Virus record (IMG/VR): IMGVR_UViG_3300043499_000086
Location: 1-52,791 of that record
Length of the DNA: 52,791 nucleotides
Strand: one strand, 5' to 3'
Origin: a virus
The number at the start of each line of letters is the position of its first letter. Position 1 is the stretch's first letter. This document shows positions 1-52,791 of this stretch, in pieces. The translations under genes were made by a program, and so were the position numbers. The notes beneath the pieces are model-generated. The model had not been told where the DNA came from and made no database searches. It was given only the letters and a program-made list of their open reading frames with translations.

Positions 1-66
1 CACAAAGCGGCGGTGGTTTAAAAACGTGACCCCCTCCCCACCACCACCACCGAGAGGACGGCCATC

Positions 67-306
67 ATGGCCCGCACCACCCTGCAACACCTGTCCCTGA
101 CCAACGTCCGTGCGCTCGTCGCGCACGCCGTCAACGAGACGGACGCAGCCGCCGTGACCAAGCCCTCGGGCGCGGACTACGCGGACCGCATCGTGTCCAC
201 GCTCTACACGCAGTTGGGCGCGCACCGTCGCGCCAACCTGCTCAAGCGGATGACCGAGTGGGAGCGCGCCCACGGGGCCGCCAACCCGCACGGTGTCGGC
301 CGATGA
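67..306 (+). CDS. Small protein of unknown function
   Basis: A 79-residue protein I do not recognise. The start is supported by GAGAGGA eight bases upstream. The protein is predicted to be mostly helical and mildly charged, without cysteines, signal peptide or membrane segment. Its TGA overlaps the ATG of the next gene (ATGA), so the two are probably co-translated. It is the first complete gene in the window, and the operon probably begins to the left of base 1. Confidence 0.75.
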   Translation: MARTTLQHLSLTNVRALVAHAVNETDAAAVTKPSGADYADRIVSTLYTQLGAHRRANLLKRMTEWERAHGAANPHGVGR

Positions 307-737
307 CCGCCGTCCGTCGCACGCAGGGTGACAAGCCTGTCACCCTGCGTGGGGTCAAGCGGCCCGCGTTCCCCGTCACGGTGCGGCGGGTGCCCGTCGT
401 GCCCTCGCCCGTCATGGTCACGGTGCCCGTCGCCCTCCTGCGCAAGTCCGCCGCGTGGCGGCGTGGCCTGCCCAACGAGTGGCGGGACCTGCCCGCGCCC
501 ACGCTGCACATCGCCCACGCCCATGCGGGCGGGGAGTGGGAGCGCGTCACCCGCGAGGGCGACACGCTCATCGTGCACAACCAGCCGGTCTGGTTCTGGG
601 CACGGCCCAAGCAGGGTGACAGGTCTGTCACCCGTCGCCCGCTCAAGCCGCAGTCGGGCCGCGCCATCGTGCGCGACAACCTGCTGATCCTGCGTCGCCA
701 GGGTCCGTGGTTCGCACCCAAGGCACAGGCCCGGTGA
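303..737 (+). CDS. Unknown protein carrying two in-frame palindrome copies
   Basis: A 144-residue basic protein of unknown function that starts inside the stop codon of its neighbour (ATGA overlap). Two copies of the dispersed palindrome lie inside the gene. They encode QGDKPVTL near residue 10 and QGDRSVTR near residue 105. The first copy has 14-bp arms, the second only 8. No domain is recognised; the segment between the copies is rich in Val, Pro and Arg. The gene is followed by a strong hairpin (765-796), so it is probably the last gene of its unit. Confidence 0.7.
   Translation: MTAVRRTQGDKPVTLRGVKRPAFPVTVRRVPVVPSPVMVTVPVALLRKSAAWRRGLPNEWRDLPAPTLHIAHAHAGGEWERVTREGDTLIVHNQPVWFWARPKQGDRSVTRRPLKPQSGRAIVRDNLLILRRQGPWFAPKAQAR
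320..351 (+). repeat. Dispersed palindrome copy 1
   Basis: 14-bp arms (CACGCAGGGTGACA and its complement), loop AGCC. Inside the gene at 303, encoding GDKPVT. Confidence 0.9.
614..633 (+). repeat. Dispersed palindrome copy 2
   Basis: 8-bp arms, loop GGTC. Inside the gene at 303, encoding GDRSVT. Confidence 0.9.
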
Positions 738-764
738 CCCCTGCCCGCCGTGTGCACCGTCGCC

Positions 765-796
765 CGCCCCATCCCGCCTGTCGGTGGGATGGGGCG
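765..796 (+). terminator. GC-rich hairpin, probable terminator
   Basis: Perfect 11-bp stem (CGCCCCATCCC / GGGATGGGGCG) with a 10-base loop, placed after the stop at 737 and before the promoter at 876. There is no T tract, so termination is inferred from position and stem strength. Confidence 0.55.
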
Positions 797-875
797 CGTG
801 GCGGGACCGGTGCCCGCTCGTGGTCCCGCCGCGCCCTGTGGCGTCATGCGTGGGCCACCCGTGCGCAAGGCTAAG

Positions 876-904
876 TTGTGCACACGGTGTGGTTCTGGCA
901 TACT
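876..904 (+). promoter_or_regulatory. Early promoter P1 (shared family)
   Basis: TTGTGC (876-881), 17 bases, CATACT (899-904). The -35 box and the first ten spacer bases (ACACGGTGTG) are identical to the promoters at 3,046 and 8,168. The spacer contains the palindrome CACAC-G-GTGTG, which suggests a regulator site. The dispersed palindrome at 910-939 would lie on or just after the transcription start. Confidence 0.7.
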
Positions 905-909
905 CCGTT

Positions 910-939
910 GTGTTGGGTGACAACCATGTCACCCAACAC
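910..939 (+). repeat. Dispersed palindrome copy 3
   Basis: 13-bp arms with GTGTT/AACAC extension, loop ACCA. Follows promoter P1; 24 bases before the ATG at 963. Confidence 0.9.
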
Positions 940-962
940 CCGTCCCATGAAAGGGGGCCATC

Positions 963-1118
963 ATGTCCATGTCCACCGATCCCTTCGCTATCGACAGCGA
1001 GCGGTTCAACGCGCTGCTCGCGTCGATAGCGGACTGCACTGACGACTGCACCTGCGTCACCTGCACGTTCATCGACCTCATCCCCGTCGTCCTCGACGCG
1101 GAAGGGGTCGAGCCGTGA
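963..1118 (+). CDS. Small Cys-rich protein
   Basis: A 51-residue protein with the cluster C-x3-C-x-C-x2-C in its middle, suggesting metal binding. The start ATG is preceded by AAAGGGGG; a second ATG two codons later is an alternative. It is the first gene after promoter P1 and the palindrome at 910-939. Its TGA overlaps a GTG start of the next gene. Function unknown. Confidence 0.65.
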   Translation: MSMSTDPFAIDSERFNALLASIADCTDDCTCVTCTFIDLIPVVLDAEGVEP

Positions 1119-1612
1119 CCGCGGCCCGCAAGCGCGGGGTCCCCAACCCCGCGCTTGCTGCTGGCCTGCGGGAGTTGCGCCAGGGGTCAAGGGCGCAGCC
1201 TCACCGTGACCGCACCCGCTACACCCGCAAGGGCAAGGCAGGGCGGTGGGCCGGGTGTCAAACCTGTCACCCGGCCCCGTGTCGTTCGACCCTGGCCCGG
1301 CCATCTACCTCGACCGGTCGGCCCCGGCCATCATCGTGCTCACGGTCCTCCTGTGGGCGTGCGTGCAGTACGGGATGCACCTCGCCCGTGCGTGGCGACG
1401 GATGCGCGACGACGACCTATGACGGCGCGGACCGGACGCGGCCCTCGCCGCCGCGACGGTCAATGAAAACGCACCCTGCCCACACCCAGCGGTCATTGAA
1501 GATGAGGGTGACAAGCATGTCACCCAACAAACCCACCACAGAGAGGCACCACCCAACATGGACCCCAACGAGGCCCACAAGGAACTGGCCCGGCTCGCCG
1601 CCCAGGTCATGA
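1115..1612 (+). CDS. Small basic protein whose stop codon appears lost
   Basis: The frame starts with GTG overlapping the previous TGA. Its first 47 residues look like a genuine small basic protein (helical Leu/Ala segment, then His/Arg/Lys-rich tail). After residue 47 it becomes Arg/Ser/Pro/Thr-rich and overlaps the gene at 1,255 and the next gene's start. The palindrome copy at this point has T instead of A at 1258, changing the expected TGA (1256-1258) to TGT. I infer that the ancestral product was 47 residues and that the tail to 1612 is read-through or a sequencing error. Confidence 0.5.
   Translation: MTAARKRGVPNPALAAGLRELRQGSRAQPHRDRTRYTRKGKAGRWAGCQTCHPAPCRSTLARPSTSTGRPRPSSCSRSSCGRACSTGCTSPVRGDGCATTTYDGADRTRPSPPRRSMKTHPAHTQRSLKMRVTSMSPNKPTTERHHPTWTPTRPTRNWPGSPPRS
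1248..1277 (+). repeat. Dispersed palindrome copy 4 (one mismatch)
   Basis: GGGCC/GGCCC extended arms, loop AACC, with T for A at 1258. The change removes the TGA of the gene at 1,115. Confidence 0.8.
1255..1422 (+). CDS. Small single-pass membrane protein
   Basis: A 55-residue protein starting with GTG inside a palindrome copy. It has one hydrophobic helix (about residues 25-39, Ile/Val/Leu/Trp-rich), followed by an Arg-rich end, consistent with a membrane protein with its C-terminus in the cytoplasm. Without the A-to-T change at 1258 its start would overlap the preceding stop as GTGA, the arrangement used throughout this genome. Function unknown. Confidence 0.5.
   Translation: MSNLSPGPVSFDPGPAIYLDRSAPAIIVLTVLLWACVQYGMHLARAWRRMRDDDL
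1506..1525 (+). repeat. Dispersed palindrome copy 5
   Basis: 8-bp arms, loop AGCA. Followed by CCCACCACAGAGAGG and the ATG at 1558. Confidence 0.9.
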
Positions 1613-2100
1613 GCAATGACAGTCCACTCGACCCGCAGGAGCAGATGGAGTTCGCTGCTCACTTCCAGGCGCTTGACGACTGGATCAAGAGCGGTGGCTT
1701 CCCGCCCCACGCCTGGACCACCCGCAAGACCTACGTCGTCGCGGTCTCCGCGGACCCGGAACTGGCGGACCACCTGAGCAACTACGGCCAGGGTGACAAG
1801 CCTGTCACCGGGGGCATGGACATCGCCTACTGCCTCCGCCTCGCGGAGCGCATCGCCAGTGACCAGGGCTCGGGCATCGTGACCGTCCAGTACGCCGAGT
1901 TGTATAACGCGGTCGAGTTCCTCGACCGCCTCAAGGGCTACGAGTGGACCGTCGAACTGCACCCGGCCTACGACCAGATCGTGGCCGAGTTGGCGGTGCG
2001 TGACCACGCCGCTGCGCTCGACCACCCGCAGCACCGCAAGCCGGAGCGCCCCGACCTGGCGGGCAACTGGTTCGACCACGTCGAGCAGGGCGGTGCGTGA
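1558..2100 (+). CDS. Unknown 180-residue protein with palindrome-encoded insert
   Basis: Starts 33 bases after a palindrome copy and CACCACAGAGAGG. The sequence is acidic and helical. A Val/Ala segment near residue 60 is followed by GQGDKPVTGG (about residues 78-87), encoded by the palindrome at 1791-1810. The insert reads as a linker between two segments. No known domain is recognised. The stop overlaps the next ATG by one base (TGATG). Confidence 0.75.
   Translation: MDPNEAHKELARLAAQVMSNDSPLDPQEQMEFAAHFQALDDWIKSGGFPPHAWTTRKTYVVAVSADPELADHLSNYGQGDKPVTGGMDIAYCLRLAERIASDQGSGIVTVQYAELYNAVEFLDRLKGYEWTVELHPAYDQIVAELAVRDHAAALDHPQHRKPERPDLAGNWFDHVEQGGA
1791..1810 (+). repeat. Dispersed palindrome copy 6
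   Basis: 7-bp paired arms, loop AGCC. Encodes GDKPVT inside the gene at 1,558. Confidence 0.9.
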
Positions 2101-2276
2101 TGGACAACATCACCTTCGCCCACGTCATCCGCGCAGCCTCCGAGTTGGTGTCCGACGAGGGCGAGAACGAGGAGTACGACCGCGCCATTGTCGAACTCAC
2201 CTGCGATCTGCTGTCCATCAGCACCGAGTCCAGGGACGCCGTGCTCCCGTTCCTGCGGGCGCTGCGACCGCACTGA
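2100..2276 (+). CDS. Small acidic protein
   Basis: A 58-residue acidic, helical protein of unknown function. ATG shares one base with the previous TGA, implying translational coupling. There are no membrane segments and one cysteine. It is the last gene before a palindrome-led cassette at 2,315. Confidence 0.65.
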   Translation: MDNITFAHVIRAASELVSDEGENEEYDRAIVELTCDLLSISTESRDAVLPFLRALRPH

Positions 2277-2314
2277 GCGGTCAATCAACTTCCCCGGTTC
2301 CAGCCGGGGCAGCA

Positions 2315-2334
2315 GGGTGACAAACATGTCACCC
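2315..2334 (+). repeat. Dispersed palindrome copy 7
   Basis: 8-bp arms, loop AACA. 28 bases before the ATG at 2362. Confidence 0.9.
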
Positions 2335-2361
2335 GGTGAACCACCACAGAGAGGGACAACC

Positions 2362-2721
2362 ATGTCCGATAGCACCACCACCATCACCGAGCGGGCAGCC
2401 GAGATGGGCAGGGAGCGCGGCAAGACCGCGGCGTCCTGGGCCTTCGACGGGAACACCGAGATGTCCCTGTACCGACAGGTCGTGGAGATGTACGAGACCG
2501 GCGACCCGGCCTTGCACGACCTCATCCCGTCCCCGTCCTGGCTGAGCGGGGAGCACTCCGACTCACCCACCCCGGACACCCTCCGGGCTGTCCTCGAAGT
2601 CCCTGACGGCGAGTGGGACATGGTCGCGGACGAGGTCTGCACGGCCTACGAGGAGGCGGCCGACGAGGCGTTCACCCTCGACGTGTGGACTACGGCGCAG
2701 GCCCACGTCAAGGGCGAGTGA
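2362..2721 (+). CDS. Acidic unknown protein
   Basis: A 119-residue protein of unknown function. It is preceded by a palindrome copy (2315-2334) and ACCACCACAGAGAGG, which sets the start. The sequence is acidic with Trp residues near 30, 60, 88 and 109, and no obvious motif. The final GTGA overlaps the following GTG-started gene. Confidence 0.75.
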   Translation: MSDSTTTITERAAEMGRERGKTAASWAFDGNTEMSLYRQVVEMYETGDPALHDLIPSPSWLSGEHSDSPTPDTLRAVLEVPDGEWDMVADEVCTAYEEAADEAFTLDVWTTAQAHVKGE

Positions 2722-2969
2722 CCCCGCTCGAACCCCTCGACCCCGGCGTGTCGTGGCAGATCAACCGGGACCGGGAGGTGTCCCGCCGTCACGTCCGTCG
2801 CCTGCTCGCCAGACACCGGCCGCAGGACGCGGTCATTGAACGCAGCCTCATCCAGGATGCGCCCCCGCAAGATGCAGACCCACCCCCTGAGGCAAGCAAG
2901 AAGCCCAGGGGGTGGGCCTGGGTGACAAGCATGTCACCCAGGATCAGGACATGGGTCCGACCGAAGTAA
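2718..2969 (+). CDS. Small basic protein
   Basis: An 83-residue protein starting at GTG in a GTGA overlap. The middle is Arg/His-rich (residues 15-40) and may bind nucleic acid, though this is only inference. The palindrome at 2917-2942 lies near its 3' end and here encodes WVTSMSP, a different frame from the usual GDxxVT. It is the last gene before promoter P2. Confidence 0.6.
   Translation: MTPLEPLDPGVSWQINRDREVSRRHVRRLLARHRPQDAVIERSLIQDAPPQDADPPPEASKKPRGWAWVTSMSPRIRTWVRPK
2917..2942 (+). repeat. Dispersed palindrome copy 8
   Basis: 11-bp arms with CCT/AGG extension, loop AGCA. Near the 3' end of the gene at 2,718. Confidence 0.9.
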
Positions 2970-2985
2970 CTGCGGTGCCGCAGTT
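2968..2985 (+). repeat. Short-arm relative of the CTGCGG palindrome
   Basis: AACTGCGG-TG-CCGCAGTT. It is adjacent to the longer palindrome at 2989-3010 and lacks the CA/TG bases next to the centre. Confidence 0.6.
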
Positions 2986-2988
2986 TCC

Positions 2989-3010
2989 AACTGCGGCATT
3001 TGCCGCAGTT
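2989..3010 (+). promoter_or_regulatory. AACTGCGGCA palindrome, copy 1 (possible operator)
   Basis: AACTGCGGCA-TT-TGCCGCAGTT, with perfect 10-bp arms. A further half site (GCCGCAGT) follows directly at 3011. The cluster lies about 36 bases upstream of the -35 box of promoter P2, a position suited to an activator or repressor. Identical arms recur at 19,765 and 39,417. Confidence 0.55.
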
Positions 3011-3045
3011 GCCGCAGTACCCACTACCACTGGAAATGTGCTGAC

Positions 3046-3074
3046 TTGTGCACACGGTGTGGTTGTGGTAGTAT
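3046..3074 (+). promoter_or_regulatory. Early promoter P2 (shared family)
   Basis: TTGTGC (3046-3051), 17 bases, TAGTAT (3069-3074). The -35 box and ACACGGTGTGGTT are shared with P1. A palindrome copy lies about 40 bases after the predicted transcription start, just before the gene at 3,161. Confidence 0.75.
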
Positions 3075-3117
3075 GTATTCATCAGTCAGAGAACCGTCTC
3101 AAGGCTGAACCACCACC

Positions 3118-3141
3118 GAGGGTGACAACCATGTCACCCTC
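3118..3141 (+). repeat. Dispersed palindrome copy 9
   Basis: 10-bp arms, loop ACCA. Between promoter P2 and the ATG at 3161. Confidence 0.9.
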
Positions 3142-3160
3142 ACCCCGAGAGGAAACGAGC

Positions 3161-3877
3161 ATGACCAGCACCACCGTCGCCAAGGCGACCAGCACCCCCA
3201 AGGCCCCCGTCAAGCGGGCCGCCACCAAGCAGGTCACCCCGCTGACCTACAACCCCGGCAAGGTCGCCCGTCCGGCGTCCACCGGGGACGAGCGCAAGCG
3301 GGAGGCGCAGGACGCCGTGCCCCCGTCGATGGAGGGCGGCAACGCCACCCTCATCAACGCCTTCCTGGAGCCGCGCTTCCTGTGGTTCTTCGAGGCCGAG
3401 TTCCAGGGCGAGCACATCGTCTGGGGCGCGACCCACGACCGCACCCTCGGTGACCCGAAGACCGTCTCCGAGGCGGTCCAGCGGGCCACCCACACGGGCC
3501 GCGGTGCGAGCACCGCGCTCGCCAAGCGGGACCTCATGGCCGGGATGGTGGCGGCGGACCGCCAACTCCAGACCGCGTTCAAGAAGCCGCCCGTCCCCCG
3601 CAAGACGGCCACGTCCAAGGGCGCGGCCTCGCAGGTCAAGCCCGGCGAGGGCACCAAGGCCACCAAGCCGCCCACCAAGGCGGAGGCCAAGCGGGCGGAG
3701 AAGGCCCAGGCCACGGCCGAGGCCAACCCCGTGGGCAAGGCGGACGTGGACGCGGAGATCGCGGCCACCATCGCGGAACTCAAGGGCGAGACCCCCGTGG
3801 TCGAGACCCCGAAGCCGAAGCCCCCGCGCAAGCAGGCGGCCAAGGCCACCCAGACCGAGGCCCCGGCCGCGGTCTGA
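3161..3877 (+). CDS. Lys/Ala/Pro-rich unknown protein
   Basis: A 238-residue protein. The start is set by CCGAGAGGAAACGAGC directly before ATG. It has a basic N-terminal tail (1-45), a compact middle region with aromatic residues (about 60-140; FLWFFEAEF), and a long Lys/Ala/Pro-rich C-terminus (145-238) with AKRAEK-type repeats. The tail resembles histone-like or nucleoid-associated extensions, which is only an analogy. It is the first gene of the P2 unit, so it is probably strongly expressed early. A 17-bp stem palindrome follows the stop. Confidence 0.75.
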   Translation: MTSTTVAKATSTPKAPVKRAATKQVTPLTYNPGKVARPASTGDERKREAQDAVPPSMEGGNATLINAFLEPRFLWFFEAEFQGEHIVWGATHDRTLGDPKTVSEAVQRATHTGRGASTALAKRDLMAGMVAADRQLQTAFKKPPVPRKTATSKGAASQVKPGEGTKATKPPTKAEAKRAEKAQATAEANPVGKADVDAEIAATIAELKGETPVVETPKPKPPRKQAAKATQTEAPAAV

Positions 3878-3886
3878 CCCAACCCA

Positions 3887-3924
3887 CGAAAGGCGGGGTG
3901 ACAACCATGTCACCCCGCCTTTCG
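3887..3924 (+). repeat. Dispersed palindrome copy 10 (longest arms)
   Basis: 17-bp perfect arms, extension CGAAAGGC/GCCTTTCG, loop ACCA. Ten bases after a stop, so it can also fold as a terminator-like hairpin. Confidence 0.95.
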
Positions 3925-3948
3925 GCGTCTCTCGACAGGAGCAGAGAA

Positions 3949-4176
3949 ATGCAGAAGCGCACCGAGGATCGGTACCGCCAGTACGAGACCAACTTCTACG
4001 CAGCGTGCCCGTCGTGCCGCGCCGAGTGGAAGTGGTGCGAGTCCGCCCTCGCCTGGCAGGCGACGCACACCAACGCCTGCCGCTACATCCCGTGGTGGAA
4101 GGCGGAGCAGGTGCGTCGGGAGGCGGAGGCCACCGTCTCCCCTAAGGTGCCCGCGCTGGAAGGGGCAGCCGCATGA
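3949..4176 (+). CDS. Small Cys/Trp-rich zinc-ribbon-like protein
   Basis: A 75-residue protein. The start at 3949 has AGGAG at the right distance; an upstream in-frame ATG inside the palindrome (3907) is less likely. CPSC at residues 20-23 and single cysteines further on, with His/Trp, suggest a metal site (C-x2-C ... H-x3-C). Its stop overlaps the next ATG. Function unknown. Confidence 0.65.
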   Translation: MQKRTEDRYRQYETNFYAACPSCRAEWKWCESALAWQATHTNACRYIPWWKAEQVRREAEATVSPKVPALEGAAA

Positions 4177-4418
4177 CCCGCTGGATGGCGGTGCCCTTCA
4201 TCGCCGGGCACTTCGACCAGGCCCCCGACGCCATCCTCGAAGGCGACCACAAGACCGAGGCCGGGCGCGTGAACTACATCAAGAGCCACGGCAAGCCGGG
4301 CGTGGAGTATGCGGTCGCGCTGCTCTGGCCCACCGGGCAAGGCTGGGTTCCAGCCCCCACCGTCACAGTCCCATCTCCCACCACCACCCAGGGTGACAAA
4401 CCTGTCACCCGGAAATGA
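4173..4418 (+). CDS. Small unknown protein ending in a palindrome-encoded tail
   Basis: An 81-residue protein starting in an ATGA overlap. The last residues, QGDKPVTRK, are encoded by the palindrome at 4391-4410. It follows a Pro/Thr/Val-rich stretch, as if the repeat had extended the C-terminus. No domain is recognised. Confidence 0.65.
   Translation: MTRWMAVPFIAGHFDQAPDAILEGDHKTEAGRVNYIKSHGKPGVEYAVALLWPTGQGWVPAPTVTVPSPTTTQGDKPVTRK
4391..4410 (+). repeat. Dispersed palindrome copy 11
   Basis: 8-bp arms, loop AACC. Encodes the C-terminal GDKPVT of the gene at 4,173 and precedes the ATG at 4428. Confidence 0.9.
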
Positions 4419-4427
4419 GAGGAAGTC

Positions 4428-5015
4428 ATGAGCACCACACACCCCACCAGCCTGCGGACCCACGCGGACTGGGTTGCCTGGATCAAGAAGGGGCGCAGCG
4501 GATGCGACCGCCCCATCGGCAGCAACAGCCGAGCCCGCATCGACGGTGCGGGCGACGTGGCGTTGCGCTACTACGACACCGACGTTGTCATCTACGGCGC
4601 GGACGGCACGCTGACCATCGCCCACGAGGGCTGGGTCACGGCGCGCACCTTCCAGTTCATCGACCGCTTCGCCCCCGGCCGCCACTTCCGCAGCAAGGGC
4701 CGCGTGTTCTCCTGGCTGACCAACGGCAAAACCGAGCCGAAGGTGTGGAAGTGCCGCACCTGCAAGGGCGAGGGCCGGGGCCACCGGACCTACCTGTCGG
4801 CCTGGGACTACGAGACCCATGAGCGCATCGACCCGCCCGTGCGGGTCACCGATGAGTGGGAGTGCTACCGGTGCGAGGGCACCGGCCGTGCGGACTACGG
4901 CAGCAAGCCGCTGTACCTGCGCTGGGACCTGCCGTTCATGACGTTCGACCTGAACGACAACGACCCCAAGGCCCTCGTCCCGACCGCCGCTCACACCTGG
5001 GCGGTGGCGGCATGA
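4428..5015 (+). CDS. Unknown protein with DnaJ-like zinc motifs
   Basis: A 195-residue protein starting 18 bases after a palindrome copy, with TGAGAGGAAGTC before ATG. The first half is rich in aromatic residues. The second half has two motifs, CRTCKGEG (about 108-115) and CYRCEGTG (about 144-151), of the CxxCxGxG type found in DnaJ zinc fingers. Two such motifs could form one zinc site. It is probably a nucleic-acid or protein-binding accessory factor; the exact role is unknown. Confidence 0.7.
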   Translation: MSTTHPTSLRTHADWVAWIKKGRSGCDRPIGSNSRARIDGAGDVALRYYDTDVVIYGADGTLTIAHEGWVTARTFQFIDRFAPGRHFRSKGRVFSWLTNGKTEPKVWKCRTCKGEGRGHRTYLSAWDYETHERIDPPVRVTDEWECYRCEGTGRADYGSKPLYLRWDLPFMTFDLNDNDPKALVPTAAHTWAVAA

Positions 5016-5314
5016 CCGACGACCAGGGTGACAAGCCTGTCACCCATCCGATGTGGACCGTGGGCGCGCTGCTCTCGAACATGGCCGCCCTCCAGGCCGA
5101 GGACGAGGTCGAGACTGACCTCGTCTCCGTGGTCGTGGACGCGCTGCCCATGTGTGACATCCACAAGTACGACCTCGGGCAGCCGGACGTGCCCGCCACC
5201 TACGACGGCAAGACCAAGCGCGGCCCGTGGGCGTACATGTGCGGCGAGTGCTTCGACGCCAAGGGTGTCGGCCTCGGGACCGGCCTCGGCCAACGGCTGG
5301 AGGTCCGATCATGA
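5012..5314 (+). CDS. Small zinc-binding-like protein
   Basis: A 100-residue protein starting in an ATGA overlap. The N-terminus MTDDQGDKPVTH is encoded across the palindrome at 5026-5045. C-D-I-H (about residues 50-53) and CGEC (about 77-80) form a likely zinc site. Function unknown. Confidence 0.65.
   Translation: MTDDQGDKPVTHPMWTVGALLSNMAALQAEDEVETDLVSVVVDALPMCDIHKYDLGQPDVPATYDGKTKRGPWAYMCGECFDAKGVGLGTGLGQRLEVRS
5026..5045 (+). repeat. Dispersed palindrome copy 12
   Basis: 8-bp arms, loop AGCC. Encodes GDKPVT near the N-terminus of the gene at 5,012. Confidence 0.9.
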
Positions 5315-5538
5315 GGATCACGCTGCCGCTGGAGATGCTCCAGGTCATGATCGAGGGCGCGGAGCAGGTGCAGGGTGCGGCCAACGGCTTCGGTGAGTTG
5401 CTCACCTGCACCATCCGCGTGGCACCAGAGCAGGAGGGCGACCCCGCCCTCCTGCTCTCGTATGCGCGCGACCGTCGTGACTGGACCATCGAGTTCCCGC
5501 TGAACGAGAACGTGGGTGACAAGAATGTCACCCCGTAA
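5311..5538 (+). CDS. Small unknown protein
   Basis: A 75-residue protein in an ATGA overlap. Its C-terminus VGDKNVTP is encoded by the palindrome at 5514-5533. The rest is a mixed helix/strand sequence without motifs. Confidence 0.65.
   Translation: MRITLPLEMLQVMIEGAEQVQGAANGFGELLTCTIRVAPEQEGDPALLLSYARDRRDWTIEFPLNENVGDKNVTP
5514..5533 (+). repeat. Dispersed palindrome copy 13
   Basis: 8-bp arms, loop AGAA. Encodes the C-terminal GDKNVT of the gene at 5,311. Confidence 0.9.
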
Positions 5539-5569
5539 GACCCGACGAACCGCCCGAGAGAGGAACGCC

Positions 5570-5764
5570 ATGACCACACCCGCCCCCGAACCGACGACCG
5601 TGGTGAAGCGGCACGCGCTTCGCCGGGTCACGTTGCTGCGTGACCTGATGCACGAGTTGCAAGACGAAATCCTGGAGGACCCGGAGCGGCCTGCCCGCGG
5701 GAACCCGTTGCTCGACCAGTTCGAGAACGTCTCGCGGTCCTACCTGGCGGCGGCGTCCCGATGA
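5570..5764 (+). CDS. Small helical protein
   Basis: A 64-residue protein with CGAGAGAGGAACGCC before ATG and a palindrome copy 37 bases upstream. It contains an amphipathic helix (LLRDLMHELQDEIL). The ATGA overlap at its end couples it to the next gene. Function unknown. Confidence 0.6.
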   Translation: MTTPAPEPTTVVKRHALRRVTLLRDLMHELQDEILEDPERPARGNPLLDQFENVSRSYLAAASR

Positions 5765-5943
5765 GCCACGTCGCCGCGGACCCGACCAACCCGGAGTACC
5801 ACATCTGCCCGGAGCGGCGAGGCGCGCACCACCACCTCGCCATCTCCGGCCCGATGCACCACCGCATCCTGCGCTGCGCCCACTGTGGCAAGGCGGAGTC
5901 CACGTTGCGTGCGGAGATCACTCAGAAGGGACGGAAGCGATGA
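5761..5943 (+). CDS. Small His/Cys zinc-ribbon protein
   Basis: A 60-residue protein with clustered histidines (HHH near residue 25) and CAHC at residues 40-43, suggesting a small zinc-binding fold. It has ATGA overlaps at both ends. Function unknown. Confidence 0.6.
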   Translation: MSHVAADPTNPEYHICPERRGAHHHLAISGPMHHRILRCAHCGKAESTLRAEITQKGRKR

Positions 5944-6278
5944 GCGCGGTCCGCAGGCTGCGGCCGGTGGTCGCAGCCGAGACGGTGGCCGAGCAACTCC
6001 CGGCCCCCTACCTGGAGTGCCGGGACATGGGCCACCAGTGGGTCCATCGGACGGCGCATTGGGACGGGGCGCTGGCCTGCTACGTCGAGACGGTGGAGTG
6101 CCTGCGCTGCACCGCGGAGCGGGACCGGCACATGGGTCGTGACGGGTACCTCTCGTCCGCGACCCGCAACTCGTACCGCTACCCGGAGGGCTACCTCATC
6201 AGCACGGAGGAGGCGAACCTCATCAACAAGGAAGGGCGGGCCGCGGTCCGTCGTGCCCGGATCAGCAGTTGGCGGTGA
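5940..6278 (+). CDS. Unknown protein with CxxC pair; stop supplied by palindrome
   Basis: A 112-residue protein. A Cys at residue 26, a His-rich segment and C-x2-C near residue 55 suggest metal binding. The C-terminus is basic. Its TGA (6276-6278) is part of the palindrome GGTGACA at 6274-6291, one of several genes whose stop lies in the repeat. Role unknown. Confidence 0.65.
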   Translation: MSAVRRLRPVVAAETVAEQLPAPYLECRDMGHQWVHRTAHWDGALACYVETVECLRCTAERDRHMGRDGYLSSATRNSYRYPEGYLISTEEANLINKEGRAAVRRARISSWR

Positions 6279-6291
6279 CAACCTTGTCACC
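6274..6291 (+). repeat. Dispersed palindrome copy 14
   Basis: 7-bp arms, loop ACCT. Contains the TGA stop of the gene at 5,940. Confidence 0.9.
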
Positions 6292-6315
6292 CTCCCACCA
6301 CAGAGAGGAAGCACC

Positions 6316-6534
6316 GTGAAAAGCACCACCATCCACACCGCGACGCTGACGTTCCAGCACCGCGAGCAGTTCCGGGACACCTACACCGAGGTTGACCGGC
6401 GAGGGGCGTTCTTCCACTACTCGGAGGCGATCTTCGTCAAGGTCCCGCACGGGGTGACGCGAGGCTGGCGCAACAGCCGGAACTGGCCGTTCGGTCGCAA
6501 GATCAAGGTCACCGTGGAGGTGGTCGGGAAGTGA
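6316..6534 (+). CDS. Small basic protein
   Basis: A 72-residue protein starting at GTG after CCCACCACAGAGAGGAAGCACC, the leader that recurs after palindrome copies. It is basic and rich in aromatic residues. GTGA overlap with the next gene. Function unknown. Confidence 0.6.
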   Translation: MKSTTIHTATLTFQHREQFRDTYTEVDRRGAFFHYSEAIFVKVPHGVTRGWRNSRNWPFGRKIKVTVEVVGK

Positions 6535-6701
6535 AGCGATACCGCCTGACCTACCAGCCCGCCCCCGGTTGGGACGAGATGGTCTGGGAGCGGACTGCCG
6601 AGGAACTGCTGGTGCCTAACGGCGACGTACCGCTGATCGTCTGGATGTACCAGACCGCAGCGGAGCGAGGGCTGCCGATCAAGTTGGAGGAGGTGACATG
6701 A
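6531..6701 (+). CDS. Small Trp-rich protein
   Basis: A 56-residue protein starting at GTG overlapping the previous TGA. It contains several Trp and a C-terminal LEEVT. Its TGA overlaps the next ATG (ATGA). No family recognised. Confidence 0.55.
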   Translation: MKRYRLTYQPAPGWDEMVWERTAEELLVPNGDVPLIVWMYQTAAERGLPIKLEEVT

Positions 6702-7000
6702 CTGAGATGTGCGGTGCGATCTACCGGCGAGACCAGGCGCACGTTATCCAATGCACCTTCATCAAGGGGCACGAGTCCAAGTCCAACCACTCGTGGTTCG
6801 CACTACAGATTCAGGACCAGGTAGACGCAGAGGCACGAACGGTCGAGGTGAACCTGCCGATGCAGGTCCCCAAGAGCGTCGTGCCTCTGGTCGAGATCAT
6901 CACCTCAGGTGGGTTGGACGCCCACCTGGAGGTGATTCTGGCGGCGTGCCACGGACGAAAGCGAGCACGGCACGCCACCAGGAGAGGAGAAGGGCGATGA
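6698..7000 (+). CDS. Unknown protein, last gene of the P2 unit
   Basis: A 100-residue protein in an ATGA overlap. C at residue 5, C19 and H25 could bind metal. The C-terminus is basic (GRKRARHATRR). Two bases after its stop begins the stop codon of the opposite-strand gene at 7,003, so the two converge. Function unknown. Confidence 0.65.
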   Translation: MTEMCGAIYRRDQAHVIQCTFIKGHESKSNHSWFALQIQDQVDAEARTVEVNLPMQVPKSVVPLVEIITSGGLDAHLEVILAACHGRKRARHATRRGEGR

Positions 7001-7002
7001 AC

Positions 7003-7692
7003 CTAGACGACGGGGGCGGGCTCGGGATTGCCTCCGGTGTTGGGGTCCTCCGGCTTGCCGAGTCCGGCGTCGGAGGGGAGCCAGGTCCAGGTGGCCTGGT
7101 CGTTGTAGATGACGGCGACCCATTCTCCGTCACCAGTCGGAGCGCCCTCGGGCTCGTCGGGGAGGTTGTACGCCTTGGGGGCAGCGAACTCCGGGAGTCC
7201 CTGTCCGGGGCGGACCGGAGCCCAGGGGAGGTCGTTGTCCGGTCGGTCACCGACGCCGGGGAGACCCTGGTCGGGACGATTGGGACCCCAGGGGAGGTCC
7301 TGGTCGGGGCGTCCATAACCGGGGAGACCCTGGTCCGGGTGCCCGTAGCCGGGGAGACCCTGATCGGGACGACCGCCGCTGCCGGGAAGTCCCTGGTCGG
7401 GGCGTCCACCCCAGCCACCACCGGGGAGGCCCTGGTCCGGGCGTCCACCCGAACCCGGAAGGCCCTGGTCCGGACGGCCATAGCCGGGCAGGCCCTGGTC
7501 CGGTCGGTTCGGGCGACCCGGAAGTCCCTGGTCCGGGTGACCGTAGCCGGGAAGTCCCTGGTCCGGTCGTCCGTAGCCGGGGAGGCCCTGGTCAGGTCGG
7601 CCGCCGATGGGGCGACCGTAGCCGGGGTCAACCGGACCCTGGTCCTCGCCCTCGTCTACCCAGGCGCGGACCGTGACGTAACGAAAACCCAT
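7003..7692 (-). CDS. PDQGLPG-repeat protein, isolated reverse gene
   Basis: A 229-residue protein on the strand opposite to all neighbours. The start is set by GAGAGGAACGCTC before ATG. Residues 1-20 form a lead (GFRYVTVRAWVDEGEDQ). Residues about 25-165 contain roughly twelve units of RPDQGLPG with short Gly/Tyr/Ser spacers, and the C-terminus has a Trp-rich segment (WVAVIYNDQATWTW). Low-complexity PDQGLPG/PDNxLP proteins occur in several phages to my knowledge, with no function I can name. Proline-rich repeats of this type are usually extended and surface-exposed. Confidence 0.75.
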   Translation of the reverse strand: MGFRYVTVRAWVDEGEDQGPVDPGYGRPIGGRPDQGLPGYGRPDQGLPGYGHPDQGLPGRPNRPDQGLPGYGRPDQGLPGSGGRPDQGLPGGGWGGRPDQGLPGSGGRPDQGLPGYGHPDQGLPGYGRPDQDLPWGPNRPDQGLPGVGDRPDNDLPWAPVRPGQGLPEFAAPKAYNLPDEPEGAPTGDGEWVAVIYNDQATWTWLPSDAGLGKPEDPNTGGNPEPAPVV

Positions 7693-7767
7693 GAGCGTTC
7701 CTCTCAATCAGCATGGTTGGTGCAGCCCAGAGTAGCGGCCCGGCCATGCTTGGGGCGGTGACCATAG

Positions 7768-8145
7768 ATGACGGAGAAACCATCCAATGGCTCGTCGTCA
7801 TCCTCGTCGTCGCCGCCCTCGGGTGGCAGACCGGACGACTCCTCATTGAAGCCACCGTCCGATTCTTCTGGCGGTTCGGGTACCGGGGTCGTCATCGCCA
7901 TCCGCAGGTGGCCCTTCCTCCTGGCTTGGGCAGCGACGGGCGGCCTTGGCTTCGCGGTTGGCGCATGGGTCAGTTCACTCGACCGCCCTGGCTGGGTGAA
8001 GGTGGTCGCCATCGGCTTCGCAGCGGTCAGCATCGGCACGGCCAGCGCCCGCTTCCGGGCCTGGCTGTTCCGCCGAGAGGTGCGCCGGGTGGTTCGACGG
8101 GCGGCGCGAAAGGCCCGCGAGATGGGTGACAAGGATGTCACCTAG
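7768..8145 (+). CDS. Small membrane protein with Ser-rich N-terminus
   Basis: A 125-residue protein. Residues 1-40 are Ser/Pro/Gly-rich. Two hydrophobic segments follow (about 48-68 and 76-94), then an Arg-rich C-terminus ending MGDKDVT, encoded by the palindrome at 8124-8143. The 3' half has clear high-GC third positions; the 5' third does not, and the start is weakly supported. An acidic reverse frame overlaps the 5' end and might be the real gene there. Confidence 0.55.
   Translation: MTEKPSNGSSSSSSSPPSGGRPDDSSLKPPSDSSGGSGTGVVIAIRRWPFLLAWAATGGLGFAVGAWVSSLDRPGWVKVVAIGFAAVSIGTASARFRAWLFRREVRRVVRRAARKAREMGDKDVT
8124..8143 (+). repeat. Dispersed palindrome copy 15
   Basis: 7-bp paired arms, loop AGGA. 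Encodes the C-terminal GDKDVT of the gene at 7,768. Confidence 0.85.
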
Positions 8146-8167
8146 CCGTAGCGCAGGGTGTGCCCTC

Positions 8168-8196
8168 TTGTGCACACGGTGTGCCTATGGTAAGAT
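8168..8196 (+). promoter_or_regulatory. Early promoter P3 (shared family)
   Basis: TTGTGC (8168-8173), 17 bases, TAAGAT (8191-8196). It shares TTGTGCACACGGTGTG with P1 and P2. A palindrome with 10-bp arms (8239-8262) and CCCACCACAGAGAGGAA follow before the gene at 8,288. Confidence 0.75.
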
Positions 8197-8238
8197 GTAG
8201 TTATTGGGTTGAGGACTGCCCAGATTCAGCCCACATTC

Positions 8239-8262
8239 CGGGGTGACAAACGTGTCACCCCG
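8239..8262 (+). repeat. Dispersed palindrome copy 16
   Basis: 10-bp arms with CG/CG extension, loop AACG. Follows promoter P3. Confidence 0.9.
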
Positions 8263-8287
8263 TCCCACCACAGAGAGGAAGATCGGC

Positions 8288-8920
8288 ATGAGCATTGCCG
8301 AGCAGGAAGTAGCGGAGGTCGAGACCGTCCCGGACACCCCGGAGGTCGAGACCGTGGACCTGCATGTACTGGTGGCGGAGATCATCGCCACCAACGAGCG
8401 GGCCGCGGAGGCGGAGGCCGTGCTGGAGGCGGAGAGGACCACCGTCCGGGCCTGGTATCACACGTTCGTCAAGGACTCGTGGGAGTACGCGGACCAGGCG
8501 CAGCACTGTCCCACCTGGGAGACGTGCGCCCGTGAGGCGGGCATCCCCGGACGCCCCGCCAACCGGGAGGTGCAGGTGCGGGGCAGCGTCATCACCCCGT
8601 TCACGGTCAGCAACATCATCCGCAAGATGGGGGTGAGCGAGGCGATGGCCGAGGCCATGTACGCCGGGCTGTCCGAGGACCAGCGGGTCACCACCGCCAA
8701 CCACACCTGGAACCTGACGGTCACCCGGAAGGACATCGTCCCCCCGGACTGGGACCCGCTGGACAAAAAGTCCTTCAAGGCCGGGTGCATCTGCCCGGCC
8801 GGACGCGAGGCGTTCATCGCCTACGCGAAGCGCAACTACGGCCAGGACGTGCAACTGGCTGACATCAGTGTCGTGAACGGCTGCTCGGCCACGACCCATA
8901 TCCCGCAGGAGGAGAAGTGA
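8288..8920 (+). CDS. Unknown acidic protein, first gene of the P3 unit
   Basis: A 210-residue protein. It has an acidic Glu/Val-rich N-terminus (1-60), then Trp/Cys-containing segments (CPTWETC near 78; CICP near 176). It has no recognised domain. Its position first in the unit, after promoter P3, the palindrome and a strong ribosome site, suggests high early expression. GTGA overlap with the next gene. Confidence 0.7.
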   Translation: MSIAEQEVAEVETVPDTPEVETVDLHVLVAEIIATNERAAEAEAVLEAERTTVRAWYHTFVKDSWEYADQAQHCPTWETCAREAGIPGRPANREVQVRGSVITPFTVSNIIRKMGVSEAMAEAMYAGLSEDQRVTTANHTWNLTVTRKDIVPPDWDPLDKKSFKAGCICPAGREAFIAYAKRNYGQDVQLADISVVNGCSATTHIPQEEK

Positions 8921-10128
8921 GTAGGACAGCAACGGTGGGTGACAGGCTTGTCACCCCCGGTGACCTCGTCACCAGGAGCCGTCGAGTCGGAGTGATCCTG
9001 GAGGTCAGCGACGGCAAGTACACCGTCCTCTCGGCCAAGGGCACCGAGGTCTGGAAGCCCGAGGACTGCCGCAGGGGCGGCAACCCGGCGACCGGCGTGA
9101 CCTACGCGGTGCGGGCGCTGGAGGTGGTCAAGGATCGGGAGTCCAAGGCGGTCACCGACCTGGAGGTCCTGCGCCGCATGGACTCCCAGCAGCGGGCGCT
9201 CATCACCCGAGTCGCCCACAGCCAGGGCACCGCCCACGGGCTCGACTCCCGACTGGACGACATGCTCGCCCGGAACGGACTGGAGCGCAGGCCGGTGCCG
9301 ATGCACCGCTGGGTGGCGATACACGCCCGGCACATCTACGACGGCACCACCCCAGCAACCTCGGTGGGTGCGGTCATGGGTACCGACGTGTACCAGACGT
9401 TCGGCCGGGTGCCGCAGCGGATCGTGGCGGACCGGATCAGGATGATCCAGATGCCAACCGAGACGCTGCCCTTCCGCAGCGTGGACGAGTGCACCTGTGA
9501 GTCGGAGTGCCCGCCCATCGAGGCGGTGCAGGCTCAGTGGGAGAACACGGCTCGCCTCGGTGCGGGGTGGCGGACCGAGATTCTCGGTCTCCGCATGGCG
9601 TTCACCACGGAGTCCCGGTCTGGTAACGGCTGCCGTCACCAGACCGCGCTCAGCGCCGTCGCCACCTGGGAGGAGGCGTTCCCGGACGCGACCCCGTTCC
9701 CGGTCCCGCTGACCGACCACTCCCTGGAGGCGTTCCTGCCGGGGGACACGGTGCGGATCACCCGCTCCGGCCACGAGATGCAGGTGGGCTGGGAGTTCAC
9801 GGTGGAGAGCGTCCGTACTGACGGTCGCCTGGTCGGCCGCTCGGACGAACACACCCGGTTCGCCCACTACGTCATCCGTCAAGCGAACTGCGTGCGGGTC
9901 AACATCCGGGTCGGGGACCGAGTGCAGGTGGTCCACAGTCACAGCGGGCTAGCGGTGGGTGAGACCTTCACCGTCACCGCCGAGACCCAGAGCGGGCGCA
10001 CGCTGATGTACGAGTGCACCAACGTCACCGGTATGCCCGGCTGGCTCGTCCAGCGGCAGTACGTCGAGAGGGTGACAAACCTGTCACCCACACCACCGGC
10101 TCCCGTCGCGGACGACGAGCCCTTCTAG
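8917..10128 (+). CDS. 403-residue unknown protein framed by palindromes
   Basis: Starts at GTG in a GTGA overlap. A palindrome encodes TVGDRLVTP at residues 6-14, and a second copy near the end encodes ERVTNLSP. Short beta-rich segments near both ends (VGDRLVTPGDLV..., PGDTVRITRSG, VGDRVQVVHSHSG) look like KOW/SH3-type modules. The middle contains CTCESEC near residue 192. It may be a nucleic-acid or complex-assembly scaffold, but no function can be assigned. Confidence 0.7.
   Translation: MSRTATVGDRLVTPGDLVTRSRRVGVILEVSDGKYTVLSAKGTEVWKPEDCRRGGNPATGVTYAVRALEVVKDRESKAVTDLEVLRRMDSQQRALITRVAHSQGTAHGLDSRLDDMLARNGLERRPVPMHRWVAIHARHIYDGTTPATSVGAVMGTDVYQTFGRVPQRIVADRIRMIQMPTETLPFRSVDECTCESECPPIEAVQAQWENTARLGAGWRTEILGLRMAFTTESRSGNGCRHQTALSAVATWEEAFPDATPFPVPLTDHSLEAFLPGDTVRITRSGHEMQVGWEFTVESVRTDGRLVGRSDEHTRFAHYVIRQANCVRVNIRVGDRVQVVHSHSGLAVGETFTVTAETQSGRTLMYECTNVTGMPGWLVQRQYVERVTNLSPTPPAPVADDEPF
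8937..8956 (+). repeat. Dispersed palindrome copy 17
   Basis: 8-bp arms, loop GGCT. Encodes GDRLVT in the gene at 8,917. Confidence 0.9.
10070..10089 (+). repeat. Dispersed palindrome copy 18
   Basis: 8-bp arms, loop AACC. Near the 3' end of the gene at 8,917, encoding RVTNLSP. Confidence 0.9.
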
Positions 10129-10151
10129 ACCTCTCCTGGTGGGAGAGAAGG

Positions 10152-10189
10152 CACCCGCCCCCCAAGCCCCTGCAACCGGGGGGCGGGTG
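10152..10189 (+). terminator. 12-bp GC hairpin, probable terminator
   Basis: CACCCGCCCCCC / GGGGGGCGGGTG with a 14-base loop, 24 bases after the stop at 10128. There is no T tract. Confidence 0.55.
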
Positions 10190-10217
10190 TCCCCCACCGA
10201 GAGCGGTGCGAGCCGGT

Positions 10218-10266
10218 GACTGCTCGGCTACCCCGAGCCAGGAATCCCCCTGGTTGCCGAGCAGTC
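10218..10266 (+). ncRNA. Long imperfect hairpin in a 192-base intergenic region
   Basis: GACTGCTCGGC-T-ACC pairs with GGT-T-GCCGAGCAGTC (15-base arms, one mismatch), with an alternative inner CCAGG/CCTGG hairpin. It lies between a terminator-like hairpin and the gene at 10,321. It could be a second terminator, a leader structure or a small RNA; the sequence shows only the fold. Confidence 0.4.
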
Positions 10267-10320
10267 TCCGCTTCGCATCACCACGACGCGAAGTTCCCAT
10301 CAATGAGAGGACCGCTCACT

Positions 10321-10812
10321 ATGAGCAGCAACACCAGCAGCACCAGCACCGCCGTCCTGCGCGACATCATCGCGTCGTCCGGGTACTCGTACCGGGTCAG
10401 CGACGACGACCTGCGCTCCATCGCGCAGAGCCCGAACCCGCGGGAGACCTGCGAGCGGATCGTCCGCAACCTGGGCGGTAGCCCCCGCGACTTCTCGAAC
10501 CTCATCGACCGGGTCGTCGCGGCTGCTCAGGCCCCGACGCAGGGCACCCCGCAGGACTCGGCCCCGGACACCGCCGAGGTCGAGGAGGGCACCCTGACCG
10601 AGATCGCGGACCGCCTGCGGACGTTCGCCGCGGGCCAGGGCCTCCCCTCCGCGATGGTCGAGGAAGCCCTGGTCTACGCCGGGCTCGTCCAGCCGGAGCC
10701 GGAGGACGAGGAGGACGTGCCCGAGGGCGACCAGAACGCCATCAACGCGGCGATCCTGGCGACCCTCAAGAAGATGAACAAGCGCCTCAAGCGGGTCGAG
10801 AAGGCCCTCTGA
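10321..10812 (+). CDS. Acidic helical unknown protein
   Basis: A 163-residue protein. ATGAGAGG lies ten bases before ATG. Ser/Thr-rich start, then helical segments and an acidic stretch (EPEDEEDVPEGD, about 128-140), then a basic helical tail with KKMNKRLKRVEKAL that may form a coiled coil. It is flanked by hairpins on both sides, so it may be a single-gene unit. Unknown function. Confidence 0.7.
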   Translation: MSSNTSSTSTAVLRDIIASSGYSYRVSDDDLRSIAQSPNPRETCERIVRNLGGSPRDFSNLIDRVVAAAQAPTQGTPQDSAPDTAEVEEGTLTEIADRLRTFAAGQGLPSAMVEEALVYAGLVQPEPEDEEDVPEGDQNAINAAILATLKKMNKRLKRVEKAL

Positions 10813-10817
10813 GGTAC

Positions 10818-10859
10818 CACCAGTAGCCCGGCCCCGTCAGGGGGGTCGGGCTACTGGTG
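10818..10859 (+). terminator. 18-bp stem terminator
   Basis: CACCAGTAGCCCG pairs with CGGGCTACTGGTG, extended by a G-T pair and CCCC/GGGG around a 6-base loop, then GTTTC. It stands directly after the stop at 10812. It is strong by stem length, with a short T run. Confidence 0.7.
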
Positions 10860-10872
10860 TTTCACCCCTCAG

Positions 10873-10906
10873 CCGGTGTGGGTGACAAACCTGTCACCCA
10901 CACCGG
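10873..10906 (+). repeat. Dispersed palindrome copy 19
   Basis: 15-bp arms, extension CCGGTGT/ACACCGG, loop AACC. Between a terminator and the TACAAT box. Confidence 0.95.
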
Positions 10907-10909
10907 TAG

Positions 10910-10915
10910 TACAAT
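10910..10915 (+). promoter_or_regulatory. Candidate -10 box overlapped upstream by a palindrome
   Basis: TACAAT, an excellent -10 match, lies between a terminator and the gene at 10,953. The 15-bp-arm palindrome at 10873-10906 occupies the place of the -35 region. No good -35 hexamer is present at 16-18 bases, so activity is uncertain. Confidence 0.35.
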
Positions 10916-10952
10916 GGAACACACCAAACCCACCACGAGAGGACCCGCCATC

Positions 10953-12272
10953 ATGGCACCCCGCGTAACTCAGCAAGAGGTTCGCTTCCGCTCCCCGTCC
11001 GCCTCACGCACCGCGAAGATAGCCGAGATGCTCGGCTGGTCCCTGACCTGGGCGAGCCACCAGCATCGGGCGATCAAGGCGCGAGGACCCATAGACGACA
11101 AGGAAATCCTGATCCCGGTCACCACCTCGGTCAACGCCAACCGGGCACGGGCGATGCTGACGCAGGTGCTCCGGCACAGCGGGCAGGAACGAACGGACGC
11201 CCTATTCATGGGCATTGAGGGCGACCTGTCGAAGGACGATGAACTCGCAGAACTCGCACTCGAACTCGGCATGGTCGGGCGAAGGGTCGATGAGCGCATC
11301 GAGCAGCGGCGCGAGGAGGAAGCCGAGGACCTGGTTGCGTCGATCATCCAGGCCGCGGTCAACAACCTCGTCTCTGAGGTTCGTGTCGAGCACGGCGCGA
11401 AGGGCGAGAAACTCAAGGGTGAGTGGTGGGCCATCGCCACCTCCGATGGCACCTACTTCGAGTGCCGTGACCACGAGCCGCCCTACCCTCGCGTCGAGAC
11501 CAGGGCGGGGGTCGGCGGTCACAACCGGATGATGCACGGTGACCCGGAGGAGGTCGCTGCCACCCAGGCCAAGGCGCACGCCGCCACCGCGAAGCAGGCG
11601 GCGGACCGCAAGGCGCGGGTGACCGAGGTGACGCGCGTCCCCTGGCTCGCCAAGAAAGGGGCTGGGCAGGGCGAGGGTGTCGGCCGGGTCTACTCGCACG
11701 AGTTCGTGGATGAGGTCACCTACGCGGACGGCACCGTCGAGTACGAGTGCAACATCTGCCACGAGTTCACCCGCGAGAAGGGTCGGCCGGTCGCGCAGCA
11801 CATCGGCGCGGCGCACAAGGACCGCGAGCGCACGCAGACCGTCGAGACCCACATCACCACCGAGTACCCGGCCCCGGAGTACCACTACCCCAGTGGGCAC
11901 CCGCACCGCCGCAGCCGGAAGTTGCGGACCGAGGTGCTGTCCGCGCTGGACACCATCGAGAACTGGCACCTGCTCTCGCGTGAGGAACTGGCGACCCAGA
12001 TCGAGGAGCGGATCATGGAGGCCCGGCCGGAGCGCCAGCCTGCGGAACCGCTGACCGACACCGAGATTCTGGCGCGCATCGCCATGCTGCTGGACCGTGG
12101 GCAGTTCGACCAGATGCGCCAGGAGGTGAACGCCCTGACGCAGCAGGTGGTTTCGCTGACCAGCGAGCGGGACGAGGCGCTCGTGAGCGCGGAGGTTGCG
12201 ACTGCCGACGCGGCCAGGGCGCGCAGTAACCTGCGCACCTTCAAGGAACTCGTCAGCGAAGTCGAGGAGTGA
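10953..12272 (+). CDS. Large unknown protein with C2H2-like finger and coiled coil
   Basis: A 439-residue protein. Start chosen at 10953 because CCACGAGAGGA precedes it; ATG 10914 is in frame but lacks a site. Region 1-75 is a small basic domain (ending near IPVTTSVNANRARAMLTQV). Region 85-150 is helical and acidic. C-N-I-C (about 268-271) with H at about 287 and 292 makes a C2H2-type finger. The C-terminal 390-439 is a predicted coiled coil (QQVVSLTSERDEAL). The TGA lies in the next palindrome. Probably nucleic-acid binding; role unknown. Confidence 0.7.
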   Translation: MAPRVTQQEVRFRSPSASRTAKIAEMLGWSLTWASHQHRAIKARGPIDDKEILIPVTTSVNANRARAMLTQVLRHSGQERTDALFMGIEGDLSKDDELAELALELGMVGRRVDERIEQRREEEAEDLVASIIQAAVNNLVSEVRVEHGAKGEKLKGEWWAIATSDGTYFECRDHEPPYPRVETRAGVGGHNRMMHGDPEEVAATQAKAHAATAKQAADRKARVTEVTRVPWLAKKGAGQGEGVGRVYSHEFVDEVTYADGTVEYECNICHEFTREKGRPVAQHIGAAHKDRERTQTVETHITTEYPAPEYHYPSGHPHRRSRKLRTEVLSALDTIENWHLLSREELATQIEERIMEARPERQPAEPLTDTEILARIAMLLDRGQFDQMRQEVNALTQQVVSLTSERDEALVSAEVATADAARARSNLRTFKELVSEVEE

Positions 12273-12284
12273 CAAACATGTCAC
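12269..12284 (+). repeat. Dispersed palindrome copy 20 (degenerate)
   Basis: 6-bp arms, loop AACA. Holds the stop of the gene at 10,953 and the ATG of the gene at 12,278. Confidence 0.7.
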
Positions 12285-12631
12285 CCTCGCTGTTCTTCGA
12301 CAAGCAGGGCCAGCCCCTGCCCGACGTACTGACATGGGCCAAGTTGCTGGAGGACCCCGAGTACCAGGTGGTCGCGCAGGACGAGGTGCCCGGCCCGACC
12401 GGGCAGATGTGGGTCAGCACAATCTGGCTTGGCCTCCCGCAGAACCTCTCCGGCCTACCGGGGTACGGCCCACCGATCATCTTCGAGACGGCGATCTTCG
12501 AGTCGCCTCGCAGACTCATCTCCATCTGGGCTCGGTACGCCACCGAGCAGGCCGCGCAGGACGGCCACAAGTTGGCGGTCCAGGCGATAGCAGACGGAAT
12601 CTTCATACCACCAGGAGAGGAAGCACCATGA
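12278..12631 (+). CDS. Unknown protein starting inside a palindrome
   Basis: A 117-residue protein. The ATG (12278-12280) is the centre of the degenerate palindrome at 12269-12284, with GAGGAG ten bases upstream; GTG at 12269 is the alternative. The sequence contains several Trp and a Gly/Pro-rich centre. No domain known. It overlaps the next gene by four bases. Confidence 0.65.
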   Translation: MSPSLFFDKQGQPLPDVLTWAKLLEDPEYQVVAQDEVPGPTGQMWVSTIWLGLPQNLSGLPGYGPPIIFETAIFESPRRLISIWARYATEQAAQDGHKLAVQAIADGIFIPPGEEAP

Positions 12632-13035
12632 AGGCAGTTCTGATGCCAGTGATCGGTGAGGCGACGGAGGTTGAGGTCGAGGAGGACTGGCGCTCTCTTG
12701 CCAATGCCATCGAGTCGCAGTACATCGAGGTGGTCCGCCCTCACGGGTTCGGCCCTCGTGACATTCGGGCGGGCTCGCCGGTCCTGATCGTGGACGAGGA
12801 GGGCGCGGTCCGCGGGGTCAAGTCGATCAACGTCGGGGCCAGCCTCCTGTATGGCGGACCCATCTACGGAGCGGTGCTGGTTCTAGGAGAGGGGATGGTC
12901 GATAGCGGAGAAGGTTTCGATGAGCCCGATCTGATCGGGCTGGAGAAGGTCCCGCCGCGGAGTGCGGACGGGTGGGTTGGCTACGTCAACGGGCTTGTGC
13001 AGGTCCTGGCACGGGCTCACGGAAGGGATATCTGA
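12628..13035 (+). CDS. DUF3846-like protein
   Basis: A 135-residue protein with GGAGAGGAAGCACC before ATG. The layout is that of DUF3846 proteins: a short strand (AVLMPV), an EDW..LANAIES helix, a strand plus VDEEGAVRGVKSIN, then a YGGPIYGAVLVLGEG segment. This matches a domain frequent in phages and plasmids whose biochemical role is unknown to me. The assignment rests on pattern only. Confidence 0.55.
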   Translation: MKAVLMPVIGEATEVEVEEDWRSLANAIESQYIEVVRPHGFGPRDIRAGSPVLIVDEEGAVRGVKSINVGASLLYGGPIYGAVLVLGEGMVDSGEGFDEPDLIGLEKVPPRSADGWVGYVNGLVQVLARAHGRDI

Positions 13036-13368
13036 ATGGTGCAGGCAGTCGAATACATGGACCGCGTTGCCAAGGGAGCCTCGGTCCTCACGGAGTTCGA
13101 CAAGCATTGGCCGAAGCGGGTGCATCTCAAGCGTCTGGACATCGACAACATCGACGCCTGTGTCGTGGTGCAGGTGGTCACGGACTGCGACGGGTTCAAC
13201 GAGGCCATCGAGTGGCTCGCGTTCCAGGAGCACGGGTGGGCCACGACCAGCGAGGGCGAGGAGTGGATCGAGGCTCACGGCTTCGACGCTGCCCACCCTG
13301 GCGACATGCCTCTGCTGAACCAGTTGTGGCGCAGCCGCATCCGTACACTCAGGGCGCACTTCCTGTAG
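13036..13368 (+). CDS. Small unknown protein
   Basis: A 110-residue protein starting at the base after the previous stop. Mixed charged and aromatic composition with no motif recognised. A TAGTATAAAT stretch overlaps its stop codon and could be a -10 element for the genes that follow, although no good -35 is visible. Confidence 0.65.
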   Translation: MVQAVEYMDRVAKGASVLTEFDKHWPKRVHLKRLDIDNIDACVVVQVVTDCDGFNEAIEWLAFQEHGWATTSEGEEWIEAHGFDAAHPGDMPLLNQLWRSRIRTLRAHFL

Positions 13369-13406
13369 TATAAATGAACACCATGAGCACAACCGAGAGG
13401 AGAGCC

Positions 13407-13718
13407 GTGCCGACACGTCGGCGCGAGATTCCGCCACGCCAGAACGCCCGAGACTGGGGTCCTGGCATCACGGAAGCCAAGCGCCATCCAGGGGAGTGGG
13501 TGCTTGTGTTCGAGCAAGCCCCACGGTCCCTTCCCAACGCGCACGTCCGGGGCAAGATCACCGCGTTGATATCAGACAAGTGGTGTTTTGACCTCATCAC
13601 CCGCAACACCACGGGGATCAAGGCTGACATCTGGATCAGGGCTCGCACCTGGGAGGAAGTCGAAGCCGAGGAGGCAGCCGCCGCAGAGGCGGCCGAGGCA
13701 GTAGGAGAGGAAACGTAG
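13407..13718 (+). CDS. Small unknown protein before ssb
   Basis: A 103-residue protein. GTG at 13407 is chosen because CCGAGAGGAGAGCC precedes it; in-frame ATGs at 13374 and 13383 lack a ribosome site. Basic N-terminus, acidic Ala/Glu-rich C-terminus (residues 85-103). It overlaps the ssb start by one base, implying coupled expression with the DNA-binding protein. Confidence 0.65.
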   Translation: MPTRRREIPPRQNARDWGPGITEAKRHPGEWVLVFEQAPRSLPNAHVRGKITALISDKWCFDLITRNTTGIKADIWIRARTWEEVEAEEAAAAEAAEAVGEET

Positions 13719-14299
13719 TGCTACCGAAGATTCAGGTAGAGGGACGGCTCACTCGCAACCCGGAGTTGAAGTTCCTTCCCAGCGGTGTGGCGGTCGCGTC
13801 GTTCGGCGTGGCCTGCAATGACCGCAGGAAGAACCAGACCACGGGTGAGTGGGAGGACGGGGAGACCACCTTCCTGGACTGCTCTGCTTGGCGGGAGACC
13901 GCGGAGCATGTGGCCGATTCCCTCCACAAGGGAGACCTGGTGCTCATCAACGGCAAGTTGGCGATGCGGAAGTACACCAACAAGGACAACGCCGAGGTGA
14001 CCACCTACGGGGTGACGGTCGAGACCATCGGACCGTCGCTGCAATGGAACGCCGTGAGTGTCGCGGCGCGGGCGTCCCGGACCCAGACGCCTCCCGCTGC
14101 GAGCGAGGACCCGTGGGCGACCATGCCTCAGCCTCCTCCGCAGCAGCCTGTCGCCCCCGCTCAACAGCCCGCTGCCGGGCCGGGACCGGCCTACGGTCCT
14201 CCGGCTCAGGCCCCGCCCGCTGCGCCCCCACAGGGCCAGCAGGCGCAGCCACAGTGGGCCGGTCAGGCGATGCCCTCGTATGACGAACCGCCGTTTTGA
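13718..14299 (+). CDS. ssb: Single-stranded DNA-binding protein
   Basis: A 193-residue SSB. The N-terminal OB fold (1-115) shows the family pattern: GRLTRNPELKF, VASFGVA, FLDCSAWRETAE, KGDLVLINGKL. A long Pro/Gln/Ala-rich linker (125-185) follows, ending with the acidic tip YDEPPF typical of bacterial SSBs, which recruits partner enzymes. It coats single-stranded DNA in replication and recombination and would serve the Rad52-like protein and exonuclease encoded at 20.7-22.5 kb. GTG start; a palindrome follows directly after the stop. Confidence 0.95.
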   Translation: MLPKIQVEGRLTRNPELKFLPSGVAVASFGVACNDRRKNQTTGEWEDGETTFLDCSAWRETAEHVADSLHKGDLVLINGKLAMRKYTNKDNAEVTTYGVTVETIGPSLQWNAVSVAARASRTQTPPAASEDPWATMPQPPPQQPVAPAQQPAAGPGPAYGPPAQAPPAAPPQGQQAQPQWAGQAMPSYDEPPF

Positions 14300-14319
14300 G
14301 GGTGACAAGGTTGTCACCC
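14300..14319 (+). repeat. Dispersed palindrome copy 21
   Basis: 8-bp arms, loop AGGT. Directly after ssb, before the GTG at 14354. Confidence 0.9.
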
Positions 14320-14353
14320 ACACCCCATCCACAACCACAGAGAGGATGACAGC

Positions 14354-14680
14354 GTGACCACCGAGGCCGCAACGCAGGACGCCCCATCGCCCCAGGACGA
14401 GACGCCCCCGGACGAGGGCACGACGACGCAGCAGGTGTCGAGCAAGGAACGGAGTGCCGTCTACACGCAGGCCGTGGCCCGGCTCCGTGACAAGTACCGG
14501 GAGGAGTTCGACGGCTACCTCGTGGACGGCTACGCCGCCATCGGTATCGAGTGGACGCCGAAGCCGAACGAGACGCAGAAGGCGAAGGCGGAGATCGAGC
14601 GCCTGCTCGCCGCTCACCCGGAACTGCGCCAGTTGTTCGCCATCGGAGCGGACCCGGCGCTCGACTCCGCCAACCCGTAA
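14354..14680 (+). CDS. Unknown protein
   Basis: A 108-residue protein starting at GTG after CCACAGAGAGGATGACAGC. Disordered acidic N-terminus (1-35), then a helical segment with Tyr and Lys residues. A 16-bp-stem palindrome follows the stop. No family recognised. Confidence 0.65.
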   Translation: MTTEAATQDAPSPQDETPPDEGTTTQQVSSKERSAVYTQAVARLRDKYREEFDGYLVDGYAAIGIEWTPKPNETQKAKAEIERLLAAHPELRQLFAIGADPALDSANP

Positions 14681-14684
14681 GACC

Positions 14685-21469: not shown

Positions 21470-22550
21470 GGAGTACGCCACTCAGGTCACCGAGTGGCAG
21501 GAGGCGGGCTTCCCGGACCCACCCCCCGCCATGAACCTGCGCGCCGAACAGACGGCGCTCTGGCTGGCCGACCAGGTGGAGCAGTCGATCATCGACTTCG
21601 GTGACCAGTCCGAGCGGTCCAAGCAGTCGAGCAGCCACGTCCTCGGGGTCTCCGACATCGGAGGGTGCCGCGAGTACGTCCGCCGCATGATCCTCAACGA
21701 CCCGTTCACCGACCACCCGAACGCCTACGCGCTGGCCTCGTTCGTCGGCCACGCCGTGGGCAACTACGCCGAGGGTGCCCTCTCCAAACACTGGGCCTTG
21801 GAGCAGGTTGATACGCAGTTGGAGGTGCGAATCGAACTTCCCAACGGGGTCACCCTGCGCGGCCACCCCGACCTGGTGAGCAGCAACATGTGTGTGGACT
21901 TCAAGACGGTGGACGGGCTCGGGGTGGTTCGCAAGGGAGCCAGGGCGCAGCACCGCTGGCAGGTCATCCTCTACACCGCCGCGCTCATCCTCATGGGCAG
22001 GCTGCCACCGGACGCCCTGTGCGCCCTGGTCTACATCGACCGCTCCGGCAAAGAGACCAAGCCGCACGTCGAGGTGTGGCAGTACGACGCCAAGGCGCTG
22101 GACGAGATCGTGGACTGGGTTGACGACGTGATCTACGCGCTGGCCCACGGTGAGGAGACCAGCCGGGACAAGCCGCGCGAGTTCTGCTACGCCGCCTGCC
22201 CCTACGTCACCGCCTGCCGTGGGGGTGACACAGATGTCACCGGCCTCATTGACGACGAGGAGCAGGTGCTCGCCGTCAAGACCTACCTGGACGCCGCAGG
22301 GCGGGAGAGGCAGGCCAAGAGGGACAGGGAGAGCGCGGCTGCCGTTCTCTCTGGCGTCAACGGCTCGACCGGGGAACACTCTGTCCGGTGGGTCAACGTC
22401 CCTGAGCAGACCATCGAGTCGTTCCGTCGCAAGGAATACCAGCGGCTCAACATCACCCCGATCAAGAGCCGAAAACCACCACGGGAGAGGAAACAAGATG
22501 GACCCGGTACAGGAGAGCCAGCAGGAGCAGGGGAAGCATCGGATGGATGA
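21462..22550 (+). CDS. Cas4/RecB-like PD-(D/E)XK exonuclease
   Basis: A 362-residue nuclease. GVSDIGGC (about 62-69), GHPDLV (about 127-132), CVDFKTV (about 138-144) and Q-x3-LYT (about 165) are the PD-(D/E)XK motifs. CYAACPYVTAC (about 243-253) with the early Cys could hold a 4Fe-4S cluster as in Cas4 and AddB. It probably resects DNA ends for the Rad52-like protein. The palindrome at 22224-22241 lies immediately after the cluster and encodes GGDTDVTG. The 3' end is charged and may be unstructured. Confidence 0.85.
   Translation: MSEEYATQVTEWQEAGFPDPPPAMNLRAEQTALWLADQVEQSIIDFGDQSERSKQSSSHVLGVSDIGGCREYVRRMILNDPFTDHPNAYALASFVGHAVGNYAEGALSKHWALEQVDTQLEVRIELPNGVTLRGHPDLVSSNMCVDFKTVDGLGVVRKGARAQHRWQVILYTAALILMGRLPPDALCALVYIDRSGKETKPHVEVWQYDAKALDEIVDWVDDVIYALAHGEETSRDKPREFCYAACPYVTACRGGDTDVTGLIDDEEQVLAVKTYLDAAGRERQAKRDRESAAAVLSGVNGSTGEHSVRWVNVPEQTIESFRRKEYQRLNITPIKSRKPPRERKQDGPGTGEPAGAGEASDG
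22224..22241 (+). repeat. Dispersed palindrome copy 27
   Basis: 7-bp arms, loop CAGA. Inside the exonuclease gene, encoding GDTDVT. Confidence 0.85.
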
Positions 22551-22686
22551 CGAGCCGACCACCGTGCAGGAGGAACTCCACGTCCTGCGCAACCTCGTGG
22601 ACCTGCTGGAGGACATGGACCCCAAGGCCCGCTCTCGCGCAGTCGCCTACCTGTTCGACCGCTACAACGACAGGAGCCCCTGGTAA
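22498..22686 (+). CDS. Small acidic protein overlapping the exonuclease end
   Basis: A 62-residue protein. GGGAGAGGAAACAAG precedes ATG, a strong site inside the exonuclease gene (53-base overlap). The second half is helical (LHVLRNLVDLLEDM). Unknown function. Confidence 0.6.
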   Translation: MDPVQESQQEQGKHRMDDEPTTVQEELHVLRNLVDLLEDMDPKARSRAVAYLFDRYNDRSPW

Positions 22687-22916
22687 TGGACGGCGAGGAC
22701 CTGATCGCTCGGCCGGAGAACGTCTGGATCGAGTACAAGGACGGGACCAGCGCGCACCTGTCGCTGATCTACACCGGCCAGGACGAGGACGGCCTGTTCG
22801 TCTGGGAGGGCATCGACCCGTACCCGGAGAAGGCGAGCCCGCGCCTGCGCTTCGACGCGCTGCCTGCCCACACCACCGTCAAGGTGCAACGGGACAGTCG
22901 CAGCCGCCGCTCATGA
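22686..22916 (+). CDS. Small unknown protein
   Basis: A 76-residue protein sharing one base with the previous stop. Beta-strand-like with Trp, and a basic C-terminal end (QRDSRSRRS). ATGA overlap to the next gene. No family recognised. Confidence 0.6.
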   Translation: MDGEDLIARPENVWIEYKDGTSAHLSLIYTGQDEDGLFVWEGIDPYPEKASPRLRFDALPAHTTVKVQRDSRSRRS

Positions 22917-23299
22917 CGACCTACGCCGACTACCCCACCGTTGACCAGCCCACCCAGCACGTCGGACCACCACCGGGCCTGACCATCGAGGAGGCGTTCG
23001 AGGCGTTCCACGCCGCGAACCCGCACGTCTACCACGCCCTGGTCAGCATGGCGTGGCAGGCCAAGGACCGGGGCATCCGCCGTGTCGGCATCGGCATGAT
23101 GTTCGAGGTGCTGCGGTGGAACCACGCGCTGCGAACAGGTGGCGACGAGTTCAAGTTGAACAACAACTACCGGTCCTACTACGCGCGCCGGATCATGCTG
23201 GACGACCCTCGGCTTGAGGGTCTGTTCGAGACGCGGGCGCTGCACTTCCACACGCCGGTCGTCCTCGACCCACCATGCGAGGACGACGACCCGCTATGA
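22913..23299 (+). CDS. Widespread phage protein of unknown function
   Basis: A 128-residue protein. Residues 45-110 have the pattern FEVLRWNHALRT...FKLNNNYRSYYAR, which I know from hypothetical proteins in many phages and prophages but with no assigned activity. The N-terminus is Pro-rich and acidic. ATGA overlaps at both ends. Confidence 0.7.
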   Translation: MTTYADYPTVDQPTQHVGPPPGLTIEEAFEAFHAANPHVYHALVSMAWQAKDRGIRRVGIGMMFEVLRWNHALRTGGDEFKLNNNYRSYYARRIMLDDPRLEGLFETRALHFHTPVVLDPPCEDDDPL

Positions 23300-23601
23300 A
23301 GGAACGGCAGGTCCGGGGTGAGGGCTGGGAGATTCAGCCCATGATGGAGGTCGAAGCCCCGAACCGGCGCAAGGGCGAGGGCGGGCGTCAGCGGGCGCTG
23401 CCCACGGTGGACTGGGCCACCTGCCCGACCTGCCACTCCACCCGGAAGATCGGGCTGGTGCGCTCGGGGAAGCACTACGTCTGGAAGATTCACGACCGCA
23501 CCACGATGAGCAAGGCCAAGATGGTCTGCCCGTCCAGCGGCACCGCCATCTGCCAGGCCCCAGGAAGGGCAGCCGGAGACCCGACCTGCCCTCATGGGTG
23601 A
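23296..23601 (+). CDS. Zinc-ribbon-like protein; stop supplied by palindrome
   Basis: A 101-residue protein. CPTC (about 43-46) plus cysteines near 77, 86 and 98 suggest a zinc ribbon. The TGA (23599-23601) is part of the palindrome at 23596-23615. Basic overall and possibly nucleic-acid binding. Confidence 0.65.
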   Translation: MKERQVRGEGWEIQPMMEVEAPNRRKGEGGRQRALPTVDWATCPTCHSTRKIGLVRSGKHYVWKIHDRTTMSKAKMVCPSSGTAICQAPGRAAGDPTCPHG

Positions 23602-23615
23602 CAGGTTTGTCACCC
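23596..23615 (+). repeat. Dispersed palindrome copy 28
   Basis: 8-bp arms, loop GGTT. Contains the stop of the gene at 23,296; 20 bases before the ATG at 23635. Confidence 0.9.
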
Positions 23616-23634
23616 CCACCACGGAGAGGAAACG

Positions 23635-24024
23635 ATGACCGAGAGAGTGCTGGCAACCCGTGTGGGTACGGAGGTCCCCACCTACCTGTCCGGACACGGT
23701 CCCTGTGACCGGTGCGGACGCCGCATCCAGACCGGCCGGAACACCGGCCTGCACCTGTGCCGCAGTTGTCGGCACGACAAGCGATACATCCAACTGGTCA
23801 AGCGAGCGGGAGAAGCAATGAGCAACAACTACTACGTCACCGGCACGGTCACCTTCGGCGTCGGGGCCTGGGTCCAGGGGGCGCACGAGGCCGACGCCAT
23901 GCAGGACTTCATGGCGATGATCGAGACCTTCGTCCATGAGGGCCTGCGTGACGACGACACCGTCTCCGACTTCCGGTGGACGAACATGGAGGTCCGCCCA
24001 CCGGAATCGGTTGCTACCGGCTAG
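23635..24024 (+). CDS. Zinc-ribbon protein, last forward gene
   Basis: A 129-residue protein with CCACGGAGAGGAAACG before ATG. CDRC (24-27) and CRSC (42-45) form a zinc ribbon in the first third. A second region from about residue 62 (MSNNYYVTGTVTF...) begins with its own ATG (23818) after GGGAGAAGCA, so a shorter 68-residue product may also be made. The stop TAG shares CTAG with the stop of the endolysin on the other strand. Confidence 0.7.
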   Translation: MTERVLATRVGTEVPTYLSGHGPCDRCGRRIQTGRNTGLHLCRSCRHDKRYIQLVKRAGEAMSNNYYVTGTVTFGVGAWVQGAHEADAMQDFMAMIETFVHEGLRDDDTVSDFRWTNMEVRPPESVATG

Positions 24025-24770
24025 TCCTTGATGGTGATGCCGCGCCCGGCGAACAGGTGCTCTGCCTGCTTGCGTCCCACATAGGACGTGCCGGGTGCGT
24101 CATTGCCGAACCCGTGCTGCTGCTGGCACAGGATGACCTCGTGGTCGGTCTTGTCGAAGTAGTTGCCGGTCGTCGGCAGGTCGGACCCACCGTTCAGCGG
24201 GTGCGCGTTGAGCGCGTCCTGGAGGTACCAGACGGAGTCGCTGTCTTCCTGGCCGTACTTGAGTTTCGACAGGTGCACCGTGTTGGACGTGGGCTTCGGG
24301 TACTCCCCGCCGCCACCGCCGCCACCGGACGAGCCACCGTGGTTGATGACCGGGGCCGGGTCCGCGACGACGCCGCAGTTCCACACGCCCTTGGTGCCGG
24401 GGTGGTACTCGAAGTGCAGGTGCGGGCCGGAGACGTTGCCCTCCGCGCCGACGTGGGCGATGATCTGGCCGAGGGTCACGCGCGTCCCGTCCGCAGGGCG
24501 GTCGGTGGTGTGGGCGTAGAACACCTCGTCGTTGCCGAACGGCTGGCCGGGGTCGGGCGAGATGGCGAACTGGTGGTTGCCGAACGCGCTGCCGTAGTTG
24601 CGGTGCCTGATCTCACCGTCGATGGCGGCGGCGATGGGCGTGCCCTTGCCGCAGGCGTAGTCAACGCCCGTGTGGATGCCGTTGCCGTTGCTGTCCTCCT
24701 GGCACGACCAGTACGAACCGCGCTTGCCGTAGGGGGTCGAGATGCCGACGCCGGGAACTGGGCTGGTCAT
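24021..24770 (-). CDS. Endolysin, M23 peptidase with cell-wall-binding domain
   Basis: A 249-residue lysin without a signal peptide. The N-terminal domain (1-140) is an M23 LytM/lysostaphin fold: H33-x3-D37 in IHTGVDYACGKG, a YAH at 85-87 and the H117-L-H119 motif in GPHLHFE coordinate the catalytic zinc. It should cut peptidoglycan cross-bridges. After a Gly-rich linker (about 145-158) is a peptidoglycan-binding-like region (165-249). It follows the small membrane proteins, forming the lysis end of the late operon. ATG is directly after the previous TAG. Confidence 0.9.
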   Translation of the reverse strand: MTSPVPGVGISTPYGKRGSYWSCQEDSNGNGIHTGVDYACGKGTPIAAAIDGEIRHRNYGSAFGNHQFAISPDPGQPFGNDEVFYAHTTDRPADGTRVTLGQIIAHVGAEGNVSGPHLHFEYHPGTKGVWNCGVVADPAPVINHGGSSGGGGGGGEYPKPTSNTVHLSKLKYGQEDSDSVWYLQDALNAHPLNGGSDLPTTGNYFDKTDHEVILCQQQHGFGNDAPGTSYVGRKQAEHLFAGRGITIKD

Positions 24771-24935
24771 CTACTTCTCCTCGCTCGTGTCAGCGTCCTG
24801 GCGGTCATCGACCGCGTCCTTGAGGTCCTCCAGGCGGCCGGACCACGGCTCGCGCTCGGCCAGCGCCTTCTGGTCGCGGAGGTCCTCGTCACGCTCCTCT
24901 TTGCTGCGCTTGGTCAGGTTCTTCTCGGTCGCCAC
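24771..24935 (-). CDS. Small charged helical protein
   Basis: A 54-residue protein with GTG start; CAGAGGAGTAATC is a good ribosome site. Nearly all residues are charged (Lys/Arg/Glu/Asp), giving a probable coiled coil. It lies between the collagen-like protein and the endolysin, 21 bases after a palindrome. Function unknown. Confidence 0.65.
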   Translation of the reverse strand: MATEKNLTKRSKEERDEDLRDQKALAEREPWSGRLEDLKDAVDDRQDADTSEEK

Positions 24936-24955
24936 GATTACTCCTCTGAGGTGGT

Positions 24956-24975
24956 GGGTGACATGTTTGTCACCC
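24956..24975 (-). repeat. Dispersed palindrome copy 29
   Basis: 8-bp arms, loop AACA on the transcribed-sense (reverse) strand. 21 bases before the GTG at 24935. Confidence 0.9.
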
Positions 24976-24997
24976 TCAGCGTAGGCGGCTGGGTGGA

Positions 24998-25525
24998 CTA
25001 CTGCGCCAGGCAGACAAACATGGTGACCTGTCCGCCTGGGGCGTTTAGTGTCAGAGACTCCGCAAGGAAGCCGGGAGGGCAAGCCATCTCGGTGCTTGCC
25101 GGACCAGGCGGGCCGGACGGACCCGCCTGTCCGGTAGGCCCGCTCGGACCCGAAGCCCCTGGAGGTCCGGGTGGTCCAGCAGGTCCCGTGGGACCAGGGA
25201 CCGTACTCGCTGGACCAGGCGGTCCGGGCGGGCCGCTGACGAACGCTCCCGGTGACCCGCTCGAACCGTTCGTTCCGTTGCGTCCGGGCGCTCCGTCCTC
25301 ACCGGCCGCGCCCGGTAGCCCGTCCGCTCCATCGCGCCCAGGAAGGCCCGCAGGGCCCTGCGGTCCCTGTGGTCCCTGTGGACCGGGAACGACCGCAGGC
25401 GGGCTCGTGGACGACGGGAGCGGGGTGACCTGGGAGACGGGCTGAGTAGCCAGGACGCCAGTGACCAGGAGCCCCGACGCCAGTCCGCAGCCAGCCAGGA
25501 CGTACAGGATCGTGCTGGGCTTCAC
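24998..25525 (-). CDS. Collagen-like protein with N-terminal membrane segment
   Basis: A 175-residue protein. Residues 5-27 are a hydrophobic signal or anchor segment. Residues 47-145 are collagen-type G-x-y repeats ([17 protein letters not shown]). A short C-terminal region contains two Cys. Phage collagen-like proteins usually trimerise as fibres; the membrane segment here suggests secretion or a lysis-related role rather than a tail fibre. ATGA overlap with the previous gene. Confidence 0.75.
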
Positions 25526-25776
25526 TCCGGCTCCGGCTCCCGGTGCCGCCCCGTGCTGCCGTTCAACGCCTCCGACTTCCCGGCCAGCAGGCCGAGCAGC
25601 GCACCGATGATCGCTGAGATGGCCGAGGCCAGCGCCTGGACCGCGACACCCGTGTCCGCGGCCGGATCGCGTATCTCCACGACGGCGACGGTGGTGCCCA
25701 ACCCCAGCAGCAAGAGCCCGGCAACGAGCGTGAAGACCAGGACGATCAACTCAATGACCGAGCGGTGAGCGAACAT
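25522..25776 (-). CDS. Holin-like membrane protein
   Basis: An 84-residue protein with two hydrophobic segments (about 9-32 and 45-65) and a charged C-terminus. Size, topology and place upstream of the endolysin fit a class II holin, which would permeabilise the membrane for lysis. This is inference from topology, since holins share little sequence. Confidence 0.6.
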
Positions 25777-25779
25777 GCG

Positions 25780-26817
25780 CTACTCGTTGAAGTAGGTGAC
25801 GGAACCCTTGAGGTCCGAGTTGCCCTGGAACGGCCAGGTGCCAGGACGGTTCGGGACACCGGTACCAGGCCGGTTGGAGGAGTCGCTGCTCTGGGCCAGC
25901 CAGACGTTCGCGTTGCCGGGGTTGGCAGTCCACCACCGGATGCACTGGCAACTGGAGTTGGCCTCGACCAGCGCCTGCCAGTACGCCCAACCCGAGGCGT
26001 GCAGGAAGCCGGACCCGTACATGGAGTCCATAGCCGCTGCCGCTCCGATGGGTACGGGCGGGTTGTCCACCCGGAACTCGCCGTAGCCGAGGTTGCCACC
26101 CTCGCCAATGTGGAACGAGAAGTTCACCGCGGTCTGCGCACCCTGACGCATGTAGGTGCCCTTGGCGGCACCGCCCGAGCCGAGGCTCACGCCGGGGAAA
26201 TAGCCGGAGGTCAGGTGCGGCGTCCACAACTGCGGCTTCGTGTCGTACATGCGCCACTTGCCCGGCGAGCCCGGCATCCAGAAACCCCACGCCTGGGTGT
26301 CGGTCTCGATGATCCGGTCGTAGGACGCGGGCGCACCGGGCCGGGTACCAGACGTGCAGATGGTCCAGCCCGTGGGGGCCTTGAGGCCGCTGGGACCGGA
26401 GGTGATCCCGCCTGCCGGGTCGAGCAGCACGCCCAGAACCGACCCCGCCGTGCCGTCGCCCTTGAGGGTGATGTCGTGCAGCACCGCGCCGGGAGTACCC
26501 GACTGCGGGATCGCCGCCTTCCAGGCCGGGGAGGGCGAGGTGACGTAGGTCAGGACGTAGCCCGCGACCGGCGAGGGCGCGTCCACGTCGGTCAGTTGGT
26601 CCAGCACCATGTGGACGTTGCAGACGATCCGGTACGGGTCAGCCGAGGTGCCCGAGCCGGTCAGCACCAGGTCCGCGGTCGGGCTGTTGCCGACCGACAT
26701 GACCGGGCCGTGGACGACGAACGGGTTGTCCTGGGAGCCCGCCCCGGTGACGCTGATCCCACCCGCTCCGGTGACCAGACAACTGCACGATCCTGAGGCG
26801 CACCCGCAACGGGCCAT
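25780..26817 (-). CDS. Minor tail protein
   Basis: A 345-residue protein with a Cys-rich start (MARCGCASGSCSC) typical of a group of actinophage minor tail proteins. The body is Gly/Ser/Thr-rich and beta-structured (ISVTGAGSQDNPF, LTGSGTSADPYRI, a TDVDAPSPVAGYVLTYV segment). The C-terminal half is Trp/Tyr-rich and may bind a surface sugar. It is probably at the tail tip. Confidence 0.65.
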   Translation of the reverse strand: MARCGCASGSCSCLVTGAGGISVTGAGSQDNPFVVHGPVMSVGNSPTADLVLTGSGTSADPYRIVCNVHMVLDQLTDVDAPSPVAGYVLTYVTSPSPAWKAAIPQSGTPGAVLHDITLKGDGTAGSVLGVLLDPAGGITSGPSGLKAPTGWTICTSGTRPGAPASYDRIIETDTQAWGFWMPGSPGKWRMYDTKPQLWTPHLTSGYFPGVSLGSGGAAKGTYMRQGAQTAVNFSFHIGEGGNLGYGEFRVDNPPVPIGAAAAMDSMYGSGFLHASGWAYWQALVEANSSCQCIRWWTANPGNANVWLAQSSDSSNRPGTGVPNRPGTWPFQGNSDLKGSVTYFNE

Positions 26818-26865
26818 AACGGTCCTGCTTCCTGCCGGTTCTCACGGCCTGGGGCTCCATCCCTG

Positions 26866-26885
26866 GGGTGACAGGTTTGTCACCC
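26866..26885 (-). repeat. Dispersed palindrome copy 30
   Basis: 8-bp arms, loop AACC on the reverse strand. In the gap before the minor tail gene starting at 26817. Confidence 0.9.
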
Positions 26886-26914
26886 TGGGCGGTCGTCGTA
26901 CTGGGTTGAGGGTC

Positions 26915-27028
26915 TCACCTCCGGCCCGCCTTGACCATGACCACGACGACCACGATTACCAGGACGACCAGCGTGAAGAAGCCGATACCCACGCCGATGG
27001 CCTCGTCATTGAGGAACGGCTCGAACAC
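26915..27028 (-). CDS. Tiny single-pass membrane protein
   Basis: A 37-residue protein starting at GTG (GGGGA six bases upstream; TTG at 27034 is an alternative). One long Val/Leu/Ile helix (about 13-32) ends in a basic KAGRR. It could be a second holin or antiholin. Placed between two tail-protein genes. Confidence 0.5.
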   Translation of the reverse strand: MFEPFLNDEAIGVGIGFFTLVVLVIVVVVVMVKAGRR

Positions 27029-27030
27029 CG

Positions 27031-28728
27031 TCAATCCCCGAAGAACCAGCGGCCACCCACCCACATCCAGCCGCCGCCCGCGCCGAGGATGAACCCGACG
27101 AACTCCAGAGAGGTCGTCTGCGTGATGTCCAGACGAGCGGCACCGTTGAACCCACTGGGACCCTGCGACCCGACCAGGTGCGATCTCTGGTAGGCCGGGC
27201 CCTTCTGCACGGGTGCGGCCTGCATCGTGATCTTGGTGGGGATGCTGGTCGTTCCGCTTGAGACCAACCCCCGCAGCGAGGCGACTCCGTACTTGTTGAC
27301 GGTGTATTGCGGTGGCGGCCAGTTGTTGTCGTAGCGCGTCCACCCATTCGTCAGCGCGATGGTGCCGACCCAGGTTCCGGTGGGGTTGGGGAGGACCGCA
27401 CCGGCCAGCGATATCCAGAGGTTGTTCCCGGCAGCGGTGTAGCCCGCCAGTTCCACCCTGCCGTCAGGCTTCACGTCCAGCCGGGCCAGCGACGACGGCG
27501 ACCCGGCGCACGCCAGCGTCATCATGAACGAGAAGTCCGTCTGATGCGCCCCAACCGGCAACGTGAACGCGGTGAGCGTGCCACCGCTGATGATCCCGCG
27601 GAGGTGAACATCACCGGCCGAGTCGATGAAGTAGGCCGGTGCACCGTGCGTGCCGGGCGTTCCGGCCACGGTGTCGTAATCCACCCACCCGTTCTGCAAC
27701 GTCACCGGAATCCAGGCGACGGTCAGGGCGTCCTCGGCCATGAAGGTGACCGCCGACAGGAAGAAGAAGTTGCCTCCCGCCGCCGAGGCGTAGACGAGGT
27801 TGACCTCCCCGGTGGGCAGCACCTCGATCTGGGTGGGCGGTGCACTCGCGCCCTGGTTCGCCAGGATGGCGAACAACTGCCGGGTCGCCGGGCGGAACCC
27901 GGCTGGCAAGGTGAACACCCGGACGAAGGGTGGCGCACCCACAGTGTTGTTCAGCAGGCCGTCCAGATGGACGCAGCCAGCGGCGTCGCGGCGGAACCGG
28001 GCCGGACCCCAGCCGGTCGCCTCGGCCGAATACTGCGCAATCCCCACGCCCAGCGCAGGCTCCCCGGTGGTCCCGACGTAGTGCCACCCGGAGTCCAGCC
28101 CGCCGTCCTGCCCGGCCGGACCGGGAGGGCCAGGCTCGCCCTGCGCGCCGGGCATACTGCTGCCGTCAACGTAGGCCCCGGAGAGGAAGGTGTTTTCGGG
28201 CCACGAGTGGAACGACTTGACGTTGCCCGCCGAGGAGACGAACTGCCACAGGTAGTAGGTGTGGCCCTCGACCACGTCCACGATCCCGGACAGGGCGGTC
28301 ACCTGGTCCCACCCGTTGGGCCAGGTCGGAGTGGGCGAGGAGAACTGGGTGCCCCGGAGTACGACGGTCCCGTCCGTCTCGTCCCAGAGGATGGGGTAGG
28401 TGTTGGCGGCGTTGGGGCCGTTGAAGTTGACTGAGACGGCCGCCGAGAACTGGACCGGCCCGCTCCTGGGTGCGACGAAACCGAAGTTGGAGTTGAGCAT
28501 CCCGAAGGGGTCGTCAGCGGTCGCCAGCGGCACTAGGACGTAGTTGCCGTCCGTGTTGATCGGGGTGTCCACTCGGGCCGCGTCCGCCCTGAACCACTTG
28601 CTGCTCTCGGTGACAGAGTTGTCACCCCCGACGACGGGACCGTGGCGGTGCCGCTCGATGACCGCCAGGCGACGGTTCACCTGGCCCATCCACTCCGGCA
28701 TCGTGGTCGGCGTCATGAACGCGGTCAT
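27031..28728 (-). CDS. Minor tail protein / receptor-binding candidate
   Basis: A 565-residue protein starting in an ATGA overlap. N-terminus (1-30) is a tail-attachment-like helix. VVGGDNSVTE (about 37-46) is encoded by the palindrome at 28609-28626. A beta-rich domain follows, then a short collagen-like QGEPGPPGPAG (about 200-210). Three similar repeats of about 100-115 residues contain GW..Y, D.AG.VHL.G and F.LP.G motifs. These repeats resemble phage fibre knob units, so it probably contacts the host. Confidence 0.7.
   Translation of the reverse strand: MTAFMTPTTMPEWMGQVNRRLAVIERHRHGPVVGGDNSVTESSKWFRADAARVDTPINTDGNYVLVPLATADDPFGMLNSNFGFVAPRSGPVQFSAAVSVNFNGPNAANTYPILWDETDGTVVLRGTQFSSPTPTWPNGWDQVTALSGIVDVVEGHTYYLWQFVSSAGNVKSFHSWPENTFLSGAYVDGSSMPGAQGEPGPPGPAGQDGGLDSGWHYVGTTGEPALGVGIAQYSAEATGWGPARFRRDAAGCVHLDGLLNNTVGAPPFVRVFTLPAGFRPATRQLFAILANQGASAPPTQIEVLPTGEVNLVYASAAGGNFFFLSAVTFMAEDALTVAWIPVTLQNGWVDYDTVAGTPGTHGAPAYFIDSAGDVHLRGIISGGTLTAFTLPVGAHQTDFSFMMTLACAGSPSSLARLDVKPDGRVELAGYTAAGNNLWISLAGAVLPNPTGTWVGTIALTNGWTRYDNNWPPPQYTVNKYGVASLRGLVSSGTTSIPTKITMQAAPVQKGPAYQRSHLVGSQGPSGFNGAARLDITQTTSLEFVGFILGAGGGWMWVGGRWFFGD
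28609..28626 (-). repeat. Dispersed palindrome copy 31
   Basis: 7-bp arms, loop ACTC on the reverse strand. Encodes GDNSVT in a tail protein. Confidence 0.85.
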
Positions 28729-29807
28729 GGCGTTGCCGATGCTCCGGGGAACGGGATCAACGTCATGGTGACCACCTCTCCCGCCTCGTCCTGACGCACG
28801 TCCACCTTGTCGATCTTCTGGTCCTGACGCAGTTGCCGACAACCAGCCGTCGCCATCAGCGGGACCTTCACTCCGGGCACCAGCATGTCGAACGAGAACG
28901 TCTCGCTGTTCGGGTTGATCTGGCTGTTGTCCGGCACCCGCACCTCGATGGGGACCGGGAACCGCTGCGACAGGTTGCGCTGGGCCTGGCTGCGCAGTTC
29001 GGCCACGCTCGGGTCGGTGGTGTCGTTCTCCTCGTCGTAGGCGGTCGCCAGCATCTCGATCTCGCCGTAGTACAACTGGTCCCGCTCGTCCGCGCCCCAC
29101 AGGCCCTCGCCGTCCGTGACCGCGGAGTAGGTGCACAGGTCCATCCCGTAGACCGACACGATGACGCCGCCGATGAAGTCCGCCTCAGTCGCCAGAGGTG
29201 TCTGGCCGAGCAGGTACGAGGTGTCGTGGACATGGATCGCCCGGCCGACGACCGTGTAGTCGATGCCTGCCTTCGCGGCCAGGTCGTCAATCTCCTCGAA
29301 CACCGTCTTCTGGTAGGGCAGCGTGTGGCGGGAGGTCCGCGCGGTGTCCGCCTCGGTGTGAATCTGGAGATAGGGCAGCACATTGATCGGCGGATCGAGC
29401 GCCTCTTTGCGGGCCAGTTCGGTGCGCAGGATGTGCCCGATCCGGTCGGTGCCGAAGGCGATGTTCGGGTAGGCGTTGTTGTACTCGTTGCGCATGATCG
29501 TCCGGTACGGCCAGAACATCACGTCCTTGGCGGCGATCTCGACATCGTCGTTGCTGTAGGAGATGCGGGTGATCGGCCCCTCCCAGACCCGCTGCCCGTC
29601 CCGGTAGATCACCAGGACGTGGCGCACCGGCTCGACGTTCGCCAGGTCCGCACAGCAGTCCGCCGAGGTGGGGATATGGACGAGCGCATCGGAGATGCCG
29701 TCACGCAGTCGCCCGTAGGCGATGGACGTGGTGCGGTCGATGGGGAACAGCCGAGTGACAGCACCCCGGTCGAAGATCGCAGCCGTGTTGAAGCCGCAGC
29801 CCAGCAC
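28725..29807 (-). CDS. Minor tail protein, ReqiPepy6 gp37-like tail hub
   Basis: A 360-residue protein with GGAAGGAGTAACC before GTG. It matches the pattern of the Siphovirus ReqiPepy6 Gp37-like family: an early strand pair with VLVIYRDGQRVWEGPITR, a KDVMFWPYRTIM segment, and a long alpha/beta region with DYTVVGRAIHV. Members form part of the baseplate hub. The location right after the distal-tail-type gene supports this. Confidence 0.75.
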   Translation of the reverse strand: MLGCGFNTAAIFDRGAVTRLFPIDRTTSIAYGRLRDGISDALVHIPTSADCCADLANVEPVRHVLVIYRDGQRVWEGPITRISYSNDDVEIAAKDVMFWPYRTIMRNEYNNAYPNIAFGTDRIGHILRTELARKEALDPPINVLPYLQIHTEADTARTSRHTLPYQKTVFEEIDDLAAKAGIDYTVVGRAIHVHDTSYLLGQTPLATEADFIGGVIVSVYGMDLCTYSAVTDGEGLWGADERDQLYYGEIEMLATAYDEENDTTDPSVAELRSQAQRNLSQRFPVPIEVRVPDNSQINPNSETFSFDMLVPGVKVPLMATAGCRQLRQDQKIDKVDVRQDEAGEVVTMTLIPFPGASATP

Positions 29808-29809
29808 GG

Positions 29810-31531
29810 TTACTCCTTCCGAGCGGTTGTGAGTTCGAGTTCCACGACCGCGTAGGTGCCAGTCTCCACGTCACGCAGGCCAAGGTCGTCCACCCACAGG
29901 TCGCCCGACGCCTGAGCGGTGTCGCGGCTCAACGAGGCGATCATGCTCGCCGCGTCCGCGACGACGTTGATGGTGACGAACTGCCAGTTCGGGTCCGGGA
30001 TTGCCTGCACCGATCCGGCCTGCTCCAACGCCAGGCTGACACGGGCGGTGGGCGACTTGACCCACATGCTCAGCGAGTAGGCACGCCCCGGCGTCAGGCC
30101 GTTCAGGACCACCTGCGGCCGGTCCGTCGAACCGAGCGGCCAGTTCACCCTCATCGAGGCGGTGGACGAGGCGTACTGCGCGGTGTCGCGCGTCAGGACC
30201 GCTCGCGGCGAGCCGTCATTGACGCCGTTGGTCCAGGCACCCAGGCTCGTGGTGAACGAGGAACTCGGGCTGGTCGCGCCCACGGTGAACCAGTTGACGG
30301 GCTGCTCACCACCCGTGAACTCCACGGTCATCCAGTAGTCCATGCCGCAGGTGATCGCTGCCCATTGGGCGGGCTGGCCGGTGCCGGAGAACACCAGGTG
30401 CGAGGCCGGGTAGGAGTTGCCCGCGGTGTCCATGATGTAGATGGTCTGGTTCATCCCGTCGATGACCATTTTCGAGTTCGGCGGGATGTAGGTGATGGTC
30501 AGGTCGCCGCAGAACCCACACGGGTCCAGGTCGGAGACCTTCTGGTCGAAGCCGAGCGGCGCGGCGTACAGCCGCAGCCGGACCCACCGCGCCGCGTCCG
30601 CGCCCGTGGTCAGCGTGATGATGAGGACGGCGTCAATCGCCTCAGGGACACGCTCAGCCGGGATGAAGACGGAGTAGCCGGACAGCCACGGCTCGGGCGG
30701 CTGGAGCGAGTTGGTCACGTTGGGCGGGCGGGGTGGCGGGGGGATGTAGGGAGCCAGCGGGTCGGTGATCGTCGCGGGTGGCGTGTAGGGACACTGGGGC
30801 AGTCGCGGTGGCGTGGTGTCGATGGTCAGGCTGGCGGTGCGCTCGACCGTCGTCGTGCCGATGGTCGAGCCGAGATAGTCCATCGGGCCGTAGATGAACG
30901 GGGTGGCCGCAGTCATGTTGAACTCGACCAGGTCCATCCAGGCCCCGGACGGGAGTTGGCCGTACTGCTGGATGATGTTCGGCCCCTCGATCAGGGCCAC
31001 GTCGCGCACGGTGCGCAGGTAGTAGTCGCCCTGCGTCAGGTCGGCCGGACAGGAGGCGAAGAAGCACATGTCGTCGCCGTTGCAGCCCGGCCCGCTGTTC
31101 AGGCAGCGCGAGCCCGCCAGAGTGTTGTTGAACCAGGCCCGCCCCTTGACCAGCGCGATGCGGGTCTGGGCGATCAGGACGCCGGTCACCCGGATGTCCT
31201 TGGTCTCATGGCGGGGCGTGGAGATGAACCCGCCGTCACCGCTCATCTGGGTGATGGTCGCGGTCAGCGTCGAGTCGTACAGCCCCTCCATGCTCATCGG
31301 GTAGAACCCGTAGAAGTCGCCCAGGTCCGGCTCGTCATCCGCGACCCACGGGGCGTTGTCGTCCACCGGGTTGTTCTTGTACGGCGCGTCCCCGAGCGCC
31401 TCGGCCAGGGTGTCGCACTCGTCGCAGCCGGACACGTCGAGGCTCGGGACGTTGGCCCGCAGGTAGTTCAGGGTGCGCTCGATGTTCCAGACCTCGGCAC
31501 CCGCGAGGCTCATCCAGCCGAGGTAGTACAT
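29810..31531 (-). CDS. Minor tail protein, distal-tail type with carbohydrate-binding-like end
   Basis: A 573-residue protein; CAAGGAGGCTCC precedes ATG. It is the first gene after the tape measure, the usual place of the distal tail protein. Residues 1-260 contain Cys-rich loops (CDECDT, CLNSGPGCNGDDMC). A Pro-rich linker sits near 265-300. Residues 430-560 look like a carbohydrate-binding jelly roll (SMRVNWPLG, YSLSMWVKSP, WQFVTINVVADA, DLWVDDLGLRD). It probably connects the tail tube to adhesion parts. Confidence 0.7.
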   Translation of the reverse strand: MYYLGWMSLAGAEVWNIERTLNYLRANVPSLDVSGCDECDTLAEALGDAPYKNNPVDDNAPWVADDEPDLGDFYGFYPMSMEGLYDSTLTATITQMSGDGGFISTPRHETKDIRVTGVLIAQTRIALVKGRAWFNNTLAGSRCLNSGPGCNGDDMCFFASCPADLTQGDYYLRTVRDVALIEGPNIIQQYGQLPSGAWMDLVEFNMTAATPFIYGPMDYLGSTIGTTTVERTASLTIDTTPPRLPQCPYTPPATITDPLAPYIPPPPRPPNVTNSLQPPEPWLSGYSVFIPAERVPEAIDAVLIITLTTGADAARWVRLRLYAAPLGFDQKVSDLDPCGFCGDLTITYIPPNSKMVIDGMNQTIYIMDTAGNSYPASHLVFSGTGQPAQWAAITCGMDYWMTVEFTGGEQPVNWFTVGATSPSSSFTTSLGAWTNGVNDGSPRAVLTRDTAQYASSTASMRVNWPLGSTDRPQVVLNGLTPGRAYSLSMWVKSPTARVSLALEQAGSVQAIPDPNWQFVTINVVADAASMIASLSRDTAQASGDLWVDDLGLRDVETGTYAVVELELTTARKE

Positions 31532-31548
31532 GGAGCCTCCTTGTGCCG

Positions 31549-31574
31549 TGAGGGTGACATGTTTGTCACCCTCA
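31549..31574 (-). repeat. Dispersed palindrome copy 32
   Basis: 11-bp arms with TGA/TCA extension, loop AACA on the reverse strand. Bridges the tape measure stop and the next start. Confidence 0.9.
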
Positions 31575-34304
31575 GACCAGAGCCAGGATCATGCGGTCCA
31601 GGACTGCCTCGGCCACACGCCGCGGGTTCTCGATCTGGGTGTTCACCACGATGGCACCGGGGGCCACGGTGATCTGCCGACCTCCGCCCGTCACCAGCCC
31701 ACCTGCGGCGAAGCCGGGCATCTTCCCCTGCGCAATGGCCGAGAGGAGGCGGACGGACGGATCGACCTGGGAGAGAGGGCGATTCAGCGGGACGATGGCC
31801 TCTGCGCCGGACTCACCGATGGTGGCCGTGACCGGGCCGAGGACGACGCCACCACGGGCGAAGCCGAGGGCGGAGCGGACCGGGCCAGGCAGACCGCCCA
31901 GCAACTTCTCCAGGATTTGCCCGCCCATGCTGGACACGGCCCCGAGGACCCGGCTGCCGAAGCCAGCGAACAGGCTGACCACGCTGCCGACGAACCCCTC
32001 GATCCGGTCGTAGGCCGACAGGAACGGCTTGGCGATGGCGTCACCGACGCCCCGGACTCCGTCAGCGATCCGGCTACCCAGGTTGTTGAAGAAGCCGACG
32101 ACGTTGCTCACGAACTGGCCGACGCTGGAGGCCCAGGAGGAGACGGTCGAGGTGATAGTGGCGAACACGGCGGTCGCCGCTGCGCCCATCGCTGCCAGGC
32201 TGGTCCGCCAGTTGATGAACCAGCCGATCACGGTGCCGATCCAGCCGATGACCGCCGTAATGGCGGGCACCAGGACGTTGGTCATGATCGCCGCCACGGT
32301 GGTCAGCACTGGGATGATCGGGCCGACGTTGGAGAACAGGAACTGGAACACCGGGGAGAGGGCAATCAGCAGCGGGGTGAGCGCCTGGACCGCAGCGGTC
32401 AGCACCTCACCGATGGCCGCAGCCATCTGAGCGATGACCGGCAGCAACGGGATGATGACCTGGATGATCGCCCCGATCACCGGGACCAGCGCCCCACCGA
32501 GGGCCGCAACGAGCGGGACCACCGCCTGGGCAATGGTCTGGAGCGCGTCGGACAGCGGAGGCAGGATCGGGGCCAGGGCCTCGAACGCCCCCTGGAGCAC
32601 GAAGCCGATGGTCGTCGCCAGTTGGGTCAGGATCGGCATGAGCGGAGCCAGGGCCGGAGCCAGGGCCGACATGATCTGACCGATGACCTGGATGATGCCC
32701 AGGTTGGAGAACGCCTGGAACAACTGGCCTACGACCGGCAGCAGGTCCGCGAGCCCCTTGGACAGCGAGGCGAACCCGGCCTGCGCGGCAGGGTTCGAGA
32801 ACATCCCAGCCAGGGCCGAGGCGAGGGCACCGATCACCGGCATAAAGGCGTTCATGGCCGCCGCGCTGGAGTCGAAGAACTTCTGGATCGCCGTGTTCCC
32901 CTCGGCGCTCTTGGTCCACGCATCCCACTTCTGGGTGATCGAGGCGAGGTCCTGGAGGAAGCCACGTCCGGTCTCGGTGCCGATGGAGAAGGTCGTCTTG
33001 AGCGCCCCACCGACGTTCTGGATGATGTCCTTGAGCAGGTCGAAGTCCTGCTTGGCCTGGGCCAGGAACGCCTGAATCTTGCCTGACTGGAGACCCGCCG
33101 TGATGTCCTGGCCGAGGGCTGCGGCCCAGGCGGAGAACTCGCCAGTGAGCGCCTGCGCCAGGGGGATCGCGGCCTGGGTGAACTCCAGGACGCCACGGAT
33201 CAGGGAGCCGAACGCGCTGCCCAGGTCGGTGATGATCGGCTGCGCCCCAGCGAAGATCGCGGTCAGGGTGCCCTGCTGGGCGATCTGCCGGAACATGGTC
33301 ATCCAGGACGAGGCCACCGCGTTGATCGAGTTCGCGGTGTCGCCCAGTCCCTTGCTGACGATGGGCAGCGCGGTCTTCGCCAGTTCAGTGAACTGACCGC
33401 CCAGATTCCGGAAGAAGTTTTCCTGGACAACCTGCTGAATCTTGGTCAGTTCAGGGAACACCCCGGCAAGGGCCTTGACGAAGCCTTGGGCCGAGGGGGT
33501 CAGGCCCTTGAGGGCCTCGTCGGCGTTCTTGAGGTCCTCGGCCGTGGGCTTGATGCCCTTGCTCAACTTCTCCCACAGGACGGTCTGGGTCTTGAGGGCG
33601 TCACCCATCCCGGAGAACGCGGTGACCGTGGCGATCCCGGCGATGCCCAGGGAGGCAAAGAGCGGGGCCGCTGCCCCGGCCACCCCGGCAGCGGAGGCGA
33701 GCGGGCCGACCAGGGACATGGCTGCCCCACCGACCGAGCCAAGGGCCACAATGACCGGGTCGAGGGCCGAGACCAGGGCGGCGACCGGCAACTTCATCCG
33801 GGTGAAGGGCACGTTGGCCTTGGGGCCGAACATCTTGCCTAGCGCACCGAGGAAGCCGCTGCCGAAACTCCTGCCTCCCCGCTCGCCCGCGCTGCGCCCA
33901 CGGTCGTCGGCGTCGTCACCGAGTTCCATCATCACCGGCCGGAGCAGGCCAGGTACCGACTTCTTGAAGGCGTTGCCCAGCCCAGCGCGCAGGCTCGCGC
34001 CGAGCGGCCCCATCTCGTTGCCCAGCGAGGTACGCATCCGGCGACCCAGCCGGATACCCCAGTCGTCGCCCTCCCGCTCGAAGGACTTGCCCGCGTACCG
34101 CAACTGCTGGCGGGTGGAGTTGACGGTCTTGCGCAGTTCCTTCTGCTGGGACTTGGTGAACCCCTGGCCGAACTTGGTACCGGCGTCGTCGCCAGCATCG
34201 CTCGCGGCCTTGCCGATGTCCCGCTTCATCTCGGGGCCAACGGCCGAGGAGTCCGCGTGGACCTTGATGTAGGCAGCGCCGACGAGTTCGCCGCTCATGG
34301 GCAT
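31572..34304 (-). CDS. Tape measure protein
   Basis: A 910-residue protein, the longest of the tail module. AGAGGAGCGCCCCA precedes ATG. Helical N-terminus with ELVGAAYIKVHADSS, then charged coil, long hydrophobic helices (190-260, 560-760) rich in Ala/Val/Ile/Pro, and a C-terminal GFARGGVV..ATIGESGAEAIVPL typical of phage tape measures. It sets tail length and may form the DNA channel. At about 0.15 nm per residue the tail would be near 135 nm. The palindrome at 31549-31574 overlaps its stop. Confidence 0.9.
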   Translation of the reverse strand: MPMSGELVGAAYIKVHADSSAVGPEMKRDIGKAASDAGDDAGTKFGQGFTKSQQKELRKTVNSTRQQLRYAGKSFEREGDDWGIRLGRRMRTSLGNEMGPLGASLRAGLGNAFKKSVPGLLRPVMMELGDDADDRGRSAGERGGRSFGSGFLGALGKMFGPKANVPFTRMKLPVAALVSALDPVIVALGSVGGAAMSLVGPLASAAGVAGAAAPLFASLGIAGIATVTAFSGMGDALKTQTVLWEKLSKGIKPTAEDLKNADEALKGLTPSAQGFVKALAGVFPELTKIQQVVQENFFRNLGGQFTELAKTALPIVSKGLGDTANSINAVASSWMTMFRQIAQQGTLTAIFAGAQPIITDLGSAFGSLIRGVLEFTQAAIPLAQALTGEFSAWAAALGQDITAGLQSGKIQAFLAQAKQDFDLLKDIIQNVGGALKTTFSIGTETGRGFLQDLASITQKWDAWTKSAEGNTAIQKFFDSSAAAMNAFMPVIGALASALAGMFSNPAAQAGFASLSKGLADLLPVVGQLFQAFSNLGIIQVIGQIMSALAPALAPLMPILTQLATTIGFVLQGAFEALAPILPPLSDALQTIAQAVVPLVAALGGALVPVIGAIIQVIIPLLPVIAQMAAAIGEVLTAAVQALTPLLIALSPVFQFLFSNVGPIIPVLTTVAAIMTNVLVPAITAVIGWIGTVIGWFINWRTSLAAMGAAATAVFATITSTVSSWASSVGQFVSNVVGFFNNLGSRIADGVRGVGDAIAKPFLSAYDRIEGFVGSVVSLFAGFGSRVLGAVSSMGGQILEKLLGGLPGPVRSALGFARGGVVLGPVTATIGESGAEAIVPLNRPLSQVDPSVRLLSAIAQGKMPGFAAGGLVTGGGRQITVAPGAIVVNTQIENPRRVAEAVLDRMILALV

Positions 34305-34317
34305 TGGGGCGCTCCTC

Positions 34318-34617
34318 TCAGCCGTTCACGGCAGCCATGAAGTCCATAAACGCCTGGCCCTCGGCAGCCAGTGTCGCAGCAGAGGGTGTGCCGCGTCCCG
34401 TCTCCTCGGTGGGCGCTTCAAGGTAGGCGTCGAACGCCTCGCGGTTCTCCACCCGCTCAACCGCCCAGGAGTACACCAGGTTGAGCAGACGGTCCCACCT
34501 CAGGCCGAACGGACTCTGGCCCCCGCTTTGCCGCGCGTAGTCGCCGTCAATCTCGGCCCATCGCTGGCGGGCAACGTGGGTGAGTCTTGCGGCGACGACA
34601 TAGGGCGGCCGGACCAC
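34318..34617 (-). CDS. Tail assembly chaperone, downstream frame
   Basis: A 99-codon frame overlapping the end of the upstream chaperone gene in the -1 frame. Its content (about 30-99: SPFGLRWDRLLNLVYSW...) is typical of the gpT part of siphophage gpG/gpGT chaperones. It is probably made mostly as a -1 frameshift extension; the run GGGGG at 34524-34520 (codons GCG GGG GCC) is a candidate slip point. GTG at 34617 as an independent start is less likely. Confidence 0.65.
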   Translation of the reverse strand: MVRPPYVVAARLTHVARQRWAEIDGDYARQSGGQSPFGLRWDRLLNLVYSWAVERVENREAFDAYLEAPTEETGRGTPSAATLAAEGQAFMDFMAAVNG

Positions 34618-34925
34618 TCCTCGACCAGCGCGAGGATGAGTTTCGTGACCGCCTTGAGCCCGAACTTGTCCTTCCGGTCGAGCAACCGTCTCTTGATGTA
34701 GGTCGCGTCGTCGTCCTCGAACAGGCTCATGAAGAAGTTGATGGTGTCCATGACGGCGACCTCGTCGTTGGGCGCGGAGTCCGCGAACGCGGCCATGAAC
34801 AGCGCCATCTGCGAGGTGGTGGGAGGGAGGGCGGTGACCTCCTCCTGGTCGATGAAGAAGGTGATCGGCTTGCCGACTACCTCATCCTCGTCATCGGCCT
34901 CGGCCGCTGTGATGAATGGTTCCAT
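34500..34925 (-). CDS. Tail assembly chaperone, upstream frame
   Basis: A 141-residue acidic, helical protein directly before the tape measure. Residues 20-100 (ITFFIDQEEV, QMALFMAAF, AVMDTINFFMSLF) look like a gpG-type chaperone that coats the tape measure during tail assembly. The final 30 residues are low complexity, as expected for a tail bypassed by frameshifting. Confidence 0.75.
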   Translation of the reverse strand: MEPFITAAEADDEDEVVGKPITFFIDQEEVTALPPTTSQMALFMAAFADSAPNDEVAVMDTINFFMSLFEDDDATYIKRRLLDRKDKFGLKAVTKLILALVEEWSGRPMSSPQDSPTLPASDGPRLTATTRGKAGARVRSA

Positions 34926-34995
34926 GAGTCCTCTCTCCGAGCGGTGGCCCCCAGCGTAGGGCGCTCGCCGGACACGGTGGGGTCATGCTGGTGGC

Positions 34996-35169
34996 ATGGT
35001 CCCGTTGATTCTGATGATTCTTGGTCTCGTCCTGGTGGTACTCGGCGTGCTCGACCTGCTCTCCGCCGTCGTCATCGCCGGGGTCGTCTGGTGGCTGCTC
35101 CTCATCGTCGGAGCCGCGCTGATCCTGCTCGGCTGGTACCTGCGCAGCAGGCCACCCTCGGTGGTCTGA
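34996..35169 (+). CDS. Forward-strand membrane protein inside the late operon
   Basis: A 57-residue protein on the strand opposite to the surrounding late genes. It is nearly all hydrophobic, forming two membrane helices (residues 2-19 and 22-46), and ends in a basic tail. No strong ribosome site is seen (GGTGGGG lies 15 bases upstream). The gap between its neighbours is just large enough for it, and a bulged palindrome separates its stop from the opposing gene. Function unknown. Confidence 0.5.
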   Translation: MVPLILMILGLVLVVLGVLDLLSAVVIAGVVWWLLLIVGAALILLGWYLRSRPPSVV

Positions 35170-35194
35170 GGGTGACATGTTTGTCACCCCTCAG
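35165..35194. repeat. Dispersed palindrome copy 33 between convergent genes
   Basis: Core GGGTGACA 35170-35177, with a one-base bulge and CTGAG/CTCAG pairing outside. Stops of the forward gene at 34,996 and the reverse gene at 35,191 flank it. Confidence 0.85.
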
Positions 35195-35592
35195 AGCGGC
35201 ATGACGAACCGGCTGAACCTGATCTCCTGAACCATCGCGTCGGTCAGGAACGGCTGGGACTTCTGGCCCCGGACGCTCTTGCGCTTCCGGCGCACCGCCT
35301 GGGAGGCGGGCCACTTGTACTTCGGCACCGACATGCCCTTGCCCCTGGCCTTGATGCGCTTGGTGCCCTGGTGGACATACGAGGCGTAGTGGGCACTGGC
35401 GATGACCTCGACCTCGGCGTGCGCGCCCATCTGCGTCACCATCCCCCGGTTGATGTTCCGGGCCATGTGACCGGTGCGCTTGGGCGCTCCCCACTTCGCC
35501 AACTCCTCGATGCCCTTGCCCTTGTAGCGCAGGTACCGCGGCCCGTAGGCGTTGGCTCGGGCGTCGCTGATGACGACAACGAACTCAGCCAT
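35191..35592 (-). CDS. HK97 gp10-like neck/tail protein
   Basis: A 133-residue protein starting at the base that ends the previous gene. ARNINRGM, AEVEVIASAHYASYVHQGTKRI and a basic end with QPFLTDAM match the HK97 gp10-like tail-completion family, which acts at the head-tail joint or tail terminator. Confidence 0.75.
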   Translation of the reverse strand: MAEFVVVISDARANAYGPRYLRYKGKGIEELAKWGAPKRTGHMARNINRGMVTQMGAHAEVEVIASAHYASYVHQGTKRIKARGKGMSVPKYKWPASQAVRRKRKSVRGQKSQPFLTDAMVQEIRFSRFVMPL

Positions 35593-36092
35593 CAGATCGC
35601 CGGGAGCGTGGCGGTCCAGACACCCCCCACGCAGCCGCCCTCCGGGCCGTAGGAGGTCCAACCCCCTATGACGGGTAGTTGGTCATCCAGGCAGCAGATC
35701 ACGGCCCGCAGCGAGGCAGCCATGTCCGCCATCTGGAGTTCCGCCGAGGCCAGGTACGCCGCGTCGTCGGGCGGTGTCCCGTTCTCGTCCGGCAGCGGCG
35801 CACAACGAACCACGCCGACCTGGAACACCATGTCGATCAGGCCGACGCTGCACCGGGTCGGGGCGAGTTGGCCGAGGGTCAGCGCGGGCGTCATGCTGAC
35901 CGCGTTGACCCAGGCCATCCCGCCGCAGGTGCCGTCCTCACAGGCGTCGCAGAAGTCCAGGGCCACCTCGCCAGGAACGACGCCACAGAAGCAGGGAGCG
36001 GGCAGGCCGGAGGAGGCCAACTCCTGACACAGACACGTCGCCAGTCGTGTCAGGAGCGGCCAGACCTTCGTGTCCTCCCGGAACTCCACCAT
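35592..36092 (-). CDS. Head-tail connector / neck protein
   Basis: A 166-residue Cys-rich protein (CLCQ, CFC, CDACEDGTC, CC). Its place between the adaptor and the gp10-like protein suggests a stopper or tail-terminator role. The ATG shares one base with the preceding TGA. Identification is mostly from order. Confidence 0.55.
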   Translation of the reverse strand: MVEFREDTKVWPLLTRLATCLCQELASSGLPAPCFCGVVPGEVALDFCDACEDGTCGGMAWVNAVSMTPALTLGQLAPTRCSVGLIDMVFQVGVVRCAPLPDENGTPPDDAAYLASAELQMADMAASLRAVICCLDDQLPVIGGWTSYGPEGGCVGGVWTATLPAI

Positions 36093-37795
36093 CACTCAGT
36101 GGCGTCTTCCTCAGCCGCGTTGAGCGCGTCCAGGTCCTCCTGGGTGGCGGCCACGGTGATCGTGATGGAGGTCTCGGCCTCCTGGTCGCTGACGAAGGTG
36201 ACCTGTGGCGCGAACGTGCCCGCCGCCGCATAGGTGTGGGTGGCATACCCGCCGCCGTCCACGGTGAAGGGCGGGCTCTGGATCGCGGTGCCGTCACCCC
36301 AGTCGATGGTGGTGAAGTGATCGTTGGGCGGCAGCGGGTTCGAGGAACCGTCCACCGGACGAACCCCGAACGGGGCACCGACGAGGACCCCGCCAGTGGC
36401 GGGGTTCTTTTGCAGGTAGTAGTAGATGGCGACCGGGTAGGCGTAGAAGGTCGTCGTCGCTGGCTCGAAGTTCTCGGCCAGGTTCGCCGTGATGTCGAAG
36501 TCGCCAGCATTGGCGTAGGTGTGGGCGATGAACTGACCGATCAGCGGCGCTCGGGAGCCGCGGGTGAATGGCGGGGTCTGGAGCGCGGTCCCGTCACCCC
36601 AGTCGATGGAGACGATGTCCGCATCGACCAGGTCCGTGGTGCCGTCCGGGTACTGCGGGTCGTTGACGGCACCGACGTACTCGTACAGCCGGAGATGCAT
36701 CGCCGTGCCGGGGACCTGCCCGGCAGACGGCGAGACAATCGTGCTGGCCGGACCCCTCATCCCCTCGATGACCTCGACCGTGACCGAGTTCGACCCGATG
36801 ACCCCGACCGGGTAGGAGCCAGGGCCGAGGGGGAAGAACTCCTCCGGGACGAACAGCGCGGTCAGGCTGGTCGGGCTGGAGTAGGTGGTGCGGGCCGCCT
36901 CGTTGTTGATGAGGACGACCGAGGTCTTGCTGAACCCGGTGCCGGTGACCGTGACCATGTAGCCGCCGACATCGTCCAGCGGGATGGTGTCCGGGGAGAC
37001 GGCGGTGACCGTGACCGGGCCAGCGACCGGGGGCGGACCGCCACCCTCGACTCCGGTGATGAGCACCGCCAGTTCGCAGTCGTTGAACACCGTCACCGGG
37101 GTCTGCACGTTGACGTACCACCAGTTCGTCGGCTCGCCGCTGCCGGAGACATCGTGGTACGGGTCCATGACCCGGCTCGCGCCCTTGAGCACGGTCAGCC
37201 AGCCGGTTACCGCGATCTGGTCCACCGGCAGCCAGCAGTTCAGCGAGACCATCGCGCCCATCACCGTCTCCAGGTGACGGCCGACGCGGATGATCTCCTT
37301 GCCCATCCACTGTTCGGCCAGCGTCGGGTTGATGTGGATGACGGCCTGGCCCGTGTACTCGCACCGGGCGATGGTGTCGGCGTCGGCTAGCCCGCCCGCC
37401 TCGGTGGCGGGGCGGACCTCGAAGTCCTCGACGGGGATGAACCCACCGATGAGGTTGTCCTGAATCGTGCGGTTGACCCGCAGGTCGTTGTTCTTCATCG
37501 CGGTGGCCTGCATCGAGGGCAGGTCCATCGGACCGATGCACTGGAGGCCGGTGAAGACGGTACCCGGCACGCCGTTCACCCAGGTCAGTTGCCCGAGCCC
37601 GCGGTTCATGTTGATCGGCGCGCACGGGAAGTTGCCACCGATCATGACGCCAGTCCCGCAGACCGTCTCGTAGGTCCCGCCGTGGGCCAGGTGCGGGTCA
37701 TTGGTCGAGATGACGGTGGCGATGTCGGTGAGTTGGTCCGAGCCCGGAGGAATCGTCGGAGTGGGGATGATGGTGCCGGTCGGCTGAACGGTCAT
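36092..37795 (-). CDS. Virion protein with IPT and two PKD-like domains
   Basis: A 567-residue protein; AGAAGGAATCGTC precedes ATG. Residues 1-245 are a structural domain I cannot name (GLQCIGPMDLPSMQ; ARCEYTGQAVIHINPTLAEQ). Residues 258-343 form an IPT/TIG fold (VTVTAVSPDTIPLDDVGG, GTGFSKTSVVLINN). Two PKD-like domains follow (about 360-455 and 456-550), each with IDWGDGTA and an HTYA-type end. Such domains bind surfaces or decorate virions. Position suggests a neck or head-associated adhesin. Confidence 0.65.
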   Translation of the reverse strand: MTVQPTGTIIPTPTIPPGSDQLTDIATVISTNDPHLAHGGTYETVCGTGVMIGGNFPCAPINMNRGLGQLTWVNGVPGTVFTGLQCIGPMDLPSMQATAMKNNDLRVNRTIQDNLIGGFIPVEDFEVRPATEAGGLADADTIARCEYTGQAVIHINPTLAEQWMGKEIIRVGRHLETVMGAMVSLNCWLPVDQIAVTGWLTVLKGASRVMDPYHDVSGSGEPTNWWYVNVQTPVTVFNDCELAVLITGVEGGGPPPVAGPVTVTAVSPDTIPLDDVGGYMVTVTGTGFSKTSVVLINNEAARTTYSSPTSLTALFVPEEFFPLGPGSYPVGVIGSNSVTVEVIEGMRGPASTIVSPSAGQVPGTAMHLRLYEYVGAVNDPQYPDGTTDLVDADIVSIDWGDGTALQTPPFTRGSRAPLIGQFIAHTYANAGDFDITANLAENFEPATTTFYAYPVAIYYYLQKNPATGGVLVGAPFGVRPVDGSSNPLPPNDHFTTIDWGDGTAIQSPPFTVDGGGYATHTYAAAGTFAPQVTFVSDQEAETSITITVAATQEDLDALNAAEEDATE

Positions 37796-37849
37796 GACGA
37801 TTCCTTCTTCTCGGAGACGCGCGTACAACCCGCAGAGGCGCTAGACCGA

Positions 37850-37869
37850 GGGTGACAGGTTTGTCACCC
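37850..37869 (-). repeat. Dispersed palindrome copy 34
   Basis: 8-bp arms, loop AACC on the reverse strand. Between the giant virion gene and the IPT/PKD gene. Confidence 0.9.
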
Positions 37870-37874
37870 CAGGG

Positions 37875-38633
37875 CTACGGCCAGGTGATGGTCCGAACCA
37901 GGTTCGGCTCGTCCGGGGTCCACACCTGCGTCGGCATCCGCAGGTGGTGTGGGTTGAAGCGAGCGACCCAGGTGTCCACCTCACGGATTCCCGTCTCCCC
38001 GTTGGGGAACGCGCCGGAGGCGATCTCGTAGGAGACGCCCTGACGCGCAACGGAGGTGACGCCGGACGGGAGGCGGCACTTCTGCCCGTTGCACGCCTTC
38101 GCGTACTCGCACGCCAGCGTGCCCGCCGCGTAGGCCCCGAGCGCGTCCACCGGGATGGCGTTCAGGTAGGTCACCGAGAACGTGCCGACCTCGGTGTCCG
38201 CCAGCGCCATGTCCTGGCAGTCCGGCCAGCACTCGTCACCGAGGCGCACCAGCCACTTGCCGTCGTCCACCCGGTACGTCAGCGGGTCGAGGACCACGCC
38301 GTCGATCTTGACCTCCTGGACCGAGCCGATGGGGCGCGGCAGTTCCAGTTGGCAGATCGCGCCGCAGCCGCAGGTGTCCCCGCCGCAGGTGCAGTTGAAC
38401 CACTGGCCGGACCAGTTGACCGGCGCGAGCGGCTGGCCCGCGTAGTACGGCTGGTAGCCGTCACAGACCTTCCGGCACGGGCGCACCGTGATCGGGCAGC
38501 CGCCGACCCGGTAGCCGGTGAGCATCTGGAGCGTCGCCCCGGCCAGCGCGATGGACCGAATCTTCGTCGCGTTGTCATACGAGTCGAAGTCCGGGCAGCA
38601 CGAGTAGTCCACAGGCCAGCAGTAGTCGTCCAC
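37875..38633 (-). CDS. Possible separate head-tail adaptor from internal start
   Basis: In-frame GTG (38633) with AAGGAG exactly eight bases upstream, at the junction between the repeats and the Cys-rich adaptor region. It would give a 252-residue protein of normal adaptor size. It is not a separate frame; it is an alternative product of the 1326-codon gene. Confidence 0.5.
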   Translation of the reverse strand: MDDYCWPVDYSCCPDFDSYDNATKIRSIALAGATLQMLTGYRVGGCPITVRPCRKVCDGYQPYYAGQPLAPVNWSGQWFNCTCGGDTCGCGAICQLELPRPIGSVQEVKIDGVVLDPLTYRVDDGKWLVRLGDECWPDCQDMALADTEVGTFSVTYLNAIPVDALGAYAAGTLACEYAKACNGQKCRLPSGVTSVARQGVSYEIASGAFPNGETGIREVDTWVARFNPHHLRMPTQVWTPDEPNLVRTITWP

Positions 38634-41600
38634 AGGGCCTTCTCCTTCGTTGAAGATTGCGGTCACCTGGTCGGACCCAATGGCCTCGTCCTGGATGAAG
38701 ACGAACAGATCGACGGGTGGCACCAGTTCGCTGGTCACATCGTCCGCGCCAATGGCGTCGTCCGCTACCACCGCGCTCCGGTCGTAGATGACGCTCACCT
38801 CGTCGGAGCCGAGCGCCGTGTCGGCCAGGGACGTGGCGCGGCCCCACGTCGTCACGACGTGATCCAGCGCCACCCCGATGTCCGGGATGACGGAGGTCAG
38901 GCCGCGCGCCGTCGTGACGGCGTCGGAGCCGACTGCGGTGTCGGCTCCGGACCGGCCCCGAACCGCCAGGGTGACAAGGTTGTCACCCCCGACAGCGATG
39001 TCTCCGGCCCCGGCCTGTCCGGCTCCGGAACGCTGCAACGAGACCTCGTCCGCCCCGACTGCGGTGTCAGCGGCGGAGCGGACCACCGTCTTCTGGGCCG
39101 TCAGAAGGTCACTACCGACCGCGGTGTCAGCGATGAGGATGGTGCGCTGCCCGGCCAGCGTCTCGCTGCCGTAGGCCGAGTCGGCAATGACCCGCTCCCT
39201 GGTCCAGAGCAGGGTCACCGAGTCGGAGCCCGCTGCGGTGTCGGCCAGCGCCTTCTGGCTGCCGCTCGGGGCGACCGCCAGGTCCGAGCCGACCGCCACG
39301 TCGGCGGGGGTCCGCAGCCGTGACCACAGGACCGTCACGTCGTCGCTGCCCACGGCCAGGTCGTCGGCGGTGGCGAAGACGTTGACGACCCACAGGGCGG
39401 TCACCGCGTCGGAACCAACTGCGGCATCTGCCGCAGTTCGATCACGGGTCGCGGTCACCGTTACGTCGTCGGTGCCGACCGCGTTGTCGTCCACGGTCTC
39501 GACGGCCGAGCCGATCCGCGAGGAGGTGACCGTGTCGGAGCCCACCGCATGGTCGGCCTCGGTGCGGACCCGAGCGGCCAGGACGTTCGCGGAGTCGGTC
39601 CCACCGGCCACGTCGGCAATGACCCGGTCAACGGTCCGGACGATGGTGACCGAGTCGGTGCCTACTGCGCTGTCGGCGGCAAGTCGGCTAGCCGCCGACA
39701 GCGTGCTGACGCTATCGGACCCGACCGCTGTGTCGGCAGGGTTCGCGGTGAGTGCCTGCCCGGCCTCGAAGACGAAGGTGGCGGAGTCGGAGCCGGTGGC
39801 GAGGTCGGTGACGGTCTTGCCGGTCGCCTTGGTCACCGTCACCGCGTCGGTGCCATCGGCGCTGTCGGCAACGACGCGCACCCGTTCGGAGGTGGTCGTC
39901 GCGGCGTCGCTGCTGGTGGCAACGTCGGCGGGGTAGGTCGTCAGCGCAGCGGGCGGCGTGCCCATCCCGAGCGTGTAGTGGGCCTGGACCTCGCCCGCAG
40001 GCAGGACGCGCCCGTAGAGCGCGATGTTGGAGAACCGGCCTGCGAACGGCTGCTCCCCCAGGGTGAAACGCAGGAAAGGCGTGTTGATCGCTGGGATGCC
40101 GGTCCCAATACCGCTGTCCAGCGTGCCGCTGCCGACCAGGACGCCGTTCTGGTAGACCTTCCACGCGCCATTGCCCACCGTGACCACGAAGTGGTGGATG
40201 GAGTCCGGCATGACCTGGGGGTTCAGGACGGCGTTGTAGGCCGCGAGGCCGTTCCCGTTCCGGTCCGTGATGTTGCCGCCGAGGGAAGGCAGGTACGCCT
40301 CGAAGCCGGAGTTCAACTGCGCGGTGAACGAGACGAAGAAGTTGCACAGGTTGCGGTGCGGGTAGGTCGTGTGGGTCGGGGAGACCCATTGCTCGTAGGA
40401 GTAGGCCCCGGAAATCTCCGGTATCTGGGTCGTGTGCGTCTCCGCGCCCTCGTTCTGCGGGACAGCGGGCAGCGCCGTTGACGGCCCCAGCCCGTAACCG
40501 ATGGGCGGACCCTGGGTGTGGACTGTGCCGTTCGCTGGGCCTGCTGGCTGCCAGGTCGCCGGGTACTCGGGGATGATGCTGTTCGCGGCGACAGCCTGAC
40601 CGGAGGGTTCATCGAACTTCCAGTAGTGGAGCGCCCCGGAGGCGACCACCGCCTCGTCGTAGTTGGCAACGCGAAGCGTTCCCGCGACGTTGATGTTGTC
40701 GATGTTGGTGCCCTGGGCGGTGCCCGACGCGGCCCAGAACTGGCCGAACACCCCGTGGGTGAAGTGCTCGCCGTCCAGGTGCGGGGCGAGGTCCAACGTG
40801 TTCGTGACGACGACCGCGTTGTCGGAGATGCGTCGCACCGTGCAGGTGACGACGGTGCCGACCGCCTGAATGGTGACCCGGTACCAGGTGTCGAGCGGGA
40901 GGTTGGCCTGTCGAGGGCCTATCGAAGTCATGCTGTTGTTGGTGATCCGCATGAAGCCGCTGCTGTCACCGGAACTCTCAAGACGGACCGTGAAGCCGTC
41001 CATGCCGTTGACCGGATCGGCACCGTTGGGGGTACACCAGAACATGGCCTCGTAGATGTCCCGGCCACCGCCCTGGAGCATGTCGAAGGTGTAGGTGAAG
41101 TCGCCCGTGATGTCCCAGCGCGAGTACGGCTTGCCTCGCCACCCTCGGTACGCGCCGTTGGTCCACAGCGACGGGGCCGGGTTGCCGACCGCCGCGTCGA
41201 GCGTCACCGGGTACTGACCGGGGAACGGGTCGGGAGCAACGGTGACTACGTCGATGTCCCGAGGCAGCCCGTTGGCGAAGGTCTCCGGGAACACCAGCGG
41301 CGGCGGACCGGCGAACACGAACGTCGCCTCGTCGGTGCCCTCCGCTGTGTCGGCCGGGTTCTCGAACCGAGGAATCGTGACCGAGTAGTCCACCGTCACG
41401 TCGGCGTGGTCAATGGAGCCGACGCGGCTCTGGGTGCTGCTCGCCCCGTTGAAGGTCGTGCGGACCTTGAAGTTCGCTGCCTGCAACTGCGCCAGGGTGA
41501 CCGGGAATATCGCCGTGTCGTTGCTGGGCACAGTCGTATCGGCCCCGGTGCCCGCTGTCCCAAGCGGGGTGGTCCCGCTGTACGGCTGGAACCGGATCGA

Positions 41601-41855
41601 GACGAACCGCGCGGCGTTGTTGACCAGGGTGCGGATCGTCACCGAGACGCTGTTGATCGTCGCGCCAGCCGGGATCGAGGAGAAGTCGTAGCCGCTGGTC
41701 TCGATGTAGCCGATGGCGTTGGAGACGCTGCTCGTCCAGGTCGCGTAGGTCGCCGGGGTGCTGCCCGGCGTCCCGTCTACCGCATTGGTGACGTTGGCCC
41801 AGGTGGTCCCAGAAGTGACCGGCGTACCGGAGCCACGCCTAGTGAGGGTAGGCAT
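37875..41855 (-). CDS. Giant virion protein: LamG-like domains, AVGSD repeats, C-terminal head-tail adaptor
   Basis: A 1326-residue continuous frame. Residues 1-160 are a beta domain, 187-395 and 405-630 are LamG-like domains (the second with SYEQWVS, WKVYQNGVLVGSG, GRFSNIALYGR). Residues 640-1070 hold about 21 units of roughly 20 residues around ADTAVGSDxVT. Residues 1075-1326 (CWPVDYSCCPDF, MLTGYRVGGCPITVRPC, many Cys) look like the actinophage head-to-tail adaptor, normally a separate protein of about 250 residues. No stop separates the parts. An internal GTG at 38633 could also make the adaptor alone. The palindrome at 38969-38988 sits in one repeat unit, encoding GGDNLVT. Confidence 0.7.
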   Translation of the reverse strand: MPTLTRRGSGTPVTSGTTWANVTNAVDGTPGSTPATYATWTSSVSNAIGYIETSGYDFSSIPAGATINSVSVTIRTLVNNAARFVSIRFQPYSGTTPLGTAGTGADTTVPSNDTAIFPVTLAQLQAANFKVRTTFNGASSTQSRVGSIDHADVTVDYSVTIPRFENPADTAEGTDEATFVFAGPPPLVFPETFANGLPRDIDVVTVAPDPFPGQYPVTLDAAVGNPAPSLWTNGAYRGWRGKPYSRWDITGDFTYTFDMLQGGGRDIYEAMFWCTPNGADPVNGMDGFTVRLESSGDSSGFMRITNNSMTSIGPRQANLPLDTWYRVTIQAVGTVVTCTVRRISDNAVVVTNTLDLAPHLDGEHFTHGVFGQFWAASGTAQGTNIDNINVAGTLRVANYDEAVVASGALHYWKFDEPSGQAVAANSIIPEYPATWQPAGPANGTVHTQGPPIGYGLGPSTALPAVPQNEGAETHTTQIPEISGAYSYEQWVSPTHTTYPHRNLCNFFVSFTAQLNSGFEAYLPSLGGNITDRNGNGLAAYNAVLNPQVMPDSIHHFVVTVGNGAWKVYQNGVLVGSGTLDSGIGTGIPAINTPFLRFTLGEQPFAGRFSNIALYGRVLPAGEVQAHYTLGMGTPPAALTTYPADVATSSDAATTTSERVRVVADSADGTDAVTVTKATGKTVTDLATGSDSATFVFEAGQALTANPADTAVGSDSVSTLSAASRLAADSAVGTDSVTIVRTVDRVIADVAGGTDSANVLAARVRTEADHAVGSDTVTSSRIGSAVETVDDNAVGTDDVTVTATRDRTAADAAVGSDAVTALWVVNVFATADDLAVGSDDVTVLWSRLRTPADVAVGSDLAVAPSGSQKALADTAAGSDSVTLLWTRERVIADSAYGSETLAGQRTILIADTAVGSDLLTAQKTVVRSAADTAVGADEVSLQRSGAGQAGAGDIAVGGDNLVTLAVRGRSGADTAVGSDAVTTARGLTSVIPDIGVALDHVVTTWGRATSLADTALGSDEVSVIYDRSAVVADDAIGADDVTSELVPPVDLFVFIQDEAIGSDQVTAIFNEGEGPVDDYCWPVDYSCCPDFDSYDNATKIRSIALAGATLQMLTGYRVGGCPITVRPCRKVCDGYQPYYAGQPLAPVNWSGQWFNCTCGGDTCGCGAICQLELPRPIGSVQEVKIDGVVLDPLTYRVDDGKWLVRLGDECWPDCQDMALADTEVGTFSVTYLNAIPVDALGAYAAGTLACEYAKACNGQKCRLPSGVTSVARQGVSYEIASGAFPNGETGIREVDTWVARFNPHHLRMPTQVWTPDEPNLVRTITWP
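38969..38988 (-). repeat. Dispersed palindrome copy 35
   Basis: 8-bp arms, loop ACCT on the reverse strand. In an AVGSD repeat unit, encoding GDNLVT. Confidence 0.9.
39417..39438 (-). promoter_or_regulatory. AACTGCGGCA palindrome, copy 3
   Basis: AACTGCGGCA-TC-TGCCGCAGTT inside the AVGSD-repeat part of the giant virion gene, far from any visible promoter. Confidence 0.45.
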
Positions 41856-41882
41856 GGTGCTACCCCCTCACGTCGTCGTAGA

Positions 41883-42443
41883 TCAGGCCCCGGTGAAGGT
41901 GTGCGTCCAGGTGACGGTGAGGGAGTCCCCGGCTGCCTTCGGGGCAGGAGAGGCCAGGAGGACACGGCTGACGGTGTTCGCGGCCGGGCTGGTCGCGTCG
42001 GTGGCGATGGTGTCGTTGACGATGACGGCCTCGGTGATGTTGCTGGCCGTCGTGCCCTCGCCCGCTGCGTAGGTGCGCTTGAAGGTCGCCACGTTGCCGG
42101 AGACGGACGGGAAGGTCGCGTCGAACGCCTTGTTGGAGGTGGGCAGGTACGTCGCCAGAGCGGCTCCTGCGCCCGTCTTGGCGACGGCGGTAGCGCCGGT
42201 ACCCAACTTCATTCCGGTGGCGCTGGCGGGCTGCCCTGAGGTCGCCACGGCCCGCGCCACATAGAAGTTGTCACCGGCCGTGGTGATGAGGTTCTTCTGC
42301 TTGGACTCGTGGTACTTCTTGCCGTCCTTGTCGAACCACTCGACCAGGACATCGCCCTCGATGACCATGACATCGGCGTTGTCTCGACGGCGCTCCGCCT
42401 GAACAGCGACCTGGTCGCGGCCCTGGCCCTTGTCCTCTGCCAT
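41883..42443 (-). CDS. Virion (head decoration-like) protein
   Basis: A 186-residue protein; GCGAAAGGCACACCA precedes ATG. After a charged start, residues 50-186 show the pattern NFYVARAVAT..., GMKLGTGATAVAKTGAGAAL, NITEAVIVND and VTWTHTFTG. I associate this with small virion surface proteins found beside head genes in several phages. Decoration is likely but not proven. Confidence 0.55.
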   Translation of the reverse strand: MAEDKGQGRDQVAVQAERRRDNADVMVIEGDVLVEWFDKDGKKYHESKQKNLITTAGDNFYVARAVATSGQPASATGMKLGTGATAVAKTGAGAALATYLPTSNKAFDATFPSVSGNVATFKRTYAAGEGTTASNITEAVIVNDTIATDATSPAANTVSRVLLASPAPKAAGDSLTVTWTHTFTGA

Positions 42444-42471
42444 TGGTGTGCCTTTCGCTGTGAGGTGGAGC

Positions 42472-42491
42472 GGGTGACAAACATGTCACCC
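42472..42491 (-). repeat. Dispersed palindrome copy 36
   Basis: 8-bp arms, loop TGTT on the reverse strand, opposite to most late copies. 29 bases before the ATG at 42443. Confidence 0.9.
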
Positions 42492-42493
42492 CG

Positions 42494-42538
42494 GTCCGGC
42501 AGACCGGCCCTCAGGAGGTAGGGACCAGTCTGCCGGAC
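42494..42538 (-). terminator. Intergenic hairpin between two virion genes
   Basis: GTCCGGCAGAC / GTCTGCCGGAC (11 bp), with inner CCCT/AGGG pairing, directly after the stop at 42547 and next to a palindrome copy. It could reduce read-through or protect mRNA ends. Confidence 0.4.
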
Positions 42539-42546
42539 GGTAGGGG

Positions 42547-43506
42547 TTACGCCTCGGCTCCGACCGGCTCGGAGTCCTGCGGCTCGGCGTCCTGCGTCTC
42601 GGAGTCAGCGGCCATGACCGCCGCGTCCGAAGCCCAGGCGGTGCCGGTCCAGTGAGCCTTCTGGTTGTTTCCCAGCAGGACGTGCTGGCCCGGAGTCCAG
42701 GCCGTGGTCGGGCTGGCCGTGACGCCGGTCATGCCCGCGAGGCTCTGCGGAGCGTAGGAGTCCACCGGAGTCCAGGTGCCGGGGGTGCCAGCGGTCGCAC
42801 CGGTCGCGGGGACACCGCTGGAGATGCAGTCACAGGCGGCCTCAGGCGGGGCCACGTCGGTCAGTTGGACGTGCAGGTGGTCGCCACTGAGGATCGGCTC
42901 CAGGAGAGGCCCTGCGGTGCCGCCAGAGCCCCGGACGACGTTGTACGGGCCGACGCCCCACCCGGAGCCCGTCTTGGTCGCCGCACCGTTGATGGTGAAC
43001 GAGACCGCCGCGTTCTCAATGGTGAAGTCACCCAGCGTCCCGCCCTGCATGAACGGCACGAGGATGTAGCCGTAGGTGCCCTGCGCCTCCGGGTTCTCCG
43101 GGTCGCAGGCGACCTGGGGAACGTTGCTCCAGAGTTCGAGCGCGAAGCCGTAGTCGCAGGCCGACCGGTCCGAGTTGACCCGGAAGCCCACGGCGTTGCC
43201 CTGCCAGTCGTAGACCGCAGCCTGACCGGTGAGCATGGCGTACAACTCGGGGTTGACCGCACAGAACGTGATGACCGCGGTGTAGCCGGTCAGGGTCGGG
43301 CAGGCCGCGTCACGAACGCAGACCTTGCCCGAGGCGTTCGTGACGCTGATCTCCTCGCCCTCATCGGTGTTGGCCGTGAAGGCGACGGACACGAACCCGT
43401 CAGTGGTGACCGATCCGCACGCGCCCGCCTTGGGACGCCCGCAGCCGTCGAGGGCCGTAGCCCGCATCACCCGCCCACGGACCAGTGGGAAACAGTTGTT
43501 CGACAC
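42547..43506 (-). CDS. Putative major tail protein
   Basis: A 319-residue protein starting at GTG after GACGAGGAGTAGGCCC. The N-terminal 1-220 (SNNCFPLVRGRVMR..LDGCG, VTTDGFVSVAFTANTDEGEE, VGFRVNSDRSACDYGFALELW, TLGDFTIENAAVSFTINGA, GWGVGPYNVV) follows a pattern I associate with the major tail tube protein of Streptomyces phages. Its place right after the capsid gene is early for a tail tube gene, so a head-decoration role remains possible. The C-terminal 235-319 is a flexible domain with a charged end. Confidence 0.55.
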   Translation of the reverse strand: MSNNCFPLVRGRVMRATALDGCGRPKAGACGSVTTDGFVSVAFTANTDEGEEISVTNASGKVCVRDAACPTLTGYTAVITFCAVNPELYAMLTGQAAVYDWQGNAVGFRVNSDRSACDYGFALELWSNVPQVACDPENPEAQGTYGYILVPFMQGGTLGDFTIENAAVSFTINGAATKTGSGWGVGPYNVVRGSGGTAGPLLEPILSGDHLHVQLTDVAPPEAACDCISSGVPATGATAGTPGTWTPVDSYAPQSLAGMTGVTASPTTAWTPGQHVLLGNNQKAHWTGTAWASDAAVMAADSETQDAEPQDSEPVGAEA

Positions 43507-43510
43507 GGGC

Positions 43511-43816
43511 CTACTCCTCGTCCTTGTTGGCGGACTTCACCTTGGCGACGACCTCGGCCGGAGCATTGAAGCCACCCCGGTCGTAGTTCACGGTCACCAC
43601 CCGCTGGTCCAGACCTGCTTCCTCGGCGGCTGCCAGGAGCAGTACGGCGTTGTCCTCGTTGATCCCGGCGTAGAAGGTCTCGCCCTCCTCGGCCGGAGCC
43701 GCCTCGCTGTCCTCGGAGGTGACAGGCTTGTCACCCTCCTTGACCTCAGCGGTCTCGGCGTCCACGACCTCGTCATCGCTCTCGGGCAGGTAGCCCTCGT
43801 CGTTGTCGGTTGCCAT
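43511..43816 (-). CDS. Acidic small protein after the capsid
   Basis: A 101-residue protein; GAGGAGGTTGAACG precedes ATG. Acidic N-terminus with EGDKPVTSED (about 27-36), encoded by the palindrome at 43718-43735. The second half has a helix and a VVTVNYDRGGFNAPAEVV segment. It might be a head-accessory protein. Confidence 0.6.
   Translation of the reverse strand: MATDNDEGYLPESDDEVVDAETAEVKEGDKPVTSEDSEAAPAEEGETFYAGINEDNAVLLLAAAEEAGLDQRVVTVNYDRGGFNAPAEVVAKVKSANKDEE
43718..43735 (-). repeat. Dispersed palindrome copy 37
   Basis: 7-bp arms, loop AGCC on the reverse strand. Encodes GDKPVT in the gene at 43,511. Confidence 0.85.
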
Positions 43817-43885
43817 CGTTCAACCTCCTCGAAGGTGAAGGGGGCGGGCCGTCCGGCGATGGCGCAGACGACCCGCCCACGACGG

Positions 43886-45517
43886 TTAAACGACGGTTCC
43901 GGTGAGGCACTCGACGTTGGTGTTGGCACCCGTGATGCCAGCCGAGCACAGGTCGATGGTCGTCTTGTACGCCTTGTAGCACTTCTGGAGGAGAAGGACT
44001 CCCTGCTCGTAGAACAGCGCCGTGTAGAGGTTCTGCTTGAGCGAGGCGGCGTCGTAGACGGCGTCGAGGCTGATGACCGGGGAGACGCCCTTGACGAACG
44101 TGCCAGCCGGGTAGACCAGGGCCTCGACGGTGGCCGGGTATCCGGTCGCGTCATCGGCAAGGGTCTGCCAGGACTGGACGAACTGGAGGCTGACGTTGCG
44201 GGCCGCGAAGTACGCCGCGATGTTCGCGTCGGTGACGGCAAGCAGGTCCACGCCGGTCCGAATCGACAGGTCGGAGCGGATCGCACCCTTGGCCCAGTAG
44301 GGCAGGACGACCTCGACCGTGGCGTTGTTGGCGATCCGGAAGTTGCTCCGGGCCACGATGGCGATGAACTCGACGTGGTCGAGGATGTCGCTGGCCGAGG
44401 ACCCACGCGAGGCCAGGTCGATGGCCGTGGCCGCGGCGAGAGCCTGGGCCAGCAACTTCGCGGTGATGGCGTGCTGGTGGGCAATCATCGCCTCGCGGAT
44501 GAACGCGGCGACGAGTTCCGGGTAGCCCGCCTCGGTGAGGATCGGGGAGGTGAGGCAGATGCCGCACGCCTCCAGCCGGACCTCGGTGAACGGAGGACAC
44601 GGGACCTCGTAGCAGGTCTTGGGCGTACCGGCGATGGCCTGCGCCTCGGTCTGGCAGAACGTCGCACCGTAGAGCCCCGAGAAGTCGGGCCCGGAGGTGT
44701 AGCGCACGCCGCCACGGCTGACGCTGATCTCCGGGAGGTCCCAGAGGCCGTCAGTCGAGCCGCCGCCACAGAGGTCGTAGATCGTCTCGGACGGAGCACA
44801 CCAGCCACCGGAAGCCGTCAGGCTCCGGCCGGGCAGGCGACCCTCGCGGCTGGCGTAGTCCACGATGTCGGAGTCACGGCTGCCGGAGGCGGTCAGTTCG
44901 GACGGGAACGACAGGTTGAACTGGCCGACCGGGTACCGCTGGAGCGAGGCACCCTGGACGCCCCACGCGCTCGGGAAGGCGCGAGCCTTGTTCAGGAAGC
45001 CGTCCGTGAGGTTGTCCCAGTCGCCCATGACCTGGCCGACCGAGTAGCCCGGCACGTCCGCGGAGGCGGTGATGACGATGCTCTGGGCGGCTGGCGTCTC
45101 GGGGACGACGGGGAGGGCGACGCGACGCGAGAGCGTGGCGATGCCGGTGCTCGCGGCCGGGACGGTGGCGGGCTCGGACTTGGCGACCGGCTCGGGAGTG
45201 GGCGTCGGCTCCGGCTCGGGGGCCGGGTCGGGGGCGGGCTCAGGCTCGGGCACGGTGGCCTTCGGCTGGACGGAGGCGGCCTCACGAACGGCGGCCATCC
45301 GGGAGACGCGGGTGGTGGCTGCGGTCTCGCGGCCCTCCTGCTCGTCGCGCAGGATGCGCAGCGAGGCGACGATCCGCTCGGCGGCGGCCACGTCGTCATC
45401 GGTGGGGGAAGCGAGTTCAAGCAGCGCATTGAGGGCGTCTTCGCCCTCGGTGATCTTGGCGGCGAGTGCCTCGGCGTCGTAGGCGCTGAGGTCCTCGACA
45501 ACGGAGAAGTCGGCCAT
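43886..45517 (-). CDS. Major capsid protein with N-terminal scaffold region
   Basis: A 543-residue protein; CAGGAGATACCGAC precedes ATG. Residues 1-95 are helical (delta/scaffold-like), followed by a Pro/Glu-rich linker (about 100-150). From about 175 the shell domain shows VMGDWDNLTDGFLNKARAFP, CGGGSTDGLWDLPEISVSRG, CYEVPCPPFTEVRLEACGIC, and the helical spine IREAMIAHQHAITAKLLAQ, of the HK97-fold capsid in actinophages. The scaffold is probably cut off by the protease encoded just upstream. Confidence 0.85.
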   Translation of the reverse strand: MADFSVVEDLSAYDAEALAAKITEGEDALNALLELASPTDDDVAAAERIVASLRILRDEQEGRETAATTRVSRMAAVREAASVQPKATVPEPEPAPDPAPEPEPTPTPEPVAKSEPATVPAASTGIATLSRRVALPVVPETPAAQSIVITASADVPGYSVGQVMGDWDNLTDGFLNKARAFPSAWGVQGASLQRYPVGQFNLSFPSELTASGSRDSDIVDYASREGRLPGRSLTASGGWCAPSETIYDLCGGGSTDGLWDLPEISVSRGGVRYTSGPDFSGLYGATFCQTEAQAIAGTPKTCYEVPCPPFTEVRLEACGICLTSPILTEAGYPELVAAFIREAMIAHQHAITAKLLAQALAAATAIDLASRGSSASDILDHVEFIAIVARSNFRIANNATVEVVLPYWAKGAIRSDLSIRTGVDLLAVTDANIAAYFAARNVSLQFVQSWQTLADDATGYPATVEALVYPAGTFVKGVSPVISLDAVYDAASLKQNLYTALFYEQGVLLLQKCYKAYKTTIDLCSAGITGANTNVECLTGTVV

Positions 45518-45634
45518 GTCGGTATCTCCTGACAGAGCAAGCGGACGGGGAGGTTGAACTGACACTCCGCGCTTGGCGCTGGGAGAACTCGCTACGGCTG
45601 GGCCGCGGGCGACATCTGTTCGGAGAGTAGAGCA

Positions 45635-45659
45635 GGGCCGTTGCTCTTGGCAACGGCCC
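45635..45659 (-). terminator. 10-bp hairpin before the capsid gene
   Basis: GGGCCGTTGC / GCAACGGCCC with a five-base loop. It overlaps the candidate -35 box, so it may be an mRNA processing or attenuation structure. Confidence 0.4.
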
Positions 45660-45755
45660 CGCTGTTTGCTCTCCCACAGGCGTCCGGTCCCATGTCCCGG
45701 TTCTCTGCCGCTATATCGCGTGCTGGGTGCGTACTTTGCCGTGGTGTGACGAGCA

Positions 45756-45775
45756 GGGTGACAAGTCTGTCACCC
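45756..45775 (-). repeat. Dispersed palindrome copy 38
   Basis: 8-bp arms, loop GACT on the reverse strand. At the upstream end of the capsid leader. Confidence 0.9.
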
Positions 45776-45779
45776 ACCA

Positions 45780-45938
45780 CTACTTCGTCTTGTAGGTCCC
45801 TCCACCAGCCCGAATCTGGGCGGCTCGCGCCTCCATCTCGGTGCGGTAGGTCTTCTGCTCACCGCGCGGGTTGGTGAAGACGAACTCCTTGGGGGTGCCG
45901 TCCGCGTTCTTGTTGCCGCCGCTGCATCCGCAGGCCAT
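45780..45938 (-). CDS. Small Cys/Gly protein before the capsid
   Basis: A 52-residue protein, shorter than most genes. MACGCSGGNK start, then FVFTNPRGEQKTYRTEME and a helical ARAAQIRAGGG end. Proteins of this type lie between protease and capsid in other actinophages, with unknown function. Its ATG shares one base with the TGA of the protease gene. Confidence 0.7.
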   Translation of the reverse strand: MACGCSGGNKNADGTPKEFVFTNPRGEQKTYRTEMEARAAQIRAGGGTYKTK

Positions 45939-48502
45939 CAGACAACTTCCTTCCGTAGCCGGGCCATCCGGGTCTTCGGGTCGAGCCCGGCCTCTGCACG
46001 CAATGCCATCATCCTGCGTCGCGCGTTCCGCGTCTCGATCTCGTCCACCGCAGCCATGACCGCTGCGCTGATGTCGAGGCCGGAGACGACGTGCGGAGCC
46101 CGGTCCACGATGCCTGCCGCGACCAGGCTGATCTGCTCGCCACCGGAAGCGGCCAGTTGGGTGCGCGGGACCAGGAAGCCGGGGACGTTGACGCAGAGGG
46201 CGGCGACCATCTCCAGCCCTCCGGCAACCTCGCGCCAGTCACCGGAGAGCGGGGCTGCGGCAAGGGCATGACGGTCCTCATCCGAGAGGTGATCCCGTAC
46301 ACGACCGCTGATCCAGATGCCATGCGCGTCCTCACCCGCGACGACATCAGCAGCGACCGTCGCGGTGTTGTCGTAGTGCGCCGCCGTCGCGGCAGCCGAC
46401 AAGCGTGGACCGGCATGTCCTGTGCCGAGGGTGACGTGGCCTACCGCGATGTCTCCCTCGTCTGTGTGGTCCGCTCCGGTACGGTAGTGGGCGTAGTTGC
46501 TCCCGCTGAACGGTGGGGTGACGCAGGTGCCCTTGATGCCGATGTGGCAGGTGCCCCACGCGGCCAGGTGCCCGAAGATGCGGTCGTCCTCGGTGATGGT
46601 CACCGGAGTCGGCTCGGTCAGGTGGGGGTTGTCGAAGTAGCGAGCCGAGATGGTCGGGCGGGCGGAGGCGACGAGGGTGACCGCTGGGCTGAGGTCCACA
46701 GTCGCGCCGGAGTGGCGTCCCCGCCGCCCCCGGTTCCCGCTGCCGCCCTCGCTCGGCGCGCGGCCGGGCCAGTACCCCGTCGCGTCGTAGTGACGGTTGG
46801 CGCAGTAACCGTTGAGGTACTGGGCCTTGACGTACTTCGCCAGTTGGCTGCGGCACCGGTTGAAGTCGCCCGGCGTTCCCCAGCGAATCTTCGCCGCGCC
46901 CTTGCCACGGGTCCAGTAACGCCGCAGGCGCTCGGTGTCCACCGGGTGGGTCAACCAGCCCGGTCCGTCCTCGGTCTTGACCGCGAACTCGTCCATGTCG
47001 TCGTTGGTCGCCGCGATGTTCTCGGGCGGGTCCTCACCGAGTTCGTCGTAGGCCCCGCGCAGCGCCGCCTTGGCCTGGCTGATCTTCTCCGGGGGAGCGT
47101 CGGTACTGCCGAGCCGTCCGGCTGCGGCGTGCACACCGGCCCGGCTCAACTTCCCGTCCGGGGTGAGGATCGGCAACTTGTTGTTGGACTTCTTCAACTT
47201 GTCCGGGCCGTCGTCCACCAGATGCACGATGGTCGCCTTGAAATACTGCTCGTCGGTGTAGTTGCTGGCCGACCCGTCCCAGGTGCCCTCGTCTATCGCC
47301 ATCTCACAGTTGCACGAGGCGGTCAGGGACTTGTCCTCCTCGCCCTCGGCGGGCCACTCGCCCAGGCCGACGAACGCCTCAGCGAACGCAGGGATCGCGC
47401 ACAGGGTCGCGCCGCAGACCCGGCCGTCCGGGAACACGGTGACCGCGTCCTGCGGGTCGTCGCCCTCGCTCCAGTCCCCGCCCGAGCGGTTCTGGAGTTC
47501 CATGCTCGCGTCGTCCACGTCCACGCTGACGCCACGGATGCCGCCGTCCGCGATGAGGCCGATGGCTTCGTCCGCCTCGTCCTGGCCGGGGAAGAAGACG
47601 CCCGACGCCTTGATGAGGTTGCCGTCACGCCAGACCTCGTCAATGCGGCCGACGACCACCCCGCCGTCGTGGCCGGGCGCGGTCACCTTCTGCCAGGACA
47701 GGGGCAGCGGCAGGTCCCGCCAGCGGAGCGCGTCCTTGCCGAACTTCCGGCCGTCGCCGCTCATCACGTCCTCAGGGGCGAGGACGCCGTGCCAGGGAAT
47801 GGCGGCGTCCTCGTCGGTGACAAGGTTGTCACCCTCGTCCGACAGGTCCTCGTCCGGCAGGACCTCGGGCTCGGTCGCAGTCGCGGTCATGGTGACTCCT
47901 TCATTCGCAGACGCAGCCAGGGTCGCAGCCGAGATGGCGATGACACAACGGCAGTTGATGATCTGTGCGGGCGGTGCGCTCGGGTCGCCGGGCAGTTCCA
48001 TCCGGTACCCGTCAACGACGAACTTGTCCTGGATGGGCACGGTGATCCCGTCCACCTCACGGTGCGAGGTGCGGACCCGGTCGTCGTGCATGGTGATCCA
48101 GGTCTTCTGCATCGACGGCTTCGTCGGGTCGCGGTGCGTCTCCAGGCCCGCCGCCTCGGCCCCGGCGTTGATCGCCGCGTTGGACAGCCAGCGGGCGATC
48201 ATCTCGACGCGGGACTCGAAGTTCTCGTCGGTCAGGCCACTGGTCTTCTCCAGGGCGTCACGAGCCTTGGTGCGGAACTTCTGCACGTCGTCACGGAAGT
48301 CGTTGCTGGTCATCTTCCCGGACTCGCGCCGGTAGACACGGCGCATCAGGCGCTCGGCCGCATTGACCAGGGTGCCCGCCCACGCCGTCACGTTCCGGCG
48401 CTTGCGGTGCAGCGCCCACCGGACCGAACCCTCCAGCGCGTTGGCCCCACGGTCCTGGACCGGGCGACGCGCAGCAGCGAACGCGGCCAGGTCGATGGTC
48501 AT
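45938..48502 (-). CDS. MuF-like minor capsid protein fused to capsid maturation protease
   Basis: An 854-residue fusion starting in an ATGA overlap with the portal. Residues 1-190 are the SPP1 gp7/MuF-type region (ITMHDDRVRTSHREVDG, INCRCVI). A linker at about 224-229 (GDNLVT) is encoded by the palindrome at 47816-47833. Residues 237-385 are a prohead serine protease (PLPLSW, GHDGGVVVGRID with His278, GVSVDVDD with Ser326). Residues 405-500 form a small Cys-containing domain. Residues 635-800 (GHLAAWGTCHIG..GTCVTPPFSGSNYAHYRTG) are a further conserved actinophage module. It would mature the capsid. Confidence 0.8.
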   Translation of the reverse strand: MTIDLAAFAAARRPVQDRGANALEGSVRWALHRKRRNVTAWAGTLVNAAERLMRRVYRRESGKMTSNDFRDDVQKFRTKARDALEKTSGLTDENFESRVEMIARWLSNAAINAGAEAAGLETHRDPTKPSMQKTWITMHDDRVRTSHREVDGITVPIQDKFVVDGYRMELPGDPSAPPAQIINCRCVIAISAATLAASANEGVTMTATATEPEVLPDEDLSDEGDNLVTDEDAAIPWHGVLAPEDVMSGDGRKFGKDALRWRDLPLPLSWQKVTAPGHDGGVVVGRIDEVWRDGNLIKASGVFFPGQDEADEAIGLIADGGIRGVSVDVDDASMELQNRSGGDWSEGDDPQDAVTVFPDGRVCGATLCAIPAFAEAFVGLGEWPAEGEEDKSLTASCNCEMAIDEGTWDGSASNYTDEQYFKATIVHLVDDGPDKLKKSNNKLPILTPDGKLSRAGVHAAAGRLGSTDAPPEKISQAKAALRGAYDELGEDPPENIAATNDDMDEFAVKTEDGPGWLTHPVDTERLRRYWTRGKGAAKIRWGTPGDFNRCRSQLAKYVKAQYLNGYCANRHYDATGYWPGRAPSEGGSGNRGRRGRHSGATVDLSPAVTLVASARPTISARYFDNPHLTEPTPVTITEDDRIFGHLAAWGTCHIGIKGTCVTPPFSGSNYAHYRTGADHTDEGDIAVGHVTLGTGHAGPRLSAAATAAHYDNTATVAADVVAGEDAHGIWISGRVRDHLSDEDRHALAAAPLSGDWREVAGGLEMVAALCVNVPGFLVPRTQLAASGGEQISLVAAGIVDRAPHVVSGLDISAAVMAAVDEIETRNARRRMMALRAEAGLDPKTRMARLRKEVV
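47816..47833 (-). repeat. Dispersed palindrome copy 39
   Basis: 7-bp arms, loop ACCT on the reverse strand. In the MuF-protease linker, encoding GDNLVT. Confidence 0.85.
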
Positions 48503-50262
48503 GACGCCGCGGCGAGGAAGGTCCGCATCTTCTCGTAGTCGTGCTCGCCCTGGGTCACCAGCAGGCTGCGGGTGTACGAGTCGAGCGCGTTCTTGACCCG
48601 CTCCTGGTCGCAGGTGAACCGGTGCATTGCCTGAGGCAGACAACTCCAGGCGTCCTCCATGAAGCGGTCGATGTCGCCGTTGCGCACCGGGATGTACCGG
48701 TACACGTCGGCGGCGGTGACGCCGGGTGGGCGGACCCCGTAGACGGAGCGCATCTTGTTGCCCGCGCGTTCAAGCGCACGGAAGACGAGGACCTCCGACG
48801 CCGCCGCCAGGTCTGGGGCTACGTCCCGGCCGGTCTCGGACTCCTCCGGGTTGGGCATGTCGCGGGCCGGGTGCTCGTCCAGCGAGCGGTCCGGCCGGGC
48901 CTCGCGGGACACCTCGCCGGTCACGCCGAGGTCCACGCCCAGCAGGCGCAGCGCAGCGCCGACCTGCTCCGGGGTGGCCGAGCCTCCGGCCACCTTGCGC
49001 ACCAGCCAGGTCTTGTACTCCTCGGTGGTCGGGGCGTCGTCCTCGTCAAAGCCGGTCTCCCGGCGCAGCGCCTCACCGTCCAACTCGCCCCGGTCGTACA
49101 ACTCCAGGGCCTCCTTGCTGCGGTCCGGCCGCAACCGCATCTGGGCGGTGTTGGCGACGATGCGCCACATGTCCGAGTCGGTCGCGTTGCGGATGTACTT
49201 GACCGTGATCGCGTTGGTGACGATGCCCAGCAGCGGCTCGATGTGCGCCTTGATCGCGCTCTCATCAATCAGCCAGCCCGACCAGTGGTTCACGTCGCCC
49301 TGGCCGAGCATGATCTCTGGCGGTATCTCCATGCCGAGGGCCAGTCGGCGGATCGCCTCGGTGCGCAGTTCGACGGCGTGCTCGTCCAGTGGCGACCAGA
49401 AGGTCGTGTGGTTCATCTTCCCGATCAACTCGTCGGGCGATGTCACGACGATGGGGACGATGGAGGCGGGCGAGGACGGGTCCTTGATCGGGCGGATCAT
49501 CGCGTCCCCGAGCATCTGCATGAACTGGTCGGCGGTGGCGAGCCCTTCCGTTCCGGGGACCACCGGGAACGTCATGCCCTGCGCCAGTTCGAGGATGCCT
49601 GCACCCGCGAGGCGGGACTGCACCTGGGCGAAGATGTGCCGGGTCAGGTACTCGATCTCGCTCAGGATCGGCAGGACTGAGCGGACCGGTGAGTCGGCCA
49701 GCAGGTGGTTGCGCGGGTGTGGTCGCCAGACCCGGATGACGACGGCGTCGTCCAACTCCCGCCGCTGCCCGTTCTCCTCTTTGAGCGACCACTTCACGTT
49801 CTCGCCGCTGCCGGTGTGGTCAACCTCGGTGACCCCGTAGACGCCCCACTCGTCGCCCGTGGACTCCTCCAGGCCGATGAGGTAACACTCCCCGGCGATG
49901 GTCAGGTGGATGCCGAACGCCTTGAGGATCGCCTCCTCCGAGGAGTCCTGGGCGGTGAGTAGACCGAGCGCATCAACGGCCGGACCGATGGTGACGACCT
50001 TCGGGCCGTTCGGTAGCAGCGTGCCGTTCGGCCCCTGTACCTGCTCCACCTCGAAGCGGGCTCGGGACAGGATGTTGCCGACGTAGTTGGCGATGTACCG
50101 CAGTTCTCCGATGATGTCGTAGAAGCGCCACGCCTCAGCCTGCCAACCGCTCGATCCGGCATTGACCGGAAGGCGTTGCGCCTGATCGGGATAGCGCGCG
50201 GCGGACGCGGTGACGACAGTGGGAGCGGCTTGGACTACGGCCCGACCAGACATGCGCGGCAT
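48499..50262 (-). CDS. Portal protein
   Basis: A 587-residue portal; CAAGAGGAGTGCCGTTCG precedes ATG. It has WRFYDIIGELRYIANYVGNILSRARFEV near residue 45, EMEIPPEIMLGQG-like sequence (GMEIPPEIMLGQGDVNHWSG, about 315-334) and a helical stem with LSEIEYLTRHIFAQVQSRLAG. These match actinophage portals, the ring through which DNA enters the head. It lies between terminase/DUF1360 and the MuF-protease gene. Confidence 0.9.
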   Translation of the reverse strand: MPRMSGRAVVQAAPTVVTASAARYPDQAQRLPVNAGSSGWQAEAWRFYDIIGELRYIANYVGNILSRARFEVEQVQGPNGTLLPNGPKVVTIGPAVDALGLLTAQDSSEEAILKAFGIHLTIAGECYLIGLEESTGDEWGVYGVTEVDHTGSGENVKWSLKEENGQRRELDDAVVIRVWRPHPRNHLLADSPVRSVLPILSEIEYLTRHIFAQVQSRLAGAGILELAQGMTFPVVPGTEGLATADQFMQMLGDAMIRPIKDPSSPASIVPIVVTSPDELIGKMNHTTFWSPLDEHAVELRTEAIRRLALGMEIPPEIMLGQGDVNHWSGWLIDESAIKAHIEPLLGIVTNAITVKYIRNATDSDMWRIVANTAQMRLRPDRSKEALELYDRGELDGEALRRETGFDEDDAPTTEEYKTWLVRKVAGGSATPEQVGAALRLLGVDLGVTGEVSREARPDRSLDEHPARDMPNPEESETGRDVAPDLAAASEVLVFRALERAGNKMRSVYGVRPPGVTAADVYRYIPVRNGDIDRFMEDAWSCLPQAMHRFTCDQERVKNALDSYTRSLLVTQGEHDYEKMRTFLAAAS

Positions 50263-50310
50263 CGAACGGCACTCCTCTTGACCGGTGGCTGCTCGTCAGT
50301 GTGACAGCCA

Positions 50311-50658
50311 CTACTCCTCAGGGCCACCGTCCTCGTCATGGAACACGACCCACGATGTCGCGTAGGACAGCGCCATCCAGCCGTTGAAGGCCCACCAGGT
50401 CCAGTGCAGGTTGGACAGTACCGCCCAGACCATCAGGACCAGGGTGATCCACGGACCGAAGCACCACGGACAGTGGGCCAACTTGCTCCACGGCCCGTCG
50501 TGGGTCACCTTGTCCCACCACATCCGCAGCCGGATCGAGGGCGGGTAGTCCTCCGCGACGACGACGCGGGTGAGGCGTCCGGCCGAGAGGACGAGGGTGA
50601 TCGCGGCCAGGGTCAGGTAGAAGTAGGTGTTCAGGTCGGGCGGGGCCAGGAGGGTCAC
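50311..50658 (-). CDS. DUF1360 membrane protein
   Basis: A 115-residue protein with GTG start in a GTGA overlap with the terminase. Membrane segments near 10-28, 66-82 and 88-105. CPWCFGPW (about 61-68) is the signature of DUF1360. Its role next to terminase and portal is unknown. Confidence 0.75.
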   Translation of the reverse strand: MTLLAPPDLNTYFYLTLAAITLVLSAGRLTRVVVAEDYPPSIRLRMWWDKVTHDGPWSKLAHCPWCFGPWITLVLMVWAVLSNLHWTWWAFNGWMALSYATSWVVFHDEDGGPEE

Positions 50659-52010
50659 AGCCGCCAGCCCAGGCTGTCCGGAGTGGCTATCTCGGACGGT
50701 CCATGTGCGCCGGACAGGTGGGTCAGCGCGTGCACCAGCGCATCGACGCGGTCCGGGGATGAGTCGCCTACGACCCACGTCGTCATCTGGTCCTCCAACT
50801 CGTTGAGCACTCCGACGTGATGCACCCTGCCCTGCTCATAGAGGGCCACGATGGGGTCTGCGCGCAGCGCCTTCCCGCGCCGAGAGGTGACCTCGGTGAT
50901 CGGCAGGAACGGGCGCACGGACTCCAGGGTCGTGCGCACCATGTCGCCACCGTAGTTCTTCTCGATGACTACCTTGTCGGCCTCGTACACGTCGAACGCG
51001 CCGACCGTCCGGGTCGCCCAGCCCTGCGGGGTGTAACGGCCGGACCGGTCCTCCATGACGTAGTAGTCGCCGTCCTCGCCCTTGCCCGCGACGATGATGC
51101 CGGTCTCGTCGGAGCGCCGGGTGGCGGTACCTGCGGGGTCAACGGCGACGACGACCCGAGCCAGGGGTGACAAGTCTGTCACCCGGTTCAGGTCGATCAT
51201 CTCGGCGCTCCACATCGCGCCCTCGACATCTTCGAGGAGTTCGCCCAGCAACTCCTGGCGTCCCTTGCGAGTCCCCTCGTACCGGGCCAGGACGGTGCGC
51301 CGCCAGGACGGGGCCAGGTTCTCCAGGTTGGCGTAGGTGGTGGTGACGACGCTGACGGTGGTCGGGTCGCGGACCAGGTCGCGCATCCACTTGCTCGGCT
51401 TCGGCGTGGTGGTGGCACAGATGCGCGGGTGTTGACCGAGCCGCAGTCCGAGGACCAGGTTGTCCCACACTGGCTCGATGAGGTCGGTGTGAGCGGGCTC
51501 ATCGACCCAGGCGTCGTAGTGCTCGGGGCCTCGGAGGCGGTCCGGCTCCTCGCCGGAGTACACGGAACCTATGCAGCCGTTGGGCCAGGTGACCTTACGC
51601 TTGGAGGGCTCCCATTGGGGCAGACCTCCGGGCGGGGCGGTCGCCAGCAGGCCGGACTCGCCTTCGAGCATGATGTCGCGGGCGTCCGGTCCGGTGGGAG
51701 CGACCAGGGCTATCCGTGGGCTGACCTTGGTGCGGCGGTGGGTCCACTCGCTGCCGGTCCGCGTCTTGCCGGACCCTCGGCCGCCGCGCAGCAGCCAGGT
51801 GAGCCAGTCACCGAGCGGCGGGTGCTGGTCGTCGCGGGCGTGCGGCCAGGCCCACTGGTCGTGGGGCCGACCGTCGCAGCCGTGCCGGGTGCAGAAGAAG
51901 GGCCGCCAGGCACCCTCCTGCACCTTGCGCAGCGCCTCAGCCGCCTTCTCCTGGGCGTTCGGGTTCCACCGTTTGTAGGCGTCCGGGTCGAACGCCTCGG
52001 CCGCGCTCAT
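50655..52010 (-). CDS. Terminase large subunit
   Basis: A 451-residue packaging motor. The N-terminus has CTRHGC (about 40-45) plus histidines that may bind zinc. The Walker A loop is RGGRGSGKT (75-83), Walker B is WVDEPA (168-173), and the RNase H-like nuclease shows VVVAVDPAG, VVIEKNYGG and DRVDALVHAL with acidic metal ligands. It cuts and pumps phage DNA. No small terminase is recognised in the window; it may be upstream. A palindrome copy lies between ATPase and nuclease codons, read as RVTDLSP. Confidence 0.92.
   Translation of the reverse strand: MSAAEAFDPDAYKRWNPNAQEKAAEALRKVQEGAWRPFFCTRHGCDGRPHDQWAWPHARDDQHPPLGDWLTWLLRGGRGSGKTRTGSEWTHRRTKVSPRIALVAPTGPDARDIMLEGESGLLATAPPGGLPQWEPSKRKVTWPNGCIGSVYSGEEPDRLRGPEHYDAWVDEPAHTDLIEPVWDNLVLGLRLGQHPRICATTTPKPSKWMRDLVRDPTTVSVVTTTYANLENLAPSWRRTVLARYEGTRKGRQELLGELLEDVEGAMWSAEMIDLNRVTDLSPLARVVVAVDPAGTATRRSDETGIIVAGKGEDGDYYVMEDRSGRYTPQGWATRTVGAFDVYEADKVVIEKNYGGDMVRTTLESVRPFLPITEVTSRRGKALRADPIVALYEQGRVHHVGVLNELEDQMTTWVVGDSSPDRVDALVHALTHLSGAHGPSEIATPDSLGWRL
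51165..51184 (-). repeat. Dispersed palindrome copy 40
   Basis: 8-bp arms, loop GACT on the reverse strand. Inside the terminase gene, encoding RVTDLSP. Confidence 0.9.
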
Positions 52011-52014
52011 CGGT

Positions 52015-52158
52015 TCACGCAGCGGTGGTCTCGTACCGGTGCTTCCAGGCTTCCGCGCAGGCGAGGTGCCAGATGCGCCCGTACAGACGAACGCCCTGCG
52101 TGCCGACAGGCACGGGGGCCTTGCACTTCTCGCAGGGGACGGTGTACCGGACCTTCAT
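52015..52158 (-). CDS. Small zinc-binding protein before the terminase
   Basis: A 47-residue protein. C-E-K-C (9-12) and H-L-A-C (about 31-34) form a zinc knuckle. There is no Shine-Dalgarno sequence; the ATG lies six bases after CACACT, a weak -10, so leaderless translation is possible. It directly precedes the terminase gene and might assist packaging. It is too short for routine detection. Confidence 0.6.
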   Translation of the reverse strand: MKVRYTVPCEKCKAPVPVGTQGVRLYGRIWHLACAEAWKHRYETTAA

Positions 52159-52203
52159 AACTCAAGTGTGCACCCGGTGTGCCCAAGTCAAACATTGAGT
52201 TAT
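52157..52203 (-). promoter_or_regulatory. Late control region: promoter-spacer motif inside an inverted repeat
   Basis: A diverged copy of the early-promoter core (GTGTGCACCCGGTGTG on the forward strand, 52166-52181) lies between a perfect 9-bp inverted repeat, ATAACTCAA (52157-52165) and TTGAGTTAT (52195-52203). On the reverse strand TTGACT (52191-52186), 15 bases, CACACT (52170-52165) could be a weak promoter for the zinc protein and terminase. The spacing is short, so activity is doubtful. Confidence 0.35.
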
Positions 52204-52724
52204 ACCTCCGTGTCCTGGGTGCAGGGACCGAACCACTCGTGCTGGCACTCGGGGCAGCGGTGCGGCATCGGGTCCGGCTCGATCTCGGGCAGATGGAACC
52301 CGCCCCGGTCCAGGGCCAGGAGACGCAACTCGTCGTGCCGGTCAGCCGTGAACCCCGTTCCGGCCAGGCCCTTCTCGGTCTCGGCCAGGTTGTCCAGCAG
52401 TTCAACCAGCAGCCCGTAGTCCATCTTCGCCAGTCGGGCAATCTCGTTGTCCGCCAACAGGATTCGAGTGGCCTGTTCGCGGTCCCCGTCGATCCACTGG
52501 ACCGGGATGACCCCTGCGCCCATCTCCAGCAGCGCGGCATAGAGGTGATGCCCGGCGACGATCTCTCGGGTCAGCGACGAGGCGTAGATGGGCCGGTAGC
52601 AGCCGTTGACGATGATGCTGGCGATGATCGCGTCCACGTCGCCGTTGTTGGCGTTGCGCGGGTCCGGGGTGACCGTGTCCACCGGGGTCAGCAGCGGCTC
52701 AATGGCCGTGTGGTAGCGGATCAC
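52200..52724 (-). CDS. ParB/Srx-like domain protein
   Basis: A 174-residue protein; CAGGGAGACCACCT precedes GTG. Residues 18-100 have the ParB N-terminal pattern: DTVTPDPRNANNGDVDAII, a SIIVNG turn, PIYASSLTREIVAGHHLYAA and DREQATRILLADN. There is no helix-turn-helix DNA-binding domain, unlike true ParB. The C-terminus has a CPEC zinc pair with a following H and C. Such proteins near terminases are known in phages; ATP/CTP-linked or nuclease activity is possible, not shown. Confidence 0.75.
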   Translation of the reverse strand: MIRYHTAIEPLLTPVDTVTPDPRNANNGDVDAIIASIIVNGCYRPIYASSLTREIVAGHHLYAALLEMGAGVIPVQWIDGDREQATRILLADNEIARLAKMDYGLLVELLDNLAETEKGLAGTGFTADRHDELRLLALDRGGFHLPEIEPDPMPHRCPECQHEWFGPCTQDTEV

Positions 52725-52791
52725 AGGTGGTCTCCCTGACAGCCGGGGTGCGGGCACCACTGTTGGATGCCGGTGCCGTCGTCGCGCCGGG
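52721..52791 (-). CDS. Partial gene at the right edge, zinc-finger-like C-terminus
   Basis: Only the last 22 codons and the stop are in the window. The visible end, QQWCPHPGCQGDHL, has a C-x4-C-x3-H arrangement that suggests zinc binding. The TGA (52723-52721) overlaps the GTG of the ParB-like gene, the coupling seen all along this genome. Confidence 0.5.
   Translation of the reverse strand, partial: RRDDGTGIQQWCPHPGCQGDHL

Follow-up and report, generated by a model that had tools for sequence, protein, structure and literature searches.

The 52,791-nt viral DNA analysed here (the window) carries 40 copies of one palindrome, and dispersed palindromes of this kind occur in 26 of the 37 records compared, the window included, in 18 different words, with sister words found at some shared places. 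Thirty-seven copies in the window match GGTGACANNNNTGTCACC exactly and three have one mismatch, the first beginning at position 327 and the last ending at 51183. The core is GGTGACA-N4-TGTCACC, and a longer form, GGGTGACA-N4-TGTCACCC, is exact in 29 copies; the arms are near-invariant and the N4 centre is variable. Allowing up to three mismatches gave 43 matches, whereas 100 dinucleotide shuffles averaged 3.95 and never exceeded 9; the three matches with three mismatches are left out of the count of 40. Seventy-four of the 80 half-sites fall within exact full sites and 5.9 were expected in total, so that lone half-sites are not enriched. By our own gene models, 22 copies lie in gaps, four overlap gene ends and 14 are inside genes. 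These figures bear out an earlier note on this DNA, which had described a symmetric site in about 40 copies beyond chance, in gaps and within genes, at roughly one per 1.3 kb (the figure we also obtain) and with 28 copies in the forward arm and 12 in the late arm (28 before position 24,020 and 12 after it in our scan). The copies may best be read as sites at which a dimeric protein of the phage binds, serving as operators or road-blocks, a reading to which, taken whole, we give about one chance in two. That a phage-encoded dimer binds the sites is, taken separately, likely; that their role lies in transcription is an evenly balanced proposition.

No strand is assigned to the copies. In seven forward-arm gaps a copy precedes a start codon: copy 3 (916..933; start of 963-1118, 29 nt downstream), copy 5 (1507..1524; 1558-2100, 33 nt), copy 7 (2316..2333; 2362-2721, 28 nt), copy 9 (3121..3138; 3161-3877, 22 nt), copy 16 (8242..8259; 8288-8920, 28 nt), copy 21 (14301..14318, 3′ of the SSB gene; 14354-14680, 35 nt) and copy 26 (20654..20671; the recombinase gene 20694-21299, 22 nt). 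Copies 8 (2921..2938), 12 (5027..5044), 17 (8938..8955), 19 (10881..10898), 22 (14694..14711) and 24 (18035..18052) also lie in gaps, as does copy 10 (3897..3914), which follows a stop codon by 19 nt and looks terminator-like by eye. The copies that overlap gene ends are 14 (6274..6291, across the stop of 5940-6278), 15 (8125..8142, across the end of 7713-8129), 20 (12268..12285, one mismatch, covering the stop of 11028-12272 and the start of 12278-12631) and 28 (23597..23614, across the stop of 23296-23601, with the next start 20 nt on). Copies 1 (327..344) and 2 (615..632) are inside gene 303-737, copy 4 (1254..1271, one mismatch) inside 1246-1422, copy 6 (1792..1809) inside 1558-2100, where it codes for GDKPVT, and copy 18 (10071..10088) inside 8992-10128. 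Copy 11 (4392..4409) is at the 3′ end of 4173-4418, 18 nt before the start of 4428-5015; copy 13 (5515..5532) is at the 3′ end of 5311-5538, and copy 23 (16871..16888, one mismatch) at the start of 16868-17155. Copy 25 (19918..19935) lies in a gene with an HTH-like segment (19226..20074, plus strand) and copy 27 (22224..22241) in the exonuclease gene 21462-22550.

Gaps of the late arm hold copy 29 (24957..24974, 21 nt before the start of 24771-24935), copy 30 (26867..26884), copy 31 (28609..28626, a gap by our models in a region where gene calls are uncertain), copy 32 (31553..31570, 21 nt before the start of 29810-31531), copies 33 (35171..35188), 34 (37851..37868) and 36 (42473..42490), and copy 38 (45757..45774, 5 nt after the stop of 45780-45938). 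Inside genes are copies 35 (38970..38987, in 37875-41855), 37 (43718..43735, in 43511-43816), 39 (47816..47833, in a variable linker of the head gene 45938-48502) and 40 (51166..51183, in the terminase gene 50655-52010).

The case for transcription is built on where the copies fall. An SD-like motif with ATG or GTG lies within 45 nt downstream of 15 of the 40 sites; random positions averaged 1.8 over 500 runs and never gave more than 9. The SD pattern was picked by us after reading the sequence. Three repeated elements on the plus strand, which we take as putative promoters, are each followed by a site: TTGTGC-17-CATACT (876..904) by copy 3 after 11 nt, TTGTGC-17-TAGTAT (3046..3074) by copy 9 after 46 nt, and TTGTGC-17-TAAGAT (8168..8196) by copy 16 after 45 nt. 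A search of positions 1-15,000 of the window gave no consensus sigma-70 promoter. The copies thin out steeply from the early end, numbering 11, 6, 5, 3, 4, 2, 1, 3, 2, 2 and 1 per 5 kb in the window and 14, 8, 7, 4, 3, 3, 1 and onwards in phage AWGoat; such a fall was seen in all seven phages tallied (the window, AWGoat, SilentRX, Tank, Rizwana, Ranunculus and Beagle). The early end of the phage may be partly missing from the 52.8-kb record. Asymmetry of the centre tracks the direction of transcription by 25 to 6 in the window, by an A-first test chosen after the data were seen, with p 0.03 in a general permutation; among the 21 records whose words have a centre, orientation is significant in only five. 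Relative to transcription, the changes in Ranunculus fall predominantly in one arm (19 to 2). The 14 intragenic copies count against the dimer-site reading, since an operator would not be required there.

Comparison with related phages points to a protein made by the phage. Besides that of the window, 17 words are found in related phages; their bearers include ten isolates, of which four share a host strain. The earlier note had held that absence from all related phages would speak against its proposal; the exact word is indeed missing from all 28 other related phage records, but nine of 16 capsid-related loci have it, at matching places. At homologous sites in the window's clade, variation is confined to the centre, and the arms do not change. 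In place of the window word, L121 and G001 have TTACAC-N-GTGTAA, and L126 and L127 have GTGACAC-GTGTCAC; when 16 of the words were counted across the 37 records, each turned up in its own group alone. Four Arthrobacter phages grown on one A. globiformis strain have three words between them (one in SilentRX and BruhMoment, one in Ranunculus and one in Beagle), while phages with different hosts can have one word in common. The arrays consist of GGGTCGG-N4-CCGACCC in SilentRX and of GCCGGAC and GCCGGT sites in Ranunculus and Beagle. As one host strain supports three words, the protein that reads them is most likely encoded by the phage.

Some gene gaps, and one head-gene linker, that hold a copy in the window hold a different palindrome in sister phages lacking the window word. 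In each of G001, G002, G003 and G009, three of six mappable sites are within 100 nt of the record's own palindrome (p 0.0055, 0.0115, 0.009 and 0.0005, respectively); the test counts mappable sites alone, and its null ignores any overall tendency of sites to lie in gaps. Of the 15 records tested outside the window's clade, 11 show no significant agreement. The place of copy 32 maps in nine records, five of which (G001, G003, G007, G009 and G018) have their own palindrome within 8 nt, and at the place of copy 36 both G002 and G003 have GTGACACGTGTCAC within 3 nt. At the linker of copy 39, three groups, the window's and two sister groups, each have their own palindrome, the copy in L121 being imperfect.

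The conserved inverted repeats of phiC31 and the SPBRE of SPbeta are dispersed repressor sites, in temperate phages with known repressors. According to the published accounts, the stoperators of Clusters A and CA recur many times across the genome in group-specific words, follow the direction of transcription, and are asymmetric sites for a monomeric repressor in temperate phages (PMC6550527, PMC13313380, PMC5721134, PMC9283540). The resemblance to stoperators drawn in the earlier note holds for the many sites over the genome; unlike the asymmetric 13-14-bp stoperators of Cluster A, the window site is a dyad, and whereas those phages are temperate, with an integrase or parABS, we found no match to integrase families PF00589 or PF00239 in the window, whose record may be incomplete, or in 23 other bearing records, that is, in all bearers except G002 and G003. 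Classical lysogenic silencing is therefore unsupported.

Closer parallels are the arrays of Clusters O and EG. A genome-wide palindrome array has been published for Cluster O phages with its function given as unknown; Corndog has 34 copies of TGTTCGG-N3-CCGAACA in 17-bp repeats, proposed to bind a dimer (PMC4351075). Like the window, these phages combine a dyad with invariant 7-bp arms and a variable short centre, located in gaps and genes and denser at one end, and lack an integrase; they differ in the word itself and in a 3-nt centre that only slightly prefers the direction of transcription. This comparison rests on the published description, the Corndog sequence itself being outside it. The array was described in five closely related genomes, so that replacement of one word by another is not visible there (PMC4351075). 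The lytic Cluster EG Microbacterium phages Hyperion, OneinaGillian and Squash have 18-bp inverted repeats, GATCAACCNNGGTTGATC, 14-22 bp upstream of start codons, in 8-10 copies mainly at the right genome end, which were published without a function (PMC7302621, PMC9224216). We count 12 copies in OneinaGillian by 6-bp arms; this phage is a distant relative of that in the window, with a portal protein about 40% identical. The window array has the features by which we recognise the Cluster O/EG type, namely a fixed dyad in many copies with invariant arms and a variable centre, copies in gaps and genes across the genome (by our gene models), and no integrase found in a record that may be incomplete; unlike that of Cluster EG, it comprises 40 copies in both arms and inside genes. 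The literature searched assigns no function to such arrays since the descriptions of 2015 and 2020.

No cognate protein of the window palindrome was found. The product of the HTH-like gene at 19226-20074 is only a candidate for the site-binding protein. It has no relative among the ORFs of 29 other records, and at an E value of 0.01 neither isolated phages nor plasmids gave one; one partial match, 29%, is in a viral contig, and the AlphaFold2 model is of low confidence (mean pLDDT 52.6). The winged-helix protein gp63 of AWGoat was rejected as the reader, since BLAST finds none in Tank, Rizwana or BruhMoment, all of which have the AWGoat word. A phylogenetic profile placed recombinase and exonuclease families in 14 of 14 bearers and one of 10 others (G008, in which no palindrome was seen), and SSB in the same profile with two exceptions, G008 and Cinna; this tracking may reflect kinship only. 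A protein common to G007 and G012, both with the TTTAGT word, appears HTH-like to us. It has no PHROG match below E 0.1, its two-sequence profile also matches G008, and peptide scans, which reach close relatives only, gave nothing beyond the two source records. A 91-aa protein, HTH-like by eye, is present in Ranunculus and Beagle and not in the five GGGTCGG phages.

An unlikely but serious alternative is that the sites organise the genome, with a dimer that compacts, marks, partitions or helps to package phage DNA, and with any link to transcription incidental. Copies in both arms and inside 14 genes would suit such a role, and the Cluster O authors preferred a function outside transcription initiation, considering transcriptional regulation unlikely on the ground that the majority of sites lie away from promoters (PMC4351075). 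The steep gradient from the early end, the association with starts and the promoter-like neighbours would not, however, be expected of it. Some sister words resemble what we take to be KorB operators. As for ParB/KorB as the reader, we set aside the ParB-like protein encoded upstream of the terminase, in which no HTH can be made out by eye and whose relatives occur in non-bearers as well as bearers; PF02195 matched in 10 of 27 records, the window not among them.

Rather less probable is a role in RNA, each copy forming a stem-loop in the transcript that acts as a terminator, stability element or processing site. Many copies do precede start codons, and stems run on for 4-10 bp in eight of the 40 window copies (7 bp in copy 1, 10 in copy 10, 8 in copy 19 and 9 in copy 22, among others), where flank pairing is above chance (p 0.003-0.005); over 23 records, those with at least seven exact sites, to which the density tally was also restricted, pairing is nevertheless at expectation (924 observed against 914.8). 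Read on the sense strand, GCAA or GTAA forms the centre of most copies in Tank (19 of 29) and in Rizwana (24 of 31), but the centre is 0, 1 or 2 nt long in many sister words, and such centres with AT-rich arms would make poor hairpins. Changes in the arms over 24 records left 114 pairs broken against 45 G-T pairs (79 against 45 for transitions alone, p 0.003), and in the window three against none. This count allows one mismatch and uses fixed arm boundaries, at 24.0 kb in the window, by annotation in AWGoat, and assumed at 34.8 kb for BruhMoment and SilentRX and at 36 kb for Tank, Rizwana, Ranunculus and Beagle, with strands set as well as possible. AWGoat and SilentRX are an exception, 19 of their 24 arm changes leaving a G-T pair on the sense strand, which raises the RNA reading slightly. 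A looser count of 243 changes gave 179 broken, 52 G-T and just 12 two-sided changes that preserve pairing, the split between broken and G-T being unreliable for AWGoat and BruhMoment, where the strand is mostly wrong. Rfam gave no match at gathering scores. An RNA-hairpin role is thus disfavoured for the family as a whole, and where the earlier note had left silencing, packaging, partition and RNA control side by side, a DNA site for a phage-encoded dimer, most likely tied to transcription, is favoured.

That the copies are iteron-like sites of a replication initiator, an HTH_36/lambda-O-like protein, scattered here, is improbable. The same word is clustered in other viral contigs, with two to four exact copies in or at the end of genes matching Pfam HTH_36 (L005, L010, L018, L019 and L033, of which two are just under the cut-off), whereas the window copies are scattered, not clustered inside such a gene. 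None of the 23 window proteins tested against Pfam matched HTH_36, nor did the window ORFs match a small home-made HTH_36 profile, which misses the RepA of AWGoat too. The HTH_36 RepA of Arthrobacter phages does not follow the word and was rejected as the reader: that of BruhMoment is 32% identical to AWGoat's despite the same word, whereas the proteins of Ranunculus and Beagle, whose words differ, reach 54-59%. Capture by the phage of sites for a host DNA-binding protein is very improbable given the three words on one A. globiformis strain and the word common to phages of different hosts.

Under the preferred reading, the 40 copies would all be bound by a single phage-encoded protein, dimeric and sequence-specific in its binding of DNA, which on its sites would act as an operator or road-block, damping or ordering transcription, that of the early genes above all. 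The layout would be stoperator-like, yet in phages without a detectable integrase, and protein and sites would shift specificity together. More speculatively, and we think this rather unlikely, phages without lysogeny genes may keep an address code like that of immunity groups, in which each lineage has its own word, in as many as about 40 copies at partly shared places and rewritten genome-wide with a fast-changing regulator that shuts off the early genes of the phage itself and of superinfecting kin and so sets co-infection. The series of words allows the binding protein to be found by comparison and opens tests of specificity, transcription and superinfection in laboratory strains; if the proposal is true, the palindrome code would decide which kin phages can co-infect.

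The window is a virus record of 52,791 bases with a GC content of 67.6%. In our own gene models, the early genes lie on the + strand up to about 24.0 kb and include those for SSB (13718-14299), recombinase (20694-21299), exonuclease (21462-22550) and a YspA-like SLOG-family protein (PF10686; 17560-17976), relatives of which occur in the related records G005, G007, G009 and G013. From there to the right end, the late genes run on the - strand and encode endolysin (24021-24770), tape measure (31572-34304), major tail protein (42547-43506), major capsid protein (43886-45517), portal (48499-50262) and terminase (50655-52010). Adjoining the terminase is a ParB/Srx-like protein recognised by eye (52200-52724, - strand) and widespread in the phage family; PF02195 matches its relatives and not the window protein, in which no HTH was seen by eye. 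Since long palindrome-bearing records span 56-71 kb, the window record may be incomplete at its early end.

The palindrome GGTGACA-N4-TGTCACC is present in 37 exact copies, or 40 with at most one mismatch, 28 in the early and 12 in the late arm, which bears out the earlier note's claim of about 40 copies genome-wide, split 28 and 12. Chance, which that note had discounted, would give far fewer: 43 matches are found at up to three mismatches, compared with 3.95 expected and a maximum of 9 in 100 shuffles. The arms are preceded by G in 35 and followed by C in 37 of the 40 copies, and over 16 arm letters 29 copies match perfectly. Half-sites show no enrichment on their own, because 74 of the 80 sit in exact full sites and 5.9 are expected from base composition. 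We conclude that the array is very probably functional.

A peptide search with the major capsid protein identified relatives encoded in 16 loci. The scan of related phages suggested in the earlier note had a mixed outcome: nine of these loci (L117, L040, L118, L119, L100, L124, L050, L128 and L070) carry the exact window word in corresponding positions, its centre differing from copy to copy, and the word is absent from the other seven and from all 28 further related records scanned whole. Among isolated phages, portal and capsid relatives number 848 records each, all less than 60% identical, with hosts mostly in Mycobacterium, Gordonia, Microbacterium, Arthrobacter and Streptomyces.

Capsid relatives without the window word have palindromes of their own, TTACAC-N-GTGTAA in L120-L123 and GTGACAC-GTGTCAC in L125-L127. 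A census of every exact palindrome with 6-bp arms spaced 0-14 nt apart was made in 37 whole or partial records including the window (for TPA2 and Phelemich, the first 60 kb only), at least six copies being taken as a clear dispersed palindrome where codon-block shuffles gave at most three. Such a palindrome is found in 26 of the 37 records, representing 18 words if G007 and G012, which have TTTAGT-N-ACTAAA (6-bp arms) in common, are taken as one. TPA2 (nine copies, of a word made up of G and C only), Geodirt (five) and Phinky (four) are borderline, and none was found in G008, G010, G016, Wizard, Phelemich, Cinna, Tonitrus and harman. The isolates' words are GGGTCG(G) in Tank, Rizwana, AWGoat, SilentRX and BruhMoment, GCCGGAC in Ranunculus, GCCGGT-N2 in Beagle, ATCAACC-N2 in OneinaGillian and RubyRalph, and GTCTAGC-N1 in Sunfish. 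By exact counts over the 37 records, each of 16 words is confined to its own group, in a table whose words were drawn from the records counted and in which those belonging to G005, G012 and G014 are not included. When the scan was widened to 73 partial loci related through the capsid protein (L134-L206), more such words came up in some and none in many. G008, a 58,911-base record, has the bearers' recombinase, exonuclease, SSB and helicase families and no dispersed palindrome; it is possible that this was lost.

The window's late-arm sites were mapped onto sister records via protein alignments, agreement being a site of a different word within 100 nt. This is seen at three of six mappable sites in each of G001 (p 0.0055), G002 (p 0.0115), G003 (p 0.009) and G009 (p 0.0005), values inflated by a shared preference for gaps because the null uses random positions; no significant agreement is seen in the 11 remaining records from outside the clade sharing the window's word. 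The gap before gene 29810-31531 is mappable in nine non-clade records, five of which (G001, G003, G007, G009 and G018) place their own palindrome within 8 nt; that of AWGoat lies at 80 nt, and in three records it is more than 3 kb away. In the head gene at 45938-48502, a variable linker flanked by conserved stretches carries the window word in the clade, GTGACACGTGTCAC in L125/L126 and an imperfect GGTTACACCGTGTCATC in L120/L121; in G001 and G002, the two records measured, a palindrome lies 40-47 nt from the mapped place. Unless some partner reads the sequence, it is hard to see why a site in a coding linker would be retained as its letters change.

The window word also occurs clustered in other viral contigs, of which 11 were examined. 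In L005, L010, L018, L019 and L033, two to four exact copies lie inside HTH_36-matching genes or at their ends (two of these matches fall slightly short of the cut-off), and GDTxVTP-like peptides are present where the word clusters; L007 and L036 resemble L005. The clustered copies are possibly replication iterons; for L014, L046, L047 and L051 no explanation was found.

The palindromes might be read as DNA sites or as RNA hairpins. Over 24 records at up to one mismatch, with strands taken from arm boundaries where the gene caller failed, changed arm pairs are broken in 114 cases and G-T in 45, and for transitions only the figures are 79 and 45 (p 0.003); in the window they are three and none. 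In a looser count, with strands wrong for two records, 179 changed pairs were broken and 52 were G-T, and 12 stayed paired through changes on both sides. The exception is AWGoat and SilentRX (W11, W14), where a G-T pair is kept in 19 of 24 changes; their imperfect copies are mostly C-to-T in the 3' arm on the sense strand. In Ranunculus (W13), 18 of 21 changes break pairing and 19 fall in the sense-strand 5' arm, so that the dyad may be read directionally. A word that combines AT-rich arms with a centre of 0-2 nt would make a poor hairpin. Pairing beyond the arms is in excess in the window (93 versus 72.8 expected, p 0.003), weakly so in G001 (p 0.034) and at chance pooled over 23 records (924 versus 914.8). 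The stem is extended by 4-10 bp in eight of the 40 window copies, some shortly 3' of stop codons, and a few copies may therefore double as terminators. The GGGTCGG-N4-CCGACCC centres of Tank and Rizwana (W01, W18) read GCAA or GTAA in the sense direction in most copies (19/29 and 24/31), which is GNRA-like, and in the GGGTCGG group a further, RNA-level role may exist. Overall, these sequence comparisons favour the DNA reading.

Several features link the sites to transcription. An SD-like motif with ATG or GTG follows within 45 nt at 15 of 40 sites, versus a mean of 1.8 and a maximum of 9 in 500 random-position sets, with SD patterns of our own choice. Three copies of a promoter-like early-arm element (TTGTGCACACGGTGTG plus a -10-like hexamer) at 876-904, 3046-3074 and 8168-8196 read TTGTGC, 17 nt, then CATACT, TAGTAT or TAAGAT, and are followed by a palindrome at 11, 46 and 45 nt, respectively; a position picked anywhere in 1-9,900 would have a site within 50 nt in 8.8% of cases. 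A consensus scan of positions 1-15,000 shows no sigma-70 promoter, so that these elements are putative promoters. In the window and in the six isolates tallied, copies per 5 kb become fewer with distance from the early end, the AWGoat counts taking in terminal repeats. The window centre is oriented with transcription by 25 to 6 (p 0.0009, for a feature picked after inspection), by 16 to 3 in gap copies only and at p 0.03 in a general test; of the 21 records, four more (G007, G018, Tank and Rizwana) show significant orientation and the remaining 16 do not. No integrase domain (PF00589, PF00239) was found at E 0.001 in the 24 of 26 bearers searched, and PMC9224216 reports that OneinaGillian is lytic and forms clear plaques.

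Arrays of this kind are published, and the window's belongs with them under another word. In Cluster O phages, which have no integrase, TGTTCGG-N3-CCGAACA occurs 34 times, both between and within genes; its arms do not vary and it has no function assigned, and the study describing it anticipates a dimeric protein and considers regulation of transcription initiation doubtful (PMC4351075). Cluster EG phages have 8-10 copies of GATCAACCNNGGTTGATC ahead of start codons (PMC7302621), and the stoperators of Cluster A are oriented sites that lack symmetry (PMC6550527). The words 'palindromic', 'inverted' and 'motif' are absent from the text of the Tank paper (PMC5513430). In the parts of the literature accessible to us, we found no account of word replacement between sisters at shared places, of several words among phages of one host strain or of a copy-density gradient across several phages.

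Arthrobacter globiformis B-2979 is host to SilentRX, BruhMoment, Ranunculus and Beagle, which carry three words between them, and OneinaGillian and RubyRalph have one word on two Microbacterium host species; most likely, therefore, the protein that reads the palindrome is encoded by the phage. One of the first early genes in G007, G009 and G012 codes for a protein that is HTH-like by eye, with no PHROG match below 0.1, and the window may lack an early end that would hold such a candidate reader. Ranunculus encodes a 91-residue protein, also HTH-like by eye (62394-62669, - strand; PQ362686), with a counterpart in Beagle (67%) and none in the five GGGTCGG phages; it is a lead as the putative reader of the GCCGG words. 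Judged from the genomes compared, the evidence argues for a phage-encoded dimer that would switch specificity and be tied to early transcription.

Follow-up and report, generated by a model that had tools for sequence, protein, structure and literature searches.

The stretch of DNA analyzed here, hereafter the window, is the whole 52,791 nucleotides of IMG/VR virus record IMGVR_UViG_3300043499_000086. It carries a single open reading frame in which a head-tail adaptor is preceded by a lectin-containing tip and a long repeat stalk (Table 1). On balance, this gene probably encodes a neck-anchored adhesion fiber that is one polypeptide with the head-tail adaptor, together with an internal start that would supply bare adaptors.

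Table 1. Features of the fused gene and its neighbors (window coordinates).
Feature	Coordinates	Strand	Remarks
Fused ORF: tip, repeat stalk and head-tail adaptor	37875..41855	-	1326 aa; architecture common to L002, L050 and L051/L052
SD GAGGGGG of full-length start ATG 41855	41863..41869	-	duplex energy -12.7 kcal/mol
N-terminal tip domain, residues 1-165	41361..41855	-	family: none; followed by isolated repeat unit at residue 169
Second tip domain, residues ~190-395	40671..41288	-	LamG-like by eye only
Laminin_G_3 (ConA-like lectin) domain, residues 472-624	39984..40442	-	Pfam PF13385, E 3.4e-14
Stalk, 21 D-x-A-x-G-[ST]-D repeats of ~20 aa each, residues 641-1066	38658..39935	-	
Internal SD AAGGAG	38642..38647	-	GGAGAA in-frame dicodon once per fused ORF, at this site
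Internal start GTG, residue 1075	38631..38633	-	start position of stand-alone orthologous adaptors; ATG in L050, L051 and L049
Head-tail adaptor domain / candidate short product, 252 aa	37875..38633	-	phrog_783; model resembles neck adaptors of PDB and BFVD
Protein of unknown function, phrog_5417, 186 aa	41883..42443	-	in inserted cassette; orthologue precedes fused ORF in L050 and L051
Major tail protein, phrog_792	42547..43506	-	directly precedes adaptor in most relatives
Next gene, likely start ATG 37795	36092..37828	-	virion-type N-domain, TIG and PKD domains

A head-tail adaptor continuous with a tip and a repeat stalk

The frame (41855..37875, minus strand) runs from an ATG through 1326 codons with zero internal stops, and holds the only adaptor copy in the record. 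Residues 1080-1320 match the phrog_783 head-tail adaptor (profile 5-252/254, E 1.9e-74), and the gene sits where a phrog_783 member is expected, after the major tail protein and before later tail genes. This actinophage family spans Gordonia, Mycobacterium, Microbacterium and Streptomyces phages as well as cyanophage Pam4, whose adaptor is 48% identical to that of the window and occupies the same place after the major tail protein. Judged by the profile match, the C-terminal 252 residues are a true phrog_783 head-tail adaptor and a clear member of the family. In the seven phrog_783 isolates inspected, adaptors measure about 230-305 aa and bear no fiber, whereas the window adaptor has about 1,074 extra preceding residues.

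A structure model of the adaptor part, built on 73 sequences, had a core with pLDDT above 90 over about 130 residues. The model resembled neck chains of T5, DT57C, Mycofy1, phage 812 and GTA at low TM-scores (0.2-0.5), probably because the stalk end and loops were poorly modeled; despite these scores, it displayed the helical core, beta-sandwich and beta-hairpin of the adaptor fold. Its best PDB matches were the T5, DT57C and Mycofy1 neck chains and its best BFVD match was a Gordonia adaptor; annotated actinophage adaptors also resembled it. A sequence search of the PDB with the adaptor returned no significant match. The first-pass annotation had described the last 250 residues as a standard adaptor fused to a LamG and repeat protein, and the uninterrupted frame, the phrog_783 match, the neck-adaptor-like model and the same fusion in L050 and L051/L052 bear out this description. 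Adaptors assemble as dodecamers beneath the portal, toward which their C-terminal arm points in Douge (PMC13033339), and by homology with such proteins the window adaptor would also be dodecameric. About ten cysteines are nearly invariant in the adaptor family (window 37878-38633 and relatives) and may bind metal or form disulfides in the neck.

Pfam recognized one Laminin_G_3 domain in the fused frame. Two LamG-like domains had been proposed, and one of these stands; the other, between residues ~190 and 400, had no significant match in Pfam, PHROG or PDB sequences and is only probable. The ~400 residues N-terminal of Laminin_G_3 fall outside any recognized family (Pfam, PHROG, PDB sequence), and PDB sequence searches with the N-terminal part and with the second tip domain yielded nothing significant. 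Since the lectin fold was identified by sequence, carbohydrate binding by the tip is a prediction. Of the repeats, which had been put at about 21, 21 D-x-A-x-G-[ST]-D units lie between residues 644 and 1062, with one isolated unit at 169. Their spacing of 18, 20, 22 or 24 residues is always even, which suggests that the stalk packs as alternating beta-strands. An AlphaFold model of the tip and stalk (3 sequences) was discarded for its mean pLDDT of 33, so fiber shape and oligomeric state (trimer or monomer, number per neck) are guesses.

When searched against Pfam, PHROG and NCBIfam, the fused protein had no match to any collar or whisker family; its family matches were LamG_3, phrog_783 and weak ones to families of unknown function. 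Its likeness to neck fibers is thus one of how it would work, not one of homology to collar or whisker families. In the isolated-phage collection, neither tip nor stalk had a relative apart from a weak LamG match in Verrucomicrobia phage P8625, and contig scans with the adaptor and stalk alignments gave no relative in a named host or prophage. The window encodes 0 tRNAs. Distantly similar ~20-aa repeats (25-29% identity) occur in four marine viral contigs (L193-L196), where one protein reaches 1779 aa; these repeat proteins matched no family.

The fusion is conserved in three lineages

A second assembly, IMGVR_UViG_3300009168_000132 (L002), is 99.85% identical to the window over 14.8 kb with zero indels and the same frame open; all 4 differences inside the fused ORF are synonymous. 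The same stalk-adaptor fusion occurs in L050 and in L051/L052; their major tail proteins share 64% identity with that of the window. The fusion is therefore open in four assemblies representing three lineages, all metagenomic and belonging to a small soil-phage group. The alignment of stalk and junction is colinear across the three, with the junction consensus PPVD..V.I.D.A.G.DQ..A....GE..(M/V)D.YCWPVDY; the junction-spanning sequence is DQVTAIFNEGEGPV.

Across the fused lineages, dN/dS was 0.42-0.57 for the stalk and 0.28-0.41 for the adaptor, and no disrupted stalk copies were found. Between the window and either L050 or L051, stalk dS was about 0.9-1.0, yet the frame has remained open. Since stalk dS is near 1 and dN/dS is 0.42-0.57, the frame has been kept open over a long divergence, and these ratios indicate purifying selection on stalk and junction. 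Stalk and adaptor are retained from lineage to lineage but the tips are unrelated; in L051, a tip of the L050 type is encoded by a gene of its own (36% identity). The phrog_5417 protein accompanies the fusion cassette in 3 of 3 lineages and is possibly a fiber accessory or chaperone.

A sequencing error hiding a stop before 38,633 had been named as a possible source of the fusion; the indel-free L002 assembly and the diverged fused lineages exclude, at the sequence level, that a stop was lost through error or recent accident. Orthologues encoded as two separate genes had also been anticipated. Other cargo is indeed separate in relatives, but every orthologue found of the window-type stalk is fused to the adaptor.

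The gap before the adaptor is a variable cargo slot

Most of the 118 distinct adaptors compared are plain proteins of 250-300 aa. The adaptor almost directly follows the major tail protein in 70 of the 118, while more than 600 nt of extra sequence separates the two in the other 48. Separate genes in this gap (e.g. L005, L155, L180 and L022) encode collagen, a GDPD enzyme, an M23 peptidase and a Stealth_CR2-like protein. Since fiber-like, lectin, collagen and wall-enzyme genes lie there in many relatives, the gap reads as a variable cargo slot for surface-type genes, and the best reading is that in the window clade cargo from this slot was incorporated into the adaptor. L049, whose full major tail protein is the closest outside the window virus (87% identical), has no stalk.

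Coding N-terminal adaptor fusions among the 118 were confined to the window clade and L123. In the latter, an independent N-terminal fusion, the adaptor (6662-7126) begins with a Gp77 fiber-tail adaptor domain (PF23148, E 4e-20). Just before this adaptor, L123 has a separate gene (4642-6684) for a 681-aa repeat protein (phrog_19249 minor tail protein). About 25 other adaptors also seemed to be extended at the N-terminus, by 60-330 codons; because GC at codon position 3 is low there, these stretches were dismissed as frames open by chance in GC-rich DNA.

True C-terminal extensions were found in L049, L003, L087 and L066/L067. Those of L049 (6880-9135) and L003 (8980-11673) are PKD arrays of about 500-640 aa, homologous to the PKD domains of the window's next gene. 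By eye, the adaptor C-terminus of L087 (10953-13073) runs into collagen-like G-x-y repeats, and the contig end precedes a stop. Viewed across the relatives, the adaptor and the preceding gap seem to form a hot spot for modules of the host-surface kind, namely lectins, collagen, PKD domains and wall enzymes.

A conserved internal start at the stalk-adaptor junction

The first-pass annotation had noted an in-frame GTG at 38633 with AAGGAG 8 nt upstream, and this site is both present (SD at 38647-38642) and conserved in position across the three lineages. It coincides with the start of stand-alone adaptors, as seen by comparing L049 (MDDYCWPLD) with the window ((V/M)DDYCWPVD). The junction start codon is GTG in the window and ATG in both L050 and L051, and each lineage has an SD 5-8 nt upstream (AAGGAG, TAGGAG and TAGGAG, respectively). 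The SD:anti-SD duplex of the window GTG (-9.6 kcal/mol) ranked 7 of 287 among in-frame internal start codons of structural genes. Because the site is conserved and in the orthologous position, a chance SD match was rejected.

GGA accounts for only 5-8% of glycine codons, and GGA GAA occurs in frame exactly once in each of the three fused genes, at the internal SD. The residue pair that it encodes, GE, is itself conserved, so protein-level constraint may account for some of the conservation of GGAGAA. RNA around the internal start falls among the least structured 2-3% of codons in L050 and L051, and at 31% (ordinary) in the window. Taken together, these features are good but indirect evidence that the internal start is used to make the plain 252-aa adaptor.

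Proposed mechanism and alternative explanations

In the mechanism that we favor, the C-terminal 252 residues would take their place in the neck ring, with the repeat stalk projecting outward from the adaptor N-terminus and the variable lectin-like tips presented to the host surface. The conserved internal ribosome-binding site would also yield the plain adaptor, and the ring would then be a mixture of bare and fiber-bearing subunits. A fiber first encoded in the cargo slot would thereby have become covalently anchored to the neck ring. An adhesion fiber is proposed because a fixed ring and stalk with exchanged tips recalls receptor-binding fibers; a fixed anchor with a variable tip is the usual pattern of such fibers in phages. 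More tentatively, we regard the adaptor as an adhesion platform, in which one gene with two starts gives a mixed ring bearing covalent lectin-tipped fibers, and in which tips are swapped while stalk, ring and internal start are kept.

Were only the full-length protein made, every adaptor subunit would bear a fiber, and the internal GTG and SD would be leftovers of a stand-alone adaptor gene. A leftover would lie where the internal start does, at the stand-alone start position; GE is also a conserved residue pair, and twelve slender chains could conceivably fit round the neck ring. However, the rare-codon GGAGAA has been kept in three lineages despite a stalk dS of about 1 (window against the others), and a start-competent codon (GTG/ATG/ATG) persists while adjoining residues change, making this alternative unlikely. 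The converse, that the adaptor comes mainly from the internal start and the full-length protein is a minor, dispensable by-product whose stalk is a captured cassette of little function, would suit both the lack of a stalk in L049, for all the similarity of its major tail protein, and the role of the gap as a site of variable cargo in 48 of the 118 relatives. It is improbable in light of purifying selection on the stalk, the lack of disrupted copies and the SD of the full-length ATG, the strongest among eight gene starts tested.

Alternatively, a fused precursor might be cleaved between stalk and adaptor, e.g. by a phage protease of the capsid-maturation type, with the fiber then mounted elsewhere on the head, neck or tail. 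A Pam4 gene upstream of the major capsid gene is annotated as a capsid maturation protease, and fiber-like cargo beside the adaptor is encoded by separate genes in relatives. Yet no cleavage motif was found, the junction is conserved and repeat-like, and the internal start already gives a free adaptor without cleavage; we consider processing highly improbable. That a missed stop or frameshift divides two ordinary genes, as the stand-alone adaptor of most relatives might suggest, is next to inconceivable: an almost identical second assembly has no indels, and the fusion is likewise open in three diverged lineages.

Comparison with known neck appendages

A neck ring with a few long appendages had been put forward as a new virion design, which was an overstatement: neck fibers with carbohydrate-binding tips and an adaptor with an N-terminal Ig domain are already known. 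What appears new, from its sequence, is a long lectin-repeat fiber continuous with the adaptor. The literature searched contained no report of an adaptor-LamG fusion, and a >1000-residue lectin-repeat fiber continuous with an adaptor and accompanied by a conserved internal start was absent from that literature and from isolated phages.

The adaptor of the siphophage R4C, a roseophage, has a 106-residue N-terminal Ig-like domain at the neck periphery that contacts the capsid; its proposed role is structural, and its authors considered a function in adsorption unlikely (PMC10276861). Both proteins have an in-frame N-terminal domain ahead of the adaptor core, and the peripheral location of the R4C domain implies that an N-terminal stalk could exit the ring outward. 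In contrast to the window protein, the R4C adaptor is described, in the passages of that report concerning it, with no lectin, repeats or internal start. Family matching found no Ig-like domain beside the window adaptor core, which a repeat unit abuts.

The neck passage structure of lactococcal phages (TP901-1 and 936 phages) consists of neck fibers with carbohydrate-binding modules and variable tips (PMC6669499, PMC10747895), and is a separate collar protein, held around the portal/adaptor by its N-terminus. In the window protein, the adaptor itself would be the anchor and the polarity is reversed, with the tip at the N-terminus. Fibrous neck or collar appendages also include T4 wac whiskers, XM1 gp40 collar spikes and phi29 gp12 (summarized in PMC10491603). 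These are separate gene products rather than adaptor fusions. Neck fibers are usually separate proteins clamped around the neck, whereas here the anchor would be a core ring component. If this is correct, two translation starts would set the number of fibers, rather than a docking ring, and the neck would be a second, little-noticed site of host contact and a natural fusion point for testing. The fiber-tail adaptor gp77 of podophage GP4 (PF23148) offers a further comparison; its domain, absent from the window protein, is the one present on the L123 adaptor N-terminus.
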